Source: Solimonas soli DSM 21787 (GTDB lineage Bacteria > Pseudomonadota > Gammaproteobacteria > Nevskiales > Nevskiaceae). Taken from it: DNA of 64,000 bases. The stretch lies in assembly GCF_000474945.1 (NCBI RefSeq), contig NZ_AXDW01000011.1, positions 1-64,000 of the forward strand, given 5' to 3'. Positions 1 through 64,000 of this stretch are shown in pieces (within the stretch, counting starts at the first letter, position 1; every line of letters begins with the position of its first letter). Made by a program: the position numbers and the translations under genes. The notes beneath the pieces are model-generated. The model was not told the DNA's origin, ran no database searches, and saw nothing but the letters and a program-made list of their open reading frames with translations.

Positions 1-101
1 ACCATCCACACCGGCTCCAGCACCTTCGAGCGCCGCAGCTTGTAGAGCAGGTCGGTGCCGATGTTGCCGGGCCCGATGATGGCGCATTTGATCTTCTGCA
101 T
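1..101 (-). CDS. Acetaldehyde dehydrogenase (acetylating), N-terminal fragment
   Basis: Only the first 33 codons lie in the window; the gene runs off the left edge. The reverse strand reads [20 protein letters not shown], with the Rossmann motif GPGNIG that opens MhpF/DmpF/TesF/HsaG-type acylating acetaldehyde dehydrogenases. These convert acetaldehyde, NAD and CoA to acetyl-CoA at the end of meta-cleavage pathways and work in complex with a 4-hydroxy-2-oxovalerate aldolase, which would be expected next to the left. It starts 9 bp after the hydratase stop codon, so it is the third gene of this operon. Identity is well supported by family and context despite the short piece. Confidence 0.85.
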
Positions 102-110
102 GATGCGGTC

Positions 111-908
111 CTATTCCGTGAACGAGATCGACGCGCCGCCGATGCCGGTCAGGCTCATATCGAATTGATCGCCGGCCACGGCCGGCAGGAGCGGCGCCAG
201 CGAACCCGAAAGGATGATCTCGCCTTTCAGGAACGGGATGCCGTAGCGCGAAAGCGTGCTGGCGAGCCAGGCGACGGCCGTCGCCGGATGGCCCTGCACC
301 GCCGAGCCGAGGCCTTCGGCGGCCTTGCCGCGGTTCTTGCGGATCTGCATCGACACCGCCGCGAGGTCCAGCTTGCGCGGATCGGCGCGCGCCTCGCCGA
401 GCACGAAGATGCCGCAGGAAGCGTTGTCGGCGACGGTGTCCTGGATGCGGATCTTCCAGTCGGTGATGCGCGAGTCGACGATCTCGAAGCAGGGACAGAC
501 GTAGTCCGTCGCGTCGAGCACCTGATCCTCGCTGACGTTCGGGCCCTTCAGATCCTTCTTCAGCACGAAGGCGATCTCGCCTTCGGCACGCGGCTGGATC
601 AGGCCGCTGCCCTTGATGCTGACGCGCGCGCCGTTCTTCACCTGCATGCGGTCGGTCAGGAAACCGAAGTCCGGCTGGTGCACGCCGAGCATGTCCTGCA
701 CGGCCTTGCTGGTGACGCCGATCTTCTTGCCGATCAGCGCCTCGCCGTTCGCCGTGCGGCGGTGCAGGAAATGCAGCGAGATGTTGTAGGCATCGTCGAT
801 GTCGATGCCGGGCACGCGCTCGGACAACGGCGCCACGGTGCGCCGCTCGCGCAGGGCGGCGTACAGCTCGTCGCCGAGCGTGACGACGGTGGTCTGCGGT
901 AGGGCCAT
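111..908 (-). CDS. 2-keto-4-pentenoate hydratase family protein
   Basis: A 265-residue protein of the fumarylacetoacetase-like hydratase fold, full length for MhpD/DmpE/TesE/HsaE. These add water to 2-hydroxypenta-2,4-dienoate-type products to give 4-hydroxy-2-oxo acids, which the aldolase then splits. Family blocks are visible: LIGKKIGVTSKAVQ near residue 50, PRAEGEIAFVL near 105 (metal-binding glutamates) and CFEIVDSRITDWK near 145. The ATG at 908 was chosen because everything upstream in this frame is antisense to other genes. It starts 2 bp after the hydrolase stop, so the two are almost certainly co-translated. The exact substrate (aromatic or steroid side product) cannot be read from the sequence. 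Confidence 0.9.
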   Translation of the reverse strand: MALPQTTVVTLGDELYAALRERRTVAPLSERVPGIDIDDAYNISLHFLHRRTANGEALIGKKIGVTSKAVQDMLGVHQPDFGFLTDRMQVKNGARVSIKGSGLIQPRAEGEIAFVLKKDLKGPNVSEDQVLDATDYVCPCFEIVDSRITDWKIRIQDTVADNASCGIFVLGEARADPRKLDLAAVSMQIRKNRGKAAEGLGSAVQGHPATAVAWLASTLSRYGIPFLKGEIILSGSLAPLLPAVAGDQFDMSLTGIGGASISFTE

Positions 909-910
909 GC

Positions 911-1762
911 TCAGCCGTTCTTCAGGAAATCGATGAGGGCGCGATTGAAGAAATCGCGATGCTCGACCATCACCCAGTGGCCGCAGTTCGGCACCGTCAC
1001 CAGGCGCAGGTTCGGCATGCCCCTGGCGAGCTTCAGGATGCCGGTCTCCGGCATCATCTTTTCGTTGATGCCCCAGAAGGCGAGCGCCGGGCAGCGGATC
1101 TCCGGCAGGCGCGCCGTCAGGTTCGGCACCTGCATGGTCTTCACCACCTGCGGGTTCTGCATCAGCATCAGCGCGTGGCGCTCGTCGACGAGTTCGTCGT
1201 CGACCACCGACTTGTCGTGCACCAGCGCGTTCTCCATGAAGTAGCGCAGGCGTTCCTTGGTCACCGGCTGCGGCGACATGAAGACTTCCTTCATGAAGGC
1301 CATCGCCGGCATCTTGAAGTAGTCCGGCTGGTCTTCGAGCCCGCCCGGCGCCATCAGCACCAGCTTCTCGACGTTCTGCGCATGCTGCAGCGCATAATCG
1401 AGGGCGATCGCGCCGCCGAGCGAATTGCCGACCAGCGTGTAGCGCGAGACGCCGATCCGGTCGAGCGTCTGCTTCACGCAGTCGATGAAGAACGACAACG
1501 GATATTCGACGTCGGCCGGCTTGTCCGAATAGCCATAGCCGATCAGGTCGGGCAGGATCACGCGGTAGCCGGCCCGCACCAGCGCCGGATAATTGCCCTT
1601 GAAGTTGCTGTAGCCGCAGGCGCCGGACCCGGAGCCGTGCAGGAATACCACGACGGGGCCGCTGCCTTCGTCGAGATAGTGGATGCGGTAGCCGTTCGGC
1701 AGCTGCGCGTATTTCCCTTCCGGGACCGGCTTGCTCGGCGTGTTCTCTGCGGGGGCGTTCAT
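911..1762 (-). CDS. Meta-cleavage product hydrolase (alpha/beta hydrolase)
   Basis: A 283-residue alpha/beta hydrolase, first gene of the minus-strand catabolic operon. It has the oxyanion motif HGSGSG (42-47), the nucleophile elbow GNSLGG with Ser114, and the C-terminal histidine His262 in CGHWV. This matches C-C bond hydrolases (MhpC, BphD, TesD, HsaD) that cleave ring-fission products, and the hydratase and acetaldehyde dehydrogenase behind it complete that pathway. The catalytic acid position reads WGINEKMMP, so Glu234 stands where the family normally has Asp. Which ring-cleavage product it uses is not decidable; the steroid-type genes elsewhere favour a TesD/HsaD-like role by inference. 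Confidence 0.87.
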   Translation of the reverse strand: MNAPAENTPSKPVPEGKYAQLPNGYRIHYLDEGSGPVVVFLHGSGSGACGYSNFKGNYPALVRAGYRVILPDLIGYGYSDKPADVEYPLSFFIDCVKQTLDRIGVSRYTLVGNSLGGAIALDYALQHAQNVEKLVLMAPGGLEDQPDYFKMPAMAFMKEVFMSPQPVTKERLRYFMENALVHDKSVVDDELVDERHALMLMQNPQVVKTMQVPNLTARLPEIRCPALAFWGINEKMMPETGILKLARGMPNLRLVTVPNCGHWVMVEHRDFFNRALIDFLKNG

Positions 1763-1901
1763 CGTTCTGCCTGCGCGGCATGTGAGGCGGGCATGGTCCC
1801 GCAGCAGGCGGTCCGTGCTCTTCGTCCTTTTGAGTGAGTGGCCTGCGCATGCGATGACTTAATGTCCTCGCGCAGGCCAAGACCGGCCGAGATATCCGCC
1901 C

Positions 1902-2690
1902 ATGCCCACGCATCCTTCCACGAATCCCCCCGCGGGTCCCCGCGTGATTCTCGTCACCGGCGGCGCCAAGGGCGTCGGCCGCGGCATCAGCGAGCGCTTT
2001 CTCGCCCTGGGCGACCAGGTGATCGTCAGCAGCCGCGAGGCGCCGGCCACCCTGCCGGAGGCCGGCGGCCGCCGGGCCGAGTTCATCGCCGGCGACCTGC
2101 GCGACGGCGCGGCGGTCGAGGCGCTGTTCGCGCAGATCGCCGGGCGTCACGGGCGGCTCGACGTGCTCGTCAACAATGCCGGCGGCGCGCCGTTCGCGAT
2201 GGCCGACAAGGCCTCGCCGCGCCTGCACGAGAAGATCTTCCAGCTGAACCTGCTGGCGCCGCTGCATCTCGCGCAGAAGGCCAACGCGCTGATGCAGGCG
2301 CAGGGCAGGGGCACGATCATCTTCATCGGCAGCGTCAGCGCGCTGCGTCCGTCGCCGGGCACGGCGGCCTACGGCGCGGCGAAGGCGGCGGTGCTCAGCC
2401 TCGTGCAGTCGCTGGCCGTCGAATGGGCGCCGAAGGTGCGCGTGGTCGCCGTCAGCCCCGGGCCGGTGCTGACCGAGCAGGCCGAGCTGCACTACGGCGA
2501 CGCGGCCGGCATCAAGGCCGTCGAGAAGACCATCCCGATGCGGCGCATGGCGACATCCGGGGACATCGGCGATGCCTGCGTGTGGCTCGCCTCGGACGGT
2601 GCCGCCTATGTGTCGGGCAGCAACCTGGTGCTGCACGGCGGCGGCGAGCGGCCGGCGTTCCTCGACGCCGCCAGCGTCAACAAGGGCTGA
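1902..2690 (+). CDS. SDR family NAD(P)-dependent oxidoreductase
   Basis: A 262-residue classical short-chain dehydrogenase with TGGAKGVG cofactor motif (residues 19-26), NNAG, the catalytic serine in IGSVSA and YGAAK (Tyr/Lys). It is divergent from the meta-cleavage operon with about 140 bp between the starts, so both may share a regulatory region. A dehydrogenase acting on a hydroxy/keto intermediate of the same pathway fits the context, but SDR substrate cannot be predicted from this alone. The first ATG of the frame after the divergent gap is used. Confidence 0.85.
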   Translation: MPTHPSTNPPAGPRVILVTGGAKGVGRGISERFLALGDQVIVSSREAPATLPEAGGRRAEFIAGDLRDGAAVEALFAQIAGRHGRLDVLVNNAGGAPFAMADKASPRLHEKIFQLNLLAPLHLAQKANALMQAQGRGTIIFIGSVSALRPSPGTAAYGAAKAAVLSLVQSLAVEWAPKVRVVAVSPGPVLTEQAELHYGDAAGIKAVEKTIPMRRMATSGDIGDACVWLASDGAAYVSGSNLVLHGGGERPAFLDAASVNKG

Positions 2691-2739
2691 GCGCGGCGGC
2701 GTGGCGCGGTCAGCCCGGCAGCAAGCCGGCGTATCGCGT

Positions 2740-3238
2740 CGCCAACATCCGCACGGCGCGGTCCGCGAATTTCCCGACGCGCCGCTCGGCATCGAAGCCG
2801 GCGCGCGGCTGACCATGCCCGCGCCCGGCATGCTCGGTTTCTCGCCGATGGCGGCGCCGGACCTCGCGACCTCGCAGGCCGTTGGCGAAAAGTACTATCC
2901 GGCGGCCGGCGCGCTGACCGACGTGCGCTGCTACGCCAGCGGTGGCTCGCTGATCCTCGAAGGCATCGAGCGCTTTGCCGAGCCCGCCCTGCAACGCTTC
3001 CTCCGCGAGAAGCTGTTCGCCAGCGCACGGGTCGTCACGCGCGCGCTGGCCGGTGCCGACCACCGGCCGCAGCGCCTCGAACTGCGCTACGCGCAGCCCG
3101 CCCTGCGTCGCCGAATACCAGCGCTATTTCGATTGCCCGATCCGTTTCAACGCGCCGTTCGAGCGCCTGTATTCCGATCCGGCGCTGCTGCGCCGTCGCA
3201 TCGCCACGCACAGCGCGAGCGCACATGCGCACGACTGA
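2740..3238 (+). pseudogene. AraC-family regulator remnant (ligand-binding domain only, frameshifted)
   Basis: Two frames together spell part of the N-terminal domain of an AraC-type regulator. In one frame, DAPLGIEAGARL and ALQRFLREKLFASARVV run up to LRYAQPA near 3105. A shift of one base there gives AEYQRYFDCPIRFNAPFERL in the next frame, the segment that normally follows in these proteins. The reading ends with a stop at 3238, so the C-terminal helix-turn-helix is absent, and no good start is visible. The gene is therefore broken at both ends plus frameshifted. It follows the SDR on the same strand and may once have regulated this catabolic locus. Confidence 0.75.
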
Positions 3239-3384
3239 TCGGCGATTGGCTGCCGCGCCCGCCTAGCACGCGCAGGAATAAGCATCGAAGATTCGTGCAG
3301 GCGCGCGAATAAAGGCACAAAGCCGCCAGAGCCTCCACGAGAATCAGCGCCCTCCAGTGACCCCGGTGGGGCGGGCTCGATGTC

Positions 3385-4818
3385 ATGCGGCAGCAATTCC
3401 TGGCGTTCTTCAAGGCCGGTGCGACAGCGGCGTTCGTCGTGCTCGCGGCCTGCGGCAGCAGCAACGCGCCCGGTGATGGCGCACTGACGGCAGGCGAGGC
3501 GCGTGCGCTGGCCAAGGAGGCGTACATCGTCGCTTACGCGCCGGTCGCCAACTACGCCAGGCAGAGCCCGCGCGCGTTCGACAAGAGCAGCATCAGCTAT
3601 CAGGGTCCGAACAAGCTGTTCAGCCTGCCGCTGCTGTTCAACTACTACACGGCGAACGCGGCCGGCGTGCCGTCGCCGAATCAGGACACGCTCTATTCGG
3701 CGGGCGTGCTCGATCTGCGGCAGCAGCCGGTCGTCGTCAGCGCCGGCGCGGTCAGCGACGCGGATCGCTACTACTCGCTGCAGCTGCTCGACCAGAACAC
3801 CGATGTGCTGCCGTACATCAGCACGCTGACCAACGCGAATGCCGGCGGCCACTATCTGGTGCTCGGTCCGGACAACAGCGCGCCGACCGACACCTCGGGC
3901 TTCACCGGCGTGATTCATTCCGGCAGCCAGCTGGTGACGATCCTCGGCCGCGTCGAGGTCTACAACGCCGCCGACCAGCTCAACGCCGCGCTCGTGCAGC
4001 AGGGTTTCAAGATCCAGACGCTGAGCGACTACAGCGGCGGCAGCGCGCCGTCCGGCAGCGTGCCCGAGCTGCTGGCCTACGACGCCGACAGCGCGCAGGG
4101 GCTTGGCTTCCTGCAGTACGCCAACATCGCCTTCGGCCTGCAGCCGCCGGAGGATAGCGACCCGGCGCTCGCCAGGCGCCTCGCGCGCATCCACGTCGGC
4201 GCCGGGCAGACGTTCACCGCCAGCGATTTCACGCAGGAGATTCAGGACGCGATCACGCGGGGCCTCGCCGACGGCGCGGCCGCCGTGCAGTCGGCGAGCC
4301 TGAGCAGCGCGATCGTGCGCAACGGCTGGTCGTCGGTCGATCCGTCGGTGCTCAGCGACAGCGGCAGCTTCGGCACCGGCTACCTCGCGCGCGCCGCGGT
4401 CGCCTACGGCCTGCTCTACATGAACACGCGCAGCGAAGCGTGGTACGCACTGGCTTCGGTCGATGCGAAGAACGCGACGCTCGACGGCGGCGCGCGCTAC
4501 ACGCTGCACTTCGCCGCCAACGCACTGCCGCCGGCACGCTTCTTCTGGTCGGTGACGGCATACGACGCCTCGACGCATCTGTTCTTCAACAACCTGCTCG
4601 GCCGCTACAAGCGCGGCAGCAATGACAGCCTGCAGTACAACGACGACGGCTCGCTCGACATCACGATCCAGGCCGACGCGCCGACCGATGCGAAGGCCTT
4701 CGTCAACTGGCTGCCGGTCGGCCAGTCCCCGTTCTATCTGATCATCCGCAGCTACGGACCCGGCGATGGAATCATCGATGGCAGCTGGGTGCCGCCGGCC
4801 GTGGAGCCCCTGTCGTGA
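3385..4818 (+). CDS. DUF1254/DUF1214 domain lipoprotein
   Basis: A 477-residue exported protein whose signal peptide ends in a lipobox, LAAC|GSS (Cys24). The middle part, with NKLFSLPLLFNYY and PNQDTLYS, is the DUF1254 domain; the end, with the RFFWSVTAYD block and WLPVGQSPFYLIIRSY, is DUF1214. The family is of unknown function and often sits beside catabolic or sulfatase genes. Its stop overlaps the GTG start of the next sulfatase (GTGA), indicating translational coupling. Codon use and GC resemble the neighbours. Confidence 0.85.
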   Translation: MRQQFLAFFKAGATAAFVVLAACGSSNAPGDGALTAGEARALAKEAYIVAYAPVANYARQSPRAFDKSSISYQGPNKLFSLPLLFNYYTANAAGVPSPNQDTLYSAGVLDLRQQPVVVSAGAVSDADRYYSLQLLDQNTDVLPYISTLTNANAGGHYLVLGPDNSAPTDTSGFTGVIHSGSQLVTILGRVEVYNAADQLNAALVQQGFKIQTLSDYSGGSAPSGSVPELLAYDADSAQGLGFLQYANIAFGLQPPEDSDPALARRLARIHVGAGQTFTASDFTQEIQDAITRGLADGAAAVQSASLSSAIVRNGWSSVDPSVLSDSGSFGTGYLARAAVAYGLLYMNTRSEAWYALASVDAKNATLDGGARYTLHFAANALPPARFFWSVTAYDASTHLFFNNLLGRYKRGSNDSLQYNDDGSLDITIQADAPTDAKAFVNWLPVGQSPFYLIIRSYGPGDGIIDGSWVPPAVEPLS

Positions 4819-6545
4819 CGTCCTTCCCGTCTTCGCGCGCGAGCCTCATCGCCCTGCTCTCTGTTGCGCTGCTCGCCGCCTGCGGTCGCTCATCGACGCC
4901 GGATGGCAGCGCGCGCCATCCCAATGTGGTGATCATCCTCGCCGACGATCTCGGCTTCGCCGATCTTGGCGCGTTCGGCAGCGAGATCCGCACGCCGAAT
5001 CTCGATCAGCTCGCCAAGGACGGCCACCTGCTCAGCAATCTGCATTCGACGCCGCTGTGCGCGACCTCGCGCGCCGAGCTGCTGACCGGCGTCGATCATC
5101 ATCTGGTCGGCGTCGGCACGATGCCGGACCTCAGCCAGTTCTATCCGGCGAGCGCCGACAACTATCAGGGCGTGCTCAACGACAACGCGCCAACGCTGGC
5201 GAACCTGCTGCACGACGCCGGCTATCACACCTACATGGCCGGCAAGTGGCATGTCAGCGGCGGCGGCCCGGTGAACTTCGGCTTCGAACGCTCGTTCTCG
5301 CTCGACTACGACAAGGGCTCGGCCGGCAACTTCGCGCCGGGAGCCGGCAATTCGAGCTCGGCCTCGGAGTCGTATTACGAAGACGGCCAGCTGGCGACGG
5401 TGCCGGCGGACTTCTTCTCCAGCGATTACTTCACCAGCAAGCTGATCGACTACATCGGCTCGCACCGCGGCGACGGCAAGCCGTTCTTCGCCTATCTCGC
5501 GTTCCAGGCGACGCACTGGCCGTTGCAGGCGCCGGATGCGTATCTCGATCTGTACAAGGGCCAGTACGACGGCGGCTACGACGCCATCCGCAGCGCGCGC
5601 CTGCAGAAGCAGAAGGATCTCGGCCTGTTCCCGGCCGACTTCAAGGAGAACCCCGGCGACGAGGCGGTGATGCTGCGCTTCGGCAGCCCCGGCGTGACCA
5701 GCAATCCGGCATGGAGCGCGCTGTCGGCGTCCGAGCAGCGCAGCGAGGCGCGCATCATGGAAGTGTTCGCCGGCATGCTGACCAACCTCGACGACAACGT
5801 CGGCAAGCTCATCGCCTACCTGAAATCGACCGGGCGGTACGACAACACCATCATCGTCTTCATGTCCGACAACGGCGCCGACGGCATCGGCACGCCGCCG
5901 ACGGCCGACGGTGCGTCGCAGAGCGACATCGACAATTCATACGACAACTACGGCCGTCCGGGTTCGTACATCTACCGCAGCACGCGCTGGGCCGAAGTCG
6001 GCAGTGTGCCGCTGCGCCTGTTCAAGTCGTTCACGGCCGAAGGCGGCATCAGCGTGCCGGCGATCGTGCGCCTGCCCAAAGACTCGGCGCGCGGCAGCAG
6101 CAGCACCGTGCTCACGTCGATACGCGACGTGGTGCCGACCGTGCTCGCCGCCGCCGGCGTCGCCGAGCCGGGCGCGACGTATCGGGGCCGCAGCATCGCG
6201 ACGCTTGAAGGCTATTCGCTGCTGCCGGTGCTGCGCGGCGAACGCGGCGAGGTGCGCGACGCCAATACCGTGCTCGCCGACGAGGTCGACGATATCCGCG
6301 TCGTGCGCAAGGGCGACTGGAAGATGACGCGCATCGTCAATTACCTCGTGCCGCCGGCGGCGTTGCTGCTGAACCACGACTGGCAGCTCTACGACATGGC
6401 CAGCGATCGCGGCGAGACGACGGATGTTTCCGCCGATCACCCGGACGTCGTCGACGATCTCAAGGCCGAGTGGCGCGACTACGTCACGCGCGTCGGTGTC
6501 GCGCAGCCGTCGTTCCCGCCGATCCTCACGCCGATCGACGACTGA
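4815..6545 (+). CDS. Sulfatase-family lipoprotein (first of tandem pair)
   Basis: A 576-residue alkaline-phosphatase-superfamily hydrolase with lipobox LLAAC (Cys23). Metal-binding ILADDLGFADLG (Asp44/Asp45) is followed by the activation motif LCATSRAELLTG, in which Cys82 would become formylglycine and Arg86 is conserved. A second metal site is seen in VFMSDNGADGIG, and WHV in AGKWHVSG matches the family. The family hydrolyses sulfate esters; as a lipoprotein it would act in the periplasm or at the outer membrane. Start is GTG at 4815, overlapping the preceding stop. Odd point: the third motif residue is Thr, not the usual Pro/Ala. Closely related to the next gene. Confidence 0.88.
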   Translation: MTSFPSSRASLIALLSVALLAACGRSSTPDGSARHPNVVIILADDLGFADLGAFGSEIRTPNLDQLAKDGHLLSNLHSTPLCATSRAELLTGVDHHLVGVGTMPDLSQFYPASADNYQGVLNDNAPTLANLLHDAGYHTYMAGKWHVSGGGPVNFGFERSFSLDYDKGSAGNFAPGAGNSSSASESYYEDGQLATVPADFFSSDYFTSKLIDYIGSHRGDGKPFFAYLAFQATHWPLQAPDAYLDLYKGQYDGGYDAIRSARLQKQKDLGLFPADFKENPGDEAVMLRFGSPGVTSNPAWSALSASEQRSEARIMEVFAGMLTNLDDNVGKLIAYLKSTGRYDNTIIVFMSDNGADGIGTPPTADGASQSDIDNSYDNYGRPGSYIYRSTRWAEVGSVPLRLFKSFTAEGGISVPAIVRLPKDSARGSSSTVLTSIRDVVPTVLAAAGVAEPGATYRGRSIATLEGYSLLPVLRGERGEVRDANTVLADEVDDIRVVRKGDWKMTRIVNYLVPPAALLLNHDWQLYDMASDRGETTDVSADHPDVVDDLKAEWRDYVTRVGVAQPSFPPILTPIDD

Positions 6546-6566
6546 GCGGCCAGGGCTGGCCGCTTT
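6546..6566 (+). terminator. Hairpin after first sulfatase
   Basis: GCGGCCA-GGGC-TGGCCGC, a perfect 7-bp stem, directly follows the stop codon and is followed by only three T residues. It is a possible weak terminator separating the two sulfatase genes. Confidence 0.45.
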
Positions 6567-6683
6567 GCCCGCTCGCTGCCGCCGCGCCCCTTTCGAGCGG
6601 CGCGGCGGCGGTCGTACAGTCGTGGCGGGGATTCACGCATTACCGGCCGCAAGGCCGGCATCGAACGAAAACGGGGAGCACCG

Positions 6684-8447
6684 ATGCAGCAGGCAGCACG
6701 ACAGGACATTCAGGGGCGTGGCACACGCAGGCTGAAGCTGGCGCTGATGGTGGCGGCGCTGACGCTCGCAGCCTGCGGATCGAGCAGCGGCGTCTCGGGC
6801 TCGGCGAGCGCCAGGCACAAGCCGAACGTCATCGTCATCCTCGCCGACGATGTCGGCTTTTCCGATCTCAGCGCCTTCGGCAGCGAGATCGCCACGCCGA
6901 ATCTCGACGCGCTGGTGTCCGAAGGCCGCGTAATGTCGAACATGCACGCGACGCCGCTGTGCGCGACCTCGCGCGCGGAGCTGCTGACCGGCGCCGACCA
7001 TCATCTGGTCGGCGTCGATACGCTGCCGGAAAGCACGATCTTCTATCTCGGCCGATACACGGCGGCGCTGGGCGATGCGGCGCTGACCGTCGCACAACGC
7101 CTGCTCGACGCCGGCTATCACACCTACATGGCCGGCAAGTGGCATCTCGGCGGTGGCGGAGCTATGGCGCAGGGCTTCGAGCAATCGTTCTCGCTCGACG
7201 ACAGCGCGGCCTTCGCCAACAATTTCTGGCCGGTCGGCAGCGAAAAGCTGTCGGCATCGAAGCCGTACTTCGAGAATGGTGTCGAGGTGACGACGCTGCC
7301 GGACGATTTCTTCTCCAGTGATTACTTCACGAGCAAGCTGAAGCAATACATCGGCAGCAACAAGGGCGACGGCAAGCCGTTCTTCGCCTACCTCGCGTTT
7401 CAGGCCACGCACTTTCCGTTGCAGGCGCCGGATGCGTATCTCGATCTGTACAAGGGCCAGTACGACGGCGGCTACGACGCCATCCGCGGCGCGCGCCTGC
7501 AGAAGCAGAAGGATCTCGGCCTGATTCCGGCCGACTTCAAGGACAATCCCGGTGACGAGGCGACGATGGTGCGCTTCGGCCAGCCCGGTCCGCTGACCAA
7601 CCAGAGCTGGGATTCGCTGAGCGCCGACGACAAGAAGAGCGAGGCGCGCATCATGGAAGTGTTCGCCGGCATGCTGACCAACCTCGACGACAACGTCGGC
7701 AAGCTCGTCGCCTACCTGAAGGAGATCGGCGAGTACGACAACACCATGATCGTCTTCGTTTCCGACAACGGCCCGGACGGCATGGGCTACGGCTTCATTC
7801 CATACGTCGACAGCACCGGCAACACCGACATCGACAACGGCTACGACAACTACGGCAGGCGCAGCTCGTTCCTGTTCCGCAGCACGCGCTGGGCCGAAGC
7901 CGGCGCTGTACCGCTGCGCCTGTTCAAGAGCTTCACCGCCGAAGGCGGCATCAGTGTGCCGGCGATCGTGCGCCTGCCGAAACAGACTCGCGGCGCCGCG
8001 AGCAGCGCCGCGCTCGGCACGCTGCGCGACATCGTGCCGACGATCCTCGACGTCAGCGGCGTCGCCGACACCGGCACGCAGTATCAGGGCCGCACCGTCG
8101 CCGCGCTCGAAGGCGCGTCGCTGAAGCCGGTGCTCGACGGCTCACGCGGCGAGGTTCACGGGCAGGATGAAGTCATCGCCGACGAGGTCAACGACATCCG
8201 CTACGTGCGCAAGGGCAACTGGAAGGCGACGCGCATCGTCAATTACCTGCTGCCGTCGGCCGCCGCCAATCTCGATCACGACTGGCAGCTCTATGACATG
8301 AGCGTCGATCGCGGCGAAACCAACGATCTCGCCGCCGCCCATCCGGACAAGCTCGCCGAGCTGGTCGCGGAGTGGCAAGCCTACGTCGCCCGCGTCGGCG
8401 TCCGTCAGCCGCTGCTGCCGCCGCTGCTGCCGCCGATCGACGAGTAG
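6684..8447 (+). CDS. Sulfatase-family lipoprotein (second of tandem pair)
   Basis: A 587-residue paralogue of the preceding gene, sharing long identical blocks such as YLDLYKGQYDGGYDAIR and IMEVFAGMLTNLDDNVGK. Lipobox LTLAAC (Cys31), ILADDVGFSD (Asp55/Asp56) and LCATSRAELLTG (Cys93, Arg97) are present. The RBS GGGGAG lies 5 bases before the ATG. The pair clearly arose by duplication; differences concentrate in the N-terminal third and around residues 380-400, so they may differ in substrate. Steroid sulfates or other sulfate esters are plausible substrates given the surroundings, by inference only. Confidence 0.88.
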   Translation: MQQAARQDIQGRGTRRLKLALMVAALTLAACGSSSGVSGSASARHKPNVIVILADDVGFSDLSAFGSEIATPNLDALVSEGRVMSNMHATPLCATSRAELLTGADHHLVGVDTLPESTIFYLGRYTAALGDAALTVAQRLLDAGYHTYMAGKWHLGGGGAMAQGFEQSFSLDDSAAFANNFWPVGSEKLSASKPYFENGVEVTTLPDDFFSSDYFTSKLKQYIGSNKGDGKPFFAYLAFQATHFPLQAPDAYLDLYKGQYDGGYDAIRGARLQKQKDLGLIPADFKDNPGDEATMVRFGQPGPLTNQSWDSLSADDKKSEARIMEVFAGMLTNLDDNVGKLVAYLKEIGEYDNTMIVFVSDNGPDGMGYGFIPYVDSTGNTDIDNGYDNYGRRSSFLFRSTRWAEAGAVPLRLFKSFTAEGGISVPAIVRLPKQTRGAASSAALGTLRDIVPTILDVSGVADTGTQYQGRTVAALEGASLKPVLDGSRGEVHGQDEVIADEVNDIRYVRKGNWKATRIVNYLLPSAAANLDHDWQLYDMSVDRGETNDLAAAHPDKLAELVAEWQAYVARVGVRQPLLPPLLPPIDE

Positions 8448-8505
8448 CGGCGCCGCGCCCTGACGACAGCACGGGCGCCGTCGCGCCGGCTTGCATTCGA
8501 TGTAG

Positions 8506-8529
8506 ATAGTTCAATATTATTTGAACTAT
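8506..8529. promoter_or_regulatory. Putative ArsR operator overlapping arsR start codon
   Basis: Perfect inverted repeat ATAGTTCAA-TATTAT-TTGAACTAT. The right arm ends inside the arsR ATG (8528-8530). A-T-rich dyads of this kind are typical ArsR/SmtB operators; binding here would block both transcription and translation start, giving autorepression relieved by arsenite. Confidence 0.8.
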
Positions 8530-8851
8530 GAAAATAGACGCCGCCGTCGCCAGGCTCGCCGCGCTCGCCCAGGCCTCGCGTCTGTCGGTGTTCCGCCTGC
8601 TCGTCGAAAAAGGCCCGGACGGCATGCCGGCCGGCGAGATCGCCGAGCGGCTCGGCATCGCGCCGAGCGCGCTGTCCTTCCACCTCAAGGAGCTGAGCAA
8701 TGCCGGCCTGCTGAAGTCGCGCCAGGAAGGGCGTTTCATTTATTACGCACCGGACTTCAAGGCGATGAACGCGCTGCTCGGCTATCTGAGCGATCACTGC
8801 TGCGCCGGCAGCGGCACGCCGGCCGGCAAGGCCAAGGTGTGCTGTGACTGA
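8528..8851 (+). CDS. arsR: ArsR family arsenic-responsive repressor
   Basis: A 107-residue winged-helix protein: LAALAQASRLSVFRLLVEKG, recognition helix IAPSALSFHLKELSNAGL, wing SRQEGRFIYYAP. It lacks the classical ELCVCDL metal site; instead cysteines sit at the C-terminus (DHCCAGSG and KVCCD), as in the ArsR type whose arsenite site is near the C-terminal end. It heads an operon with an ArsN-ArsC fusion and Acr3, and its start is covered by a perfect dyad. The stop overlaps the next gene's GTG start by 8 bases. Confidence 0.92.
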   Translation: MKIDAAVARLAALAQASRLSVFRLLVEKGPDGMPAGEIAERLGIAPSALSFHLKELSNAGLLKSRQEGRFIYYAPDFKAMNALLGYLSDHCCAGSGTPAGKAKVCCD

Positions 8852-9782
8852 GCCGCGCATCGGCGCGGCCACGCCGGAAGACCATTCGCCGCTGTGTCGG
8901 CTGCTCGCCGCCTGCGGCCTGCCGGCTGACGATCTGCGGCCGGAGGGCCTGAGCGACTTCCTCGTGGTGCACGACGGCGAGTGCATCGCCGCCTCTGTCG
9001 GTCTCGAGGTGCGCGGCGAACGCGCGCTGCTGCGTTCGCTGGCAGTCGCCGAGGACTGGCGAGGGCGCGGCTGGGGCGAGCGTCTGACGGCGACGGCCGA
9101 ACGGCTCGCGCGAGGTCGCGGCGCGCGCACGCTCTACCTGCTGACGACGACCGCCGACGCTTTCTTCGCGGCCCGCGGCTATACGCGCCTGCCGCGCGAG
9201 GCCGCGCCGCCGGCGATTGCGGCGATGCCGCAGTTCGCCTCGCTGTGCCCCGCTTCTTCCGCCTTCATGAGCAAGAATCTCATGCCGAACCCGCACTACA
9301 ACATCCTGTTCCTCTGCACCGGCAACTCGGCACGCTCGATTCTCGCCGAAGCCCTGGTGAATCATCTCGCGGTCAGCCGCGCGCGCTTCACCGGCTACAG
9401 CGCCGGCAGCCGGCCGCGCGGCGAGGTGAACCCGCACGCGCTCGCGCTGCTCGCGCGAACCGGCATCGCCACCGACGGCCTGCGCAGCAAGAGCTGGGAC
9501 GAGTTCGCCGCGCCGGGCGCGCCGAAGATGGACTTCATCATCACGGTCTGCGATTCGGCGGCGGGCGAGCCGTGCCCGTACTGGCCCGGTCAGCCGATGA
9601 GCGCGCACTGGGGCATGCCGGATCCCGCCGCCGTCACCGGCAGCGACGAAGACATCCGCAAGGCGTTCGCCGAAACGATGCAGGTACTGCGCCGGCGCAT
9701 CGAGCTGCTGGCCAGCCTGCCGCTGGCGACGCTGGACCGCATGGCGCTGCAGGGCCGCGTGCAGGAGATCGGCTCGCGATGA
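8844..9782 (+). CDS. arsC: Fused ArsN-like GNAT acetyltransferase and thioredoxin-type ArsC arsenate reductase
   Basis: One continuous 312-residue frame. Residues 1-135 are a GNAT acetyltransferase (LRSLAVAEDWRGRGWGERL is the acetyl-CoA loop) like ArsN2. Residues 150-312 are a low-molecular-weight-phosphatase-like ArsC: P-loop CTGNSAR (Cys158-Arg164) and the redox cysteines in TVCDSAAGEPCPYWPG. ArsC reduces arsenate to arsenite for export by Acr3; ArsN-type proteins acetylate amino groups of toxic arsenicals. An internal ATG at 9267 (Met142) could also start ArsC alone, but no stop separates the parts. The start is GTG 8844, coupled to arsR, and the stop overlaps the acr3 ATG. Confidence 0.88.
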   Translation: MTEPRIGAATPEDHSPLCRLLAACGLPADDLRPEGLSDFLVVHDGECIAASVGLEVRGERALLRSLAVAEDWRGRGWGERLTATAERLARGRGARTLYLLTTTADAFFAARGYTRLPREAAPPAIAAMPQFASLCPASSAFMSKNLMPNPHYNILFLCTGNSARSILAEALVNHLAVSRARFTGYSAGSRPRGEVNPHALALLARTGIATDGLRSKSWDEFAAPGAPKMDFIITVCDSAAGEPCPYWPGQPMSAHWGMPDPAAVTGSDEDIRKAFAETMQVLRRRIELLASLPLATLDRMALQGRVQEIGSR

Positions 9783-10867
9783 GCAGGCCATCGAAAGGCG
9801 CGAGTGGCGGCGACGCGAGCGCGGCGCTCGGCGGATTCGAGCGCTGGCTGACCGTCTGGGTGTTCGTCTGCATCGTCGCCGGCGTCGCGCTCGGCACGCT
9901 GCTGCCCGGCGCGTTCGCGTCGCTCGCCGCGGCGCAGCTGGCGAGCGTCAACCTGCCGGTGGCGCTGCTCATCTGGCTGATGATCGTGCCGATGCTGCTG
10001 CGCGTCGACTTCGGCGCGCTGGGCGGCGTCGGCCGTCACTGGCGCGGCATCGGCGTGACGCTGTTCGTCAACTGGGCGGTGAAGCCGTTCTCGATGGCGC
10101 TGCTCGGCTGGCTGTTCGTCGGCCTGTGGTTCCGGCCGTGGCTGCCGGCGGCGCAGATCGACTCGTACATCGCCGGCCTGATCCTGCTGGCGGCGGCGCC
10201 GTGCACGGCCATGGTCTTCGTCTGGAGCCAGCTCGTCGACGGCGAGCCGCATTTCACGCTGAGCCAGGTCGCGGCCAACGATCTCGTCATGGTCTTCGCC
10301 TTCGCGCCGATCGTCGCGCTGCTGCTCGGCCTGTCGGCGATCACGGTGCCCTGGCAGACGCTGCTGCTGTCGGTGGCGCTGTACATCGTCGTGCCGGTCT
10401 GCGCGGCGCAGCTGATACGGCGCCGGGCGCTTGCGCGCGGGCGGCTCGATGCGCTGCTCGCGACGCTCAAGCCGGTGTCGCTCGTCGCGCTGCTGCTGAC
10501 GCTCGTGCTGCTGTTCGGTTTTCAGGGCAGGCAGATCATGGCGCAGCCGCTGGTGATCGCCCTGCTCGCCGTACCGATCCTCGTGCAAGTGTATTTCAAC
10601 GCCGGGCTCGCCTACCTGCTGAACCGCTGGAGCGGCGAGCAGCACTGCGTCGCGGCGCCGTCGGCGCTGATCGGCGCGAGCAATTTCTTCGAGCTGGCGG
10701 TCGCGGTGGCGGTCAGCCTGTTCGGCATCGAGTCGGGCGCCGCGCTGGCGACCGTCGTCGGCGTGCTGATCGAGGTGCCGGTGATGCTGTCGGTCGTCGC
10801 CATGGTCAAGCGCAGCAAGCCCTGGTACGAGCGCCGCGGCGCGGCGCCCGCGCATGCCCGGACCTGA
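9779..10867 (+). CDS. acr3: ACR3 family arsenite efflux transporter
   Basis: A 362-residue inner-membrane protein with about ten hydrophobic segments. The ACR3 signature LAAAPCTAMVFVWS contains the essential Cys142. It exports arsenite using the proton gradient. The ATG at 9779 overlaps the previous stop (ATGA), so it is the last gene of the arsenic operon. Length and pattern are normal for the family. Confidence 0.93.
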   Translation: MSRPSKGASGGDASAALGGFERWLTVWVFVCIVAGVALGTLLPGAFASLAAAQLASVNLPVALLIWLMIVPMLLRVDFGALGGVGRHWRGIGVTLFVNWAVKPFSMALLGWLFVGLWFRPWLPAAQIDSYIAGLILLAAAPCTAMVFVWSQLVDGEPHFTLSQVAANDLVMVFAFAPIVALLLGLSAITVPWQTLLLSVALYIVVPVCAAQLIRRRALARGRLDALLATLKPVSLVALLLTLVLLFGFQGRQIMAQPLVIALLAVPILVQVYFNAGLAYLLNRWSGEQHCVAAPSALIGASNFFELAVAVAVSLFGIESGAALATVVGVLIEVPVMLSVVAMVKRSKPWYERRGAAPAHART

Positions 10868-10982
10868 CGGATCGCCCGGCGCCGGAGCGGCGCCGAGCTG
10901 CGCATCTGCCACGCGCACGGCTGCCGCTGGAGCGGTCGCGGCCGGCATGGCATGAACGCCGCCGCACCTGCGCCGTGGCGGC

Positions 10983-11007
10983 GACCGGCGTGGCCGCCGG
11001 TCCTACA
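10983..11007. repeat. REP-like palindrome
   Basis: GACCGGCG-TGGC-CGCCGGTC followed by CTACA. On the other strand this reads TGTAGGACCGGCGG..., the layout of common extragenic GTAGGA-type REP elements of gammaproteobacteria. It lies between acr3 and hxlR, where no gene is visible from 10868 to 11046. Confidence 0.55.
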
Positions 11008-11046
11008 TCGCGCCGCTTCGTGTTCTGCCGTCGTCCTGGCGTCGGC

Positions 11047-11403
11047 TCAGCAGGCGTGCGCGTGCGCCGTGCCGGCGCCACGGCTGTTTTCGCGGCGCAC
11101 GCCCCATTCGCGCAGCGCTTCGATCACCGGCCGCAGTTCGAGGCCTTCGGCGCTGAGCCGGTATTCAACGCGCGGCGGCACCTCGGCGTAGACGGTGCGC
11201 AGGACGAGGGCTTCGGCTTCCAGCTCGCGCAACTGCTTGGTCAGCATGCGCTGCGTGACGCCGGGCAGCAGGCGCTTCAGTTCGTTGAAGCGCAGCGTGC
11301 CGCTGCGCGTCAGGTGATAGAGGATCAGACCTTTCCACTTGCCGCCGATCGCGTCGAGCGCGGCTTCGACGGCGCAGCGTTGATGCGCGGGTGCGGACTT
11401 CAT
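11047..11403 (-). CDS. HxlR family transcriptional regulator
   Basis: A 118-residue winged-helix protein with the HxlR hallmark: Cys10 in QRCAVEAALDAIGGKWKGLI, then LRFNELKRLLPGVTQRMLTKQLRELE and the wing VPPRVEYRLSAEG. HxlR proteins often sense electrophiles or quinones through this cysteine. It is divergent from a secreted metallo-hydrolase, and a perfect GTATCC-GGAT-GGATAC dyad lies between them, so it likely controls both. Confidence 0.9.
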   Translation of the reverse strand: MKSAPAHQRCAVEAALDAIGGKWKGLILYHLTRSGTLRFNELKRLLPGVTQRMLTKQLRELEAEALVLRTVYAEVPPRVEYRLSAEGLELRPVIEALREWGVRRENSRGAGTAHAHAC

Positions 11404-11427
11404 CGGCGGGCTCGCGATGCGAAGTGG

Positions 11428-11443
11428 GTATCCGGATGGATAC
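11428..11443. promoter_or_regulatory. Candidate HxlR operator
   Basis: Perfect dyad GTATCC-GGAT-GGATAC, 25 bp upstream of the hxlR start and about 80 bp upstream of the divergent hydrolase start. Its position suits a regulator binding its own divergent promoter region. Confidence 0.65.
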
Positions 11444-11522
11444 TACGGACAGAAATTGTGCGTACTTGTGCAAATGCGGCCGCAATCTAGCATGGGCGCC
11501 GCCATTCGATCCGGAGTCACCG

Positions 11523-12377
11523 ATGCTCGCTCGTTTGTTCCCGCGCGCCCTTGCTGTCGTGCTGTTCACCATGGCCGCGGCGGCGGTTTCGGCCGCGCCG
11601 GCCGCGGCGCCGTCCTTGCGCCTGTACACGCTCGACTGCGGCCATCTGTCGCTGCCCGACATGGGCATGTTCGACGACGGCGGCAGCAGCGACGGCAGGC
11701 CCGGCGAGATGGCGGTGCCGTGTTTCCTGATCCGTCATCCGCAGGGCGACCTGCTATGGGACACCGGCCTCGGCGATCGTCTCGCGGCGCATCCCGGTGG
11801 CGTCGTCAACGCGTTCGGCATCCGCGAGTCGGTGGAGACGCCACTCCTTGCGCAGCTCGCGGCGCTCGGCGTGAAGCCGGACAAGGTTCGTTACGTGGCG
11901 TTCTCGCATCTGCATGCCGATCACACCGGCAACGCCAATCTGTTCGTGAAGTCGACCTGGCTGCTCGCGAAGGCGGAACTCGATGCCGGGCTGGCGACGC
12001 CGGCGCCGATCGGCGTCGATCCGGCGCTGTTCAGTGCGTACCGGCAGGCCAGGGTCGAGACTTTCGATCTCGATCACGACGTGTTCGGCGACGGCAGCGT
12101 GCGCATCCTGCGCGCGCCCGGCCACACGGCCGGGCACAGCGTGCTGCTGCTGAAGCTGGCGAAGGGCGGCGCGGTGATCCTGTCGGGCGATCTCTACCAC
12201 AGCCGCGCCAACTACGAGCAGTCGCGCGTGCCGCCGATCAACTTCAGCCGCGCCGAAACGCTGGCGTCGTTCGACCGTGTTGCGCATCTGCTGCAGAACC
12301 TGCGCGCACGGCTGATCATCCAGCACGATCCGGGCGATTTCGCGGCGCTGCCGAAACCGCCGGCGTATCTGGATTAG
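11523..12377 (+). CDS. Exported metallo-beta-lactamase-fold hydrolase (N-acyl homoserine lactonase-like)
   Basis: A 284-residue protein. The ATG at 11523 gives a clean signal peptide ending AVSAAPA; the frame is open further upstream but overlaps the operator. The zinc motif HLHADHTGN (HxHxDH), the downstream histidine in APGHTAGHS and Asp in LSGDLYHS are the MBL-fold ligands. The order CGHLSLPDM...PCFLIRHPQGDLLWDTG is like AttM/AiiA-type lactonases, which open acyl-homoserine lactones, but other lactones or esters are possible. The protein is predicted to be periplasmic. It is divergent from hxlR. Confidence 0.8.
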   Translation: MLARLFPRALAVVLFTMAAAAVSAAPAAAPSLRLYTLDCGHLSLPDMGMFDDGGSSDGRPGEMAVPCFLIRHPQGDLLWDTGLGDRLAAHPGGVVNAFGIRESVETPLLAQLAALGVKPDKVRYVAFSHLHADHTGNANLFVKSTWLLAKAELDAGLATPAPIGVDPALFSAYRQARVETFDLDHDVFGDGSVRILRAPGHTAGHSVLLLKLAKGGAVILSGDLYHSRANYEQSRVPPINFSRAETLASFDRVAHLLQNLRARLIIQHDPGDFAALPKPPAYLD

Positions 12378-12414
12378 CGACGGAAGCGTTCGGGGACACC
12401 GAGCAGAAAACTCC

Positions 12415-12527
12415 CTCTCCCCCGACGCAGTGCGTCGGGGGAGAGGATCGGGGCGAGGGGGTGCCTGATCGGGTGACGAAGCAGGAAAGCACCTCTCGCC
12501 CTAACTCTCCCCCGCGTGCGGGGAGAG
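12415..12527. repeat. Two REP-like GGGGGAGAG hairpins
   Basis: A perfect 15-bp inverted repeat (CTCTCCCCCGACGCA and its complement, 12415-12445) is followed by a second CTCTCCCC...GGGGAGAG hairpin at 12505-12527. This is an extragenic repeat pair between convergent genes and may also act as a bidirectional terminator. Confidence 0.65.
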
Positions 12528-12539
12528 GGGATGACGGCA

Positions 12540-13748
12540 TCAGGCCAGCGACACGATGTTGTTCAGCAGCATGCGCACCAGCGTCGTCTGCCGCGTCACG
12601 CCGGTCTTGCAGAAGATGAAGCGCAGGTAGGTGCGCGCCGTGTTGCGGCGCACGCCGAGCTGTTCGGCGGCTTCGTCCAGCGTCAGGCCGTCGGCGAGGT
12701 GCAGCGCCAGCGCCGCTTCCATGCGCGTGAAATTGAACAGGCGGCGCACGACCTCGTTGGCGCCCTGCATGCGCGTCGCTTCCGGATCGCGGACGAAGAT
12801 CACCGCCGCGGCGCGCTGCTGCGACGCCGGGCTGACGCCGTGCGGCACGGCGCGCACGACGAGGCACAGCTTGCCGCGGCCGGACGGCCGCGAGATCGGC
12901 AGCGCGTCGATCACCGACGGGCCCTGCGCCGCGCCCTTGCCGTCGAGCGCGAGGCGCAGCACGCGCTGCAGTTCGCGGCGCTCGGTCGTGCTGTCGGCGC
13001 CGAGGTGGCGGCCGCTGAGCAGCAGGCCGTCCTTCTCGGCGACGATGCGCTGCGCCTCGGGGTTGAGATCGATGACGGTGCCGTCGCGCGCGACGCTGAT
13101 CGTGCCGAGCTGCATGCGGTTCAGGGTGCCGGCGAACAGCTGGCGCTCGCTTTCGAGATCGTCGAGCCGCGCGTGCAGCTGGATCGCGCGCTTGAGGTGC
13201 GGCAGCACGGCGCGCGCGACGCCCTTGTCGTTCTCCGAGAACGGCTCGGCGTGCGTGTCGCGCGAGATGCGGAAGCGGCATTCGATGCCGCTGGCCAGAT
13301 GCAGGTCGGCGCCGATCAGATGACCGACTTCGACCGGCTCCATGAACTGCCGGTAGAACGTCGACTTGCGCCAGCGCGGCCCCATCAGCTCCTCGGGCGT
13401 GACGACTTCGCCGTCCGGCAGGTCGACGAACGGATCGAGCGCATGGAAGTGCGTGCGGTAAGACTCCGACGCTTCGAGGTTGACGGTGTCGGTGTTGATG
13501 ATCGCGCCGGCGCTCTGCACCGTCGCCGGACGCAGGATCAGCGTCGTGTGCTTGGCGGCGAAGACGTCGCGCAGCACCTGCAGCGACGAGCGCATCGGCG
13601 GATTCTCGCTGGCGCCGTCGTAGATCGCCGTGAACACGCGGTTCAGGCGCTCGAACTCCAGCAGTTCGCCGGCCTGCGTCGCGGACACACCGCGCATCGC
13701 GTCGCGCCGCGCCGCGTCGGGAATCACTGCTTCTGCCGTCTGCAACAT
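12540..13748 (-). CDS. LuxR-type transcriptional regulator (TeiR-like size and layout)
   Basis: A 402-residue regulator. Residues 1-330 form a sensor part with a PAS-like segment (TISVARDGTVIDLNPEAQRI near 235). The C-terminus is a LuxR/GerE helix-turn-helix: FTRMEAALALHLADGLTLDEAA, then EQLGVRRNTARTYLRFIFCKTG. No receiver domain is present. TeiR of Comamonas testosteroni, a LuxR-type activator of steroid degradation, has similar size; orthology is not shown. The start ATG at 13748 follows GGAGAG. A CTCGTCCG-type motif lies about 100 bp upstream and recurs in three other catabolic promoters, so this is the best local candidate for their regulator. Confidence 0.82.
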   Translation of the reverse strand: MLQTAEAVIPDAARRDAMRGVSATQAGELLEFERLNRVFTAIYDGASENPPMRSSLQVLRDVFAAKHTTLILRPATVQSAGAIINTDTVNLEASESYRTHFHALDPFVDLPDGEVVTPEELMGPRWRKSTFYRQFMEPVEVGHLIGADLHLASGIECRFRISRDTHAEPFSENDKGVARAVLPHLKRAIQLHARLDDLESERQLFAGTLNRMQLGTISVARDGTVIDLNPEAQRIVAEKDGLLLSGRHLGADSTTERRELQRVLRLALDGKGAAQGPSVIDALPISRPSGRGKLCLVVRAVPHGVSPASQQRAAAVIFVRDPEATRMQGANEVVRRLFNFTRMEAALALHLADGLTLDEAAEQLGVRRNTARTYLRFIFCKTGVTRQTTLVRMLLNNIVSLA

Positions 13749-13760
13749 CGTTCTCTCCTC

Positions 13761-13782
13761 GCACCGGCTCTTCGGCCGGTGC
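13761..13782. promoter_or_regulatory. Hairpin in leader of the LuxR-type gene
   Basis: Perfect inverted repeat GCACCGGC-TCTTCG-GCCGGTGC, 13 bases upstream of the regulator's ATG, next to its RBS. It could fold in the mRNA leader and affect translation, or be an operator. Confidence 0.4.
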
Positions 13783-13849
13783 CGCATGGGCGCTCGTATC
13801 GGGGGGGAGCGCCCGCCGGCCCGAGCATAGCGGCTGCCGGGCGGGGTTC

Positions 13850-13867
13850 CTCGTCCGAATGGAGATA
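13850..13867 (+). promoter_or_regulatory. Shared catabolic promoter motif, site a
   Basis: CTCGTCCGAATGGAGATA lies 102 bp upstream of the LuxR-type regulator start. It belongs to a set of five sites with consensus CTCGTCCGNNTGCRGAYA in this window. As the only gene reading away from it is the regulator, it suggests autoregulation. Confidence 0.6.
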
Positions 13868-13999
13868 AGCGGCCGGATGGTGGTGCCGGCCGGTGCCGCC
13901 GGATCGGGCCGGCGGGCGGTCTGTACCGCCGCCTTCGCACGGGCGAGGACCGGATCGGTGCGGGCCTTGACCGCCAGGCCGCTGCCGCTGTCGCGAGGC

Positions 14000-14776
14000 T
14001 CAAACCGAGAAGCGGTAGGTCAGCCCGGCCAGCCACTGCCGCAGCGCCGGGCCGTGAAGATCGGTCTGGTAGCCGACGTCGGCATCGAGGCCCGGCATCA
14101 CCGTCCAGATCAGGCCGACCAGGGCGCTCACCGGCCGGCGATCGTCGCTGCGATCGGTGTTCGATCCGGCGTCCGCCTCGGCGCTGGCGATCAGGCTCTC
14201 GTTGACGGTCCACATCAGCGCCGAGGACATGTGCACGACCTGCCTGCGCAGGCCGGCGTCGTCGGGGTTCTGCGTAAGCCCCAGGTTCGCGTGCACGGCG
14301 AACGGGGCGACGTCGCAGGTGGCGACCAGCAGTTCGTGCGCGGACAGCGTGCCGCGCGGCAGGCCCAGCCCCGCTTGCGCGGTCGCCAGCTCGAGCCCGG
14401 CGCGCAGGCCCAGCGACCACGGCGCGCGGCCGTAGAAACGCCATTTGACGTCGAGATTGCTGTCGCCCGGGCCTTGCGTCGTGTTCTGCACGGGGCCGCT
14501 GGCCCGCACCCAGGACGGCTGGACGAGCACATCGAACGTCGTCAGCAGGCCATACGACAGCTGCGGCTGGTAGATGAAGCTGCGAACGCCGCCGCCGCGG
14601 CTCAGCAGCAGACCGTTCTCGACCTCGACGTTGCTGACGCCCTGCGTGCCGGTGTCCTCGGTCTGCAGCGGATGCGCCGCCAGGGCCGGCAGCGGACGCA
14701 CGAGGGCGACGGCGGCGCCGAGGCAGACGCCTGCCATCCGTGCCAGGCCGATTTTCCGCGGCAGGCTCCTTCGCAT
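14000..14776 (-). CDS. Outer-membrane protein of the phenol-degradation MetA family
   Basis: A 258-residue protein with a signal peptide (cleavage near ALAAHP) and a body of amphipathic beta segments ending in an aromatic-rich strand, LAGLTYRFSV. The mature start HPLQTEDTGTQG and FIYQPQLSYG/NLDVKWRFYG resemble the MetA-pathway family (PF13557-type) proposed to help aromatic substrates cross the outer membrane. Divergent from the PstS-like gene, with about 108 bp between the starts. Substrate unknown. Confidence 0.7.
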   Translation of the reverse strand: MRRSLPRKIGLARMAGVCLGAAVALVRPLPALAAHPLQTEDTGTQGVSNVEVENGLLLSRGGGVRSFIYQPQLSYGLLTTFDVLVQPSWVRASGPVQNTTQGPGDSNLDVKWRFYGRAPWSLGLRAGLELATAQAGLGLPRGTLSAHELLVATCDVAPFAVHANLGLTQNPDDAGLRRQVVHMSSALMWTVNESLIASAEADAGSNTDRSDDRRPVSALVGLIWTVMPGLDADVGYQTDLHGPALRQWLAGLTYRFSV

Positions 14777-14884
14777 GCGGCGAAGCTTTGCGTACCAATA
14801 TGGCCCGGTCGTGACGGCGGCGGCGCTTCATGCGCCTGTCATGCGGCGTGCGGAGATTGACGGCTTCGACAGACGAGATTGCGC

Positions 14885-16141
14885 ATGCGGAGAATCCTGG
14901 CGGTGCTCCTGTGTTGCGGGATGGCGCCGGGCTTCGCCGGCGCGCTGCACGGCGCCGGCGCGACGTTTCCTTATCCGCTCTACGCGCGGTGGGCCGCGCA
15001 ATACCGCGCGCAGACCGGCATCGACGTCGACTACGACCCCGTCGGTTCGGGTGCGGGCATCGAGCGCGTCGAGCGCGGTCTCGTCGATTTCGGCGCCTCG
15101 GACATGCCGCTGTCGCCGCAGGACCTGCAACGAAACGCGCTGCAGCAGTTTCCGGCCGTCATCGGCGGCATCGTGCCGATCTTCAACATCGCGGGCATCG
15201 GCTCGGGCGAGCTGCGCCTGAGCGGCGCGGTGCTGGCCGATATCTACCGGGGCCGCATCCGCAAGTGGAATGCGCCGGCCATCACCGAACTGAATCCGCG
15301 GCTGCACCTGCCGAATTCGGCGATCACCGTCGTGCATCGCGCGGACGCTTCCGGGTCGAGCTTCCTGTGGGGCCGGTTTCTGGCCAGCGCGAGCGCGGAC
15401 TGGACCGTCGCGGTGACGGCAACGCCGGACTGGCCGGTCGGTGTGGCGGCGACAGGCAACGAAGGCGTCGCATCGTCGGTGCAGCGCACGCGCATGGCGA
15501 TCGGCTACGTCGAGTACGCCTATGCCCGCGAGCATCGGCTGTCGATGGCCGCCGTACAGAACCTCGCCGGCCGCTTCGTGCGGCCGGGCCTCGACGGCTT
15601 CCGCGCCGCCCTGGAGGCGTCGCAGGCGGCATCGCACGAAGCCGGAAACGCCGGCGAGGACTGGAATACGCGGCTGAGCAACCCGCCCGGCGAGAACAGC
15701 TGGCCGATCACGGCCGCGAGCTTCGTGCTGCTGCCCGCCGCCTCCGCCGCCGGCGAGCGCAGGCGCGAGGTCTACCGCTTCTTCGCCTGGGCCCTGCGCA
15801 ACGGCCAGCCGGCCGCGCTGAAGCTGGACTACCTGCCTTTGCCCGATGTCATCGTCGACGACATCATGCGGCGCTGGGCGGATGCCGATCGCCCGCCGGA
15901 CGCCGTCGCCCCGGCCGCGACTCCCTCGGCGGCGAGCCCGTGCACGTCGCGCTTTTCCGCACGCGCAGCTCCGTCGGCAGCGCAACCCCGGCTTCGGCCG
16001 GACACCGCCGTCCGCCCTGGCCTTCAATCAGGCCGCGAGCCACCAGGCCTCTTGCCGCACTGGCCGCGAGCCGGCCCGACGATTGAACCTTCTCGAGATC
16101 CGCGAGCAGCTCCTTTTCCGCTTCCGTCAGCAGCATCATGA
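14885..16141 (+). CDS. pstS: PstS-like phosphate-binding protein with aberrant C-terminal tail
   Basis: A signal peptide (MRRILAVLLCCGMAPGFAGA) precedes the PstS start GAGATFPYPLYARW; GSGAGIERV, DFGASDMPL and the DASGSSFLWGRFL block are phosphate-binding loops. The fold is complete by about residue 335 (IVDDIMRRWAD). The last 80 residues are Pro/Ala/Arg-rich and overlap a possible minus-strand gene, so a lost stop or frameshift near 15890 is likely. The ATG at 14885 is preferred over an in-frame TTG at 14879. No pstCAB genes follow, so it is an orphan binding protein. Confidence 0.78.
   Translation: MRRILAVLLCCGMAPGFAGALHGAGATFPYPLYARWAAQYRAQTGIDVDYDPVGSGAGIERVERGLVDFGASDMPLSPQDLQRNALQQFPAVIGGIVPIFNIAGIGSGELRLSGAVLADIYRGRIRKWNAPAITELNPRLHLPNSAITVVHRADASGSSFLWGRFLASASADWTVAVTATPDWPVGVAATGNEGVASSVQRTRMAIGYVEYAYAREHRLSMAAVQNLAGRFVRPGLDGFRAALEASQAASHEAGNAGEDWNTRLSNPPGENSWPITAASFVLLPAASAAGERRREVYRFFAWALRNGQPAALKLDYLPLPDVIVDDIMRRWADADRPPDAVAPAATPSAASPCTSRFSARAAPSAAQPRLRPDTAVRPGLQSGREPPGLLPHWPRAGPTIEPSRDPRAAPFPLPSAAS
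15864..16139 (-). CDS. Small hypothetical protein, possible winged-helix type
   Basis: A 91-residue frame converging on the PstS-like gene. Its first half (TEAEKELLADLEKVQSSGRL, then ARGLVARGLIEGQGG) reads like a short winged-helix segment; the second half is basic and Pro-rich and overlaps the unusual PstS tail. Only one of the two overlapping tails is likely to be natural. No function assigned. Confidence 0.35.
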   Translation of the reverse strand: MMLLTEAEKELLADLEKVQSSGRLAASAARGLVARGLIEGQGGRRCPAEAGVALPTELRVRKSATCTGSPPRESRPGRRRPAGDRHPPSAA

Positions 16142-16304
16142 GATTCGCCCGATGAGGTACCGGCGCGGATACTACGCCGCGACGATGACAGAGTTGCGGA
16201 CGGCGTATGCATCGCGGCGGCGGCCCGGTTGGCCGCGCGCGGCGATGCCGGCGGATCAGATCCGGTGCCCGCACGCGGCCGGCGCGCGCCATGGCGCGGC
16301 GCGG

Positions 16305-17270
16305 CTACCGCAAGGCGATGCGCAACTGCCCGGCGGCGAACGTCAGCGCCGCGTCCGCCGCGTCGATGACGCCGAGCATGCTCGCGAAACCGTGCACCTG
16401 GCCCGGCCAGCAGCGGCAGGCGACGGCGACGCCGTCGCCTTCGAGCTTGCGCGCGTAAGCCTCGCCTTCGCCGCGCAGCGGATCGAACTCGGCGGTGACG
16501 ATCGTCGCCGGCGCGACGCCGGCGACGGTCGCAGCGCGCAGCGGCGACGCGCGCGGGTCGAGCGCGGTCTTCGCATCGGCGACGTACTGGCGGCGGTACC
16601 AGCGCATCGCGTCGGCGCTCAGGAAGTAGCCGCGCCCGAACGCGGCATAGGTTTCGCTTTCGCCTGCGCAGTCGGTGACCGGATACAGCAGAAGCTGATG
16701 CCGCAATTGCGGGCCGTTGCGGCGCGCCAGCTGCGCGAGCACGGCGGCGAGGTTGCCGCCGGCGCTGTCGCCGGCGACGGCGAGGCGCGTGGCATCGGCA
16801 CCGACGCTCGCGGCGTTCGCGTCGAGCCAGTCGAGCGCAAACTGCGCATCCTCGACGGCGGCCGGGAACGGCGCTTCCGGCGCCAGCGCGTAATCGACCG
16901 ACACGACCAGCGAGCCGGCGCGCGCGGCGAGCGTGCGGCAGATGTTGTCGTGCGTATCGAGGCCACAGGCGACGAAGCCGCCACCGTGGAAATACAGGGT
17001 CATCGGCAAGGCCGCGGCATCGCCGTGCGGGCGGTACAGGCGGATCCGCAGATCGCCGTTCGGGCCGTACAGGGTGCGGTCGCTGATCGCCGCCACCTCG
17101 TCGCCGGGCGCGAACGGCGACGGATTCGCCGCCATCGCCGCGCGCAGCTGCGCCGCGGTCAGCGTCGTGTAGTCGGGCTGCGGTACGTGCGCCATCGCCG
17201 CGAGCAGGCCGGCGATCTGCGCATCGAGCGCGGCGGCGGGCGGCAAAGCATCGTTGGCGGCGGTCGACAT
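16305..17270 (-). CDS. Alpha/beta hydrolase, hormone-sensitive-lipase family esterase
   Basis: A 321-residue hydrolase with oxyanion motif YFHGGGF, nucleophile elbow GDSAGG, acid in TAEFDPLRGEG and His in PGQVHGF. This is the HSL (family IV) carboxylesterase signature. Cytoplasmic; no signal peptide from the ATG at 17270, which was preferred over an upstream frame that has no family match. Divergent from the luciferase-like monooxygenase with the shared CTCGTCCG motif between them, so it may process an ester or lactone made in the same pathway. Confidence 0.87.
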   Translation of the reverse strand: MSTAANDALPPAAALDAQIAGLLAAMAHVPQPDYTTLTAAQLRAAMAANPSPFAPGDEVAAISDRTLYGPNGDLRIRLYRPHGDAAALPMTLYFHGGGFVACGLDTHDNICRTLAARAGSLVVSVDYALAPEAPFPAAVEDAQFALDWLDANAASVGADATRLAVAGDSAGGNLAAVLAQLARRNGPQLRHQLLLYPVTDCAGESETYAAFGRGYFLSADAMRWYRRQYVADAKTALDPRASPLRAATVAGVAPATIVTAEFDPLRGEGEAYARKLEGDGVAVACRCWPGQVHGFASMLGVIDAADAALTFAAGQLRIALR

Positions 17271-17326
17271 GGCAGCGCTCGGTGACGAAGGTGCGGCGAT
17301 TGTCGACGCGCGCGCGGCGGGCGCGT

Positions 17327-17358
17327 CTCGTCCGGATGCAGATATGGCGGCGGACGAA
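17327..17358. promoter_or_regulatory. Shared catabolic promoter motif, site b
   Basis: CTCGTCCGGATGCAGATA (17327-17344) followed by CGGACGAA (17351-17358) in opposite orientation. It lies between the divergent esterase (start 17270) and luciferase-like monooxygenase (start 17413) genes. Confidence 0.65.
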
Positions 17359-17412
17359 GATGGCGGTGCCGGCGCTGCCCACACTGCGGGTCATTCGAGG
17401 AGGAGACCCGCT

Positions 17413-18555
17413 ATGAAGTTTTCACTGATCTACGAAGCGCAGACGATCGACGCCACGCGCGCCGGCGACCGTCGCATCTTCGACGAGACCGTCGAACAGG
17501 CCCTGCTCGCCGAGCAGATGGGTTTCGACGTGATCTGGTGCGTCGAGCACACGGCGCTGACCAACTACTCGCACATGAGCGCGCCGGAAACGGTGCTCGC
17601 CTTTCTCGCCGGCAAGACCAGCCGCATCCATCTCGGCCACGGCGTCGTGTGCCTGCCGCCGGCGATGAATCACCCGGTGAAGGTCGCCGAGCGCATCGCC
17701 ACGCTGGATCTCTTGAGTCACGGCCGCCTGCACTTCGGCGTCGGCAAGGGCGGCACGCAGCAGGAGTCCGGCACCTTCGGCTACGACCTGGCGACGCTGA
17801 ACCCGCAGATCGACGAGGCGATGTACCTGATCCCGAAAATCATGACGCAGGACGAGATCGAGCACGACGGCGTCTACGTGAAGATTCCCAGGCGGCCGAT
17901 TCACCCCAAGCCCTACCAGGACCCGCATCCGCCGATGTACCTCGCCTGCACCAACAGCGACACGCTGGCGCGCGCCGGCGGCCGCGGCATGGGCGCGCTG
18001 GTGCTCGGCTTCGGCGGCCCCGACGACGTGGCGAAGAAGAACCAGGTCTATCGGACGGCCTGGAATCAGCGCAGGGCCGAGGATCAGGTCGGCTTCCGCC
18101 CGAACCAGCATCTCGCCGCGCTATGCCCGACGATCGTCCTCGAGGACGGCCGGCAGGCGCGCAGGATCGGCATCAAGGGCCAGCGCTATTTCATGGAATC
18201 GCTCGCGCACTGGTACACCGGCGCGCCACGCCCGGACCCGGCGCAGTGGAGCGACGACATCACCGCGCACGACGCGAGCGGCAAGGACGTGATCAGGACC
18301 AGCTTCGCGTCCGAGAAGGTCGAAGTCGATTTCTCCGATCCGACCATGATGCTGCTCAACCCGAACCACGCCTATGGCACGGTCGACGATTGCATCGGCT
18401 ACGTGCAGCGCCTGATCGACGCCGGCGCCGACGAAATCCTCTTCATCTGCCAGATGGGCAGCGTCCCGCAATGGGCGCAGCTCGAAACGCTGAAGAACAT
18501 CGGCACGCACGTGATCCCGCACTTCCGCAAGCAGGGCGCCAAGCAGGCGGCGTAA
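17413..18555 (+). CDS. LLM-class flavin-dependent monooxygenase (luciferase-like)
   Basis: A 380-residue bacterial-luciferase-fold enzyme. The N-terminus KFSLIYEAQ, LLAEQMGFDVIWCVEHT and the core AERIATLDLLSHGRLHFGVGKG are typical; RGMGALVLGFGGPDD is the later flavin-binding region. Such enzymes use reduced FMN and oxygen for Baeyer-Villiger-type oxidation or hydroxylation; a flavin reductase is encoded at 25314-26330 under the same promoter motif. The start is set by a strong GAGGAGGAG RBS. Substrate not predictable; a keto-steroid or terpenoid intermediate is plausible. Confidence 0.85.
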   Translation: MKFSLIYEAQTIDATRAGDRRIFDETVEQALLAEQMGFDVIWCVEHTALTNYSHMSAPETVLAFLAGKTSRIHLGHGVVCLPPAMNHPVKVAERIATLDLLSHGRLHFGVGKGGTQQESGTFGYDLATLNPQIDEAMYLIPKIMTQDEIEHDGVYVKIPRRPIHPKPYQDPHPPMYLACTNSDTLARAGGRGMGALVLGFGGPDDVAKKNQVYRTAWNQRRAEDQVGFRPNQHLAALCPTIVLEDGRQARRIGIKGQRYFMESLAHWYTGAPRPDPAQWSDDITAHDASGKDVIRTSFASEKVEVDFSDPTMMLLNPNHAYGTVDDCIGYVQRLIDAGADEILFICQMGSVPQWAQLETLKNIGTHVIPHFRKQGAKQAA

Positions 18556-18573
18556 ATCAGATGATCGTGCAGG

Positions 18574-18597
18574 GTGGGCAAAGCGCAGCGTGCCCAC
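18574..18597. repeat. Extragenic palindrome GTGGGCA...TGCCCAC
   Basis: GTGGGCA-AAGCGCAGCG-TGCCCAC between convergent genes. This 'GTGGGCAAAGC' repeat type is common between genes in GC-rich gammaproteobacteria. The rest of 18556-18692 holds no visible gene. Confidence 0.55.
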
Positions 18598-18692
18598 GCG
18601 GGAGAGGCGATCACTGTGTGGGCAGATGAAGCCCGCCCGCTCTACGCTTGCTTGCTTTGTGGGAGCTCGTAGGTCGGAAGCATGGAGATGGC

Positions 18693-19340
18693 TTACCCCG
18701 CCGCCGGCCCCGCCAGCACCGGAAACAGCACCAGCAGCCCCTGCGCGATGAAGCCGATCGCGATCGCCGACAGGATCAGGCCCATGATGCGGGTCGCGAT
18801 GTTGATGCCGGTCTGGCCGATGAGGCGCGAAAGGACGTCGCTGGAGCGCATCGCCAGCCAGGCGATGGCGGCGACCAGCAGGATGTCGACGATGAGGATC
18901 GCCATGCCGATCGGGCCGCCGGATTTCTGTGCGTAGATGATCGCGGCGGAGATCGCGCCGGGGCCGGCGAGCAGGGGAATGCCGAGCGGCACCACGCCGA
19001 TCTGGCGCTTGTCCTGCGCCTCGCTCTGTTCCTCGGGCGTCTGCCGCGTGTTGCCGGGCGTGGCGTTGAGCATGGCGATCGCCATGAGCAGGATCAGGAT
19101 GCCGCCGCCGACCTTGAACTCCGGAATGCTGATGCCGAACAGGCCGAGCAGGAATTCGCCGGCGAGGGCGGCGGCGATCAGCACGATGGCGATCGTCATC
19201 GCCGCGTAGCGCGCCGTCAGTGCGCGATGCGCCGGGCTGTCGCCCGACGTGAGGGTCGCGATCGCCGACACGCCGAGCAGCGGATTGACGATGACGATGA
19301 GGCCGATCAAGGTGTGCAGGCCGGCCAGCAGCAGGTTCAT
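18693..19340 (-). CDS. marC: MarC family integral membrane protein
   Basis: A 215-residue protein with six hydrophobic segments. The start LIGLIVIVNPLLGVSAIATLT and the second repeat VVPLGIPLLAGPGAISAAI are the two MarC (UPF0056) signatures. Function is not known; the early link to multiple antibiotic resistance was not upheld. It converges on the monooxygenase gene. Confidence 0.9.
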   Translation of the reverse strand: MNLLLAGLHTLIGLIVIVNPLLGVSAIATLTSGDSPAHRALTARYAAMTIAIVLIAAALAGEFLLGLFGISIPEFKVGGGILILLMAIAMLNATPGNTRQTPEEQSEAQDKRQIGVVPLGIPLLAGPGAISAAIIYAQKSGGPIGMAILIVDILLVAAIAWLAMRSSDVLSRLIGQTGINIATRIMGLILSAIAIGFIAQGLLVLFPVLAGPAAG

Positions 19341-19414
19341 GGGACGCTCCGATCAACGCTGTGCCGAATGTAGCGGAGCGTCGCGCGCGCCGTCACGGCG
19401 ACCAGGAGAGCGGC

Positions 19415-19857
19415 GTGGACGACCATCGTGCGATCGAGCCTCTGCTGTACCGCCACGCCGGATACATGGACGACGGCGATTTCGCCGGCATCGGTCGTCT
19501 GTTCGCGCGCGGCGGCATCGTCGCCAGCGACGGCCGGCGCTTCGCCGGCGCCGACGCGGTGCGCTCGCTCTACGAAGCCAGTGCGCGGCGCTGCGCGGAC
19601 GGCAGGCCGCGCACGCGGCACCTGGTCGGCAATGGGCGCATCGAGGTCGACGCCGCCGCCGGCACGGCGCGCGGTGGTCGCGCCACACGGTGTTCCAGGC
19701 CGCCGAACGCCTGCCGCTGCAGGCCGTGATCGCCGGCCGCCGCGAGGACAGCTTCGCGCGCGACGCGCAGGGCGGGCATTTCCCTGAGCGGCGCATGCGC
19801 GTCGACCTGCTCGGCGATCTGTCGCATCACCTGCTGTATCCGCTGCAGGCCGGCTAG
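19415..19857 (+). pseudogene. NTF2/SnoaL-like protein, single frameshift
   Basis: From a GTG at 19415 behind AGGAG, the frame reads VDDHRAIEPLLYRHAGYMDD and continues as a SnoaL/NTF2-like fold to VDAAAGTARGG near 19680. It then leaves frame; the next frame supplies the missing half, HTVFQAAERLPLQAVIAGRR to LLGDLSHHLLYPL, ending at 19857. One missing or extra base near 19675-19690 explains this. Either the gene is inactivated or there is a sequencing error. It sits directly upstream of the flavoprotein dehydrogenase, as SnoaL-like genes often do in steroid clusters. Confidence 0.72.
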
Positions 19858-19934
19858 CGCTTTCTCATCCGCTTGCGCGATACGGGGCCGCGCGTCCGGC
19901 CCTAGTCTGCGGCCACACCGCAGGAGGAGCCCCG

Positions 19935-21437
19935 ATGAGCGAGCCACTCGCCAGCCATTCGCGTCACCGCCCTTGTCGCGTCCGCGATGTGCCGCGCTGG
20001 GACCTCGACACCGAGATCGCGATCGTCGGCTTCGGCGCCGCCGGCGCGAGCGCGGCGATCGAGGCGGCGGGCGCCGGTGCGCGGGTGACGCTGTTCGAGG
20101 CTGCGTCCGGACACGGCGGCACCTCGGCGCTGTCGGGCGGCGAGATCTATCTCGGCGGCAGCGGCGGCACGCCGATCCAGCGCAGCGCCGGCTTCAGCGA
20201 CGAGACCGAGGACTTCTATCAATACCTGCTGATGGCCGGCGGCCCGGACGCCGACGCCGCCAAGTGCCGGCTCTATGCCGAGCAGAGTCTCGCGCATTAC
20301 GAGTGGCTGGTCGCGCAGGGCGTGGTCTACAAGAATTCCTTCGTGCCGCAGCGCATCGTCGAGCCCTTCACCGACGACTGCCTGCTGTGGAGCGGCAGCG
20401 AGGAAGCCTGGCCGTTCTGCGAGAGTGCCAGGCCCTGCCCGCGCGGCCACACGCCGCAATGGATGGGGCTTGGCGGCGGCAAGTTCCTGATGGACGCGCT
20501 GGCCAGGCGCGTGCAGGCGCTCGGCGTCGAGCTGCGCTTCGACACGCGCGCCGTGGCGCTGATCGCCGACGACGCCAATCGCGTGCGGGGCCTCGTCGTG
20601 CGCGAGGGCGGCGTGGACCGCTACGTGCGCGCACGCCGCGGCGTGATCCTCTGCGCCGGCGGCTTCATCATGAACAAGGCCATGCTGCAGCAGCACGCGC
20701 CGCACATGCTGCGCGCCAACACGCCGATCGGCACCGTCGACGACGGCTCCGGCATCCTGCTCGGCCAGAGCGTCGGCGGCCACGCCATCCACATGAACGA
20801 AGGCTTCGTGACCTTGCCCTGGTATCCGCCGGAATCGCTGATCAAGGGCATCATGATCAACGAGCAGGGCCAGCGCTTCATCAACGAGGACGGCTACCAC
20901 GGCCGCACCGCGCAAATGATCCTGCAGCAGCGCGGCACGCGCTTCTGGCTGCTCGCCGACGGCGGGATCTTCAAGGAGCCGGAGTTCAGCGAGTTCGCCA
21001 AGCTCAGGATCGGCGCCGCGGCCGAGAGCTGGGAGGAACTCGAAGCCGAACTGGAACTGCCGGCCGGTTCGCTGACGGCGACCGTCGCGCTCTACAACCG
21101 CCACGCCGCCGAAGGCCGCGACCCGCTGTTCCGCAAGCAGCCGAAATGGCTCAAGCCGCTGACGCAGCCACCCTTCGTGGCGCTCGACTGCCGCATCGAC
21201 TTCTGCACCTACTTCACGTTCACGCTCGGCGGTCTCGACACCAGCGTGCGCGGCGAGGTGCTGACGGCGAGCCGCGAGCCGGTCGCCGGCCTCTACGCCG
21301 CCGGACGCACCAGCAGCGGTCTGCCGCGCTGGGGCGCCGGCTACAGTTCCGGCCTGTCGCTCGCCGATGCGACATTCTTCGGGCGCCAGGCCGGCCTCGC
21401 CGCGGCGCGTCGTGAACCGGCCGGAGACGGCACATGA
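19935..21437 (+). CDS. FAD-dependent 3-ketosteroid-dehydrogenase-like flavoprotein
   Basis: A 500-residue flavoprotein of the FAD_binding_2 family. The dinucleotide motif is VGFGAAGASAAIEA (residues 32-45), followed by the second FAD segment HGGTSALSGGEIYLGG and the C-terminal GLYAAGRTSSGLPRWGAGYSSGLSLADATFFGR. This layout is that of 3-ketosteroid dehydrogenases (delta1 and delta4-5alpha types) and fumarate-reductase-like relatives. Oxidation of a steroid A ring is inferred from similarity and context; other enoate or keto substrates are possible. The RBS AGGAGGA sets the ATG. Confidence 0.82.
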   Translation: MSEPLASHSRHRPCRVRDVPRWDLDTEIAIVGFGAAGASAAIEAAGAGARVTLFEAASGHGGTSALSGGEIYLGGSGGTPIQRSAGFSDETEDFYQYLLMAGGPDADAAKCRLYAEQSLAHYEWLVAQGVVYKNSFVPQRIVEPFTDDCLLWSGSEEAWPFCESARPCPRGHTPQWMGLGGGKFLMDALARRVQALGVELRFDTRAVALIADDANRVRGLVVREGGVDRYVRARRGVILCAGGFIMNKAMLQQHAPHMLRANTPIGTVDDGSGILLGQSVGGHAIHMNEGFVTLPWYPPESLIKGIMINEQGQRFINEDGYHGRTAQMILQQRGTRFWLLADGGIFKEPEFSEFAKLRIGAAAESWEELEAELELPAGSLTATVALYNRHAAEGRDPLFRKQPKWLKPLTQPPFVALDCRIDFCTYFTFTLGGLDTSVRGEVLTASREPVAGLYAAGRTSSGLPRWGAGYSSGLSLADATFFGRQAGLAAARREPAGDGT

Positions 21438-21540
21438 GCCACCCGTCAGCCGCATTCCGCTGAACAACGTGGCGAACTTCACACCTAGGCGCCGTCGCAC
21501 ATTGGCGGCATGCTCAGCGCTCATCGCTCCGGGGCTTGTC

Positions 21541-21999
21541 ATGCGCATCCGTTTCCGTATTGCCACCGTCGCCGCGGCCATCGCCGCGGCACTGTCCACG
21601 CCGGCCAGCGCCGGACCCTACGGCGACGACATGGCCAAGTGCCTCGTCAGTTCGACGACCAGCGACGACAAGACCGCTCTCGTCAAATGGATCTTCGCGG
21701 TCTCGGCCCTGCATCCGGCGGTCGCGCCGATGGTCAGGATCACCGAGCAGGAACGCGATGCGCTGAGTCGCAACGGCGCCAGCCTGTTCCAGCGGCTGAT
21801 GACCGAGACCTGCCGCACGCAGACGCAGCAGGCGCTGAAGTACGAAGGACCGAGCACGATCGAGCACAGCTTCGGCGTTCTCGGCCAGGTGGCCATGCGC
21901 GAGCTGTTCAGCGATCCGAACGTGGTCAAGGGCCTCGCCGAGGCAGGCAAATACTTCGACAGGAGCAAGCTGGAAGCGCTGAGCAAGCCGCAGCCCTGA
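21541..21999 (+). CDS. Exported hypothetical protein
   Basis: A 152-residue protein. The ATG at 21541 gives a signal peptide MRIRFRIATVAAAIAAALS ending at SAGPYG. The mature part begins GDDMAKCLVSSTTSDDK and has two cysteines (in KCL and ETCRTQ) that may pair in the periplasm. It resembles a family of small uncharacterised periplasmic proteins of gammaproteobacteria; no function can be given. Confidence 0.7.
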   Translation: MRIRFRIATVAAAIAAALSTPASAGPYGDDMAKCLVSSTTSDDKTALVKWIFAVSALHPAVAPMVRITEQERDALSRNGASLFQRLMTETCRTQTQQALKYEGPSTIEHSFGVLGQVAMRELFSDPNVVKGLAEAGKYFDRSKLEALSKPQP

Positions 22000-22006
22000 T
22001 GCCGCC

Positions 22007-22513
22007 ATGCCGATCGCCGAAAGCGCCCGCCTGCGCATCCGCCGCCTGCGCGACGACGATGCGCCCTTCATCGTCGAACTGCTGAACACGCCGGGCTTCC
22101 TGCGGCACATCGGCGACCGCCAGGTGCGCAACGTCGACGATGCGCTGCGCTACCTGCAGGCCGGTCCGTATGCGAGCCACGCGCGATACGGCCATGGCCT
22201 CGACGGCGTCGAGCTGAAGGCGGGCGGCGCGCTGATCGGCATGTGCGGCCTGCTCCAGCGCGACGCGCTCGATGCGCCCGACATCGGCTACGCCTTCCTG
22301 CCGGCCTTCGCGGGCCAGGGCTACGCCAGCGAGGCGGCCGCCGCCGTGCTGCGCCACGGCCGCGACGTGCTCGGCATCGGCCGCATCGTCGCCATCGTCT
22401 CGCCGGGCAATGCCGCCTCGATCCGCGTCCTCGAGAAGCTCGGCCTGCGCGGCGCCGGCGGCTTCACGCTGCCGGGCCGGCCGCCGGGCCTGCTGTTCGT
22501 CCCGCCGGACTGA
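22007..22513 (+). CDS. GNAT family N-acetyltransferase (RimJ/RimL type)
   Basis: A 168-residue acetyltransferase. LRIRRLRDDDAPFIVELLNTPGF opens the fold; DIGYAFLPAFAGQGYASEA is the acetyl-CoA pyrophosphate loop and IVSPGNAASIRVLEKLGLR the C-terminal motif B. The layout is like the RimJ/RimL or YjdJ-like protein/small-molecule acetyltransferases. It starts 7 bp after the preceding gene. Confidence 0.85.
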   Translation: MPIAESARLRIRRLRDDDAPFIVELLNTPGFLRHIGDRQVRNVDDALRYLQAGPYASHARYGHGLDGVELKAGGALIGMCGLLQRDALDAPDIGYAFLPAFAGQGYASEAAAAVLRHGRDVLGIGRIVAIVSPGNAASIRVLEKLGLRGAGGFTLPGRPPGLLFVPPD

Positions 22514-22553
22514 CCGTTCGCCGGCGCACGGCCTCCGGCGGCATGTTGCTGGT

Positions 22554-22572
22554 ATGATCATGTCATTATCAT
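22554..22572. promoter_or_regulatory. ATGATCATG dyad upstream of the SulP transporter
   Basis: ATGATCATGTCATTATCAT is an imperfect dyad (16 of 19 positions symmetric) 22 bp before the sulP start. ATGATCATG recurs in a perfect palindrome upstream of the nearby ribbon-helix-helix gene (24466-24477). Confidence 0.5.
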
Positions 22573-22594
22573 CAAATGCATGCGGAGGGCCGCC

Positions 22595-24244
<1,650 letters not shown>

Positions 24245-24248
24245 GCGC

Positions 24249-24437
24249 TCAGCGCTTCCTGGCCGCCGCCTTCTTCGGCTGCGTCGCATAGCTAACGCCG
24301 TGCGCGGCGAGGTAATCGCGCATCAATTGGCGGATCACCTGCGACGGCGTCAGGTCCTGCTGCGCGCAGAGCGTCTCGAAGGCCTTCTTCTTGGCCGGAT
24401 CGACGAGGATGGTCAGGCGCGCGGTCTTGGACTCCAT
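24249..24437 (-). CDS. Ribbon-helix-helix DNA-binding protein
   Basis: A 62-residue protein: ARLTILVDPAKKKAFETLCAQQ and DLTPSQVIRQLMRDYLAAHG are the strand-helix-helix of the MetJ/Arc/CopG fold, with a basic tail KKAAARKR. It converges on sulP and ends 4 bp after it. A perfect GCATGATCATGC palindrome 28 bp upstream of its ATG is the likely autoregulatory site; the core recurs before sulP. No toxin gene lies beside it, so it looks like a stand-alone repressor. Confidence 0.8.
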   Translation of the reverse strand: MESKTARLTILVDPAKKKAFETLCAQQDLTPSQVIRQLMRDYLAAHGVSYATQPKKAAARKR

Positions 24438-24465
24438 GGCGCGAGAATATCACGCGATGTGCGTT

Positions 24466-24477
24466 GCATGATCATGC
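24466..24477. promoter_or_regulatory. Perfect palindrome upstream of the RHH gene
   Basis: GCATGATCATGC, 12 bp, perfectly symmetric, 28 bp upstream of the RHH start. Likely an RHH-dimer site; shares ATGATCATG with the sulP upstream region. Confidence 0.55.
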
Positions 24478-24478
24478 C

Positions 24479-25303
24479 TCAGCACGTCGGCGGCGCGGGA
24501 TCGCGACGCGCGAGAATGCCGTCCGTCTTCGCGCGCAAGGCGGCGTCGAGCGCTTCCGGCTGCGGGACGATCCAGAAGCGGCGCTCGTGGATGCCGGCGA
24601 ACACGCGCGCGGCGAAGGTCTCGGGGCCGATGCCGTGCTGCGCGGTCAGCGCGCGCATCTGCGCGACGAAGCGCTCGCTCGCGGCATCGACGAGGCCGCC
24701 GAACGGGTCGTCGAAGATGGCGGTGACGACGGGGCCCGGCGCGAGCAGCGAGACGCCGAGCGGCGCCTGCCGCATCTGCATTTCCGCGTGCAGCGCTTCG
24801 CTCAGGCCGACGACCGCGAACTTGCTCGCCACGTATGGCGCCATCAGCGGGCTCGCGAGGAAGCCGCCGACCGACGCCGTGTTGATGATGTGCGCCGGCC
24901 GGTTCGCTTCGAGCAGCCGCGGCACGAAGGCGCGGACGCCGTTGACGACGCCGCCGATGTTGATGTCCAGCGTGCGCTGCCAGCGTGCCGCGTCGATCTG
25001 CCACGCCCAGCCGGTCGCCATCACGCCGGCGTTGTTGAACAGCAGGTCGACGCCGCCGTGTCGCTGCCAGGCCGCATCGGCCAGGGCGGCGACCGACGCC
25101 GCGTCGCTGACATCGGTGACGACGGCGCTGATCTCGCCGAGCGGGCCCAGCTCGGCGACCAGCGCATCGAGCTTCGCGGCGGCGATGTCGGCGGCGACCA
25201 CACGCATGCCGAGCCGCAGGGCGTGGCGCGCGAGGCCCAGGCCGATGCCGCTCGCGGCGCCGGTGATGACGGCGACGCCGCCGGCGATCTTCACAGTGCT
25301 CAT
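24479..25303 (-). CDS. SDR family NAD(P)-dependent oxidoreductase
   Basis: A 274-residue classical SDR: VITGAASGIGLGLARHALRL, NNAGVM, catalytic Ser in INTASVGG and YVASK. It is in the same direction as the flavin reductase and VOC gene upstream (10 bp from the flavin-reductase stop), so it probably forms the last gene of that operon. Expected to oxidise or reduce a hydroxyl/keto group of a catabolic intermediate. Confidence 0.87.
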   Translation of the reverse strand: MSTVKIAGGVAVITGAASGIGLGLARHALRLGMRVVAADIAAAKLDALVAELGPLGEISAVVTDVSDAASVAALADAAWQRHGGVDLLFNNAGVMATGWAWQIDAARWQRTLDINIGGVVNGVRAFVPRLLEANRPAHIINTASVGGFLASPLMAPYVASKFAVVGLSEALHAEMQMRQAPLGVSLLAPGPVVTAIFDDPFGGLVDAASERFVAQMRALTAQHGIGPETFAARVFAGIHERRFWIVPQPEALDAALRAKTDGILARRDPAPPTC

Positions 25304-25313
25304 GCGCTTGCTC

Positions 25314-26330
25314 TCAGGGTGGCGCGGGTTCCAGCGGCTGCCAGGGATCGGGCAGGCCGGGATCGGTGTTGCGGATCAGGTGGCGCAGCGAATGGCGCAG
25401 CGCTTCGGCTTCCGGCGCGCCGCAGGCCTGCAGGGCCTCGGCTTCGATCGCCGCGGTCGCGGCGATCAGTTGCTGCGTCAGCGCACGGCCATGCGCGGTC
25501 AGGTGATAGCGCGGTGCGTCGGCATCGCCCTGGGCGTCGAGCAGGCCGCGCGCGGCGAGCGCCTGCATCCGCTGTTCGGTCGCGGCGACGCCGGAGTACG
25601 CGAACACCTCGTTGAGACCGGCGAGCGTCGCGCCGTCCTGCAGTGCCAGCGTCGTCAGCGCGAAGTAGTCGGCGTCGCCGAGCCGCGCGTCGGCGAGCTG
25701 GCGGCGGATGCGGGCGTAGAACTGGAACCAGGCGCGGCCGAGCAGATAGCCGAGATGGTCCTCGCGCCAGCTCGCGGCCGGCACGTCGGCCGTGGCGGTT
25801 TCGCTTGCGGGACGCACGCTGCCGGCGCGACGCGCGGCGAACGCGTAACGGCCGGCCTGGAACACCAGCGGCGGCAGCTCGCTGCGATCGAAGGCGAGCA
25901 CCTCGCCGACGAAGATCAGGTGATCGCCGCCTTCGTACCGGAAGGCGCTGCGGCATTGCAGGCGCGTCGTGCAGCCGCGCAACAGCGGCACACCGCCGTG
26001 GCCTTCGTCGAGCTCCAGCCCGGCGAACTTGTCGTGGCCGCTCTTGGCGAAACGGTTCGACAATGCTTCCTGCTGCGCCGAGAGGATGTGCACGGCCCAG
26101 TGCCGCGCACCGGCGAACGCCGGCAGGCTGCGCGCACGCCTGGCCAGACTCCAGAGCACCATCGGCGGATCGAGCGAGACCGAATTGAAGCTGTTGGCGG
26201 TGATGCCGGCCGGCGTGCCGTCGGCGTCGCGCGTGGTGATGATGGTGACGCCGGTGGTGAAACTGCCGAGCGCGTTGCGGAACTCGCGCGCGTCGAACGG
26301 CAGACCAAGGCCCGGATCGTGATGGCCCAT
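25314..26330 (-). CDS. Flavin reductase with C-terminal MarR-like domain
   Basis: A 338-residue two-domain protein. Residues 8-165 are a flavin-reductase FMN-binding barrel: FRNALGSFTTGVTIITT, the PAGITANSFNSVSLDPPMVLWS block and HILSAQQ. Residues about 185-320 are MarR-like (LQDGATLAGLNEVFAYSGVAATEQRMQALAARGLL is the winged-helix core). The same fusion occurs in the reductase of p-hydroxyphenylacetate hydroxylase (C1 type), where the MarR part controls activity upon substrate binding. It would supply reduced flavin to a partner oxygenase. ATG 26330 follows GAGGAG; an alternative ATG at 26357 overlaps the VOC stop. Confidence 0.88.
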   Translation of the reverse strand: MGHHDPGLGLPFDAREFRNALGSFTTGVTIITTRDADGTPAGITANSFNSVSLDPPMVLWSLARRARSLPAFAGARHWAVHILSAQQEALSNRFAKSGHDKFAGLELDEGHGGVPLLRGCTTRLQCRSAFRYEGGDHLIFVGEVLAFDRSELPPLVFQAGRYAFAARRAGSVRPASETATADVPAASWREDHLGYLLGRAWFQFYARIRRQLADARLGDADYFALTTLALQDGATLAGLNEVFAYSGVAATEQRMQALAARGLLDAQGDADAPRYHLTAHGRALTQQLIAATAAIEAEALQACGAPEAEALRHSLRHLIRNTDPGLPDPWQPLEPAPP

Positions 26331-26353
26331 GACGGTTCTCCTCGGCGGCGTGC

Positions 26354-26695
26354 TCATGGCGCCGCGGTTTTCTGACTGATGACGATCGCGATGCCGGCAG
26401 CGTCGACCACGGCGCGGCGTTCGTGCGGACCGGCTGCGGCCGGGTGGCGCAGTTCGGCGCCGTGCGCCAGCAGCTTCGCAAGCGCCGTGTCGAGATCGGC
26501 GACGCGCACGACCAGTGCCGGCGTGTCGCTGATCGATTCGTCGCCAGCGCCCAGTGCGATGCGCAGCGCCTGCGCCGGCAGCGCCGCGTAGCGTTCGCCG
26601 TCGCGCAGCGCCGGCTCGAGGCCCAGCGCCTCGCGCAGCAGCGCGAGCGCGGGACCCAGCGCGGGGACGGGCAGCAGCAGGCTGTGCAGTTCCAT
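26354..26695 (-). CDS. VOC superfamily (glyoxalase-like) small protein
   Basis: A 113-residue single VOC module: LLLPVPALGPALALLREALG, then ALVVRVADLDTALAKLLAHGAELRHP and VVDAAGIAIVISQ. It is too short for an extradiol dioxygenase. Metal-ligand histidines are not obvious, so it may be a binding or isomerase/epimerase-like protein. First gene of a three-gene operon with flavin reductase and SDR; it reads away from the double CTCGTCCG motif. Confidence 0.72.
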   Translation of the reverse strand: MELHSLLLPVPALGPALALLREALGLEPALRDGERYAALPAQALRIALGAGDESISDTPALVVRVADLDTALAKLLAHGAELRHPAAAGPHERRAVVDAAGIAIVISQKTAAP

Positions 26696-26763
26696 CGAAG
26701 CGGACGGCGACGGTGCCAGTAATGGTGATGGGCCGAGCTTGCGCGGCCCGCTGCGCCGCCGTC

Positions 26764-26810
26764 CTCGTCCGCCTGCAGACATGGGCCGCGCGTATCTGCA
26801 TTCGGACGAG
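26764..26810. promoter_or_regulatory. Shared catabolic promoter motif, inverted double site c
   Basis: CTCGTCCGCCTGCAGACA (26764-26781) and, 11 bp on, TATCTGCATTCGGACGAG (26793-26810) in the opposite orientation. The pair forms a large inverted repeat between the divergent VOC operon (start 26695) and DUF1302 gene (start 26886). Confidence 0.72.
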
Positions 26811-26885
26811 ATCGATCGGACGACGAAGCGCCGCGCGCCGCGCTCCTACTCTCGATGCGCCCATCAGAGGCAGGAGGAGTGAACC

Positions 26886-28484
26886 ATGACAAGACACATA
26901 CGGCGCGCGAGGGCGCACGCCGCGATCTGGCCCGGTGCTGCGCTGGCGCTGTCGGCCTACGCCGGCGCCGCGAACGCCGGCTCGTTCGACGTTTCCGACG
27001 ATGCGCACGTGCAGTACACGCTGACGCTGGGCTATGCGCTGGCGATGCGCGCCGAAGGCCGCGACGGCGCGCTGATCGATGGGCCCATCGATCCGGCGAC
27101 CGGCATCCCGACCACCGCCAACGGCGACGACGGCGACCGCAACTTCAAGTCCGGCAGCCTGATCAACGATCGCCTCAGCGCGCTCGGCGAGCTGTTCTTC
27201 GACTGGCGCAACTACGGCGTCGTGCTGCGCGGCGATGCGTTCTACGACGACGTCTATCACCGCAGCAACGACAACGACTCGCCGGCGACCGTCAACAAGA
27301 GCGGAGACCACGACGAGTTCACCTCGCAGGCGCGCAAGTACGATGGCCAGCGCGCGCGTCTGCTCGACGCGTATGCGTACAGCGACTGGTCGCTGGGCGG
27401 CGTCGGCGTCAATCTGCGCCTCGGCCGCCAGGTCGTCGCCTGGGGCGAGAGCCTGTTCTTCTCCGGCGTGTCGGCGGCGCAAGGCCCGGCCGACGCGACC
27501 AAGGCCAATGTGCCGGGCGTCGAGATCAAGAACATCCTGCTGCCGGTCAATCAGGCGTTCGCGCAGCTGCAGCTGACCGAAGACCTGAGCCTCGGCGCGT
27601 ACTACCACTTCGAATATCGCGCCAGCGAACTCGAGCCGGCCGGCGCGTACTTCTCGACCAGCGACATCATCGGCCCCGGCGCGCGGCGGCTGCACATCGC
27701 CTACGGCTACGACATTCCGCGCGGCGCCGACATCGAGCCCGGCGACAGCGGCCAGTACGGCTTCAGCCTCAAGTACCAGCTGAGCGGCGCGACCAACGTC
27801 GGCCTGTACTGGCTGCGCTACGCCGACACCAATCCTGCGGTCCTGCTCAACGTTGCCGAAGTCGCGCCGGGCACGTATGCGCCGGTGTCGTACAACGTCA
27901 AATACTTCGGCGGCATCGACATGGCCGCGGGCAGTTTCTCGACGCGTCTCGGCGCGGCGAACGTCGCCGGTGAAGTCAGCCATCGCGATGGCGCGACGCT
28001 GCTGGTCGATAGCGTGCTCGGCCCGACCGCGACCCGGGGCAAGCTGACGCAGGCGCAGGTCTCGACGATCTGGACCTTGAGCCCGAACCCGATCTCGCAG
28101 CAGATCAATCTCGCCGGCGAAGTCGGCTATCTGCACGTGGACAGCGTCGATGCGATCGGCGGCAGCAGCCAGCTCAGCAATGACCGCGATGCCTGGGCCG
28201 TCGCCGCGCAGGCCACGTTCAACTATCGCAATGTGTTCCCGCAGTGGGATCTGGCGGTGCCGGTGAACGTCTCGGTGCTGCACGGCACGCCGGCGCTCGC
28301 CGGTGCGTTCGGCAGCCTCTACGGCGACGGCGACATGCGCGCCAGCATCGGCACCGACTTCACCTACCTGCAGAACCTCGCGATCGGCCTCAGCTACAAC
28401 GCCTTCCTCGGCTCGGCCAGCGCGAACCAGCGGCCATACGCGGATCGCGACTACGTGGCGATCAACGCCAAGTACAGCTTCTGA
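26886..28484 (+). CDS. DUF1302 family outer-membrane protein
   Basis: A 532-residue exported protein; signal peptide ends near ANAGSF. The body is rich in beta strands and ends YVAINAKYSF with a terminal Phe, as in outer-membrane barrels. NLRLGRQVVAWGESLFFSG is the DUF1302 hallmark. DUF1302 genes nearly always precede DUF1329 genes, as here, and this pair is common in steroid and hydrophobic-compound degraders, where a role in uptake is suspected. Start follows AGGAGGAG. Confidence 0.88.
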   Translation: MTRHIRRARAHAAIWPGAALALSAYAGAANAGSFDVSDDAHVQYTLTLGYALAMRAEGRDGALIDGPIDPATGIPTTANGDDGDRNFKSGSLINDRLSALGELFFDWRNYGVVLRGDAFYDDVYHRSNDNDSPATVNKSGDHDEFTSQARKYDGQRARLLDAYAYSDWSLGGVGVNLRLGRQVVAWGESLFFSGVSAAQGPADATKANVPGVEIKNILLPVNQAFAQLQLTEDLSLGAYYHFEYRASELEPAGAYFSTSDIIGPGARRLHIAYGYDIPRGADIEPGDSGQYGFSLKYQLSGATNVGLYWLRYADTNPAVLLNVAEVAPGTYAPVSYNVKYFGGIDMAAGSFSTRLGAANVAGEVSHRDGATLLVDSVLGPTATRGKLTQAQVSTIWTLSPNPISQQINLAGEVGYLHVDSVDAIGGSSQLSNDRDAWAVAAQATFNYRNVFPQWDLAVPVNVSVLHGTPALAGAFGSLYGDGDMRASIGTDFTYLQNLAIGLSYNAFLGSASANQRPYADRDYVAINAKYSF

Positions 28485-28501
28485 TCCCCTGGAGAATTTC
28501 G

Positions 28502-29869
28502 ATGATGAAGAAGACTCTGACAGCCGGCGTCGTCGCCGCGCTGACGCTGGTCGCGGCGCCGGGCGCTTATGCCAAGGTCGGCGCCGAGCAGGCCGCGCAA
28601 CTCGGCGGCGACAAGCTCAACTGCATGGGCGCCGAGCGCGCCGGCAATGCCGACGGCAGCATTCCCGCGTATGGCGGCAAGTGGCTGGGCGCGGCGTGGC
28701 CCGGCGCGAAGCAGAGCGGCTACGACGCCGGCCCGTATGCCGACGAGAAACCGCTGTTCACGATCACCGCCGACAACGCCGCGCAGTACGCCGACAAGCT
28801 GACCGAAGGCCAGAAGGCGCTGCTCAAGCGCTATCCGCAGGCGTTCAAGATGCCGGTCTACGCCAGCCACCGCGACTTCCGCTATGCGGACTGGGTCTGC
28901 GACGCGGTGAAGAAGAACGCGACGGGCGCCGAGCTGCAGCACGACGGTCTCGGCGCGAGCGGCACGACCGGCGCGATTCCGTTTCCGTTCCCCAGGGACG
29001 GTCTCGAAGCGCAGACCAATATGCAGAACCCGCATCGCGCCTGGACCGAGGAAGGCATCCTCGATCAGGCCGTCGTCTATGCCGGCGGCAACCGCGCGAC
29101 CGGCCGCGTGCGCTACAAGATCCTGTCGCTGTGGAACGATCCCAGGCATCGCGGCAGCAACCAGGACACGGTCAACTCGTACTTCTATTCGGAAACGCTG
29201 CAGCCGGAACGCGAGAAGGGCGCGATCACGCTCGGCTGGACGCCGAACGACAACAGCATCGACCGTCAGGCCTGGTTCTACAGCCCCGGCACGCGGCGCG
29301 TGCGGCAGGCGCCGGAGTTCGGCTTCGACACGCCGCAGGGCGCCGGCGGCTTCCGCACCGTCGACGACGATCGCCTGTTCAACGGCTCGCCCGAGCGCTA
29401 CGACTGGAAGCTGCTCGGCAAGAAGGAAATCTACGTGCCGTACGACGCGTTCCGCTTGAACGATCCGGCGCTGAAATACGCCGAGCTGCTGACCGAGAGC
29501 AGCGTCAACCCGCAATACATGCGCTACGAGCTGCACCGCGTGTGGCTGATCGAAGCGACGGTCAAGAAAGGCTTTCGCCACATGTACGCGCGCCGCCAGT
29601 TCTACGTCGACGAAGACAGCTGGCACGCGCTGTGGGCCGACAACTACGACGGTCGCGGCCAGCTGTGGCGCGCGAGCATGGTCAACTACTTCTACGCGCC
29701 GTCGATCGAAGGTTTCCAGGCCGGCGTCGCGATCTATCACGATCTTACCGCCAATGCGTACTACGTCGATCGTCTCGTCAACGAGAGCAAGCAGTGGTGG
29801 GTGCTCAATCAGGGCGGCCTGACGCCGGAGATGTTCTCGCCGGACGCGGCGTCGCGGCACGGGCACTGA
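28502..29869 (+). CDS. DUF1329 family exported protein
   Basis: A 455-residue protein with signal peptide ending AYAKVG. The mature start EQAAQLGGDKLNCMGAERAG, the NPHRAWTEEG segment and YNGLNEG-like YDWKLLGKKEIYVPYD are DUF1329 features; the fold resembles the outer-membrane lipoprotein LolB-type half barrel. It follows the DUF1302 gene by 17 bp with GGAGAA as RBS. Probably a periplasmic partner of the DUF1302 barrel in moving hydrophobic compounds; direct evidence for this role is lacking in the family. Confidence 0.88.
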   Translation: MMKKTLTAGVVAALTLVAAPGAYAKVGAEQAAQLGGDKLNCMGAERAGNADGSIPAYGGKWLGAAWPGAKQSGYDAGPYADEKPLFTITADNAAQYADKLTEGQKALLKRYPQAFKMPVYASHRDFRYADWVCDAVKKNATGAELQHDGLGASGTTGAIPFPFPRDGLEAQTNMQNPHRAWTEEGILDQAVVYAGGNRATGRVRYKILSLWNDPRHRGSNQDTVNSYFYSETLQPEREKGAITLGWTPNDNSIDRQAWFYSPGTRRVRQAPEFGFDTPQGAGGFRTVDDDRLFNGSPERYDWKLLGKKEIYVPYDAFRLNDPALKYAELLTESSVNPQYMRYELHRVWLIEATVKKGFRHMYARRQFYVDEDSWHALWADNYDGRGQLWRASMVNYFYAPSIEGFQAGVAIYHDLTANAYYVDRLVNESKQWWVLNQGGLTPEMFSPDAASRHGH

Positions 29870-29885
29870 AGTCATCGCGACGAGA

Positions 29886-29913
29886 AAGAGGGACGGCGCA
29901 GGTCGTCCCTCTT
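29886..29913. terminator. Hairpin terminator between convergent genes
   Basis: AAGAGGGACG-GCGCAGGT-CGTCCCTCTT, a perfect 10-bp stem between the DUF1329 stop and the convergent membrane protein stop. There is no long T tract, so efficiency is uncertain. Confidence 0.65.
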
Positions 29914-29926
29914 GCGCGCCGGCGGT

Positions 29927-30316
29927 CTACGGCGCGGGCTCGCGCACGGTCAGGCGCGCGACAGCGGCGACCGCCAGCAGCGCTGCGCAGGCCGCCAGTG
30001 CCTGCAGCCGCTCGTGTGCATCCGGCGACAGCACCAGCATGAAGCCGCGGTCCTTGATCAGCGACGAGAAGCTCGACACGCAGAACGGCATCAGATAGAG
30101 CCGCGCGACCGCCCACGGCCCGGCGACGCGCAGCGCCGCGCCGCCGACACTGAGCACCAGTGCGCTGCCGATCAGCACGCTGATGCCGAGCGCGTTCAGC
30201 CATAGCCGTGGCGACGGATCGAAGTGATGCAGCACCGTCACCAGATACCACAGCAGATAGCAGCCCAGCACCAGCATCGGCGGGCGCAGGGTGGCGAGAT
30301 AACGCAGGATCGACAT
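29927..30316 (-). CDS. Hypothetical membrane protein
   Basis: A 129-residue protein with four hydrophobic segments (PPMLVLGCYLLWYLVTVLHH; LNALGISVLIGSALVLSVGG; a middle segment LYLMPFCVSSFSSLI; LAACAALLAVAAVARL). The ATG at 30316 follows AGGGAG. No family function known to me. It converges on the DUF1329 gene and is divergent from the TonB receptor, about 217 bp apart. Confidence 0.65.
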   Translation of the reverse strand: MSILRYLATLRPPMLVLGCYLLWYLVTVLHHFDPSPRLWLNALGISVLIGSALVLSVGGAALRVAGPWAVARLYLMPFCVSSFSSLIKDRGFMLVLSPDAHERLQALAACAALLAVAAVARLTVREPAP

Positions 30317-30533
30317 CGGCGGCGCTCCCTGACGAAGGATGCTTTCCCGTCGCACGCTTGATGCCGATCGGCCACGCGATCATGGCCGGTGCATGGATCG
30401 GGCGCGTGCCCGGCGGGCGCAGCGGTCATTGACGCGGCAGCGCATCGACAGCCGGACGTCAGTCATTTTCCCGTGATTTCAGTTACCTAGCATGCCCCGA
30501 TCGCGTGCCGACAGCGCGCGCCGACCCAGGGAT

Positions 30534-32774
30534 ATGAACGTGACCGAAGCAAAGATCTGGCGCGCCGCGATGGCGCCGCTTGCGCTGGCCGCTGCGTCGT
30601 TTGCGCATGCGCAGGAACCGGAAGCGGCGACCGTCGTCGCGTCGGCGCCGGAATCGGTCGCCGAAGTGCTCGTCACCGGCGATCTGAAATTCCGCAATCG
30701 CACAGAAGATGCGAATCCGGTGCTGTCGTACGACCTCGAATACTTCCAGCGCTTCGAGCCGGTGTCGGTCGGCGAGATGCTCAAGCGCGTGCCGGGCGTG
30801 ACGTTCACGTCCGACGTGCTCGAATTCGATGGCGTGTCGATGCGCGGCCTGCCGCCGGGCTACACGCAGATCCTCATCAACGGCCGCCGCGCGCCGGGTG
30901 GCGAGAGCGACCGCAGCTTCTTCGTCGACCGCATTCCGGCCGAGCTGGTCGAGCGCATCGAGATCGTGCGTTCGCCAGGCGCCGACCAGCCGGGCGATGG
31001 CATCGGCGGCACCTTGAACATCGTGCTCAAGGAAGGCGCCGATCTCGAAGGCGGCTTCATCAAGGGCGGTGCGCTGCTCAACGAAGACGGCAAGCTGCGG
31101 CCGGCGGCGGCCCTGGCGTATGCGGGCAGCAGCGAGTCGACGAGCTACTGGGCCGGCCTCAACGATCAGGGCCGCCGCAATCCGAAGCAGAAGTCCAGCT
31201 GGCGCTACGACGGCGACGGCGTGCTCGACAACATCGAGAAGCAGGACGACACGCGCGACGGCGTCGACGTCTCGGCGAACGGCGAGCTGACGCATCGCTT
31301 CGGCGGCGGCAGCTTCACGCTGTCAGGCCTGGTGGTCGACACCGATCGCGACGAGGACGAAACGTCGAAGACCTATGTCGATTCCGGCAGCGGCGCTTTC
31401 GACGCGCTCAAGGAAATCGAAGTGCAACGCGAGCGCATCTCGCAGCAGACCTACGACGTCGACCTGAGCGGCGATTTCGAAGCCGGCGCCGGCAAGCTGT
31501 CGGCCAATGTGGGCTGGACCGGCTTTCGCGAGGACTCGACCGCGGAGACCGACAAGGGCGCCACGTTCGACGGACTGGCGCTCGATGAGCACATCAAGAC
31601 CAGGATCACCGATGACGAATACAGTGGCGGTATCGCTTACAGCCTGCCTCTGGACGCGTGGAAGCTGAAAGGCGGTCTCGATTTGCTGAGCAAGAAGCGC
31701 GATGGCGCCGAAGTCGAGTACGACATCGAGGATGACGGCTCGGTCGGTGACCCGGACCCGGCGCCCGGCGCGATCTACACGATCAAGGAAACGCGCATCG
31801 ATCCGTATCTGCGCGCCACGTATGCGCCGACCTCGGCGCTGACGCTCGACCTTGGCCTGCGCGCCGAAACGACGAAGCGCGATGTCGACAGCGACGACGG
31901 CAGTGTCAACCACAAGGACACCGACTGGAATCCGTCGCTGCATCTGACCTACGCGATGAGCGCTGTCGATCAGCTGCGCGCGTCGCTGGCGCGCACCGTG
32001 CGCCGTCCGGACTACGACCTGCTGGCGCCGTTCACTGCAAAGGAAGAGCCGACCGACGGCGACGATCTGCAGGGCAATCCGCATCTGAAGAACGAGACGG
32101 CCTGGGGCCTCGACGTCGGTTACGAACGCCGTCTCGGCAGGCTCGGCGTGTTCGGCGTCGACGCGTTCTATCGTCGCATCAGCGACCTGATCGAGACGGT
32201 CAACACCGGCACGGCCTCGGAGTCGGGCGAAGGCAAGGTCTACGAACCGCGCAATCTCGACGACGAGGGCAATACCTGGGGTGTCGAAGTCGATTTCTCG
32301 GCGCCGCTCGCGGTGCTGCAGATGCCCGACACCGGCCTGTTCTTCAACTACAGCTGGATGAACAGCAGCGTGCGCGATCCCTACACCGGCCAGAGCCGTC
32401 GCTTCACCAACCAGCCGCACGGGGTCTACAACATCGGCTTCATCCAGACCGTGCGCGCCTGGGATATGAGTTTCGGCGCGAGCTATTACGATCGTGACGC
32501 CGGCTGCGAATCGAACTTCGACGAGACGGTGAAAGTCGCTTACGAAGCTGACCTCGAAGCGTTCATCGAAAAGCGCTTCGGCAAGCGCGTCGTCGTGCGC
32601 ATCGCGGCGATGAACCTGCTCGATGCACACAAGGACGAACTGTTCCACAAGTACGACGGCGACAGCGTGCAGGACGTGCTCGACAACCGTCGCGATGGCG
32701 TCGTCGACGAGATCGAACACGAGAGCGAGCACTCCGGCCCCCTGTACGAACTGACGCTGCGCGTCGCGTTCTGA
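30534..32774 (+). CDS. TonB-dependent outer-membrane receptor
   Basis: A 746-residue receptor. A signal peptide ends at FAHAQE; the plug domain (residues 40-170) contains VGEMLKRVPGVTF, the MRGLPPGYTQILINGRRAPG block and ERIEIVRSPGADQPGDGIGGTL; the barrel follows and ends in YELTLRVAF with the terminal Phe. The ATG at 30534 gives a proper signal peptide. It is followed after 15 bp by a phytase-like gene; such pairs are widespread and suggest uptake of inositol phosphates or their metal complexes, with energy from TonB-ExbBD encoded elsewhere. Confidence 0.92.
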   Translation: MNVTEAKIWRAAMAPLALAAASFAHAQEPEAATVVASAPESVAEVLVTGDLKFRNRTEDANPVLSYDLEYFQRFEPVSVGEMLKRVPGVTFTSDVLEFDGVSMRGLPPGYTQILINGRRAPGGESDRSFFVDRIPAELVERIEIVRSPGADQPGDGIGGTLNIVLKEGADLEGGFIKGGALLNEDGKLRPAAALAYAGSSESTSYWAGLNDQGRRNPKQKSSWRYDGDGVLDNIEKQDDTRDGVDVSANGELTHRFGGGSFTLSGLVVDTDRDEDETSKTYVDSGSGAFDALKEIEVQRERISQQTYDVDLSGDFEAGAGKLSANVGWTGFREDSTAETDKGATFDGLALDEHIKTRITDDEYSGGIAYSLPLDAWKLKGGLDLLSKKRDGAEVEYDIEDDGSVGDPDPAPGAIYTIKETRIDPYLRATYAPTSALTLDLGLRAETTKRDVDSDDGSVNHKDTDWNPSLHLTYAMSAVDQLRASLARTVRRPDYDLLAPFTAKEEPTDGDDLQGNPHLKNETAWGLDVGYERRLGRLGVFGVDAFYRRISDLIETVNTGTASESGEGKVYEPRNLDDEGNTWGVEVDFSAPLAVLQMPDTGLFFNYSWMNSSVRDPYTGQSRRFTNQPHGVYNIGFIQTVRAWDMSFGASYYDRDAGCESNFDETVKVAYEADLEAFIEKRFGKRVVVRIAAMNLLDAHKDELFHKYDGDSVQDVLDNRRDGVVDEIEHESEHSGPLYELTLRVAF

Positions 32775-32789
32775 ACGTAAAGTGCGCCC

Positions 32790-33842
32790 ATGAGACATTT
32801 CGCCGCGCTGTCTTCCTTGTTCCTGCTTGCCGCCTGCGCCGGTACGTCGCAGCCGATCGTCGATGCCCTGCCGACCGCGTCGGTGCCGGTCGTGCGCGAG
32901 ACGACCGCCGTGCGCACACGTGACGATGCTGCCGACGATCCGGCGATCTGGCGGCATCCGGGCGATCCGGCGAGGAGCCTGATCGTCTCGACCGACAAGA
33001 AGGCCGGCCTCTACGTCTACGGTCTCGATGGCCGGACGCGGTCGTTCACGCCGGCCGGCCGCGTCAACAACGTCGACCTGCTGGCCGATGTGAAGGTCGC
33101 TGGTCATCCCGCGGTGCTGGTCGCCGCCAGCGACCGCAGCGACGAGCGCCATGCGGCGCTGGCGCTGTACACGCTGACCACCGAGGGCCGGCTCGCGGCG
33201 CTCGCGCGGTTGCCGGCCGGCGCCGGCGAGGCTTACGGCATCTGCCTGTGGCAGCGCGCGGCCGATCGCGCCACGTTCGCGTTTGTCGTCGCCAAGGACG
33301 GCACGATTCATCAGCTGCAGCTCGATCTCGCCGGCGCGACGCCGCTCGCCAGGCCGGTGCGCCAGCTCAAGCTGGCGACGCAATCGGAAGGCTGCGTCGT
33401 CGATGCGCGCACGGCGCAGCTCTATGTCGGCGAGGAGGACGTCGGCGTCTGGCGTTTCGCCGCCGATCCCTCGGGCGCGGCGACGCCGGTGCTGTTCGCG
33501 AAAGCCGATGGCCGGCAACTGGTCGTCGACGTCGAAGGCGTCGCGCTGGCCCCGCAGGGCGCGCGCGGCGGCTATCTGCTGGTGTCGAGCCAGGGCGACA
33601 AGGCCTACGCGATCTATCGCCTCGAAGACGGAACGTATGCCGGGCGCTTCCGCCTCGTCGCCAATACGGCCGGGGTGGACGGCACCAGCGGCACCGATGG
33701 CATCGAGCTGATGCTCGGCGACTTCGGGCCGGATTTCCCGGGCGGGCTGTTCGTCGCCCAGGACGGCGACAACGCGCCGGAGACACAGAACTTCAAGCTG
33801 GCATCGTGGCGGTCGATCGCCGAGGCGCTGAAGCTCGATTGA
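32790..33842 (+). CDS. Beta-propeller 3-phytase lipoprotein
   Basis: A 350-residue lipoprotein (lipobox LLAAC, Cys16). DDAADDPAIWRHPGDPARSLIVSTDKKAGLYVYGLDG, split over two blades, is the start of beta-propeller phytases; acidic clusters for calcium (DDAADD, DVEGVAL, GTDGIELM) are present. Removes phosphate from phytate. Together with the TonB receptor it forms a phytate-scavenging unit at the outer membrane. Confidence 0.88.
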   Translation: MRHFAALSSLFLLAACAGTSQPIVDALPTASVPVVRETTAVRTRDDAADDPAIWRHPGDPARSLIVSTDKKAGLYVYGLDGRTRSFTPAGRVNNVDLLADVKVAGHPAVLVAASDRSDERHAALALYTLTTEGRLAALARLPAGAGEAYGICLWQRAADRATFAFVVAKDGTIHQLQLDLAGATPLARPVRQLKLATQSEGCVVDARTAQLYVGEEDVGVWRFAADPSGAATPVLFAKADGRQLVVDVEGVALAPQGARGGYLLVSSQGDKAYAIYRLEDGTYAGRFRLVANTAGVDGTSGTDGIELMLGDFGPDFPGGLFVAQDGDNAPETQNFKLASWRSIAEALKLD

Positions 33843-33847
33843 GATTC

Positions 33848-33870
33848 GCGCGGCCGCCGACCGGCCGCGC
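33848..33870. terminator. GC-rich hairpin between convergent genes
   Basis: GCGCGGCCG-CCGAC-CGGCCGCGC, a perfect 9-bp stem between the phytase and HD-protein stops. Possible bidirectional terminator; no T tract. Confidence 0.5.
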
Positions 33871-34406
33871 TACCACTTCATCATCGGCGCCGGCCGCAGC
33901 GGATGGCGGATCAGCCAGGCGCCGGCGCGCCGCAGCAGCATGCGATGAAAACCGGCGTTCGGCAGCTCGGCTCTGACGTCCTTGATGAGACGAGCATCGA
34001 GCCCGCAGCGGCGGAGGCCGAGCGAGAAGTCGACGAGATCGGCGCGGCGGAACACTTCGACGAGCGGATAGCGCGCATCGCGCACCGGACGCAGCTTGTG
34101 GTGCTCGCCGATCATCAGCGCGATCTCCTCGCGCCATTGCTCGTCGCCGCGTTGGCGCAGACAGGCGAGTGCCGCCGCAATCGACGGCGGCAGATAGTCG
34201 AGCGTGTTCGCCGTCCACAGGCCGATGTCGTGAAAGCAGGCGGCGATCGCCAGCTTCTGCCGGTCGAGTTCACTGCAGTCGTGCAGCGCCTGGCAGAACG
34301 TCAGCATGCGCTGGCAGTGATGGCGGTAGCCGTCGAAGTCGGCACCGATCAGCTCGCGCCACGGTGCCAGCAATTCGTCGAGCAGCGGGTCCACATGGCG
34401 TGTCAT
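33870..34406 (-). CDS. HD domain protein
   Basis: A 178-residue protein with His in YRHHCQRML, the HD pair in ACFHDIGLWT and a later Asp in RRADLVDFS, matching a small HD phosphohydrolase. Related proteins are described only as HD-domain hydrolases acting on nucleotides or unknown phosphates. The ATG at 34406 is preferred to an upstream frame. It lies downstream of the SDR at 34498 in the same direction. Confidence 0.75.
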   Translation of the reverse strand: MTRHVDPLLDELLAPWRELIGADFDGYRHHCQRMLTFCQALHDCSELDRQKLAIAACFHDIGLWTANTLDYLPPSIAAALACLRQRGDEQWREEIALMIGEHHKLRPVRDARYPLVEVFRRADLVDFSLGLRRCGLDARLIKDVRAELPNAGFHRMLLRRAGAWLIRHPLRPAPMMKW

Positions 34407-34497
34407 CGGCAAGGCACTCGGCGTCGTTCGATCGGCCCGATCTTGCCTGCCCCGCACACCGGCCGCCAGCGGCTGGCGCCGGCGCGCCGATGCCGGA

Positions 34498-35259
34498 TCA
34501 GCGCGCGAGATAACCGCCGTCGGCGGCGAGCACCGCGCCGTTGACGTAGCTGGCGCGATCCGAGCAGGCCCAGACGGCGACGTCGGCGATCTCCGCGGCG
34601 CGGCCGATGCGCGCCGCCGGCACGGTGACGGCCGCCATCTCGCGGAACTGCTGCAGCTCGAACACCGATTTCGTCATCGGCGTTTCGATGAAGCCCGGCG
34701 CGACGGCATTGCAGCGGATGTTCCGTGCGCCGTATTCGACGGCGACGGTCCTGGTCAGGCCGACCACGCCGTGCTTGGCGGCGACATAACCCGGAATGCC
34801 GGCGAGGCCGACCTGCCCGGCGATCGACGCCGTGTTGACGATGCTGCCGCCGCCGGTCTTCAGCATCGCGCGCAGCTGGTAGCGCAGGCAGTAGAAGACG
34901 CCGGACAGATTGACGGCGATCATGCGATCCCAGAGTTCGAGCGGATAGTCGGCCGTGCCCGGCGGAACCGGCCCGTCGGAGATGCCGGCATTGTTGAAGG
35001 CGCAATCGAGCCGGCCGTAGTGCGCGACCGCGGCCGCGACCAGCGCCTCGCACTGCGCTGCCTGCGCGACGTCGGTGCGTTGGAAGATCGCCGCCCGGCC
35101 CGCCGCGCGCAGTCCGGCGGCCAGGGCTTCGCCGGCTTCGGCGTCGAGGTCGGCAAGCACGAGCCGCGCGCCTTCCTCGGCGAAGCGCAGCGCACCGGCG
35201 CGGCCGATGCCGGACGCCGCGCCGGTGATGATGGCGACCTTTTCGCGCAATTCGTCCAT
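34498..35259 (-). CDS. SDR family NAD(P)-dependent oxidoreductase
   Basis: A 253-residue SDR with VAIITGAASGIGRAGALRFAEEG, NNAGIS, Ser in NTASIAG, YVAAK and the C-terminal NGAVLAADGGYLAR. The layout is full length and catalytically complete. The ATG at 35259 has GGAGAG upstream. Divergent from a second SDR with the shared CTCGTCCG motif between, so both belong to the presumed regulon. Likely a hydroxysteroid or other alcohol dehydrogenase. Confidence 0.88.
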   Translation of the reverse strand: MDELREKVAIITGAASGIGRAGALRFAEEGARLVLADLDAEAGEALAAGLRAAGRAAIFQRTDVAQAAQCEALVAAAVAHYGRLDCAFNNAGISDGPVPPGTADYPLELWDRMIAVNLSGVFYCLRYQLRAMLKTGGGSIVNTASIAGQVGLAGIPGYVAAKHGVVGLTRTVAVEYGARNIRCNAVAPGFIETPMTKSVFELQQFREMAAVTVPAARIGRAAEIADVAVWACSDRASYVNGAVLAADGGYLAR

Positions 35260-35317
35260 GCCGCTCTCCTCGCAGGTGATGATCGCCGCCAGCATCGCGC
35301 GCGGGCGGGTGCGCAGC

Positions 35318-35335
35318 CTCGTCCGCTTGCGGACA
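35318..35335 (+). promoter_or_regulatory. Shared catabolic promoter motif, site d
   Basis: CTCGTCCGCTTGCGGACA between two divergent SDR genes (starts 35259 and 35420). Matches the consensus CTCGTCCGNNTGCRGAYA of the other four sites. Confidence 0.65.
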
Positions 35336-35419
35336 TGCTGGTCATCACTATGGAGGAGGACTGCGACGCGCGCCGCTGCGCATGATCGCCGGCATTTCCG
35401 GAATGACGAGGAGTGCGGC

Positions 35420-36181
35420 ATGGCGACCTTCCCCGAGGGCGCGGTCCTGGTGTTCGGCGGCAGCGGCGGCATCGGCCAGGGCGTGGCGCGGACGTTCGCG
35501 GCGGCCGGCAGCGACGTGGCGATCGCCTATCGCGCCAAGCAGGAGGTCGCCGAACGTGTCGCCGCCGGGATCGGCGCGCACGGCCGCAAGGCGACGACGC
35601 ATCGCACCGACGTCACCGTGGCGGCGCAGCTCCGGGCCACGGTGGCCGAGGTGCTGAAGGCGCACGGCCGCATTCACACCGTGGTCTGGGCTGCCGGCCC
35701 GGTCGTCGAGCAGGTGCTGCTGAGCCAGGCCGACGAGGCGCTGTGGAAGCGTTCGATCGACATCGAGGTGCACGGCTTCTATCACGCCGTGCAGGCGACG
35801 CTGCCGGCGATGCGCGAGGCTGGCGGCGGCTCGTACGTGCATCTCGGCTCGGCCGGCCACGTCTGGTTCCCGCAGCGCGACGGCCTGTCGGTGGTGCCGA
35901 AGGCGGCGAACGAGGCCTTCATCAAGGGCATCGCCAAGGAAGAGGGCACGCACAACATCCGCGCCAACTCGGTGCTGGTCGGCGTCATCGAGGCCGGCAT
36001 GTTCCTCGAGCTGACCAAGCGCGGCGTGTTCGACCAGAAGTGGATCGACGAGACGCACAAGCTGCTGTGCCTGAAGCGCTGGGGCCAGCCCGAGGACATC
36101 GGCAACGCGGCGGTGTATCTGGCGACGGCGAACTACGTCACCGGCCAGCAGATCAACGTCTCGGGCGGGTTCGGCGTCTAG
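35420..36181 (+). CDS. Divergent SDR-like protein lacking the catalytic tyrosine
   Basis: A 253-residue SDR fold: FGGSGGIGQGVARTFAAAG binds the cofactor, Ser144 sits in HLGSAGHVW, and the C-terminus NYVTGQQINVSGGFGV is standard. The YxxxK position, exactly 13 residues after Ser144, reads SVVPK (Ser157, Lys161), so the usual Tyr is replaced by Ser; NNAG is WAAG. It may use another acid or be a non-redox SDR. RBS GAGGAG. Followed by a SnoaL-like gene, a frequent partner in catabolic operons. Confidence 0.82.
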   Translation: MATFPEGAVLVFGGSGGIGQGVARTFAAAGSDVAIAYRAKQEVAERVAAGIGAHGRKATTHRTDVTVAAQLRATVAEVLKAHGRIHTVVWAAGPVVEQVLLSQADEALWKRSIDIEVHGFYHAVQATLPAMREAGGGSYVHLGSAGHVWFPQRDGLSVVPKAANEAFIKGIAKEEGTHNIRANSVLVGVIEAGMFLELTKRGVFDQKWIDETHKLLCLKRWGQPEDIGNAAVYLATANYVTGQQINVSGGFGV

Positions 36182-36282
36182 GGCCGCTCAAGGCCAGGGC
36201 GACACTTCATCCGGACGCATGAGGCCGCGCGCGCGGCTTCGCGCGACAGTCGCCGGCAGCGCCGCACACGCGAGGAGAGACG

Positions 36283-36771
36283 ATGTCCCTGCCGCTCGAA
36301 GACCTGGAACTGATCAAGCGCCTCAAGTACGCCTACTGCCGCTGCATCGACACGGCGAATCTGGCGGAGCTGAAGGAGCTCTTCACCGAGGACGCGAGCG
36401 TGCGCTACGTCGGCGGCTCTTACGTGTTCGAGGCGCAGGGTCGCGACAAGATCCTCGAGGCGCTCGGCCATGCCTTCCATGCCGAGGCGATCGCCCTGCA
36501 TCACGTCAACCATCCGGAGATCGATTTCGTTTCGCCGACCGAGGCGACCGGCGTCTGGTATCTGAAGGACTGGTTCTGCGACCTGCGCAACAAGATCTAC
36601 ACCGACGGCAGCGCGTTCTACCGCGACACCTACGTCAAGCAGGACGGCCGGTGGAAGATCAAGCGCGCGACCTACGAGCGCGTGTTCGAGATCGTCACGC
36701 CGTTCACCGAGCCGCCGAACATCACGGCGCACTATCTGGCGAAGCACGGCAAGAAGCTGCCGTCGCCGTGA
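36283..36771 (+). CDS. SnoaL/NTF2-like protein
   Basis: A 162-residue alpha+beta-barrel protein. DLELIKRLKYAYCRCIDTAN, then LKELFTEDASVRYVGG and the later GRWKIKRATYERVFE are the SnoaL_4-type pattern. Members include dehydratases and isomerases (scytalone dehydratase, ketosteroid isomerase relatives), so a dehydration or isomerisation step is possible; catalytic residues cannot be assigned here. RBS GAGGAGAG. Confidence 0.8.
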   Translation: MSLPLEDLELIKRLKYAYCRCIDTANLAELKELFTEDASVRYVGGSYVFEAQGRDKILEALGHAFHAEAIALHHVNHPEIDFVSPTEATGVWYLKDWFCDLRNKIYTDGSAFYRDTYVKQDGRWKIKRATYERVFEIVTPFTEPPNITAHYLAKHGKKLPSP

Positions 36772-36778
36772 GAACGCG

Positions 36779-37288
36779 GTGAAAGCTCCGCCGCCGGCGC
36801 TGATCGTCCGCGACCTCGCGCTGATCGCGCTGGCGCTGTTCGCATGGCGGCTCGGCCGCGCGCTGCAGGACGCGGCATCGGCCTGGACCTGGCCGGCGGC
36901 GATCGCCACCGGCCTGCTGATTCCCCTCGCCGGATTTCTCGTCCACGAGTGGGGCCATCTGCTCGGCGCGCTGGCGGCGCGCGCGCGCGTCGAGTATCCG
37001 CCGACGCCGCTCGCCGTATTCCTGTTCAAGTTCGATGTCGGTCGCAACGACCGCCGCCAGTTCCTGGCCATGGCCAACGGCGGCTTCGCCGCCAGCCTGC
37101 TGTTCGTGGCGCTGGCCCTCGCGCTGCTGCGCGTGCGCTACCACGGCGATGCCATCGCCCTGGCGCTGACCGCGCTCGGCGTCGTCGCCACCTTCGTGCT
37201 CGAAGTGCCGGAGTCGCTGCGCGTGCGCCGTGGCGGGCCGCTGCCGACCGGCGCGGCCTTCGTCGGCGCACCGCCGCCGCGTTATTGA
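36779..37288 (+). CDS. Membrane protein with HEWGH metalloprotease-like motif
   Basis: A 169-residue protein starting at GTG 36779, 7 bp after the SnoaL-like gene. It has about four membrane segments; the second contains LVHEWGHLLGALAA, an HExxH zinc motif inside a membrane helix as in site-2 proteases (M50). The length is short for M50 and the LDG/NPDG ligand motif is not evident, so enzymatic function is uncertain. Its last codons (CGT TAT TGA) lie inside the first GTTATTGA repeat. Confidence 0.65.
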   Translation: MKAPPPALIVRDLALIALALFAWRLGRALQDAASAWTWPAAIATGLLIPLAGFLVHEWGHLLGALAARARVEYPPTPLAVFLFKFDVGRNDRRQFLAMANGGFAASLLFVALALALLRVRYHGDAIALALTALGVVATFVLEVPESLRVRRGGPLPTGAAFVGAPPPRY

Positions 37289-37458
37289 TCCGACCACAAT
37301 GAACTTGAATCGGATCTGCGCCACGGCCGGCGTGGCCGGATCAATAACAAAATCCGTGCCCTGTGGTTATTGAGGCGGCGACCGCGCGTTCGACAAAGTC
37401 CGCAGGCGTTCGGCCGAGCCTTCAACCTTTTCAAGTTCATGATGGCCGCCTCAATAAC
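37281..37458. repeat. Nested inverted GTTATTGA repeat block (REPIN/MITE-like)
   Basis: Four copies of GTTATTGA in alternating orientation. GTTATTGATCCG (37281-37292) pairs with CGGATCAATAAC (37337-37348); GTTATTGAGGCGG (37366-37378) pairs with CCGCCTCAATAAC (37446-37458). The outermost copies also share ATGAACTTGAA inside, in opposite orientation, so the whole block is an imperfect palindrome. An internal GCCACG...CGTGGC hairpin is present. Confidence 0.75.
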
Positions 37459-37462
37459 AGGC

Positions 37463-38080
37463 CTAAGGCGTCGGCGCCGCGTGCAGCAGGCTGCGGATCG
37501 CCAGGCGCAGGGCGTCGAGCACGGCCTCGCGGTCGAAATCCGGATTGAGCAGGGTGCGGATGGCGATGCCGTCGAACAGCGCCGCCACGACATTGGCGCG
37601 GCCGTCGACGGTTTTCGGTGAAGCGCCCAGCGCCGGATTCACGGCGGCGACGTTCTCGCGCATCTTGTCGAGCGCGAGGCGGTCGGAGGCGCGCAGCGTG
37701 TCGAGGGTGCGCGCGTTGCGCGTGGCCTCGGCGAGCACCTCGATCTTCAGTGCCGCGAGCGCCTGATCGCTGTTCTTCGCCAGGCCCTCGTCGACCTTGT
37801 CGATCATCGCCGTGAGCAGGTCCTGCTCCTGGCGCATGGCATCCATCTTGTCGGCCAGTTCCCGTGCCTTGGACTCGACCAGGGCGGCGATGATCGCCTC
37901 CTTGTTCTCGAAGTAGTGATAGATGTGGCCGACGCTCATGCCGGCGGACTTCGAGATTTCCGCCATGCTGGCGGCGTGGAAGCCACGGCGCCGGAAACAC
38001 TCGGTGGCGGCATCGAGGATCTGCAGGCGGCGCCGCTCGTTGCGGTGCGCGGCGGCCTCTTTTTCGGTTTCACGGCTCAT
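37463..38080 (-). CDS. TetR family repressor of the RND efflux operon
   Basis: A 205-residue regulator. N-terminal HTH: ILDAATECFRRRGFHAASMAEISK, then SAGMSVGHIYHYFENKEAI. The C-terminal ligand domain is helical, as in AcrR/TtgR-type proteins. Start at ATG 38080 with AGGAG upstream. It is divergent from the pump operon, with a perfect 18-bp palindrome between, the usual arrangement for drug-responsive control. Confidence 0.9.
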   Translation of the reverse strand: MSRETEKEAAAHRNERRRLQILDAATECFRRRGFHAASMAEISKSAGMSVGHIYHYFENKEAIIAALVESKARELADKMDAMRQEQDLLTAMIDKVDEGLAKNSDQALAALKIEVLAEATRNARTLDTLRASDRLALDKMRENVAAVNPALGASPKTVDGRANVVAALFDGIAIRTLLNPDFDREAVLDALRLAIRSLLHAAPTP

Positions 38081-38133
38081 CGGAACTCCTGCCGATCGCG
38101 CAATGTCGGTTGTGTTGCGTCGCATCATAAACT

Positions 38134-38151
38134 AGAATGAGCGCTCATTCT
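38134..38151. promoter_or_regulatory. TetR operator palindrome
   Basis: AGAATGAGCGCTCATTCT, perfectly symmetric over 18 bp, 54 bp before the tetR start and 127 bp before the pump operon start. GAATGAnnnnTCATTC is the known pattern of TetR-type operators. Confidence 0.85.
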
Positions 38152-38277
38152 GATTTGCATTTGAAGGGGCACGCCTCGCACACTGGCCGCGGTTCATGCG
38201 CCGGTGAAGTGCGATCGCGTGCGTGGTGCGCGCTCCGACGCCCCGTCCGTTGTGCCCTGTCCGCACTTGCCAAGGCC

Positions 38278-39435
38278 ATGTCCCCCAATAAAACGTCGTC
38301 AAGAATCGCGATTTGCAGCCTGCCCGTCCTGGCCGGCGCGCTCATGGCCCTGCTGGCGGCCTGCGGCAAGAAGCCCGAGCCCGCCGCGCCGCCGCCGCCC
38401 GAGGTGACGGTCGTCACGCTCAAGGCGCAGCCGACGACGCTCGATACCGAGCTGCCGGGCCGCACCATGGCCTATCGCGTCGCCGACGTCCGGCCGCAGG
38501 TGGCCGGCGTCATTCTCAAGCGCCTGTTCACCGAGGGCTCGGTGGTGAAGGCGGGCCAGCCGCTCTACCAGATCGATCCGGCGACTTACGAAGCGGCGTA
38601 TGCCAGCGCCAGGGCCGACGCGGTCGCCGCCAAGGCGCAGGCCGAACGCTACGAGCAGCTGGTCTCCGCCAACGCCATCAGCAAGCAGGACTACGACAAC
38701 GCGGTCGCCACCCATCTGAAGGCCGAGGCGGCCGCCGAGCAGGCGCGCATCAACCTCGTCTACACCCGGGTACTGGCGCCGATCTCCGGACGCATCGGCC
38801 GCTCCTCCGTCACCGAGGGCGCGCTGGTCACCGCCGGCCAGACGACGGCGCTGGCGACCATCCAGCAACTCGATCCGATCTACGTCGACGCCACCCAGCC
38901 GAGCACGATGCTGCTGCGCCTGCGCCGCGAATTCGCCTCCGGCCAGCTGAAGAAGGTCGGCGAGCAGCAGGCCGAGGTGAAGCTCACGCTCGAGGACGGC
39001 AGCGCCTACGCGCACGCCGGCAAGCTGCAGTTCTCGGAGGTCGCGGTCGATCCGACCAGCGGCTCGGTGACGCTGCGCGCAGTGTTCCCGAATCCGGACG
39101 AGCTGCTGCTGCCCGGCATGTTCGTGCACCAGCGGATCCAGGAAGGCGTCGACGAGAACGCCCTGCTGGTGCCGCAGCAGGCGGTGACGCGCGATCAGCG
39201 CGGCGAGGCGACGGCACTGGTGGTCGACGCCGGAAACAAGGTCGAGCCGCGCGTGCTGCAGGCCGAGCGCACGATCGGCGACCAGTGGCTGGTCACCGGC
39301 GGCGTCAAGGCCGGCGAGCGCGTGATCGTCGAAGGCCTGCAGAAGGTGAAGCCCGGCGCGACGGTGAAGGCGGTCGAACAGGGTGACGCACCCACGACGC
39401 CGGCGCCTGCGGCGGCGGCGGCGGGCAAGGCGTGA
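38278..39435 (+). CDS. RND efflux periplasmic adaptor (AcrA/MexA type)
   Basis: A 385-residue lipoprotein (lipobox LLAAC). LPGRTMAYRVADVRPQVAGVI starts the barrel-sandwich domain, the helical hairpin spans EAAYASARADAVAAKAQAERYEQL, and VLAPISGRIGRSSVTEGALV returns to the lipoyl domain. It links the inner-membrane pump to the outer-membrane channel. The ATG at 38278 was chosen because it gives the signal peptide; the upstream frame covers the promoter. Followed by the pump after 154 bp containing hairpin repeats. Confidence 0.93.
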   Translation: MSPNKTSSRIAICSLPVLAGALMALLAACGKKPEPAAPPPPEVTVVTLKAQPTTLDTELPGRTMAYRVADVRPQVAGVILKRLFTEGSVVKAGQPLYQIDPATYEAAYASARADAVAAKAQAERYEQLVSANAISKQDYDNAVATHLKAEAAAEQARINLVYTRVLAPISGRIGRSSVTEGALVTAGQTTALATIQQLDPIYVDATQPSTMLLRLRREFASGQLKKVGEQQAEVKLTLEDGSAYAHAGKLQFSEVAVDPTSGSVTLRAVFPNPDELLLPGMFVHQRIQEGVDENALLVPQQAVTRDQRGEATALVVDAGNKVEPRVLQAERTIGDQWLVTGGVKAGERVIVEGLQKVKPGATVKAVEQGDAPTTPAPAAAAAGKA

Positions 39436-39464
39436 CGCTCGTGCAGCGCCTGCCCCTTTCCGGC

Positions 39465-39519
39465 TTGGGGCCCCAAACCCAAGCGCTCTCCGGTCAGGGA
39501 CTGCCGCCGGCGGTCCCTG
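39465..39519. repeat. Palindromes between adaptor and pump genes
   Basis: TTGGGGCCCCAA (39465-39476) and CAGGGAC...GTCCCTG with an inner CCGCCGGCGG (39495-39519). A third GC-rich CCCTC...GAGGG repeat follows near 39535-39560. Extragenic repeat material inside an operon, possibly tuning or protecting the mRNA. Confidence 0.55.
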
Positions 39520-39589
39520 AAATCCCCGGCTCGCCCTCTCCCGCCACGCGGGCGAGGGACATTTGTCCCGCGGCGCGGGGGACACGCTA

Positions 39590-42500
39590 ATGGTCAATTT
39601 CTTCATCGACCGCCCGATCTTCTCGTGGGTGGTCGCCATCGTCATCATGCTGGCCGGCCTGCTGTCGATCCGTTCGCTGCCGGTCGCGCAGTACCCGGCG
39701 ATCGCGCCGCCGTCGATCTCGATCAGCGTCAGCTATCCGGGCGCCTCGGCCGAGACCGTGCAGAACACGGTGACGCAGGTCATCGAGCAGCAGCTGTCCG
39801 GCCTCGACCACCTGCTGTACTTCTCGTCCGAGAGCAACAAGGACGGCAGCATGACGATCACGCTGACGTTCGAGCAGGGCACGGACCCGGACACCGCGCA
39901 GGTGCAGGTGCAGAACAAGCTGTCGCTGGCCATGCCGCAGCTGCCGACCGAGGTGCAGCAGCAGGGCATCCGCGTCGCCAAGGCGACCAAGAACTTCCTG
40001 ATGGTCGTCGGCTTCGTGTCGACCGACGGCCGCATGAGCCGCAACGACATCTCCGACTTCATCGTCTCCAACGTACAGGATCCGATCAGCCGCACGCCGG
40101 GCGTCGGCGACTACCAGGTGTTCGGCTCCTCGTATGCGATGCGCATCTGGCTCGACCCGGCCAGGCTCAACAGCTATGCGCTGACGCCGGTCGACGTGAA
40201 GAGCGCGATCAGCACGCAGAACGTGCAGATCTCGTCCGGCGAGCTCGGCGCCCTGCCGGCGACGCCCGGACAGCAGCTCAATGCCACGGTCATCGGCCCG
40301 ACGCGCCTACAGACCGTCGAGGACTTCGAGAACATCCTGCTGCGCGTCAACACCGACGGCTCGCAGGTGCGCCTGCGCGACGTGGCGCGCGTCGTGCTCG
40401 GCGGCGAGACCGAGGCTTTCGACGTGCTGTACAACGGCAAGCCGGCATCGGGCATCGCCATCAAGCTCGCCAGCGGCGCCAACGCGCTCGACACCGCCGA
40501 CGCCGTGCGCGCGACGGTCGAGAACCTGCGCGCGCAGTTCCCGCAGGGGCTCGACGTGGTCTATCCATACGACACCACGCCGTTCGTGCGCCTGTCGATC
40601 GAGGAGGTCGTCAAGACGCTGTTCGAGGCGGTGGTGCTGGTCTTCCTCGTCATGTACCTGTTCCTGCAGAACCTGCGCGCGACGCTGATCCCGACCATCG
40701 CCGTGCCGGTCGTGCTGCTCGGCACGTTCGGGGTGCTCGCCGCGGCCGGCTACAGCATCAACACGCTGACCATGTTCGGCATGGTGCTGGCGATCGGCCT
40801 GCTCGTCGACGACGCCATCGTCGTGGTCGAGAACGTCGAGCGCGTGATGGCCGAGGAGGGCCTGTCGCCGAAGGAGGCGACGCGCAAGTCGATGACGCAG
40901 ATCACCGGCGCGCTGGTCGGCATCGCGCTGGTGCTGTCGGCGGTGTTCCTGCCGATGGCCTTCTTCGGCGGCTCGACCGGCGTCATCTACCGGCAGTTCT
41001 CGATCACCATCGTCTCGGCGATGGCGCTGTCGGTGCTCGTCGCGCTGATCTTCACGCCGGCGCTGTGCGCGACGCTCCTCAAGCCGGTCGAGCAGGGCCA
41101 CCACGAGCGCAAGACCGGCTTCTTCGGCTGGTTCAACCGCGTCTTCAACGCCGGCAACCGCCGCTACGAGGCCGGCGTGCGCGGCATCGTCGGCCGCAGC
41201 TCGCGCTACATGCTGGCCTACGTCGCCATCGTCGCCGTCATGGGCCTGCTGTTCACGCGCATCCCGAGCGCCTTCCTGCCGAACGAGGACCAGGGCCTGA
41301 TGTTCATCCAGGTCACGGCGCCGCCGGGCGCGACCAGCGAACGCACCGACCGCACGCTGGCGCTGATCCGCGACTATCTGCTCAACGACGAAAAGGACGT
41401 CGTCACCTCGGTGTTCACGATCCGCGGCTTCAGCTTCAGCGGTCGCGGCCAGAACTCCGGCATGGCCTTCGTCAAGCTCAAGGACTGGAGCGAGCGCTCG
41501 GGCAAGCAGAATCGCGTGCCGGCCCTCGCGGCGCGCACCAAGGCGAAGTTCCTGCAGTACAAGGACGCGGAGATCTTCGCCGTGGTTCCGCCCGCGGTGA
41601 CCGAGCTCGGCAACGCCATTGGCTTCGACATCGCCCTGCAGGACCGCGCCGCGCTGGGACACGAACAGCTCATCGAGGCGCGCGGCCGCTTCATCCAGCT
41701 CGCCAAGCAGAGCAAGGTGCTGACCTCGATCCGCGCCAACGGCCTGGCCGACGAGCCGCAGTACAAGGTCGACATCGACTGGGAGCGGGCCAGCGCCTTC
41801 GGGCTCACGGTCAACGACATCAACGACACGCTGTCGTCGGCCTGGGGCTCGTCGTACGTCAACCAGTTCATCGACCGTGGCCGCGTCAAGCGCGTCTACG
41901 TCCAGGGCGATGCGGCATCGCGCATGCGCCCCGAGGATTTCGGGCAATGGTATGTGCGCAACGCCGTGCACCAGATGGTGCCGTTCTCGGCGTTCGCAAG
42001 CGGCCACTGGATCTACGGTCCGCCGAAGCTGGAGCGCTACAACGGCATTTCCTCCATGGAAATCCTCGGCGAGCCGGCAGCCGGCTACAGCACCGGCGAC
42101 GCGATGCGGGAAATCGAGTCGATCCTCGCCCAGCTGCCCCAGGGCATCGGCCACGAATGGACCGGGCTGTCGTACGAGGAACGCCTGTCCGGCGGCCAGG
42201 CGCCGGCGCTGTACGCGATCTCGATGCTCGTGGTCTTCCTCTGCCTCGCGGCGCTGTACGAGAGCTGGTCGATTCCGCTCTCGGTGATGCTCGTCGTGCC
42301 GCTCGGCGTGCTCGGCGCGGTGCTCGCGACCTTGCTGCGCGGCCTCGGCAACGACGTCTACTTCCAGGTCGGCCTGCTCACCACCATCGGCCTGTCGGCG
42401 AAGAACGCGATCCTCATCGTCGAGTTCGCCAAGGCCAACTACGACGGCGGCATGGGTCTCGTCGAGGCGACCGTGCATGCCGCGCACCAGCGCCTGCGGC

Positions 42501-42745
42501 CGATCCTGATGACCTCGCTGGCCTTCATCCTCGGCGTGCTGCCGCTGGCGATCTCGACCGGCGCCGGTTCCGGCGGCCAGAACGCGATCGGCACCGGCGT
42601 CATCGGCGGCATGGTCGCCGCGACGGTGCTGGCCATCTTCTTCGTGCCGGTGTTCTTCGTCTGGGTGCGCAAGCTCGTCGAGCGCGACCGGGCGCGGCTC
42701 GACGGCGGCACGCCGGCACACGGCACGGCCGGCGGGGAGCACTGA
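39590..42745 (+). CDS. RND multidrug efflux permease (AcrB/MexB, HAE1 type)
   Basis: A 1051-residue inner-membrane pump. [20 protein letters not shown] starts it; proton-relay residues are visible in [16 protein letters not shown] (Asp pair of TM4) and [14 protein letters not shown] (Lys of TM10). The large periplasmic loops flank [15 protein letters not shown]. It exports hydrophobic drugs, solvents or steroids by proton antiport. The ATG at 39590 is used; the open frame upstream has no match. The outer-membrane gene starts 1 bp after its stop. Confidence 0.95.
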
Positions 42746-42746
42746 G

Positions 42747-44192
42747 ATGAACCTGCGCTTCACGATGACGGCGCTCGCCGCCGCGCTGCTGGCCTCGGCC
42801 TGCACCCTGGAGCCGCGCTACCAGCGCCCCGCCGCGCCGGTCGCCGCGGCATATCCCGATGCCGGCACCGGCGCCGCGTCGACGCCGGCTGCCGCCGATC
42901 TCGGCTGGCGCGACTTCTTCGCCGATCCGCGCCTGCAGAAGCTGGTCGAGATCGCGCTCGCCAACAATCGCGACCTGCGCGTGTCGATGCTCAACGTCGA
43001 GGCGGCGCGCGCCCAGTACCGCATCCAGCGCGCCGAGCTGCTGCCGGCGATCGCCGGCACCGGCACCGGCAGCGGCCAGCGCACGCCGGACGATCTGACC
43101 AGCAATCCGGATCACAACGTCTCGCACAACTACAGCGTCGGCGTCGGCTTCACGTCCTACGAGCTCGACCTGTTCGGCCGCGTGCGCAGCCTCAAGCGCG
43201 AAGCGCTCGAGACCTATCTCGGCTACGAGGAGACGCGGCGCAGCGCGCAGATCACCCTGGTCGCCGAAGTCGCCAACGCCTATCTGAGCTGGCTGGCCGA
43301 CCAGGAACTGCTGCGCGTGACGCAGGACACCTTCGACAGCCAGCAGCAGTCCTTCGCGCTGACGCAGAAATCGTTCGACGCCGGCGCCGTCGGCGCGCTC
43401 GATCTGCGCCAGGCGCAGACCGCGCTGGAGACGGCGCGCGCCAATCTCGCGCAGTACCAGCGCCAGGCGACGCTCGACCGCAACGCGCTCGTGCTGCTGC
43501 TCGGCGTGCCGGCCCTGCCCGCCGACCTGCCGCAAGGCCGCGACCTCGATACGCAGGAGCTGCTCACCGAACTGCCCGCCGGCCTGCCCTCGGAAGTTCT
43601 CGCGCGCCGCCCGGACGTGCTGGCCGCCGAACACGATCTGCGCGCCGCCAACGCCAACATCGGCGCGGCGCGCGCCGCCTTCTTCCCGCGCATCACGCTG
43701 ACCGGCAGCTACGGCACCGCGAGCAGCGAGTTCAGGGGCCTGTTCGACGCCGGCAGCGACGCCTGGAGCTTCGCGCCGACCATCACCGTGCCGATCTTCA
43801 GCGGCGGCGCCAACCGCGCCGGCCTCGATCTCGCCACGGTGCAGAAGAACATCTACGTCGCTCAGTACGAGCGCACGATCCAGAACGCCTTCCGCGAAGT
43901 CGCCGACGCGCTCGGCTCGCGCGCCACGCTGGATGCGCAGCTCGCCGCGCAGCAGACCCTTCTCGAAGCGAGCGGCGAGAGCTACAGGCTCGCCGAGCTG
44001 CGCTTCCGCGCCGGCGTCGACAGCTACCTGACGACGCTCGACGCGCAGCGCTCGCTGTACGCGGCGCAGCAGGGCTACGTCTCGATCAAGCTGGCGCGCC
44101 TGCAGAACCTGGTGACGCTGTACAAGGCGCTCGGCGGCGGCTGGAACGAGAGCACGGCGGCGCAGCCGGGCGCCGGTCCCGCCGCGCCCTGA
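42747..44192 (+). CDS. RND efflux outer-membrane factor (OprM/NodT family lipoprotein)
   Basis: A 481-residue lipoprotein with lipobox LASAC (Cys19) and the family start TLEPRYQRP. It contains the duplicated TolC-like repeats: LNVEAARAQYRIQRAELLPAI, FTSYELDLFGRV and in the second half VLAAEHDLRAANANIGAARA. It forms the trimeric exit channel for the adjacent pump. Normal length. Confidence 0.93.
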   Translation: MNLRFTMTALAAALLASACTLEPRYQRPAAPVAAAYPDAGTGAASTPAAADLGWRDFFADPRLQKLVEIALANNRDLRVSMLNVEAARAQYRIQRAELLPAIAGTGTGSGQRTPDDLTSNPDHNVSHNYSVGVGFTSYELDLFGRVRSLKREALETYLGYEETRRSAQITLVAEVANAYLSWLADQELLRVTQDTFDSQQQSFALTQKSFDAGAVGALDLRQAQTALETARANLAQYQRQATLDRNALVLLLGVPALPADLPQGRDLDTQELLTELPAGLPSEVLARRPDVLAAEHDLRAANANIGAARAAFFPRITLTGSYGTASSEFRGLFDAGSDAWSFAPTITVPIFSGGANRAGLDLATVQKNIYVAQYERTIQNAFREVADALGSRATLDAQLAAQQTLLEASGESYRLAELRFRAGVDSYLTTLDAQRSLYAAQQGYVSIKLARLQNLVTLYKALGGGWNESTAAQPGAGPAAP

Positions 44193-44775
44193 CGCGCGCG
44201 GCGGCCGGCGCGCCCAGCGCCGGTCCGCCGTCAGCGCGCGCAGCAGCGCGTCGCGCGCCGCCCCGGCGGGGAAGAAGCTTTTCGACGCGCCGCCCGTCGG
44301 CGCTGACTCGAGCGGCGTGCGGAAGGTGCTGAGCATCGCCAACAGGCGCACGCGCTGCGCGCCGACGACGAACTCGGTCGCCGGCACCGGCAGGGCCGGC
44401 TGGCGCGGGTCGAGCTGCCGCCAGTGCCGGGGCCGGCCGGCATGGCGCGGCAGCTCGTCGAGCTGCGCGGCGACCGCCGGATGCTCCAGCGCCTCGCGCG
44501 CGGCGCGCCAGCAGCGGCGGCGCGATGCCTCGATGCTGGCGATGCGCGTGCGCAGACCCCGTTCGTGCAGGATCAGCTCGAGCAGCTTGCGCGGCCCTTC
44601 GCCGCCGACCGCGCGCCACATCGTCTCGTCGGCACCGGGCGCGCCGAGCAGCGGCAGGGCGACGCGGTTGGCGCGCAGCAGATTCCAGGCGCGGTCGACG
44701 ACCCCCGCCGGACACGGCTCGTGGCGGCGCAGCATCAGGTCGAGGGCCCGCAAGGCCGGCGGCGAGCCGCAGGCG
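44193..44775 (-). pseudogene. MmyB-like regulator fragment (ligand-binding domain, HTH missing)
   Basis: The minus strand encodes LMLRRHEPCPAGVVDRAWNLL, RANRVALPLLG, the TMWRAVGGEGPRKLLELILHE stretch and LLAMLSTFRTPLES...SKSFFPAG, which match the C-terminal half of XRE regulators with a MmyB-like ligand-binding domain. The N-terminal helix-turn-helix is absent: no frame upstream supplies it, and no stop ends the frame before it runs antisense into the outer-membrane factor gene. So this is a decayed remnant. From 44776 to 45019 nothing else is recognisable. Confidence 0.65.
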
Positions 44776-45019
44776 TTCGCCGATCTCGCATCGCCCGCCC
44801 GCTGGCGCCTGCTGGCGATGATCTGGATGATCGGCGACGCGCGCCGCAGCGGCCGCACCGTGTGGCCGTATCTGCTGCTGACGCCGGTGCTCGGCTTCGG
44901 GCCCTTGCGGCACCCGCTGGCCGGCGCGCCAGGCGCGCGCCGGCCTACGGCTGAACGCGACGGTGCTCGCGCGCCGGCGCGGCGTTAAGCTGGCGGCTCT
45001 TCGCACGATGGAGCCCGCC

Positions 45020-45454
45020 ATGCTGTTGCCCGAACTGCCGAATGCCGGCCAGCCCTTTCCGCAGATCTCGACCGCCGGCCGGCCAAGCGCCGAGCAGTTC
45101 GCGCTCGCCAAGCAGCGCGGTGTCGGCACCGTCATCAACCTCTGCCCGCACAGCGAGCCGGCGGCCTACGACGAGCCGGCGCTGGTGCGGGAGCTCGGCT
45201 TGCAGTACGTCAACATCCCGGTCGCCGGCGCCGGCGATCTCAATGCCGACAACGCGCGCAAGCTGGCCGACGCGCTGGCCGCGGCGCAGGGCGCCACGCT
45301 CGTGCACTGCGCGAGCAGCAACCGCGTCGGCGCGCTGTTCGCGCTCAAGGCGTTCTGGCTCGAGGCCAAGAGCGTCGACGAGGCGCTGGCCATCGGCCGC
45401 GCCGCCGGCCTGCGCGCCATGGAACCGGCAGTGCGGCAGTTGATGGGCGCGTAA
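45020..45454 (+). CDS. DUF442 / beta-lactamase-hydrolase-like phosphatase family protein
   Basis: A 144-residue protein of the dual-specificity-phosphatase-like DUF442 family: TAGRPSAEQFALAKQRGVGTVINL, then YVNIPVAGAGDLN and the P-loop VHCASSNRVGALFALKAFW. The loop is C-x4-R, one residue shorter than in classical phosphatases, as in this family. Sulfur-metabolism (persulfide) roles are suggested for relatives. The ATG at 45020 is preferred to 45008 because GGAG lies 6 bases upstream. Confidence 0.78.
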   Translation: MLLPELPNAGQPFPQISTAGRPSAEQFALAKQRGVGTVINLCPHSEPAAYDEPALVRELGLQYVNIPVAGAGDLNADNARKLADALAAAQGATLVHCASSNRVGALFALKAFWLEAKSVDEALAIGRAAGLRAMEPAVRQLMGA

Positions 45455-45475
45455 GGCGCCGACCCGCGGCAAAAC

Positions 45476-45508
45476 GAAAAGCCCGCCGTCGACGACGGCG
45501 GGCTTTTC
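45476..45508. terminator. Strong bidirectional terminator
   Basis: GAAAAGCCCGCCGTC-GAC-GACGGCGGGCTTTTC, a perfect 15-bp stem with A and T tracts on both sides, between the DUF442 gene and the convergent ompA-like gene. Serves both. Confidence 0.93.
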
Positions 45509-45531
45509 GCTGTGGCCCCGGGCGAGCGGCG

Positions 45532-46845
45532 TTACTGCTGCGGCGCGGCCAGCGGGTCGACCGGTTCGGCCGGCGTCGTGTCCGGCACCTCGGTCAGGGT
45601 CAGCGGTTCCGCAGTGTCGCTCGCCGCGGCGGCCGCCTCGCCGCCTTCGGTGATCTTCAGCTCGACGCGACGATTTTCCTCGCGGCCGTCCTCCGTGCTG
45701 TTGTCGCCGATCGGCATCGTTTCGCCGTAACCCTGCGTCGTCATGCGCTCGGCGGCGATGCCGTGCGCGACGAGATAGGCCTTGACCGCGTCGGCGCGGC
45801 GCTGCGAGAGCTTCAGGTTGTAGGCGTCGGCGCCCTTCGAATCGGTATGACCGTCGATCTCCACCTTGATGTCCGGGTGGCGGCTCAGTTCGCTGACGAC
45901 CTGATCGAGCAGGGTCTTGGCATTGACCGTGAGGCTGGCCTTGTCGAACTCGAAGTTCACGCCGTGCAGCACCAGCTTGTCGCCGGCCTTGCAGCCGTCG
46001 AGATTCAAGGTCTCGCCGGGCGCGAACTGCTTGCAGACCGGCGAGGGCGGCGGCGGTGCCGGCGGCGGCTCGACCGGCACGACCTCGACCGGCGCTTCGG
46101 CGACCGGCGCGAGCGGCGCCGGCGCCGGCGAGCCGAAGGCGTAGCGCAGGGTCAGCATCGCCGACTGTGCCTTGTAGTCGGTCTCCACGCGCGTGTTCGG
46201 CGCGTTCTCGAGCAGATCGAAGGACGCGTCGCTGGCGAGGCGCAGATAGCGGTAGTCGAGCGAGGCCGTCCAGTGCGGGCTCAGCTCGTAGGCGAGGCCG
46301 GCGCCGAGCTGCCAGGCGAACCGCGTGTCGAAGCGGTCGCGCAGCGGGGTGTTGCCCCAGCGCCCGCTGTTGATCTCGAGGCGGCCGGCACCGGCGCCGG
46401 CGCCGATGTACGGATGCAGGCTGCCGGAGCGGAAGAAGTCGTACCAGACGTTGAGCATCGCCGTGGCCAGCTGGTTGCCGCCGTCGACGTCGGAGGTCGT
46501 GCCGCCGCTGCTGAGCGGGCCGAGTCTGTCGCGATACAGGCTCTTGAAGTCGTTGTTGCGGTAGGCGAGCTCGATCTCGCTGCGCAGGCCGTTGGGATAC
46601 GCGAAGCCGACCGCCAGACCGCCGAGCCAGCCGGTGTCGAGCTTGGCCCGCGCGATGCGCGTGCCGTCCGGCACGTTGCTGAGCGGAGCGGAATAGTCAT
46701 AGACGCGATAGTCCTCGCTCTCCAGCCAGTTCGCGCCGCCTTCGAGCCCGAGATACCAGCCATCGGCGGCATGCGCGCCGAGCGGCAATACGGCCAGGGC
46801 CATCCACGACCAGCGCAGATGCGAAAAACCTCCGGTGACACGCAT
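45532..46845 (-). CDS. OmpA family protein (beta-barrel plus peptidoglycan-binding domain)
   Basis: A 437-residue exported protein. The ATG at 46845, behind AAGGAG, gives a signal peptide ending AHAADG. Residues 25-245 form an eight-stranded OmpA-like barrel (GWYLGLEGGANWLE ... LTLRYAFGS); a Pro-rich linker follows (VPVEPPPAPPPPSP); residues 300-405 are the OmpA/MotB domain with VNFEFDKASLT and the peptidoglycan-binding block VEIDGHTDSKGADAYNLKLS/RAD and ENRRVELKI. An extra acidic tail follows. Links the outer membrane to the cell wall. Confidence 0.92.
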   Translation of the reverse strand: MRVTGGFSHLRWSWMALAVLPLGAHAADGWYLGLEGGANWLESEDYRVYDYSAPLSNVPDGTRIARAKLDTGWLGGLAVGFAYPNGLRSEIELAYRNNDFKSLYRDRLGPLSSGGTTSDVDGGNQLATAMLNVWYDFFRSGSLHPYIGAGAGAGRLEINSGRWGNTPLRDRFDTRFAWQLGAGLAYELSPHWTASLDYRYLRLASDASFDLLENAPNTRVETDYKAQSAMLTLRYAFGSPAPAPLAPVAEAPVEVVPVEPPPAPPPPSPVCKQFAPGETLNLDGCKAGDKLVLHGVNFEFDKASLTVNAKTLLDQVVSELSRHPDIKVEIDGHTDSKGADAYNLKLSQRRADAVKAYLVAHGIAAERMTTQGYGETMPIGDNSTEDGREENRRVELKITEGGEAAAAASDTAEPLTLTEVPDTTPAEPVDPLAAPQQ

Positions 46846-46949
46846 ACTCGACTCCTTCGTTGCGGGACCGCCGCGACGCTGCGGCGTGGGGGGAATCGTC
46901 TTGGCCGGCATGATATTGCGCGGCCGGGTCCGACGCACCTCGCCGACGT

Positions 46950-47648
46950 TCAGCGCAGCGCGCGGTCCGGATAGTCGGTGAAGAAGCCGTCGACGCCGAG
47001 CGCGCGCAGCGCGCGCATCTCGTCGACGTCGTTGACGGTGTAGACCCACAGCTGCAGGTCGCGCCGGTGCGCGTCTTCGACCAGCCGCGCGTCGACGAAC
47101 TCGCTCGATACCGACAGCACCGCCGCGCCGAGCTCGGTCGCCGGTCCGGCCCAGTCGAGCGGCACGCCGCAGACCAGGGCGCCGACCGGCACCTCGGGCA
47201 GCAGCTCGCGGAACTCCCACAGCTCCGGATGATGGAAGGACGAGACCAGGAAGCGCTCGGCCGGCCAGCCGTCGGCGATGTAGTCGCGCAGGATCTTCGC
47301 CACCGCCTGCGCGCAGCCGTCCCAGGTCTTCAGCTCGATGTTGACGGCGGCACGGTTCTCGATGAGGTCGAGCGCGTCGGCGAGCGTCGGCACGTTCTGG
47401 CCGCCGCCGGCGTCGAGCGCGCGGATCTGCGCGGCGCTCAGCTTCGCCAGCGGACCGTGGCCGTCGGTCGTGCGATCGACCGTCAGGTCGTGCATCAGCC
47501 AGCACTCGCCGGCGACGTACTGCACGTCGAATTCCAGCCACGGCGCGCCGAGGCGGATGCCGGTGTCGAGCGCCAGCAGCGTGTTCTCGGGCGCGTGGCC
47601 GCGCGCGCCGCGGTGGCCGATGATCGTGAGGGGACGCTGCTCGCTCAT
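46950..47648 (-). CDS. ugpQ: Glycerophosphodiester phosphodiesterase
   Basis: A 232-residue cytoplasmic GDPD: IIGHRGARGHAPENTLLAL contains the catalytic His and the Pro-Glu-Asn; WLEFDVQ supplies metal ligands, MHDLTVDRTTDGHG the second His; NIELK and SSFHHPELW follow. It hydrolyses glycerophosphodiesters to glycerol-3-phosphate. Without a signal peptide it is of the UgpQ type. It lies between pyk and ompA on the same strand. Confidence 0.9.
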   Translation of the reverse strand: MSEQRPLTIIGHRGARGHAPENTLLALDTGIRLGAPWLEFDVQYVAGECWLMHDLTVDRTTDGHGPLAKLSAAQIRALDAGGGQNVPTLADALDLIENRAAVNIELKTWDGCAQAVAKILRDYIADGWPAERFLVSSFHHPELWEFRELLPEVPVGALVCGVPLDWAGPATELGAAVLSVSSEFVDARLVEDAHRRDLQLWVYTVNDVDEMRALRALGVDGFFTDYPDRALR

Positions 47649-47712
47649 CGCATGCTCCGATTCCGCGCCGCGCGGAGCGCCATCGTGCGCCGCGCCACGG
47701 CCGTTGGGAAGC

Positions 47713-49161
47713 TCAACGCTCGCCGACGTGCATGATCTTCATGGTGTTGGTGCCGCCCGAGCTGACGCCGTCGCCCTTGGTGACGAGCACGCGGTCGCCG
47801 TCGGCGACGGCGCCGCGATACTTGAGGATCTCGATCGCCTCCAGGGTCTTGGCGAGGCCCGGCGCGTCGTCGTCGCTCGGCAGGAAGGCGATCGGGTAGA
47901 CGCCGCGGCACAGCGCCATGCGCCGCCGCGTGCGCTCGTGCGGCGTCAGCGCATAGATCGGGATCTGCGCCTCGCTGCGCGACATCATCAAGGCCGTGTT
48001 GCCGGACTCGGTCATCGCCACGATGGCGCGCGCGTGCATGTGCCGCGCCGTCCAGCTGGTCGCCATGGCGATCGCCTCGTCGGTGCGCTCGAAGTGCGTG
48101 TCGAAGGACAGCGAGCGCCGCGCCGTCGTGGTCGGCACGGTTTCGGCGCCGATGCAGACGCGCGCCATCGCCTCGACGACCTTGACCGGATACTTGCCGG
48201 TCGCCGTCTCGGCCGACAGCATCACCGCGTCGCTGCCGTCGATCACGGCGTTGGCGACGTCGAGCACCTCGGCGCGCGTCGGCACCGGGCTCGTGATCAT
48301 CGACTCCATCATCTGCGTCGCGGTGATCACCATTTTGTTCTGCTCGAGCGCCTCGGCGATGATGCGCTTCTGCCAGCCGGGCAGCTCCGCATCGCCGATC
48401 TCCACGCCGAGATCGCCGCGCGCGACCATCACCACGTCGCTGGCGGCGATGATCTCGCGCAGCACGCCGAGCGCCTCGGCGCGCTCGATCTTGGCGACCA
48501 GGCTGCAGCTGCCGCCGGCCGCCTGCACCAGCTCGCGTGCCTGGAGCATGTCGCTTGCCGCGCGCGGGAAGGACACGGCGATGAAGTCGACGTCGAGCGC
48601 GACCGCCGTACGCAAGTCCTCCTTGTCCTTGTCGGTCAGCGCCGCCGCCGACAGCCCGCCGCCCTGCTTGTTGATGCCCTTGCGGTTCGACAGCAGGCCG
48701 CCGACCAGCACCGTGCAGATCACGCGCGTGCCGCGCACCGCGTCGACGCGCATGCTGATCGCGCCGTCGTTGAGCAGCAGCACGTCGCCGGCGGCCACGT
48801 CGTCCGGCAACTCGCGATAGGCGCAGCCGACCACCGTCGCGTCGCCGGCCTGCGCGCCGAGCGCGGTGTCGAGCGTGAAGCTCTGGCCTTCCTGCAGCTC
48901 GACCGGGCCGGCGGCGAACGACTCGATGCGGATCTTCGGACCCTGCAGGTCGGCGAGGATGCCGACGTCGAGCCCGAGCTCCTGCGCTGTCCTGCGCACC
49001 TGCTCGGCGCGGCGACGCTGGTCGTCGGCCGTGCCGTGCGAGAAGTTCAGGCGCACGACGTCGACGCCGGCGGCGAGCAGCCGGCGCAGGATTCCCGGAT
49101 CGTCGGTGGCGGGGCCGAGCGTGGCGACGATCTTGGTTCGACGGGGCATGGGCCTGGTCAT
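47713..49161 (-). CDS. pyk: Pyruvate kinase
   Basis: A 482-residue glycolytic enzyme. RRTKIVATLGPATDDP starts the barrel; FIAVSFPRAASDM, MVARGDLGVEIGDAELPGWQKRII and the active-site Lys region SLVAKIERAEAL are visible; the C-domain holds IVAMTESGNTALMMSR and VLVTKGDGVSSGGTNTMKIMHVG. It converts phosphoenolpyruvate and ADP to pyruvate and ATP. The ATG at 49161 follows AGGAGGA. It is divergent from purT, 80 bp apart. Confidence 0.95.
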   Translation of the reverse strand: MTRPMPRRTKIVATLGPATDDPGILRRLLAAGVDVVRLNFSHGTADDQRRRAEQVRRTAQELGLDVGILADLQGPKIRIESFAAGPVELQEGQSFTLDTALGAQAGDATVVGCAYRELPDDVAAGDVLLLNDGAISMRVDAVRGTRVICTVLVGGLLSNRKGINKQGGGLSAAALTDKDKEDLRTAVALDVDFIAVSFPRAASDMLQARELVQAAGGSCSLVAKIERAEALGVLREIIAASDVVMVARGDLGVEIGDAELPGWQKRIIAEALEQNKMVITATQMMESMITSPVPTRAEVLDVANAVIDGSDAVMLSAETATGKYPVKVVEAMARVCIGAETVPTTTARRSLSFDTHFERTDEAIAMATSWTARHMHARAIVAMTESGNTALMMSRSEAQIPIYALTPHERTRRRMALCRGVYPIAFLPSDDDAPGLAKTLEAIEILKYRGAVADGDRVLVTKGDGVSSGGTNTMKIMHVGER

Positions 49162-49241
49162 GGGTGGGCATCCTCCTGCGAATACAATAACGCCGCTTCG
49201 CGCGCCTGCGGCGCGCCACAACCCTTTCCGTGGAGAACGAC

Positions 49242-50546
49242 ATGACGGTTTTCGGAACGCCGCTGAGCGAGCACGCCACCAAGGTGCTGATGCTCGGCGC
49301 CGGCGAGCTCGGCAAGGAAGTGGTGATCGAGCTGCAGCGCTACGGCGTCGAGACCATCGCCGTCGACCGCTATGCCAACGCGCCGGCCATGCAGGTCGCG
49401 CACCGCAGCCACGTCATCAACATGCTCGACGGCGCCGAGGTGCGGCGCGTCATCGAGCTGGAGCAGCCGGACCTCGTCGTGCCGGAGATCGAGGCGATCC
49501 ACACGCCGACCCTGCAGTCGCTCGAAGCCGAGGGCTTTCGCGTGATCCCGACCGCGCGCGCGACCTGGCTGACGATGGACCGCGAAGGCATCCGCCGCCT
49601 CGCCGCCGAGGAACTCGGCCTGCCGACCTCGCCGTACCGCTTCGCCGGCTCGTACGAGGAATACGCGGCCGCCGTCGCCGCGCTCGGCATGCCCTGCGTC
49701 GTCAAGCCGGTGATGTCGTCCTCGGGCAAGGGCCAGTCGGTCGTCAAGCGCGAGGCGGATATCCGGAAAGCCTGGGATTACGCGCAGGCCGGCGGCCGCG
49801 CCGGCCAGGGCCGCGTCATCGTCGAAGGCTTCGTGCCCTTCGACTACGAGATCACCCTGCTGACGGTGAAGCACGCCGGCGGCATCAGTTTCTGCCCGCC
49901 GATCGGCCACCTGCAGATCGACGGCGACTACCGCGAATCCTGGCAGCCGCAGCCGATGGACGAGGCCGTGCTGCGCCAGTCGCAGCAGATCGCCGAGAAG
50001 GTGGTCGGCGCGCTCTGCCATCCGGACGGCCGCGGCCTGTTCGGCGTCGAGCTGTTCATCGTGGGTGAGCGCCTACGCATCGGAGATGCCTCGGATGGCA
50101 TCTCCGGTGGGCGCGAACGCCCGGCCAGGGATGGCCGGGCAGGGGCTCAATCAGATAGCGGAAGTCTCGCCATGGACGGCGGCGTCAAGGTCTATTTCTC
50201 GGAAGTCTCGCCGCGTCCGCACGACACCGGCCTCGTCACGCTGATCTCGCAGGATCTCTCCGAGTTCGCGCTGCACGCGCGCGCCATCCTCGGCCTGCCG
50301 ATCCCGAACATCCGCACGCGCGGCCCGGCCGCGTCCTGCGCGGTGCTGTTCGAGGGCGACCGCAAAGCCCCGCGATACACCGGCGCCGACGCCGCGCTCG
50401 CCGAGCCCGACACCCAGCTGCGCCTGTTCGGCAAGCCCGAGATCGTCGGCAAGCGGCGCATGGCGGTGACGCTCGCGCTCGCCGACTCGGTCGACATGGC
50501 GCGCGACAAGGCGCGCCGCGCGGCGGCGCAGCTCAGGCTCGCATGA
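49242..50546 (+). CDS. purT: Formate-dependent phosphoribosylglycinamide formyltransferase, with in-frame repeat insertion
   Basis: A 434-residue ATP-grasp enzyme that makes formyl-GAR in purine synthesis from formate, ATP and [21 protein letters not shown] and [19 protein letters not shown] (ATP-grasp loop) and [20 protein letters not shown] are conserved. Between GVELFIVG and [12 protein letters not shown] the protein has about 39 extra residues compared with Escherichia coli PurT, where only a short turn joins these strands. The extra DNA (about 50064-50180) contains two perfect hairpins. The downstream sequence stays in frame and intact, so the gene is probably still functional. Start is ATG 49242 behind GTGGAG. 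Confidence 0.92.
50064..50180 (-). repeat. Two-hairpin repeat element inserted in frame within purT
   Basis: Hairpins GGAGATGCC-TCGGAT-GGCATCTCC (50082-50105) and GCCCGGCCA-GGGA-TGGCCGGGC (50119-50140), separated by a short spacer. Read on the minus strand, it matches the element after typA (62969-63083) in order, stem sequence and flanking text (GCGxGACTTC ... CTGA). Ends are approximate. Length about 117 bp, a multiple of three, so the reading frame is kept. Confidence 0.8.
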
Positions 50547-50686
50547 GCGCACTGGCGAAAGCGCAAGGCGCCGTATGGAAGGCCGGCGCGCGGAACATCC
50601 GTAGCCATGCCCGGCTGTGCAGCGCGGTGCTGTTCGGGTTGTTGGCAGGAGGTTGCGCCGGCTCGCTGCTGAAAGATCCTCGCTGA
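50543..50686 (+). CDS. Small lipoprotein, 47 residues
   Basis: The ATG overlaps the purT stop (ATGA). The product has a basic N-terminus, a hydrophobic stretch [14 protein letters not shown] and a lipobox LAGGC|AGS (Cys38), then only nine more residues. It could be a genuine tiny lipoprotein or the remnant of a longer one cut by the island that follows. No function known. Confidence 0.45.
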
Positions 50687-50754
50687 TTTGACGTAGTCAC
50701 AGAAAATCGCGACAGGCGAAAAGTAGAAGTAAGGTCGCTTCGGGTGCGCCAGAA

Positions 50755-51222
50755 TCAGAGGTTATTCAGACTTTCCCAAGCGGCCTTGCCGATGACCCCC
50801 CAATCGTAGAAGCCCTCGGAAATCGTCGCGCCTGTAGCGACAGTGCCTGCGGCGATACCGCCGGCTGTCCGCCCAAGGTCCCTCAACGCGCGTATGTCCG
50901 TTCTGCCGGCCCATCGGCTCAACTGGCTCGTGAATGGATTCAGTTGGCTTCTTGGTACGCCAAGTCCCCGCAGCTCCCCCGGCATCTTCGGCATTGTGCC
51001 GACTCCCAGCGTCGCGCCCAGGGTTCCTGCTGTGGCGCCAAGATCAAACCTGTTCTGTTCGATGTCGCTGGCGAATTGATCTGCGTTAAAGCAGGCCAGT
51101 CCAGTGAGGTCTACACACGAAATCGGATTGCAGCCACCGCCGACTATTCCGACACTACCGACATAGTTGTAGTCATTGATGCCGCCATCAGCCGTAGCTG
51201 ATAGCCGCAAGTCATAATCCAT
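50755..51222 (-). CDS. Orphan Rhs C-terminal tip
   Basis: A 155-residue frame that starts at ATG 51222. It contains a degenerate end of an Rhs core, NDYNYVG...NPISCVDLTGL, comparable with NLYAYVGGNPINYIDPYGL of the full Rhs gene upstream, but with about eight extra residues. Behind this is a new tip, ACFNADQFASDIEQNRFDLG to GFYDWGVIGKAAWESL, of unknown function. Displaced tips behind a full rhs gene are typical of Rhs loci that exchange their ends. GC is lower than in neighbouring housekeeping genes. Confidence 0.62.
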   Translation of the reverse strand: MDYDLRLSATADGGINDYNYVGSVGIVGGGCNPISCVDLTGLACFNADQFASDIEQNRFDLGATAGTLGATLGVGTMPKMPGELRGLGVPRSQLNPFTSQLSRWAGRTDIRALRDLGRTAGGIAAGTVATGATISEGFYDWGVIGKAAWESLNNL

Positions 51223-51505
51223 GCATCGCAACCAGCGACTCAAATCTCCAAACAACGATCGCTATCGCTGTCAGGCATACGAGGACAGGAACCGATGTAG
51301 CTCGCAGCAGAGCCCAGGCTCTGCCTTTTCCATGCAAACGGACTTGGATCCACGCATATCGAGACGACATTAGAACTGATGCGAGCAAAGCAAAGAGAAC
51401 AAATCGGCGATCCGCTCCCATGGAGAGAAGCACCACACCAAGAATAAGAGCGAACAACCCAAGGTGCTGCAGTCGGTGGGACGATGCGCCGATCATTTGC
51501 CGCAC
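51212..51505 (-). CDS. Small membrane protein, candidate immunity protein
   Basis: A 97-residue protein with three hydrophobic segments (LGLFALILGVVLLSM, VLFALLASVLM, VLVCLTAIAIVVWRF). Its start overlaps the end of the rhs gene by 13 bp and its stop overlaps the orphan tip start. A small membrane protein directly behind an Rhs gene whose tip is a glycine-zipper suggests immunity against a membrane-acting toxin. This is inference from position; no family match recognised. Confidence 0.6.
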   Translation of the reverse strand: MRQMIGASSHRLQHLGLFALILGVVLLSMGADRRFVLFALLASVLMSSRYAWIQVRLHGKGRAWALLRATSVPVLVCLTAIAIVVWRFESLVAMHGL

Positions 51506-54500
51506 CCGCAGTCATTGCCACCACGAAGCGCGTCGCCCAAGGCACCAGCGACACCACCCCCAATTGCGCCCGCTACGGCCAGACGGGGATCGCCGGCAAC
51601 CGCACCACCAACGAGTCCTCCGATTGCACCCGCGCCGGGGGCCGCGCCCAGGCTGCTTCCGAAGAGTGCTTGCGCACCATTAGCAATTGCGACGCTGGCT
51701 ACTGCACCAGCAACGCCGCCAGCAACTCCTCTCGGACTCTCTCCGCCAACTGCTGACGTAAGTCCCGCACCAACTCCGGCACTGCCAACATTGTTACCGA
51801 GAGTTACGGCGAAGGAAGTAGCGATCAAGCCCGTTGCCAGTCCAGTCAGGCCACCAACCGCTGCTCCCGCGAGACCGCCGTTGACACCGCCGTAGATTAC
51901 CCCCGTAAGTAACCCACCCAACGATCCCTCGATCGCAGCAATCGTATCGGCAGAAAGGCAATACAAGCCATAGGGATCGATATAGTTAATCGGATTCCCC
52001 CCGACATAGGCATAAAGATTGGGGCCCGCTATCTCCTCAATTGGGTCGCGACTGATCCAACGGCCCACGCTAGGCTTGTAAACCCGGTAGTTGGCCAGGT
52101 AGAGACCTGTTGCCTCGTTGAACAACATGCCAGCGAAGCGGAAGTCCGTGGTCGTTCCCGTGCCGATCTTCAGGTTTCCATAGGCCTCATACAAGGCGCC
52201 GCCGAGCAGCGATCCCGTTATATCCATGACGCCAACAACCGAGCCGATGGTGTCCTTGATGTAGTAGAGCTTCGTCGCGCCATGCAGCTCGCCTTGGTCG
52301 AAGTAGTTCGCGATGACTACGTTGCTCTGATTCGACGCTTGGCAGATACGCTGACCGCACCAGGTGTACCGGGTTTCCGTCGCGGTGCGGCCACTGTTCT
52401 TCTCCGACACCACGAGACGACGGCCGAGGCCGTCGTACTTGAACCCGGTGACGTGACCGTTCGAAATGTTAGTGGCCGAGATCAGGCGGTCTTCCGCATC
52501 CCAAAGGTAGGTGAACGCTCCATCGTTCAGCAGATTGCCATTCGCATCGTACGTCCACGTGCTGCTGTTGACTGTCGCGAGTTGGTTCAAATTATTCACG
52601 GTGGTCGAGACCGTCACGCTACTGCTCGTGTAGGACGTTAAGTTGTTGGCTGCGTCGTAGGTATATGAATCATCGAGCGCGGTCGACGAGGCGGTGTCCT
52701 GGAATGTCAAGCGACCATTGTCGTCGTATGTATAGCTCTCATTGCGAGTCAGGCCCGTGGTCTTATTGTAATCAGCCTTCGTTAGTAGCCGATGTTCAGC
52801 AGAGTGCGTCAGGGTAAACTTGCGCGAGGCAAGCAAGGCAAGATTGCCGCGATAGCTGAGCGTTTGAAGCTGTCGGTCGCCGGTATCGCCGTCGTAGGTA
52901 TAAGCGACGTAGTGACCACCGCCACCTATCGGTAGCAGTCGATACAACAACTGGTCAGAGTCACCGTCGTAGGAATTCTGGAAAAAGCCCAGCGGATTCT
53001 GATCGCCAATAGGCCGGCCGATGCCGTCGTAGTCGAAGGTTTGAACTTGATTCGTCGTGATCGACGTTAAGCGACCGTACGTGTCGTAGCCGTATGCCAC
53101 GCTGTCGTTGAGCCCGAACGGACCCGAGGCGGAATCCAGCTTCAACGCACCTGGCGAACCCACCGGGGCGTACGAGAATTCGGAGGTTCCGATGCCGTCC
53201 GTCATCGACACCAGCTGCGGATAGTACGGATCGTAGGTGTAAGACACGCCCGCGGTCGCGTTGACGGCCCCGGAGTAGCTGATCGCCGTCTGCCGATTGT
53301 CGAGCGCGTAGGAATACGTCTTGGTCTGGCCCAAAGCATCGGTCACCTTCCACAGGCGATCAATGCCGTCGTAGATGTAACTTGTATATGAACTGTTCGC
53401 GAACGTCTTCTTCGTCGGCCGGCCCTCGAGGTCCCGATCCCACGTTGTGACGTTGCCATTCTTGTCGGTCTGCGTACGCAGATTGCCGTTGGCGTAGTAG
53501 GTATACGACTCGATCTGGTTCATCGGATCGGTAACGGAAACGAGATTCCGCAGCGCATCGTAGCTGTATGTCGTCAGCTTCAGCTCACGATCGCGGTGCT
53601 TCTTCAGGTCCAATCGATCCCACGTGTAGACGCGAGAGGTCCCATCGGGGAAGGTCTCACTGATGACACGATCGAGAGCGTCGTATGCAAGCGTAGTGGT
53701 AAAGCCGTACTTCGCCGAGGTTGCGATGCGGCCGTATGCATCGTAGGTGAACCTCAGGATATCGTTGCCAATGGCGTTACTGACATAAAGGAGATAGCCG
53801 TTGGGGTTGTAGTGATACTCGATCGTATCCTTGGGCCCACCGGTGATAACGGTTATCTGGCCGCGGCTGTTGTACTGATAGGAAGTCGTGTGCCCCGCCG
53901 CGTCGACATAGGTCAGCGGCCGGTGCTGCGAGTTGTAGGTGTACTGCGCAACCGTGTCATAGGTACTGCCGTTCTTCTGAGTGATGGTCAGCAAATCAAT
54001 CCCATTGCTAGCGTACGTGTAGTGACTCTCGCGTCCGACGGGGTCGATCTCCGTCAGCACCATGCCCTGAGCGTTGTACGTGTACTTTGTGACCTTGGTC
54101 GCCCCCGCGTCGGTGACCCGCCCAACCTGGGTCGGACGATCCAGAGAGCCGGTGTACAAAGGGTCCGTCTGCCCGGGGTAGCGATACCAGATACGTGATT
54201 CCATCGGGTACTTGATGCTTTCGAGAACGCCACTCGTCGTGCTCGTGGCTGTTGAGAGATGCATGAAGTGCTTGATGCGGGCCTTGGTGTAGTCGCATGT
54301 GGTGGCCGTGCCGGTGCCGGTGCACGCGCTCGCAAAGACCTCCTTGTCCCAATAGAACGAGTTCCGGTAGTTGAGATAGGCATTCGTGATCCCCATGCCG
54401 GACGGTGCGGTCGGATCGCTGTAAGAAATGCCGGGCGCCGTATGACGGAACTCGGTTCTTTCCGTGTGGCCGGTCGGATCGGTCGCCTGAATCCAGTACT

Positions 54501-55467
54501 GCGTTGTGCTGACCTGCTGCTGCAGGAACGTGGTGGTTCCGTAGGGCGTCGTCATCGACTGGATGAAGGTGCCGCTGTCGTACCCGAACGTAGAGTTCAT
54601 CCCGATCACATCGGTGATCGACGATAAGCGGCCACTGGCGTCGTACCCGATGGTTGCGCTGCGGCCGAAGGGATCTGTGATCTTCGTGACGAGCAGGGGA
54701 TTGCTGTTCGTATAGGAGAAGGTCGTGCTCTGGCCGATCGTATCGACGATACTGGTGAGACGCATCTGGCTGTCGTAGTTGAGCGTCAGGCTGTTGCCTT
54801 GAGCATCCGTCATCGTCTTCAGGAAAATCCTGCGCGGATAGCTCGTCGCACCGTTCGATGCGCTGAAGACGCTCTTGCTGCCGTCTGCCAAGCGAAGCTC
54901 GTACGTTATGGGGCTTGCAGAGGTGCGCACCAGCACCGCGGCTTTCTCTCTTTCGGGAGTAAATGCACCGGTCGACGACGAGTAGCCGGAGTAGGTAGTG
55001 CCACCGCCACCCGCCTGATAGCGGAGGACATTGGCGCCCGCGGTCGCAGGATCGTCCTGAATGTAGGTGAGCCAGTTGATCGTCCACTTCTGGCTCAAGT
55101 TGTAGAAATTGAACGTTGAAGGCTGATCCGACTCTTTCTGGTGGTAGGTCAGCGTGGTAAAGACCGGCGGGCCTACGGGTGGCTGATACCCGACCGGGGT
55201 GTCGGTGATCCTGAGACTGGCCAGCATCGAATTGAATGCATAGACCGGCATGCCCCGCGCCATGCCACAGCCCTTGTCATCGTTGCCGGAAGGCCCACCC
55301 GAGCTGCCGCAGCCGCCGCTTGATGCGCCGCTGCTGCCGCCGTCACCTCCGTCGGTGCTTGAGCTTGATCCACCTGCATGCGGATCAACCGAACTTGTAG
55401 GGCCCGCCTGTGCTGACAAGATGACTGCAAACAGCAAAACAGGCAGAACGCGATTCATCAAAGTCAT
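51493..55467 (-). CDS. Sec-exported Rhs/YD-repeat protein with glycine-zipper tip
   Basis: A 1324-residue protein. Signal peptide LPVLLFAVILSAQA, a Ser/Gly-rich linker (residues 30-65), then many YD repeats (for example YDASGRLSSITDVIG, YDAYGRIATSAKYG) forming the Rhs shell. The core ends with WISRDPIEEIAGPNLYAYVGG and NPINYIDPYGL (ending at 1168). The last 156 residues are a tip made of Gly-rich hydrophobic repeats (GGLLTGVIYGGVNGGLAG, AGAIGGLVGGAVAG), ending CGCGK. Such glycine zippers insert in membranes. No PAAR or type VI linkage is seen; the export signal is Sec. GC is lower than in the flanking genes. Confidence 0.88.
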   Translation of the reverse strand: MTLMNRVLPVLLFAVILSAQAGPTSSVDPHAGGSSSSTDGGDGGSSGASSGGCGSSGGPSGNDDKGCGMARGMPVYAFNSMLASLRITDTPVGYQPPVGPPVFTTLTYHQKESDQPSTFNFYNLSQKWTINWLTYIQDDPATAGANVLRYQAGGGGTTYSGYSSSTGAFTPEREKAAVLVRTSASPITYELRLADGSKSVFSASNGATSYPRRIFLKTMTDAQGNSLTLNYDSQMRLTSIVDTIGQSTTFSYTNSNPLLVTKITDPFGRSATIGYDASGRLSSITDVIGMNSTFGYDSGTFIQSMTTPYGTTTFLQQQVSTTQYWIQATDPTGHTERTEFRHTAPGISYSDPTAPSGMGITNAYLNYRNSFYWDKEVFASACTGTGTATTCDYTKARIKHFMHLSTATSTTSGVLESIKYPMESRIWYRYPGQTDPLYTGSLDRPTQVGRVTDAGATKVTKYTYNAQGMVLTEIDPVGRESHYTYASNGIDLLTITQKNGSTYDTVAQYTYNSQHRPLTYVDAAGHTTSYQYNSRGQITVITGGPKDTIEYHYNPNGYLLYVSNAIGNDILRFTYDAYGRIATSAKYGFTTTLAYDALDRVISETFPDGTSRVYTWDRLDLKKHRDRELKLTTYSYDALRNLVSVTDPMNQIESYTYYANGNLRTQTDKNGNVTTWDRDLEGRPTKKTFANSSYTSYIYDGIDRLWKVTDALGQTKTYSYALDNRQTAISYSGAVNATAGVSYTYDPYYPQLVSMTDGIGTSEFSYAPVGSPGALKLDSASGPFGLNDSVAYGYDTYGRLTSITTNQVQTFDYDGIGRPIGDQNPLGFFQNSYDGDSDQLLYRLLPIGGGGHYVAYTYDGDTGDRQLQTLSYRGNLALLASRKFTLTHSAEHRLLTKADYNKTTGLTRNESYTYDDNGRLTFQDTASSTALDDSYTYDAANNLTSYTSSSVTVSTTVNNLNQLATVNSSTWTYDANGNLLNDGAFTYLWDAEDRLISATNISNGHVTGFKYDGLGRRLVVSEKNSGRTATETRYTWCGQRICQASNQSNVVIANYFDQGELHGATKLYYIKDTIGSVVGVMDITGSLLGGALYEAYGNLKIGTGTTTDFRFAGMLFNEATGLYLANYRVYKPSVGRWISRDPIEEIAGPNLYAYVGGNPINYIDPYGLYCLSADTIAAIEGSLGGLLTGVIYGGVNGGLAGAAVGGLTGLATGLIATSFAVTLGNNVGSAGVGAGLTSAVGGESPRGVAGGVAGAVASVAIANGAQALFGSSLGAAPGAGAIGGLVGGAVAGDPRLAVAGAIGGGVAGALGDALRGGNDCGCGK

Positions 55468-55504
55468 GACACTCCCCAGCGCATGGCGACGATTTCGAGA
55501 TGGG

Positions 55505-56116
55505 TTACTGCTTCGGGATCAGTGATACCGGATCAATCGAAAGCCCCGACGATTTCGGCTTCAGGGTCCGGTAGTCGATTTGAATTCCAGTCTTTTTGGC
55601 GAAGAGTCCGCTTCGGTACTGCGACATGCAGCGCTGATCGTCGCGCGCGCAAAGCGTCGCGACACAGCCAGTCAAGCCATGGAACAGAGCGGCGGCTTGT
55701 GGGTCATTCGGCGGCGGGTCGACCGATCCGTCGTGCGGTGTATAACGGACGAGGTCTCCGATACGAAGTGGTGCCGCTTCGAACTCAGCCACTTCCATGA
55801 ACACAGTGGAGGTAACGAGCTTGCCGTCTTCCTCATGCTGTATCGCTACAGGCTTCACCCTGCGAACGTATTGCTCGGCGTCTGTCGGCAAGTGCTTCCA
55901 CAGACCGCGCGCTTTCGCGCTGGCAACTAGGGAGCGCACTGCAGCGCTGTTGCCAACGTAAATCAACGTGCCGATGACGTAGTTCCCATAAGCGCCGTCG
56001 ACGAGAAGGCTACACAGCTGTGGGTGAGCGCATACAGCCGCTGGAGCAGCATGTGCCGCCGTTGCCAGCAGCCCAAGAGATAGAACCCCACTGAATCGAA
56101 GCTTGGCCGCTCGCAT
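55505..56116 (-). CDS. Exported hypothetical protein upstream of rhs
   Basis: A 203-residue protein with a signal peptide (LRFSGVLSLGLLATAAHAAP) from ATG 56116. The mature part has cysteines in VCAHPQLCSLL and GCVATLCARDDQRC, which could form disulfides. It ends 37 bp before the Rhs start on the same strand, so the two are likely co-transcribed. No family recognised; it may help folding, export or attachment of the Rhs protein. Confidence 0.65.
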   Translation of the reverse strand: MRAAKLRFSGVLSLGLLATAAHAAPAAVCAHPQLCSLLVDGAYGNYVIGTLIYVGNSAAVRSLVASAKARGLWKHLPTDAEQYVRRVKPVAIQHEEDGKLVTSTVFMEVAEFEAAPLRIGDLVRYTPHDGSVDPPPNDPQAAALFHGLTGCVATLCARDDQRCMSQYRSGLFAKKTGIQIDYRTLKPKSSGLSIDPVSLIPKQ

Positions 56117-56260
56117 GCCGCCCCCGTACAGAATCCACAGTCTCGGGGCCGACCTTATCGAGGAGGCAGCGATCAATATGTGACAAAAGCACGAAATGCC
56201 CCTCAACGGTATCTTAGAGCCGATGAGCGGTTCCCGAAACAACGATTGACCGGGGAATCC

Positions 56261-56449
56261 TTACAGGATTACCGATGATGCGCTCCCGTTGCTGCATGTG
56301 CAGGAAGACGTCGACAGCGTCGTTTTTCCGGCCCCATTCCAGCCGTAGATCAGATTGAAGCGTGCGAAGTCTGGCAGTCCCGTCGCAGGCCACAAAAAAT
56401 TGCGGAATATGCGGTAGTCGCGAATCGTCTGGAAGCGCGTGATCTTCAT
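56261..56449 (-). pseudogene. AAA ATPase 5' fragment (RloC/AAA_13-like)
   Basis: From ATG 56449 the frame reads MKITRFQTIRDYRIFRNFLW and FNLIYGWNGAGKTTLS, a clear Walker A of the SMC-like ATPases found in RloC and related defence proteins. After 46 residues the similarity stops and a stop codon follows at 56261. The remaining several hundred residues are missing. A truncated relic of a probable defence gene at the edge of the island. Confidence 0.7.
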
Positions 56450-56459
56450 AGGTACCGAT

Positions 56460-56708
56460 TCAGCGCTTCTGCGCGATGCGTAGTACTCGGTAGCCAATGA
56501 CCACCGGTTGTTCCGTCTGATAGGCCTCGGAGCGTTGCGAGACGGCGGATTGTTCGCGCGCGTTCTTGCGCTCTGAGTTCAGCGCAATTCCAGTGCAGCG
56601 CAACACGGCTTGGACCAGATAGCTATCGGCGTTTTGCAGGACGTGTTGCACAACATCGCTCGCTACGGTGCTCTGCAGGAAGATCAGGATGCCGTCGTCT
56701 CGCGTCAC
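56460..56708 (-). CDS. Hypothetical protein
   Basis: An 82-residue frame whose GTG start overlaps the stop of the next gene upstream (GTGA). It is basic and polar at the end (SERKNAREQSAVSQRSEAYQ, RVLRIAQKR). No family recognised; lower GC and the neighbouring ATPase fragment suggest it may be part of a decayed gene. Confidence 0.4.
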   Translation of the reverse strand: MTRDDGILIFLQSTVASDVVQHVLQNADSYLVQAVLRCTGIALNSERKNAREQSAVSQRSEAYQTEQPVVIGYRVLRIAQKR

Positions 56709-57001
56709 TCGCGCGGCGGCAGGCGCAGGTAGTGGCGCTCGCCGCGCCGCGGGTCGTACCAGACTTCGACCAGCGCCTGCGTCTCGGGATCGATGAAGCG
56801 CTCGCCGGTCGCCTGCCAGTGCGGTTCCGGGCGCTGCGTGCGCAGCGCGCCGTAGCGCCAGCGCTCCCAGGCGACGCCGGCACCGAAGACCAAGGCGCCG
56901 ACCAGCAGGTGCGGCACGATCGCGTAGACGCCGCAGGCGGCGGCGACGCCGGCGCCGATGAGCAGCAGCACGCCGATCGCGATCAGGACCTGCCGCAGCA
57001 T
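56705..57001 (-). CDS. Small membrane protein associated with YbjQ
   Basis: A 98-residue protein from ATG 57001: two hydrophobic segments (VLIAIGVLLLIGAGVAAA and IVPHLLVGALVFGAGVAW) and a polar C-terminal part with FIDPETQALVEVWYDPRRGERHYL. It starts 7 bp after the YbjQ gene and so is likely co-translated. Function unknown. Confidence 0.68.
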   Translation of the reverse strand: MLRQVLIAIGVLLLIGAGVAAACGVYAIVPHLLVGALVFGAGVAWERWRYGALRTQRPEPHWQATGERFIDPETQALVEVWYDPRRGERHYLRLPPRE

Positions 57002-57008
57002 CGCGCGC

Positions 57009-57329
57009 TCACACCCGCTCGACGACCACGGCGGTGCCATAGGCGACGATCTCGCTCATGGTCTGCGCGATCTCCGAGGAATCGAAGCGCATCATGACGA
57101 TGGCGTTCGCACCCATGGCGTCGGCGTTCTTCACGAGCCGGTCGACGGCGTGGCGCCGCGCTTCTTCGAGCATCGCCGTGTACTCGTGGATTTCGCCGCC
57201 GACCAGCGAGCGCAGGCCGGCCATCAGGTTGCCGCCGATGCCGCGGCTGCGCACGACGACGCCGAAGGCCTGGCCCAGCGTCTGCACGACGCGATGACCG
57301 GCGATGTTTTCACTGGTGACGACGATCAT
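57009..57329 (-). CDS. ybjQ: YbjQ family protein (UPF0145)
   Basis: A 106-residue protein; IVVTSENIAGHRVVQTLGQAFGVVVRS, then NLMAGLRSLVGGEIHEYT and the end MGANAIVMMRFDSSEI with AYGTAVVVE are the UPF0145 pattern. Proposed to form pentamers and bind metals; the cellular role is unclear. Full family length. Confidence 0.92.
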   Translation of the reverse strand: MIVVTSENIAGHRVVQTLGQAFGVVVRSRGIGGNLMAGLRSLVGGEIHEYTAMLEEARRHAVDRLVKNADAMGANAIVMMRFDSSEIAQTMSEIVAYGTAVVVERV

Positions 57330-57354
57330 GCGGCGCTCCTGTGCGGGATGACGA

Positions 57355-58230
57355 TCAGCGGGTTTCCGGCAGCGGAATGAATTCGCTCTCGCCCGGGACT
57401 TTCTTGAAGCGCTGCGCTTTCCAGTCGGCCTTGGCCTGCTCGATGCGCTCGGGACGGCTCGACACGAAGTTCCACCAGACCGTGCGCGCGCCGAGCGGCT
57501 CGCCGCCGAGCAGCATCAGGTGCGCCTCGCTCTCGGCCAGCACTTCGATCTCGGCACCGGCGGCGAACACCGGCATCGTGCCCTCGGCGAAACGCTGCGC
57601 ACCGAGCGCGACGCTGCCGTCGACGACGTAGAGCGCGCGTTCGCCGTAGCCGGCCGGCATCTTCAGGCGCGCGCCGGCGGCGAGCTTCGCCTCGACGTAG
57701 AAGGTCGGTGAATGCGTGACGACCGGCGAGCGCAGGCCGTAGGCCTCGCCGGCGATCACGCAGATCCGCGCGCCGTCGCGAGCCGCGCGCGGCAGCCGGT
57801 CGGCGGCGTAGTGCGTGAAGGCGGGCGCGCACTCCTCCTCGTCCGCCGGCAGGGCGATCCAGGACTGGATGCCGTGCACGCGCACGCCTTTCGCGCGCTC
57901 GTCGGGCGGGCTGCGCTCGGAATGCACGATGCCGCGGCCGGCGGTCATCCAGTTGACGTCGCCGGGCACGATGGTCTGCACGCTGCCCAGCGAATCGCGG
58001 TGATCGATGCGGCCCTCGAACAGATAGGTGACGGTCGACAGGCCGATGTGCGGGTGCGGGCGCACGTCGACGCCGCGCCCGGGCGTCATGTTCCAGGGCC
58101 CCATGTGGTCGAAGAACACCCAGGGGCCGACCATCAGGCGATGGCCGATCGGCAGCACGCGCCGCACCATCTCGCCGCCGCCGAGATCGCGGACCCGGCC
58201 CTGCAGGATGTCGATGACGACGTCGCTCAT
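57355..58230 (-). CDS. Pirin family protein
   Basis: A 291-residue bicupin. Metal ligands are in VRPHPHIGLSTVTYLFEG and RGIVHSERSP; the C-terminal cupin contains LYVVDGSVALG. Bacterial pirins such as YhhW have quercetin-dioxygenase-like activity or act as redox sensors. Start ATG 58230; an upstream frame lacks similarity. It ends 25 bp before the YbjQ start. Confidence 0.9.
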   Translation of the reverse strand: MSDVVIDILQGRVRDLGGGEMVRRVLPIGHRLMVGPWVFFDHMGPWNMTPGRGVDVRPHPHIGLSTVTYLFEGRIDHRDSLGSVQTIVPGDVNWMTAGRGIVHSERSPPDERAKGVRVHGIQSWIALPADEEECAPAFTHYAADRLPRAARDGARICVIAGEAYGLRSPVVTHSPTFYVEAKLAAGARLKMPAGYGERALYVVDGSVALGAQRFAEGTMPVFAAGAEIEVLAESEAHLMLLGGEPLGARTVWWNFVSSRPERIEQAKADWKAQRFKKVPGESEFIPLPETR

Positions 58231-58317
58231 GAAGCGCTCACGAAGAGGGGGAGCCACAGCATAAGCGAGCTGGCCGCCGCCGCGCCGCCGCGCCGCGCGG
58301 GCCACGCGCCGTCGGTT

Positions 58318-58824
58318 CTAGAACAGCGTCGGCGGCGATTCGATCGCGGCCGCGGGCGGCACGTGGCGCGGCGTGCCATTGCTGGCGAGCAGCGGCGAGC
58401 GCTTGCCGCGGAAGGCCCAGTCGGCCTGTTCGGCGAACACCAGGCGCTGGCGTTCGCAGATCTCCAGCGTCGCGCGCACGTCGCTGAGCAGGCCGCCGGC
58501 CTCGCCGTCGAGATCGTCGGGCAGGGCCAGCACGCGATGCTCGCGGTGATAGGCGTGCAGCGCGCGCCGTGCCAGCGAGACCGGCGCGACGATGGCATGC
58601 GTCAGCCAGATCGCCAGCAGCAGGGTCGCCACGCTGGCCAGGCCGACGACGCCGAGCAGCAGATGCATCGGCCAGGGCCGGTCGGCAAAGATGGTGACGC
58701 CGCTCAGCACCAGCAGCGGCGCCGTGCACGCGAACACCAGCACGCCGTAGAGCTTGTCGGCGAGCAGGTCGAACGGCAGCAGGTGCCGCAGACGGCGGTA
58801 GCGCTGGAGAGGCAGCTTGTACAT
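58318..58824 (-). CDS. Hypothetical two-TM protein with HAMP-like region
   Basis: A 168-residue protein. Two membrane segments (LYGVLVFACTAPLLVLSGVTI and MHLLLGVVGLASVATLLLAIW) are followed by HAIVAPVSLARRALHAYHRE, which resembles a HAMP linker, and a helical part ERQRLVFAEQADWAFRGK. No output domain follows, so it may be a truncated sensor or a small regulatory membrane protein. Confidence 0.6.
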   Translation of the reverse strand: MYKLPLQRYRRLRHLLPFDLLADKLYGVLVFACTAPLLVLSGVTIFADRPWPMHLLLGVVGLASVATLLLAIWLTHAIVAPVSLARRALHAYHREHRVLALPDDLDGEAGGLLSDVRATLEICERQRLVFAEQADWAFRGKRSPLLASNGTPRHVPPAAAIESPPTLF

Positions 58825-58932
58825 CGCCGCAGCGTAGCCTCTGCACCGCGCCGCGCGCCGCGCGCGACGCCGAACGGCGGCAAATCGCCCGATCAGCGCC
58901 GAATCCTGACGCCGGCGTCGTCGATGGCCGCC

Positions 58933-60936
58933 TCAGCGGATACTGACGCGCGGCGGCGGCGCGGCCGGCTCGGGGATCGGCAGCGGCACGATGTGCATCT
59001 CGCGGCCGCCGGCCTCGAGGCGCTGCTGGACCGCCAGCGGCATCTGGTTGTGCAGCCAGCGCGTCAGCAGGTTTTCGTTGCCGAACACCAGCTTGCTGGC
59101 GAACACGGTGGCTTTCGGAAAGTCCGCGAAGACCTGCGGCAGCAGCGCCATCAGCTCGCCGAGCGGATCGCCGCCGTAGGCCTGATAGGTCTTCGAGGCC
59201 AGGCCGCGGCTGGCGCAGTAGCTGGTGAAGTAGTTCAGCGAATTGTCGATGCGCGCACGCAGGCTCTTGAGCGTGCGCTCGCTGTTGAAGGCTTCCTTGT
59301 CGACCTCGCCGACCGACACGAAGGCGAAGTTGCGGAAGCGCCCCGGGAAGGTGTCGAGCACCCAGCGCAGCGCGTGCATGCCGGCGCCGCGGCTGTTGCC
59401 GACCAGGATCACGGCGGTCTCGCCGCCGCCGTCCGGTTTCAGCGGCGGCGCGTCCTCGTCCCAGTCCGGCTTGACGGCGTAGGCCTGGTCGACGCGCAGC
59501 ATCAGCTGGCGGATGTACTCGTAGTGGCGGTGGATCAGCAGGCAGAAGCCGACCACGCTGCTGGTGATCAGCACCGTCACCCAGCCGCCGAGCATGAGCT
59601 TCTCGGCGAGGATGACCAGCAGGATCGCGGCGCAGACGATGAAGCCGAGCGACGCCATCGCGAACTTGCCCTTCCAGTCGAGGCGATACAGACGCTGTTC
59701 CCACCAGTAGCGGCACAGGCCGAACAGCGACAGCGAGAAGGTCAGGAACACGTTGATGCTGTACAGCACCACCAGCAGTCCGACCTGGCCGCGCGTCAGC
59801 AGCAGGATCACCAGCGCGGCGATGCCCATCACCAGCACGCCGTTCTGCGTGACCATGCGGCTCGACAGCTGGCGGAACTGGCGCGGTACCCAGTGATCGG
59901 CCGCCATGCTGGCGAGCACCGACGGGCCGCCGAGGAAGCCGGTGTTGGCGGCGACCAGCAGCAGGCCCGCTTCGAGCGCCAGCACCACGCCGAGCACGAG
60001 GCCGGAGGTGTGCGTGTCCCAGGGCAGGCTGTCGAGGATGGCGCGGAAGGTCACGGCGTTGAGCGTCTGGCCCGGCACGTGCTGCGCGTCCCACAGCAGG
60101 TAGAGCAGGATGATGCCGCCGGCGGTGAAGGCCAGCGACAGCGCCATGTAGAACATCGTCCAGTGGCCGGTGCGCACGCGCGGTTCGGCCAGCATGTTGA
60201 TGTTGTTCGACACCGCCTCGATGCCGGTATAGGTGCCGGCGCCGACCGAGTAGGCGCGCAGGAACAGGGCGACCGCGAACATCCAGCCCGATTCGCGGCT
60301 GAGCTGCAGCGTTTCGTTCCAGGTCGCCGCGACCATGTCGTCGAGGCCTTCGGCGTGGTAGCTGATGCCGTAGACGATCAGGAAGGCGTGGGTGACGAAG
60401 AAGCCGAGGAAGATCGGCGCGAGGATGGCGATCGATTCCTTCATGCCGCGCAGATTGAGCACGATCAGCAGGACGATGACGCCGATCTCGGCGCCGAGCT
60501 TGTAGGTCTGGGCGCCGGGCGACAGCAGGCTGAACAGCGCGTCGCTGCCGCTGGCGACCGAGATGGCGATGGTCAGCACATAGTCGACGATCAGCGCCGA
60601 GCCGGAGACCAGGCCGGCGTGCTTGCCGATCAGCTGCGTGGCCGCCTTGTAGCCGCCGCCGCCGGACGGGAACAGCTCGATGACCTGGTTGTAGGCCAGC
60701 GAGATGATGAACACGGTCAGCGCCGTGGCGCCGGCCAGGTAGAGCGCGATGTGGCGGTGCTCGCCGAGCGCGAGGAAGGCCTCCTCCGGGCCGTAGCAGG
60801 AGGAGGAGAGGCCGTCCGCGCCGAGGCCGATCCACGCCAGCAGGGCGATCAGCACGATGTGCTGGCGGGTCCTCGGATCGAAGGGATCGAGCTTCTTGCC
60901 GAGTATCAGGCGCCAGAGGCCACGCAATGCGCTCAT
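58933..60936 (-). CDS. APC superfamily permease, KimA/KUP-like, with C-terminal soluble domain
   Basis: A 667-residue protein. Residues 25-470 carry about twelve membrane segments with SSSCYGPEEAFLALG, FPSGGGGYKAATQLIGKHAG, LIVDYVLTIAISVASGSDAL and AANTGFLGGPSV, the pattern of KimA (YdaO)-like APC potassium importers more than of amino-acid permeases. Residues about 490-660 form a USP-like cytosolic domain (TAVILVGNSRGAGMHALRWVL). Potassium uptake is the best guess by similarity; an amino-acid substrate is not excluded. The start is ATG 60936. Divergent from typA. Confidence 0.82.
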   Translation of the reverse strand: MSALRGLWRLILGKKLDPFDPRTRQHIVLIALLAWIGLGADGLSSSCYGPEEAFLALGEHRHIALYLAGATALTVFIISLAYNQVIELFPSGGGGYKAATQLIGKHAGLVSGSALIVDYVLTIAISVASGSDALFSLLSPGAQTYKLGAEIGVIVLLIVLNLRGMKESIAILAPIFLGFFVTHAFLIVYGISYHAEGLDDMVAATWNETLQLSRESGWMFAVALFLRAYSVGAGTYTGIEAVSNNINMLAEPRVRTGHWTMFYMALSLAFTAGGIILLYLLWDAQHVPGQTLNAVTFRAILDSLPWDTHTSGLVLGVVLALEAGLLLVAANTGFLGGPSVLASMAADHWVPRQFRQLSSRMVTQNGVLVMGIAALVILLLTRGQVGLLVVLYSINVFLTFSLSLFGLCRYWWEQRLYRLDWKGKFAMASLGFIVCAAILLVILAEKLMLGGWVTVLITSSVVGFCLLIHRHYEYIRQLMLRVDQAYAVKPDWDEDAPPLKPDGGGETAVILVGNSRGAGMHALRWVLDTFPGRFRNFAFVSVGEVDKEAFNSERTLKSLRARIDNSLNYFTSYCASRGLASKTYQAYGGDPLGELMALLPQVFADFPKATVFASKLVFGNENLLTRWLHNQMPLAVQQRLEAGGREMHIVPLPIPEPAAPPPRVSIR

Positions 60937-61132
60937 CGACGGTCGGTCTTGGGGCGAAGCGGCGGATTCTAGCATCGTGCTCAAAACTTGCCCTATCGCT
61001 GTCATCGGCCGCCGCGTACAATTCACGCCCTTTTTCAGGTCCCGACGGCGTTTGCGGCTGCGGGACGCCGGTGCCGCGTCGGGCCGGAAGCAGAAACCCC
61101 TCATTTCGGAAGTCGTTCCGGTTCGGTGCCCC

Positions 61133-62968
<1,836 letters not shown>

Positions 62969-63083
62969 CGAATGCCATCCTTGGCGCGACTTCAACGCTC
63001 GATCTGACCACGGCCCGGCCATCCATGGCCGGGCGCTCGCCGGACGGAATGCCATTCAAGGCATTCCGCTTTCTCCGGCTCGC
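62969..63083 (+). repeat. Two-hairpin repeat element after typA
   Basis: 115 bp between the typA stop and a second copy of the typA end. Hairpins GCCCGGCCA-TCCA-TGGCCGGGC (63013-63034) and CGGAATGCC-ATTCAA-GGCATTCCG (63045-63068). Same family as the insertion in purT, in the opposite orientation. Confidence 0.8.
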
Positions 63084-63137
63084 CGCAAGAAGTTCCTCAA
63101 GGAACACGAGCGCAAGCGCGCCGAGCGCGCCGATTGA
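63084..63137 (+). pseudogene. Duplicate of the typA 3' end
   Basis: Encodes RKKFLKEHERKRAERAD and a stop, against RKKFLKEHERKRADRAD at the true typA end (62915-62968). 48 of 54 bases agree; five of the six differences are synonymous and one changes Asp to Glu. It lies directly before the typA terminator, which suggests this was the older gene end and the element arrived together with, or by recombination through, a second typA end. Confidence 0.8.
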
Positions 63138-63139
63138 TG

Positions 63140-63168
63140 AAAAGGGCGTGCTCCGGCACGCCCTTTTT
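63140..63168 (+). terminator. typA terminator
   Basis: AAAAGGGCGTGC-TCCG-GCACGCCCTTTT followed by T, a perfect 12-bp stem with a T tract; typical rho-independent terminator. Confidence 0.93.
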
Positions 63169-63209
63169 GTTTGTGCGCACGCTGCCGTCCGGCGGCTGAG
63201 GGCAACAAT

Positions 63210-63229
63210 GCTGTTGGCTACGCAACAGC
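63210..63229. promoter_or_regulatory. Dyad upstream of the sigma-54 activator gene
   Basis: GCTGTTG-GCTACG-CAACAGC, perfect 7-bp arms, about 140 bp before the activator start. Possible operator; the rest of 63169-63370 shows no gene. Confidence 0.35.
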
Positions 63230-63370
63230 GCGCCGACAATCTGCTGCGAACGCAGATTCCGAAGGGAAAACGGACTAAGAATAGCGTCCGGACTTATTTC
63301 CTTTGTCTAAGCGCCGGTGTTTAGAGTCGATTCACCATCAGCCAGCCTTAGGTCAGCCAGAGGTCCCGAC

Positions 63371-64000
<630 letters not shown>

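What the first reader, a model, noticed from the sequence alone, without database searches (positions are those of the whole stretch)
13850..35335. An 18-bp motif shared by four catabolic promoters suggests one regulon
CTCGTCCGNNTGCRGAYA occurs at 13850, 17327, 26764, 26793 (inverted) and 35318. These are the promoter of the LuxR-type regulator and the divergent gaps esterase/luciferase-like monooxygenase, VOC-flavin reductase-SDR/DUF1302-DUF1329, and SDR/SDR-SnoaL. The invariant CTCGTCCG half and the conserved second half, always outside genes, are unlikely by chance. The LuxR-type regulator (402 residues, similar in size to the steroid regulator TeiR) carries a site in its own promoter and is the best candidate.
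Basis: partly seen in the sequence, partly recalled or inferred. Interest (0 to 1): 0.8.

Follow-up and report, generated by a model that had tools for sequence, protein, structure and literature searches.

The report
Operator code of a steroid-catabolism regulon
The repeated DNA motif is real and very probably marks where a steroid-type LuxR regulator sits to switch on a gene set that looks like a progesterone-degradation module, and the shared switch points to candidates for two enzymes still unassigned in that pathway.

Summary
The motif is real: 4 of 5 sites match perfectly, 13850 has one mismatch, and genome-wide the perfect matches occur only in this cluster. Read the other way (TATCTSCAnnCGGACGAG), each site points at one gene, and a -10-like hexamer follows 20-22 nt later in 14 of 14 sites given to the test; five further 18-mers do not fit and are disclosed. 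Orthologous promoters in other genera of the family keep diverged versions.

The motif is a lopsided variant of a palindrome, TCRTCCRNNYGGAYGA, found upstream of 46 of 66 regulators of the same LuxR family (permuted dyads: mean 2), often 22-23 nt before a -10-like element. This supports the LuxR protein at 12540-13748 as binder. Regulators of this cluster share a changed helix (TYLRF instead of THLRS). FAD, SDR2, SnoaL and an SDR at 1902 carry palindrome-type boxes, so a paralogue may share control.

The luciferase-like monooxygenase is 65% identical to its pNL2 homologue; a 2025 paper reports the Caenibius enzyme of that group turning progesterone into testosterone acetate. The cluster is probably a progesterone side-chain module. 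Binding and substrate are inferred, not shown.

The parts
12540..13748 (-). LuxR-type regulator P0001 (402 aa): N-terminal sensor region, PAS-like domain, C-terminal LuxR-type HTH; helix NTARTYLRFIF taken as the recognition helix; proposed activator of the regulon
   Evidence: translation; GerE matched weakly by 12 of 12 homologues, P0001 at E 0.0048, below the Pfam cut-off; PAS weak; AlphaFold model mean pLDDT 70.5, pTM 0.43, helix 368-382
13850..13867 (-). box TATCTCCATTCGGACGAG reading toward the LuxR gene; -10-like TATGCT at 13829-13824
   Evidence: conserved in S. terrae and, with 3 mismatches, in S. marina
16305..17270 (-). Est: alpha/beta hydrolase of the hormone-sensitive-lipase group (321 aa), proposed steroid-acetate hydrolase
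   Evidence: Abhydrolase_3 6.2e-74 on the longer ORF; NF058653 LipP1 363.6 bits, cut-off 350
17327..17344 (-). box TATCTGCATCCGGACGAG reading toward Est; -10-like GACAAT at 17304-17299
   Evidence: identical in S. terrae, diverged forms in G056 and G057
17342..17357 (+). half-degenerate box ATATGGCGGCGGACGA reading toward LLM; -10-like CACACT at 17380-17385
   Evidence: a GACGA with nAnnnT 21-22 nt on lies before LLM in 10 of 10 genomes compared
17413..18555 (+). LLM: luciferase-like monooxygenase (380 aa), homologue of the pdc progesterone Baeyer-Villiger monooxygenase
   Evidence: Bac_luciferase 1.8e-42; 64.7% identical to the pNL2 LLM; PMC12239570
19865..19880 (+). palindrome-type box TCATCCGCTTGCGCGA upstream of FAD; -10-like TAGTCT at 19903-19908
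   Evidence: also with -10 spacing toward FAD in S. terrae, G047, G050; in G056 and G057 the box in the shared FAD/SDR2 region is spaced toward SDR2 instead
19935..21437 (+). FAD-binding oxidoreductase (PRK07121 family)
24479..26695 (-). small ORF labelled VOC (26354-26695), flavin reductase (25314 to about 26360) and SDR3 (24479-25303), one run of genes on the minus strand; flavin reductase is the proposed partner of LLM
26764..26781 (-). box TGTCTGCAGGCGGACGAG reading toward VOC; -10-like CAAGCT at 26741-26736
   Evidence: conserved in S. terrae
26793..26810 (+). distal box TATCTGCATTCGGACGAG reading toward DUF1302
   Evidence: its -10-like hexamer is 36 nt away, so it does not fit the spacing rule by itself
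26808..26823 (+). proximal degenerate box GAGATCGATCGGACGA; -10-like TACTCT at 26847-26852
   Evidence: aligned S. terrae copy TATCTCAGTTCAGACGAG has -10 22 nt on
26886..29869 (+). DUF1302 (26886-28484) and DUF1329 (about 28505-29869) genes
   Evidence: PF06980 2.5e-131, PF07044 7.3e-116
34498..35259 (-). SDR1 (253 aa)
   Evidence: adh_short_C2 2.4e-66 on the longer ORF
35318..35335 (-). box TGTCCGCAAGCGGACGAG reading toward SDR1; -10-like GATGCT at 35296-35291
   Evidence: degenerate in S. terrae (3 mismatches); absent in S. marina, which lacks SDR1 at this place
35342..35357 (+). degenerate palindrome-type box TCATCACTATGGAGGA (3 mismatches) upstream of SDR2; -10-like CATGAT at 35381-35386
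   Evidence: S. terrae and S. marina both have TCGTCCCTATGGGGGA with CATGAT 23 nt on
35420..36181 (+). SDR2 (253 aa)
36207..36222 (+). palindrome-type box TCATCCGGACGCATGA upstream of SnoaL; -10-like GACAGT at 36245-36250
   Evidence: kept in S. terrae (1 mismatch) and S. marina (3 mismatches); not seen in G056 and G057
36283..36771 (+). SnoaL-like protein (162 aa)
   Evidence: SnoaL_4 4.4e-27
1822..1837 (+). palindrome-type box TCGTCCTTTTGAGTGA (3 mismatches) with -10-like TAATGT 22 nt on, upstream of the SDR at 1902-2690
   Evidence: a box with -10-like hexamer 22-23 nt on also before this gene in S. marina, S. terrae, G056, G049 and G050

Best explanation
The motif is the operator of the LuxR-type regulator encoded at 12540-13748. 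A dimer binds an 18-bp box derived from the palindrome TCRTCCR-NN-YGGAYGA; the half next to RNA polymerase (CGGACGAG) is kept and the far half has changed to TATCTSCA. The box is centred near -42, with a -10 hexamer 20-22 nt downstream, so the protein acts as a class II activator that touches RNA polymerase. It activates its own gene, Est, LLM, the VOC-flavin reductase-SDR run, DUF1302-DUF1329 and SDR1. FAD, SDR2, SnoaL and the SDR at 1902 carry the palindromic box of the paralogous regulators and may answer to the paralogue at C8:136389, which stands beside KstD- and HsaA-like genes. The gene set is best read as a progesterone-type side-chain removal module: LLM with the flavin reductase makes the acetate ester, Est removes the acetate, SDRs oxidise the alcohol, DUF1302/1329 help with hydrophobic substrate. 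Shown by sequence: sites, spacing, conservation, regulator association. Inferred: dimer binding, activation, inducer, substrate.
For: Perfect sites only in this cluster genome-wide. Conservation concentrated on the box at orthologous promoters. -10-like nAnnnT 20-22 nt after 14 of 14 sites given, shuffle mean 0.69, maximum 4 in 2000. A GACGA with nAnnnT 21-22 nt on before LLM in 10 of 10 genomes. Palindrome upstream of 46 of 66 family regulators at up to 2 mismatches, 33 of 49 non-redundant; 58 permuted dyads mean 2.0, maximum 12. Spacing in those 33 palindromes, not used to set the rule: nAnnnT in 13 at 22 nt and 12 at 23 nt on the side away from the regulator, 0-4 at other offsets. Nine cluster promoters total 29 mismatches with spacing enforced; 300 permuted dyads mean 60.5, minimum 46. 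Regulator gene beside Est/LLM in 6 of the 8 other-genus genomes that hold LLM. Cluster regulators share the YLRF helix; YLRF and HLRS rows fall on two sides of one branch, 99/99. Spaced boxes at the LuxR and VOC/LLM promoters of Caballeronia and next to VOC/LLM in Burkholderia arboris. LLM homology to pNL2 and function of that enzyme group (PMC12239570).
Against: No binding, expression or growth data. 13 homologues from another large family of the class show the palindrome in only 1 of 13 upstreams, and the two Novosphingobium stretches show no spaced box, so the box is not a feature of all such regulators. Five 18-mers (26793 and four LLM sites in G047-G050) lack a -10 at 20-22 nt. A 47-50% clade of the same family has the HLRS helix but no box upstream. 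S. marina keeps the regulator but has no LLM at E 1e-60 and no Est or DUF1302 in the 21-kb locus. G012 and G022 have LLM, but no YLRF regulator was among the copies I examined. No Pfam BVMO family appeared among the window ORFs scanned.
Confidence: 0.74

Rival explanations
1. The boxes are bound mainly by the paralogous LuxR regulator at C8:136389 (53% identical), and P0001 is only one of its targets.
For: Same box family; the paralogue has a related box (1 mismatch) about 240 nt upstream and about 60 nt before a SnoaL gene, followed by HsaA- and KstD-like genes; FAD, SDR2 and SnoaL carry the palindromic form.
Against: The asymmetric TATCT half is itself conserved at six kinds of promoter and goes with the YLRF helix of the cluster-borne regulators.
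Confidence: 0.14
2. Operator of an unrelated factor, such as the TetR protein at 37463-38128, or a -35 element of an alternative sigma factor.
For: A TetR gene lies next to the cluster, and a TetR gene is part of pdc in Caenibius (PMC12239570).
Against: The related palindrome tracks the LuxR family in 46 of 66 upstreams; 20-22 nt between the box and a sigma-70-like -10 does not suit a -35 element; the TetR gene is divergent from, and nearly touches, an efflux operon that starts at 38137.
Confidence: 0.07
3. Chance repetition or recent duplication of promoter DNA without regulatory meaning.
For: At up to 3 mismatches the window count is barely above shuffles (7 against 3.67, 5 of 100 shuffles reach 7).
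Against: Perfect matches confined to the cluster, conservation concentrated on the box in diverged promoters, fixed -10 spacing.
Confidence: 0.02
4. The regulon is right but the substrate is not progesterone: the LLM may act on another ketone, for example a terpenoid or another steroid.
For: Type II Baeyer-Villiger enzymes act on various ketones (recalled); the window LLM is only 64.7% identical to the pNL2 homologue, itself 88% to the tested enzyme; no type I BVMO family was seen in the ORFs scanned.
Against: Steroid-type genes (KstD-like, HsaA-like) on the same contig; LLM, LuxR-type and steroid-isomerase genes in a row in pNL2.
Confidence: 0.3

Closest known systems
[quoted passage not shown]
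   Same: LuxR-type regulator tied to steroid catabolic genes; positive regulation reported (reviewed in PMC8700777, PMC6895838 and PMC8399759, passages read)
   Different: No TeiR operator turned up in my searches; the TeiR sequence was not compared; 12 of 13 same-class homologues from another family lack the palindrome
pdc progesterone-degradation cluster of Caenibius tardaugens (PMC12239570)
   Same: LLM next to a LuxR-type regulator; window LLM 64.7% identical to the pNL2 homologue
   Different: Here Est, a flavin reductase, DUF1302/1329 and SDRs carry the same box; no type I BVMO family seen in the ORFs scanned; P0001 only 30.7% identical to the pNL2 regulator
Class II activator promoters of LuxR-type proteins (recalled: LuxR site centred near -42)
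   Same: Box centre near -42 relative to the inferred start, sigma-70-like -10
   Different: In this cluster the box has one half changed instead of a full palindrome

Membership tests
TeiR/TesR-like LuxR regulators | C-terminal LuxR-type (GerE) HTH | tested here: inconclusive
   GerE matched in 12 of 12 members at E up to 0.5, best 1.6e-05, P0001 0.0048 below cut-off; the profile matches a histidine kinase (E 0.003) and the HTH of VpsT, a LuxR-family protein (E 0.009), in the PDB
TeiR/TesR-like LuxR regulators | linked to steroid catabolic genes | tested here: met
   P0001 with the LLM/Est cluster; paralogue beside HsaA-like and KstD-like genes, both below the NCBIfam cut-offs
TeiR/TesR-like LuxR regulators | sequence relationship to TeiR itself | not tested
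   no TeiR sequence or named Comamonas genome was available
TeiR/TesR-like LuxR regulators | steroid-responsive activator | not testable with these tools
   needs expression data
pdc progesterone cluster | orthologous LLM | tested here: met
   64.7% over 98% of the query to the pNL2 LLM; the paper gives 88% between the N. aromaticivorans and Caenibius LLMs
pdc progesterone cluster | LuxR gene next to LLM | tested here: met
   beside Est/LLM in G047-G050, G056, G057; 3.7 kb away in the window
pdc progesterone cluster | type I BVMO and TetR gene in the cluster | tested here: not met
   no BVMO family among the window ORFs sent to Pfam; not every ORF was sent; a TetR gene lies at 37463 but faces an efflux operon. 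Hence called pdc-like, not pdc
pdc progesterone cluster | progesterone to testosterone acetate activity | not testable with these tools
   enzyme assay needed
Class II activator promoter | site centred near -42 with -10 at fixed spacing | tested here: met
   14 of 14 sites given, five 18-mers left out; 10 of 10 LLM promoters; transcript starts not measured

The most novel reading that the evidence does not exclude
Two paralogous LuxR regulators in this family divide steroid catabolism by an operator code: the HLRS-helix protein uses the palindrome TCRTCCRNNYGGAYGA, and the YLRF-helix protein uses the half-changed TATCTSCAnnCGGACGAG. The second regulon is a self-contained progesterone module in which Est is the unidentified steryl-acetate hydrolase and the flavin reductase the partner of the luciferase-like Baeyer-Villiger enzyme.
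Probability: 0.42. Interest if true: 0.7.

Novelty: new member of a known kind. Interest (0 to 1): 0.6.

Why it matters
[quoted passage not shown] An operator sequence with fixed geometry makes such regulons findable by sequence. It also nominates two enzymes that the 2025 progesterone paper could not place in its cluster: that paper points only to a distant flavin reductase and calls the acetate hydrolase unknown. And it offers a natural pair of paralogues in which a helix change goes with a change in one half of the operator.

Tried and rejected
Site serving both divergent genes: rejected, because orientation and -10 spacing assign each site to one gene. Weak genome hits: C20:2948 lies in a ribonucleotide-reductase frame, and the S. 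terrae C2:137561 hit in flagellar genes. Wider generality: no palindrome in 12 of 13 homologues from another family; an LLM search at E 1e-120 in 399 genomes of that family found none, without a positive control. The early idea that the motif is simply asymmetric was replaced by a dyad-derived box. Class-wide regulator search: of 369 sampled genomes, one outside the order matched at E 1e-40. Weak sequence-profile hits near E 1 were not pursued; that profile was built from 18 sites, so its top hits are the training sites by construction. The AlphaFold model is of modest confidence and was not searched against structures. Papers PMC8700777, PMC6895838 and PMC8399759 were seen as passages only; of PMC12239570 I saw the abstract, sections 7 and 11 and passages; other papers only in search listings.
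Full report
The observation. The pattern is present at the stated places, perfect at four and with one mismatch at 13850. In the whole assembly all four perfect matches lie in this cluster; of two one-mismatch places, one is 13850 and the other lies inside a ribonucleotide-reductase gene. At two mismatches the motif is not enriched over its reversed control (22 against 41), so only strong sites mean anything. Of 58 family genomes, only the window's genome and G044 have perfect matches. G044 is Solimonas terrae and G040 is Solimonas marina by shared contig lengths and positions, and both are called the same genus as the window's genome, so the window is very likely from Solimonas.

Anatomy. Genes were placed by GC-frame analysis, Pfam and NCBIfam. 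Read as TATCTSCAnnCGGACGAG, each site points at one gene: the LuxR gene, Est, VOC-flavin reductase-SDR3, DUF1302-DUF1329 and SDR1. A -10-like nAnnnT follows 20-22 nt later in 14 of 14 sites from the window and four relatives; shuffled spacers give a mean of 0.69 and a maximum of 4 in 2000. I chose the offset after seeing these sites. I left out five 18-mers: 26793, whose hexamer is 36 nt away, and the four LLM sites of G047-G050. In both cases a second, degenerate GACGA element lies 22-23 nt before a -10-like hexamer, but the 18-mers themselves fail the rule. Checked afterwards, the LLM promoter has a GACGA with nAnnnT 21-22 nt on in 10 of 10 genomes, while other GACGA occurrences in the same stretches (six upstream ones in the LLM direction, two in the Est direction) have none within 18-25 nt. 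The SDR1 site is lost in S. marina, which has no SDR1 at that place, while SDR2 is kept.

Conservation. In S. terrae the LuxR, Est, VOC and DUF1302 boxes are kept in diverged flanks and the SDR1 box is degenerate; S. marina keeps the LuxR box with 3 mismatches. LLM orthologues (85-91%) occur in 9 of the 84 other order genomes searched. In G047-G050, G056 and G057 a P0001 homologue (53-55%) sits directly beside Est/LLM, and the Est/LLM promoter carries TATCTCAAAACGGACGAC or close forms; DUF1302 promoters of G056 and G057 carry CATCTCAATTCGGACGAG and TATCTCAATTCGGATGAA. A sequence profile of 18 sites searched over 85 genomes gave 18 hits of 15.5 bits or more: 16 are cluster sites used in training, one is in flagellar genes of S. 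terrae, and one (G005:C5:334960) was fetched but not analysed.

The regulator. I took up to 600 nt upstream of 66 of the 84 P0001-family matches listed; the 18 dropped were one fragment and more distant copies. A palindrome, TCRTCCRNNYGGAYGA, occurs at up to 2 mismatches in 46 of 66, at up to 1 in 32, and perfectly in 16; 58 permuted dyads give means of 2.0 and 0.17, with maxima of 12 and 3 among the rows printed. After removing near-copies it is 33 of 49. The palindrome was suggested by inspecting best hits, so part of the set informed it. The stronger result is spacing, whose rule came from the cluster sites: on the side away from the regulator, 13 of 33 palindromes have nAnnnT at 22 nt and 12 of 33 at 23 nt (one sequence could count twice), against 0-4 at other offsets from 8 to 35; on the side toward the regulator the peak is weaker, 9 at 22 nt against 0-4 elsewhere. 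In the window's genome the divergent gene is a SnoaL protein, with HsaA-like (378 bits, cut-off 450) and KstD-like genes (607 bits, cut-off 788) a few kb further on. The window's motif lies in register with this palindrome, its far half changed. Regulators from LLM clusters share TYLRF in what I take as the recognition helix, where most others have THLRS; on a tree of 49 rows (four duplicates removed) the 10 YLRF and 35 HLRS rows fall on two sides of one branch with 99/99 support, and four rows have neither. Two YLRF rows (G004 and S. marina) come from genomes with no LLM at E 1e-60. A 47-50% clade has HLRS but no box upstream.

A larger regulon. With spacing enforced, further boxes stand before FAD, SDR2, SnoaL and the SDR at 1902. 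Boxes with spacing recur before FAD in S. terrae, G047 and G050, before SDR2 in S. terrae and S. marina, before SnoaL in S. terrae and S. marina, and before the 1902 gene in five of five relatives looked at; the SnoaL box is not seen in G056 and G057. Of 15 other window genes the best were the SDR at 1902 (3 mismatches) and GNAT (4). The extra boxes are palindrome-type, so the paralogue at C8:136389 may share control; this is inference.

Outside the family. Among 13 homologues from another large family of the class, 1 has the palindrome. In Caballeronia sp. SBC2, LuxR (42%), VOC (44%) and LLM (74%) lie together, with a perfect palindrome before LuxR and a 2-mismatch box between VOC and LLM, both with -10 spacing. 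Burkholderia arboris has two spaced boxes, one reading toward VOC and one just behind LLM. Two Novosphingobium stretches have none. Background for such spaced boxes is 3 in 145 kb of other fetched stretches, and 0.45 per shuffle of the two Burkholderiales stretches together.

What the genes do. PMC12239570 (abstract, sections 7 and 11, and passages read) reports that the LLM of the Caenibius pdc cluster turns progesterone into testosterone acetate, that a LuxR gene beside it is induced threefold, that the only flavin reductase lies far away, and that the acetate hydrolase is unknown. The window LLM is 64.7% identical to the pNL2 LLM, which is followed by a LuxR-type gene and a steroid isomerase. 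The boxes put a hydrolase of the hormone-sensitive-lipase group and a flavin reductase in the same regulon, so they are good candidates for these two parts. The substrate remains inference; no type I BVMO family was seen in the ORFs scanned.

Literature. Searches for TeiR/TesR operators, LuxR-type palindromes with steroids, and progesterone LLM with LuxR listed no paper that I recognised as describing an operator for this kind of regulator; I read few of them, the held library lacks most subscription papers, and the original TeiR paper was not held.

Verdict. A real, ordinary type of regulatory system (an activator regulon), with an operator not found described as far as I could search, a likely regulator, and specific predictions for progesterone breakdown.

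Noticed in passing
window 4815-6545 and 6684-8447: Two sulfatase genes in tandem near an SDR and an ORF with a sodium/bile-acid symporter domain (8981-10867): a possible steroid-sulfate uptake and cleavage group.
   Followed up: no
window 30492-33842: TonB receptor and phytase genes lie between DUF1329 and SDR1 in the window; blastn finds no match for this stretch in the S. terrae region fetched.
   Followed up: partly
window 50755-56700: RHS-repeat gene and small ORFs with lower GC3 than most of the window, perhaps a recently acquired island.
   Followed up: no
window 2572-3312: ORF with the N-terminal domain of AraC-type regulators, just behind the SDR at 1902.
   Followed up: no
contig C8:238921-238936 (L221): The only perfect palindrome in the genome, with a -10-like hexamer 22 nt on, just before a gene with a TetR_N domain at 238957.
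   Followed up: partly
contig C8:149651 and C8:218842: One-mismatch palindromes with -10 spacing near the starts of a TonB receptor and a CoA-transferase gene: likely targets of the paralogous regulator.
   Followed up: partly
L125:13751 and L130:911: A conserved CGCCCGCATTCGGACGAG with CAGACT 22 nt on in two genomes of one genus (G047, G050); target gene not identified.
   Followed up: no
L222-L227, L203: A 47-50% clade of the same regulator family with the HLRS helix but no palindrome upstream.
   Followed up: no
PMC12239570: The paper gives Saro_3594 as the LLM in one section and as the LuxR gene in another; the pNL2 annotation shows LLM SARO_RS18845 followed by HTH regulator SARO_RS18850.
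   Followed up: partly
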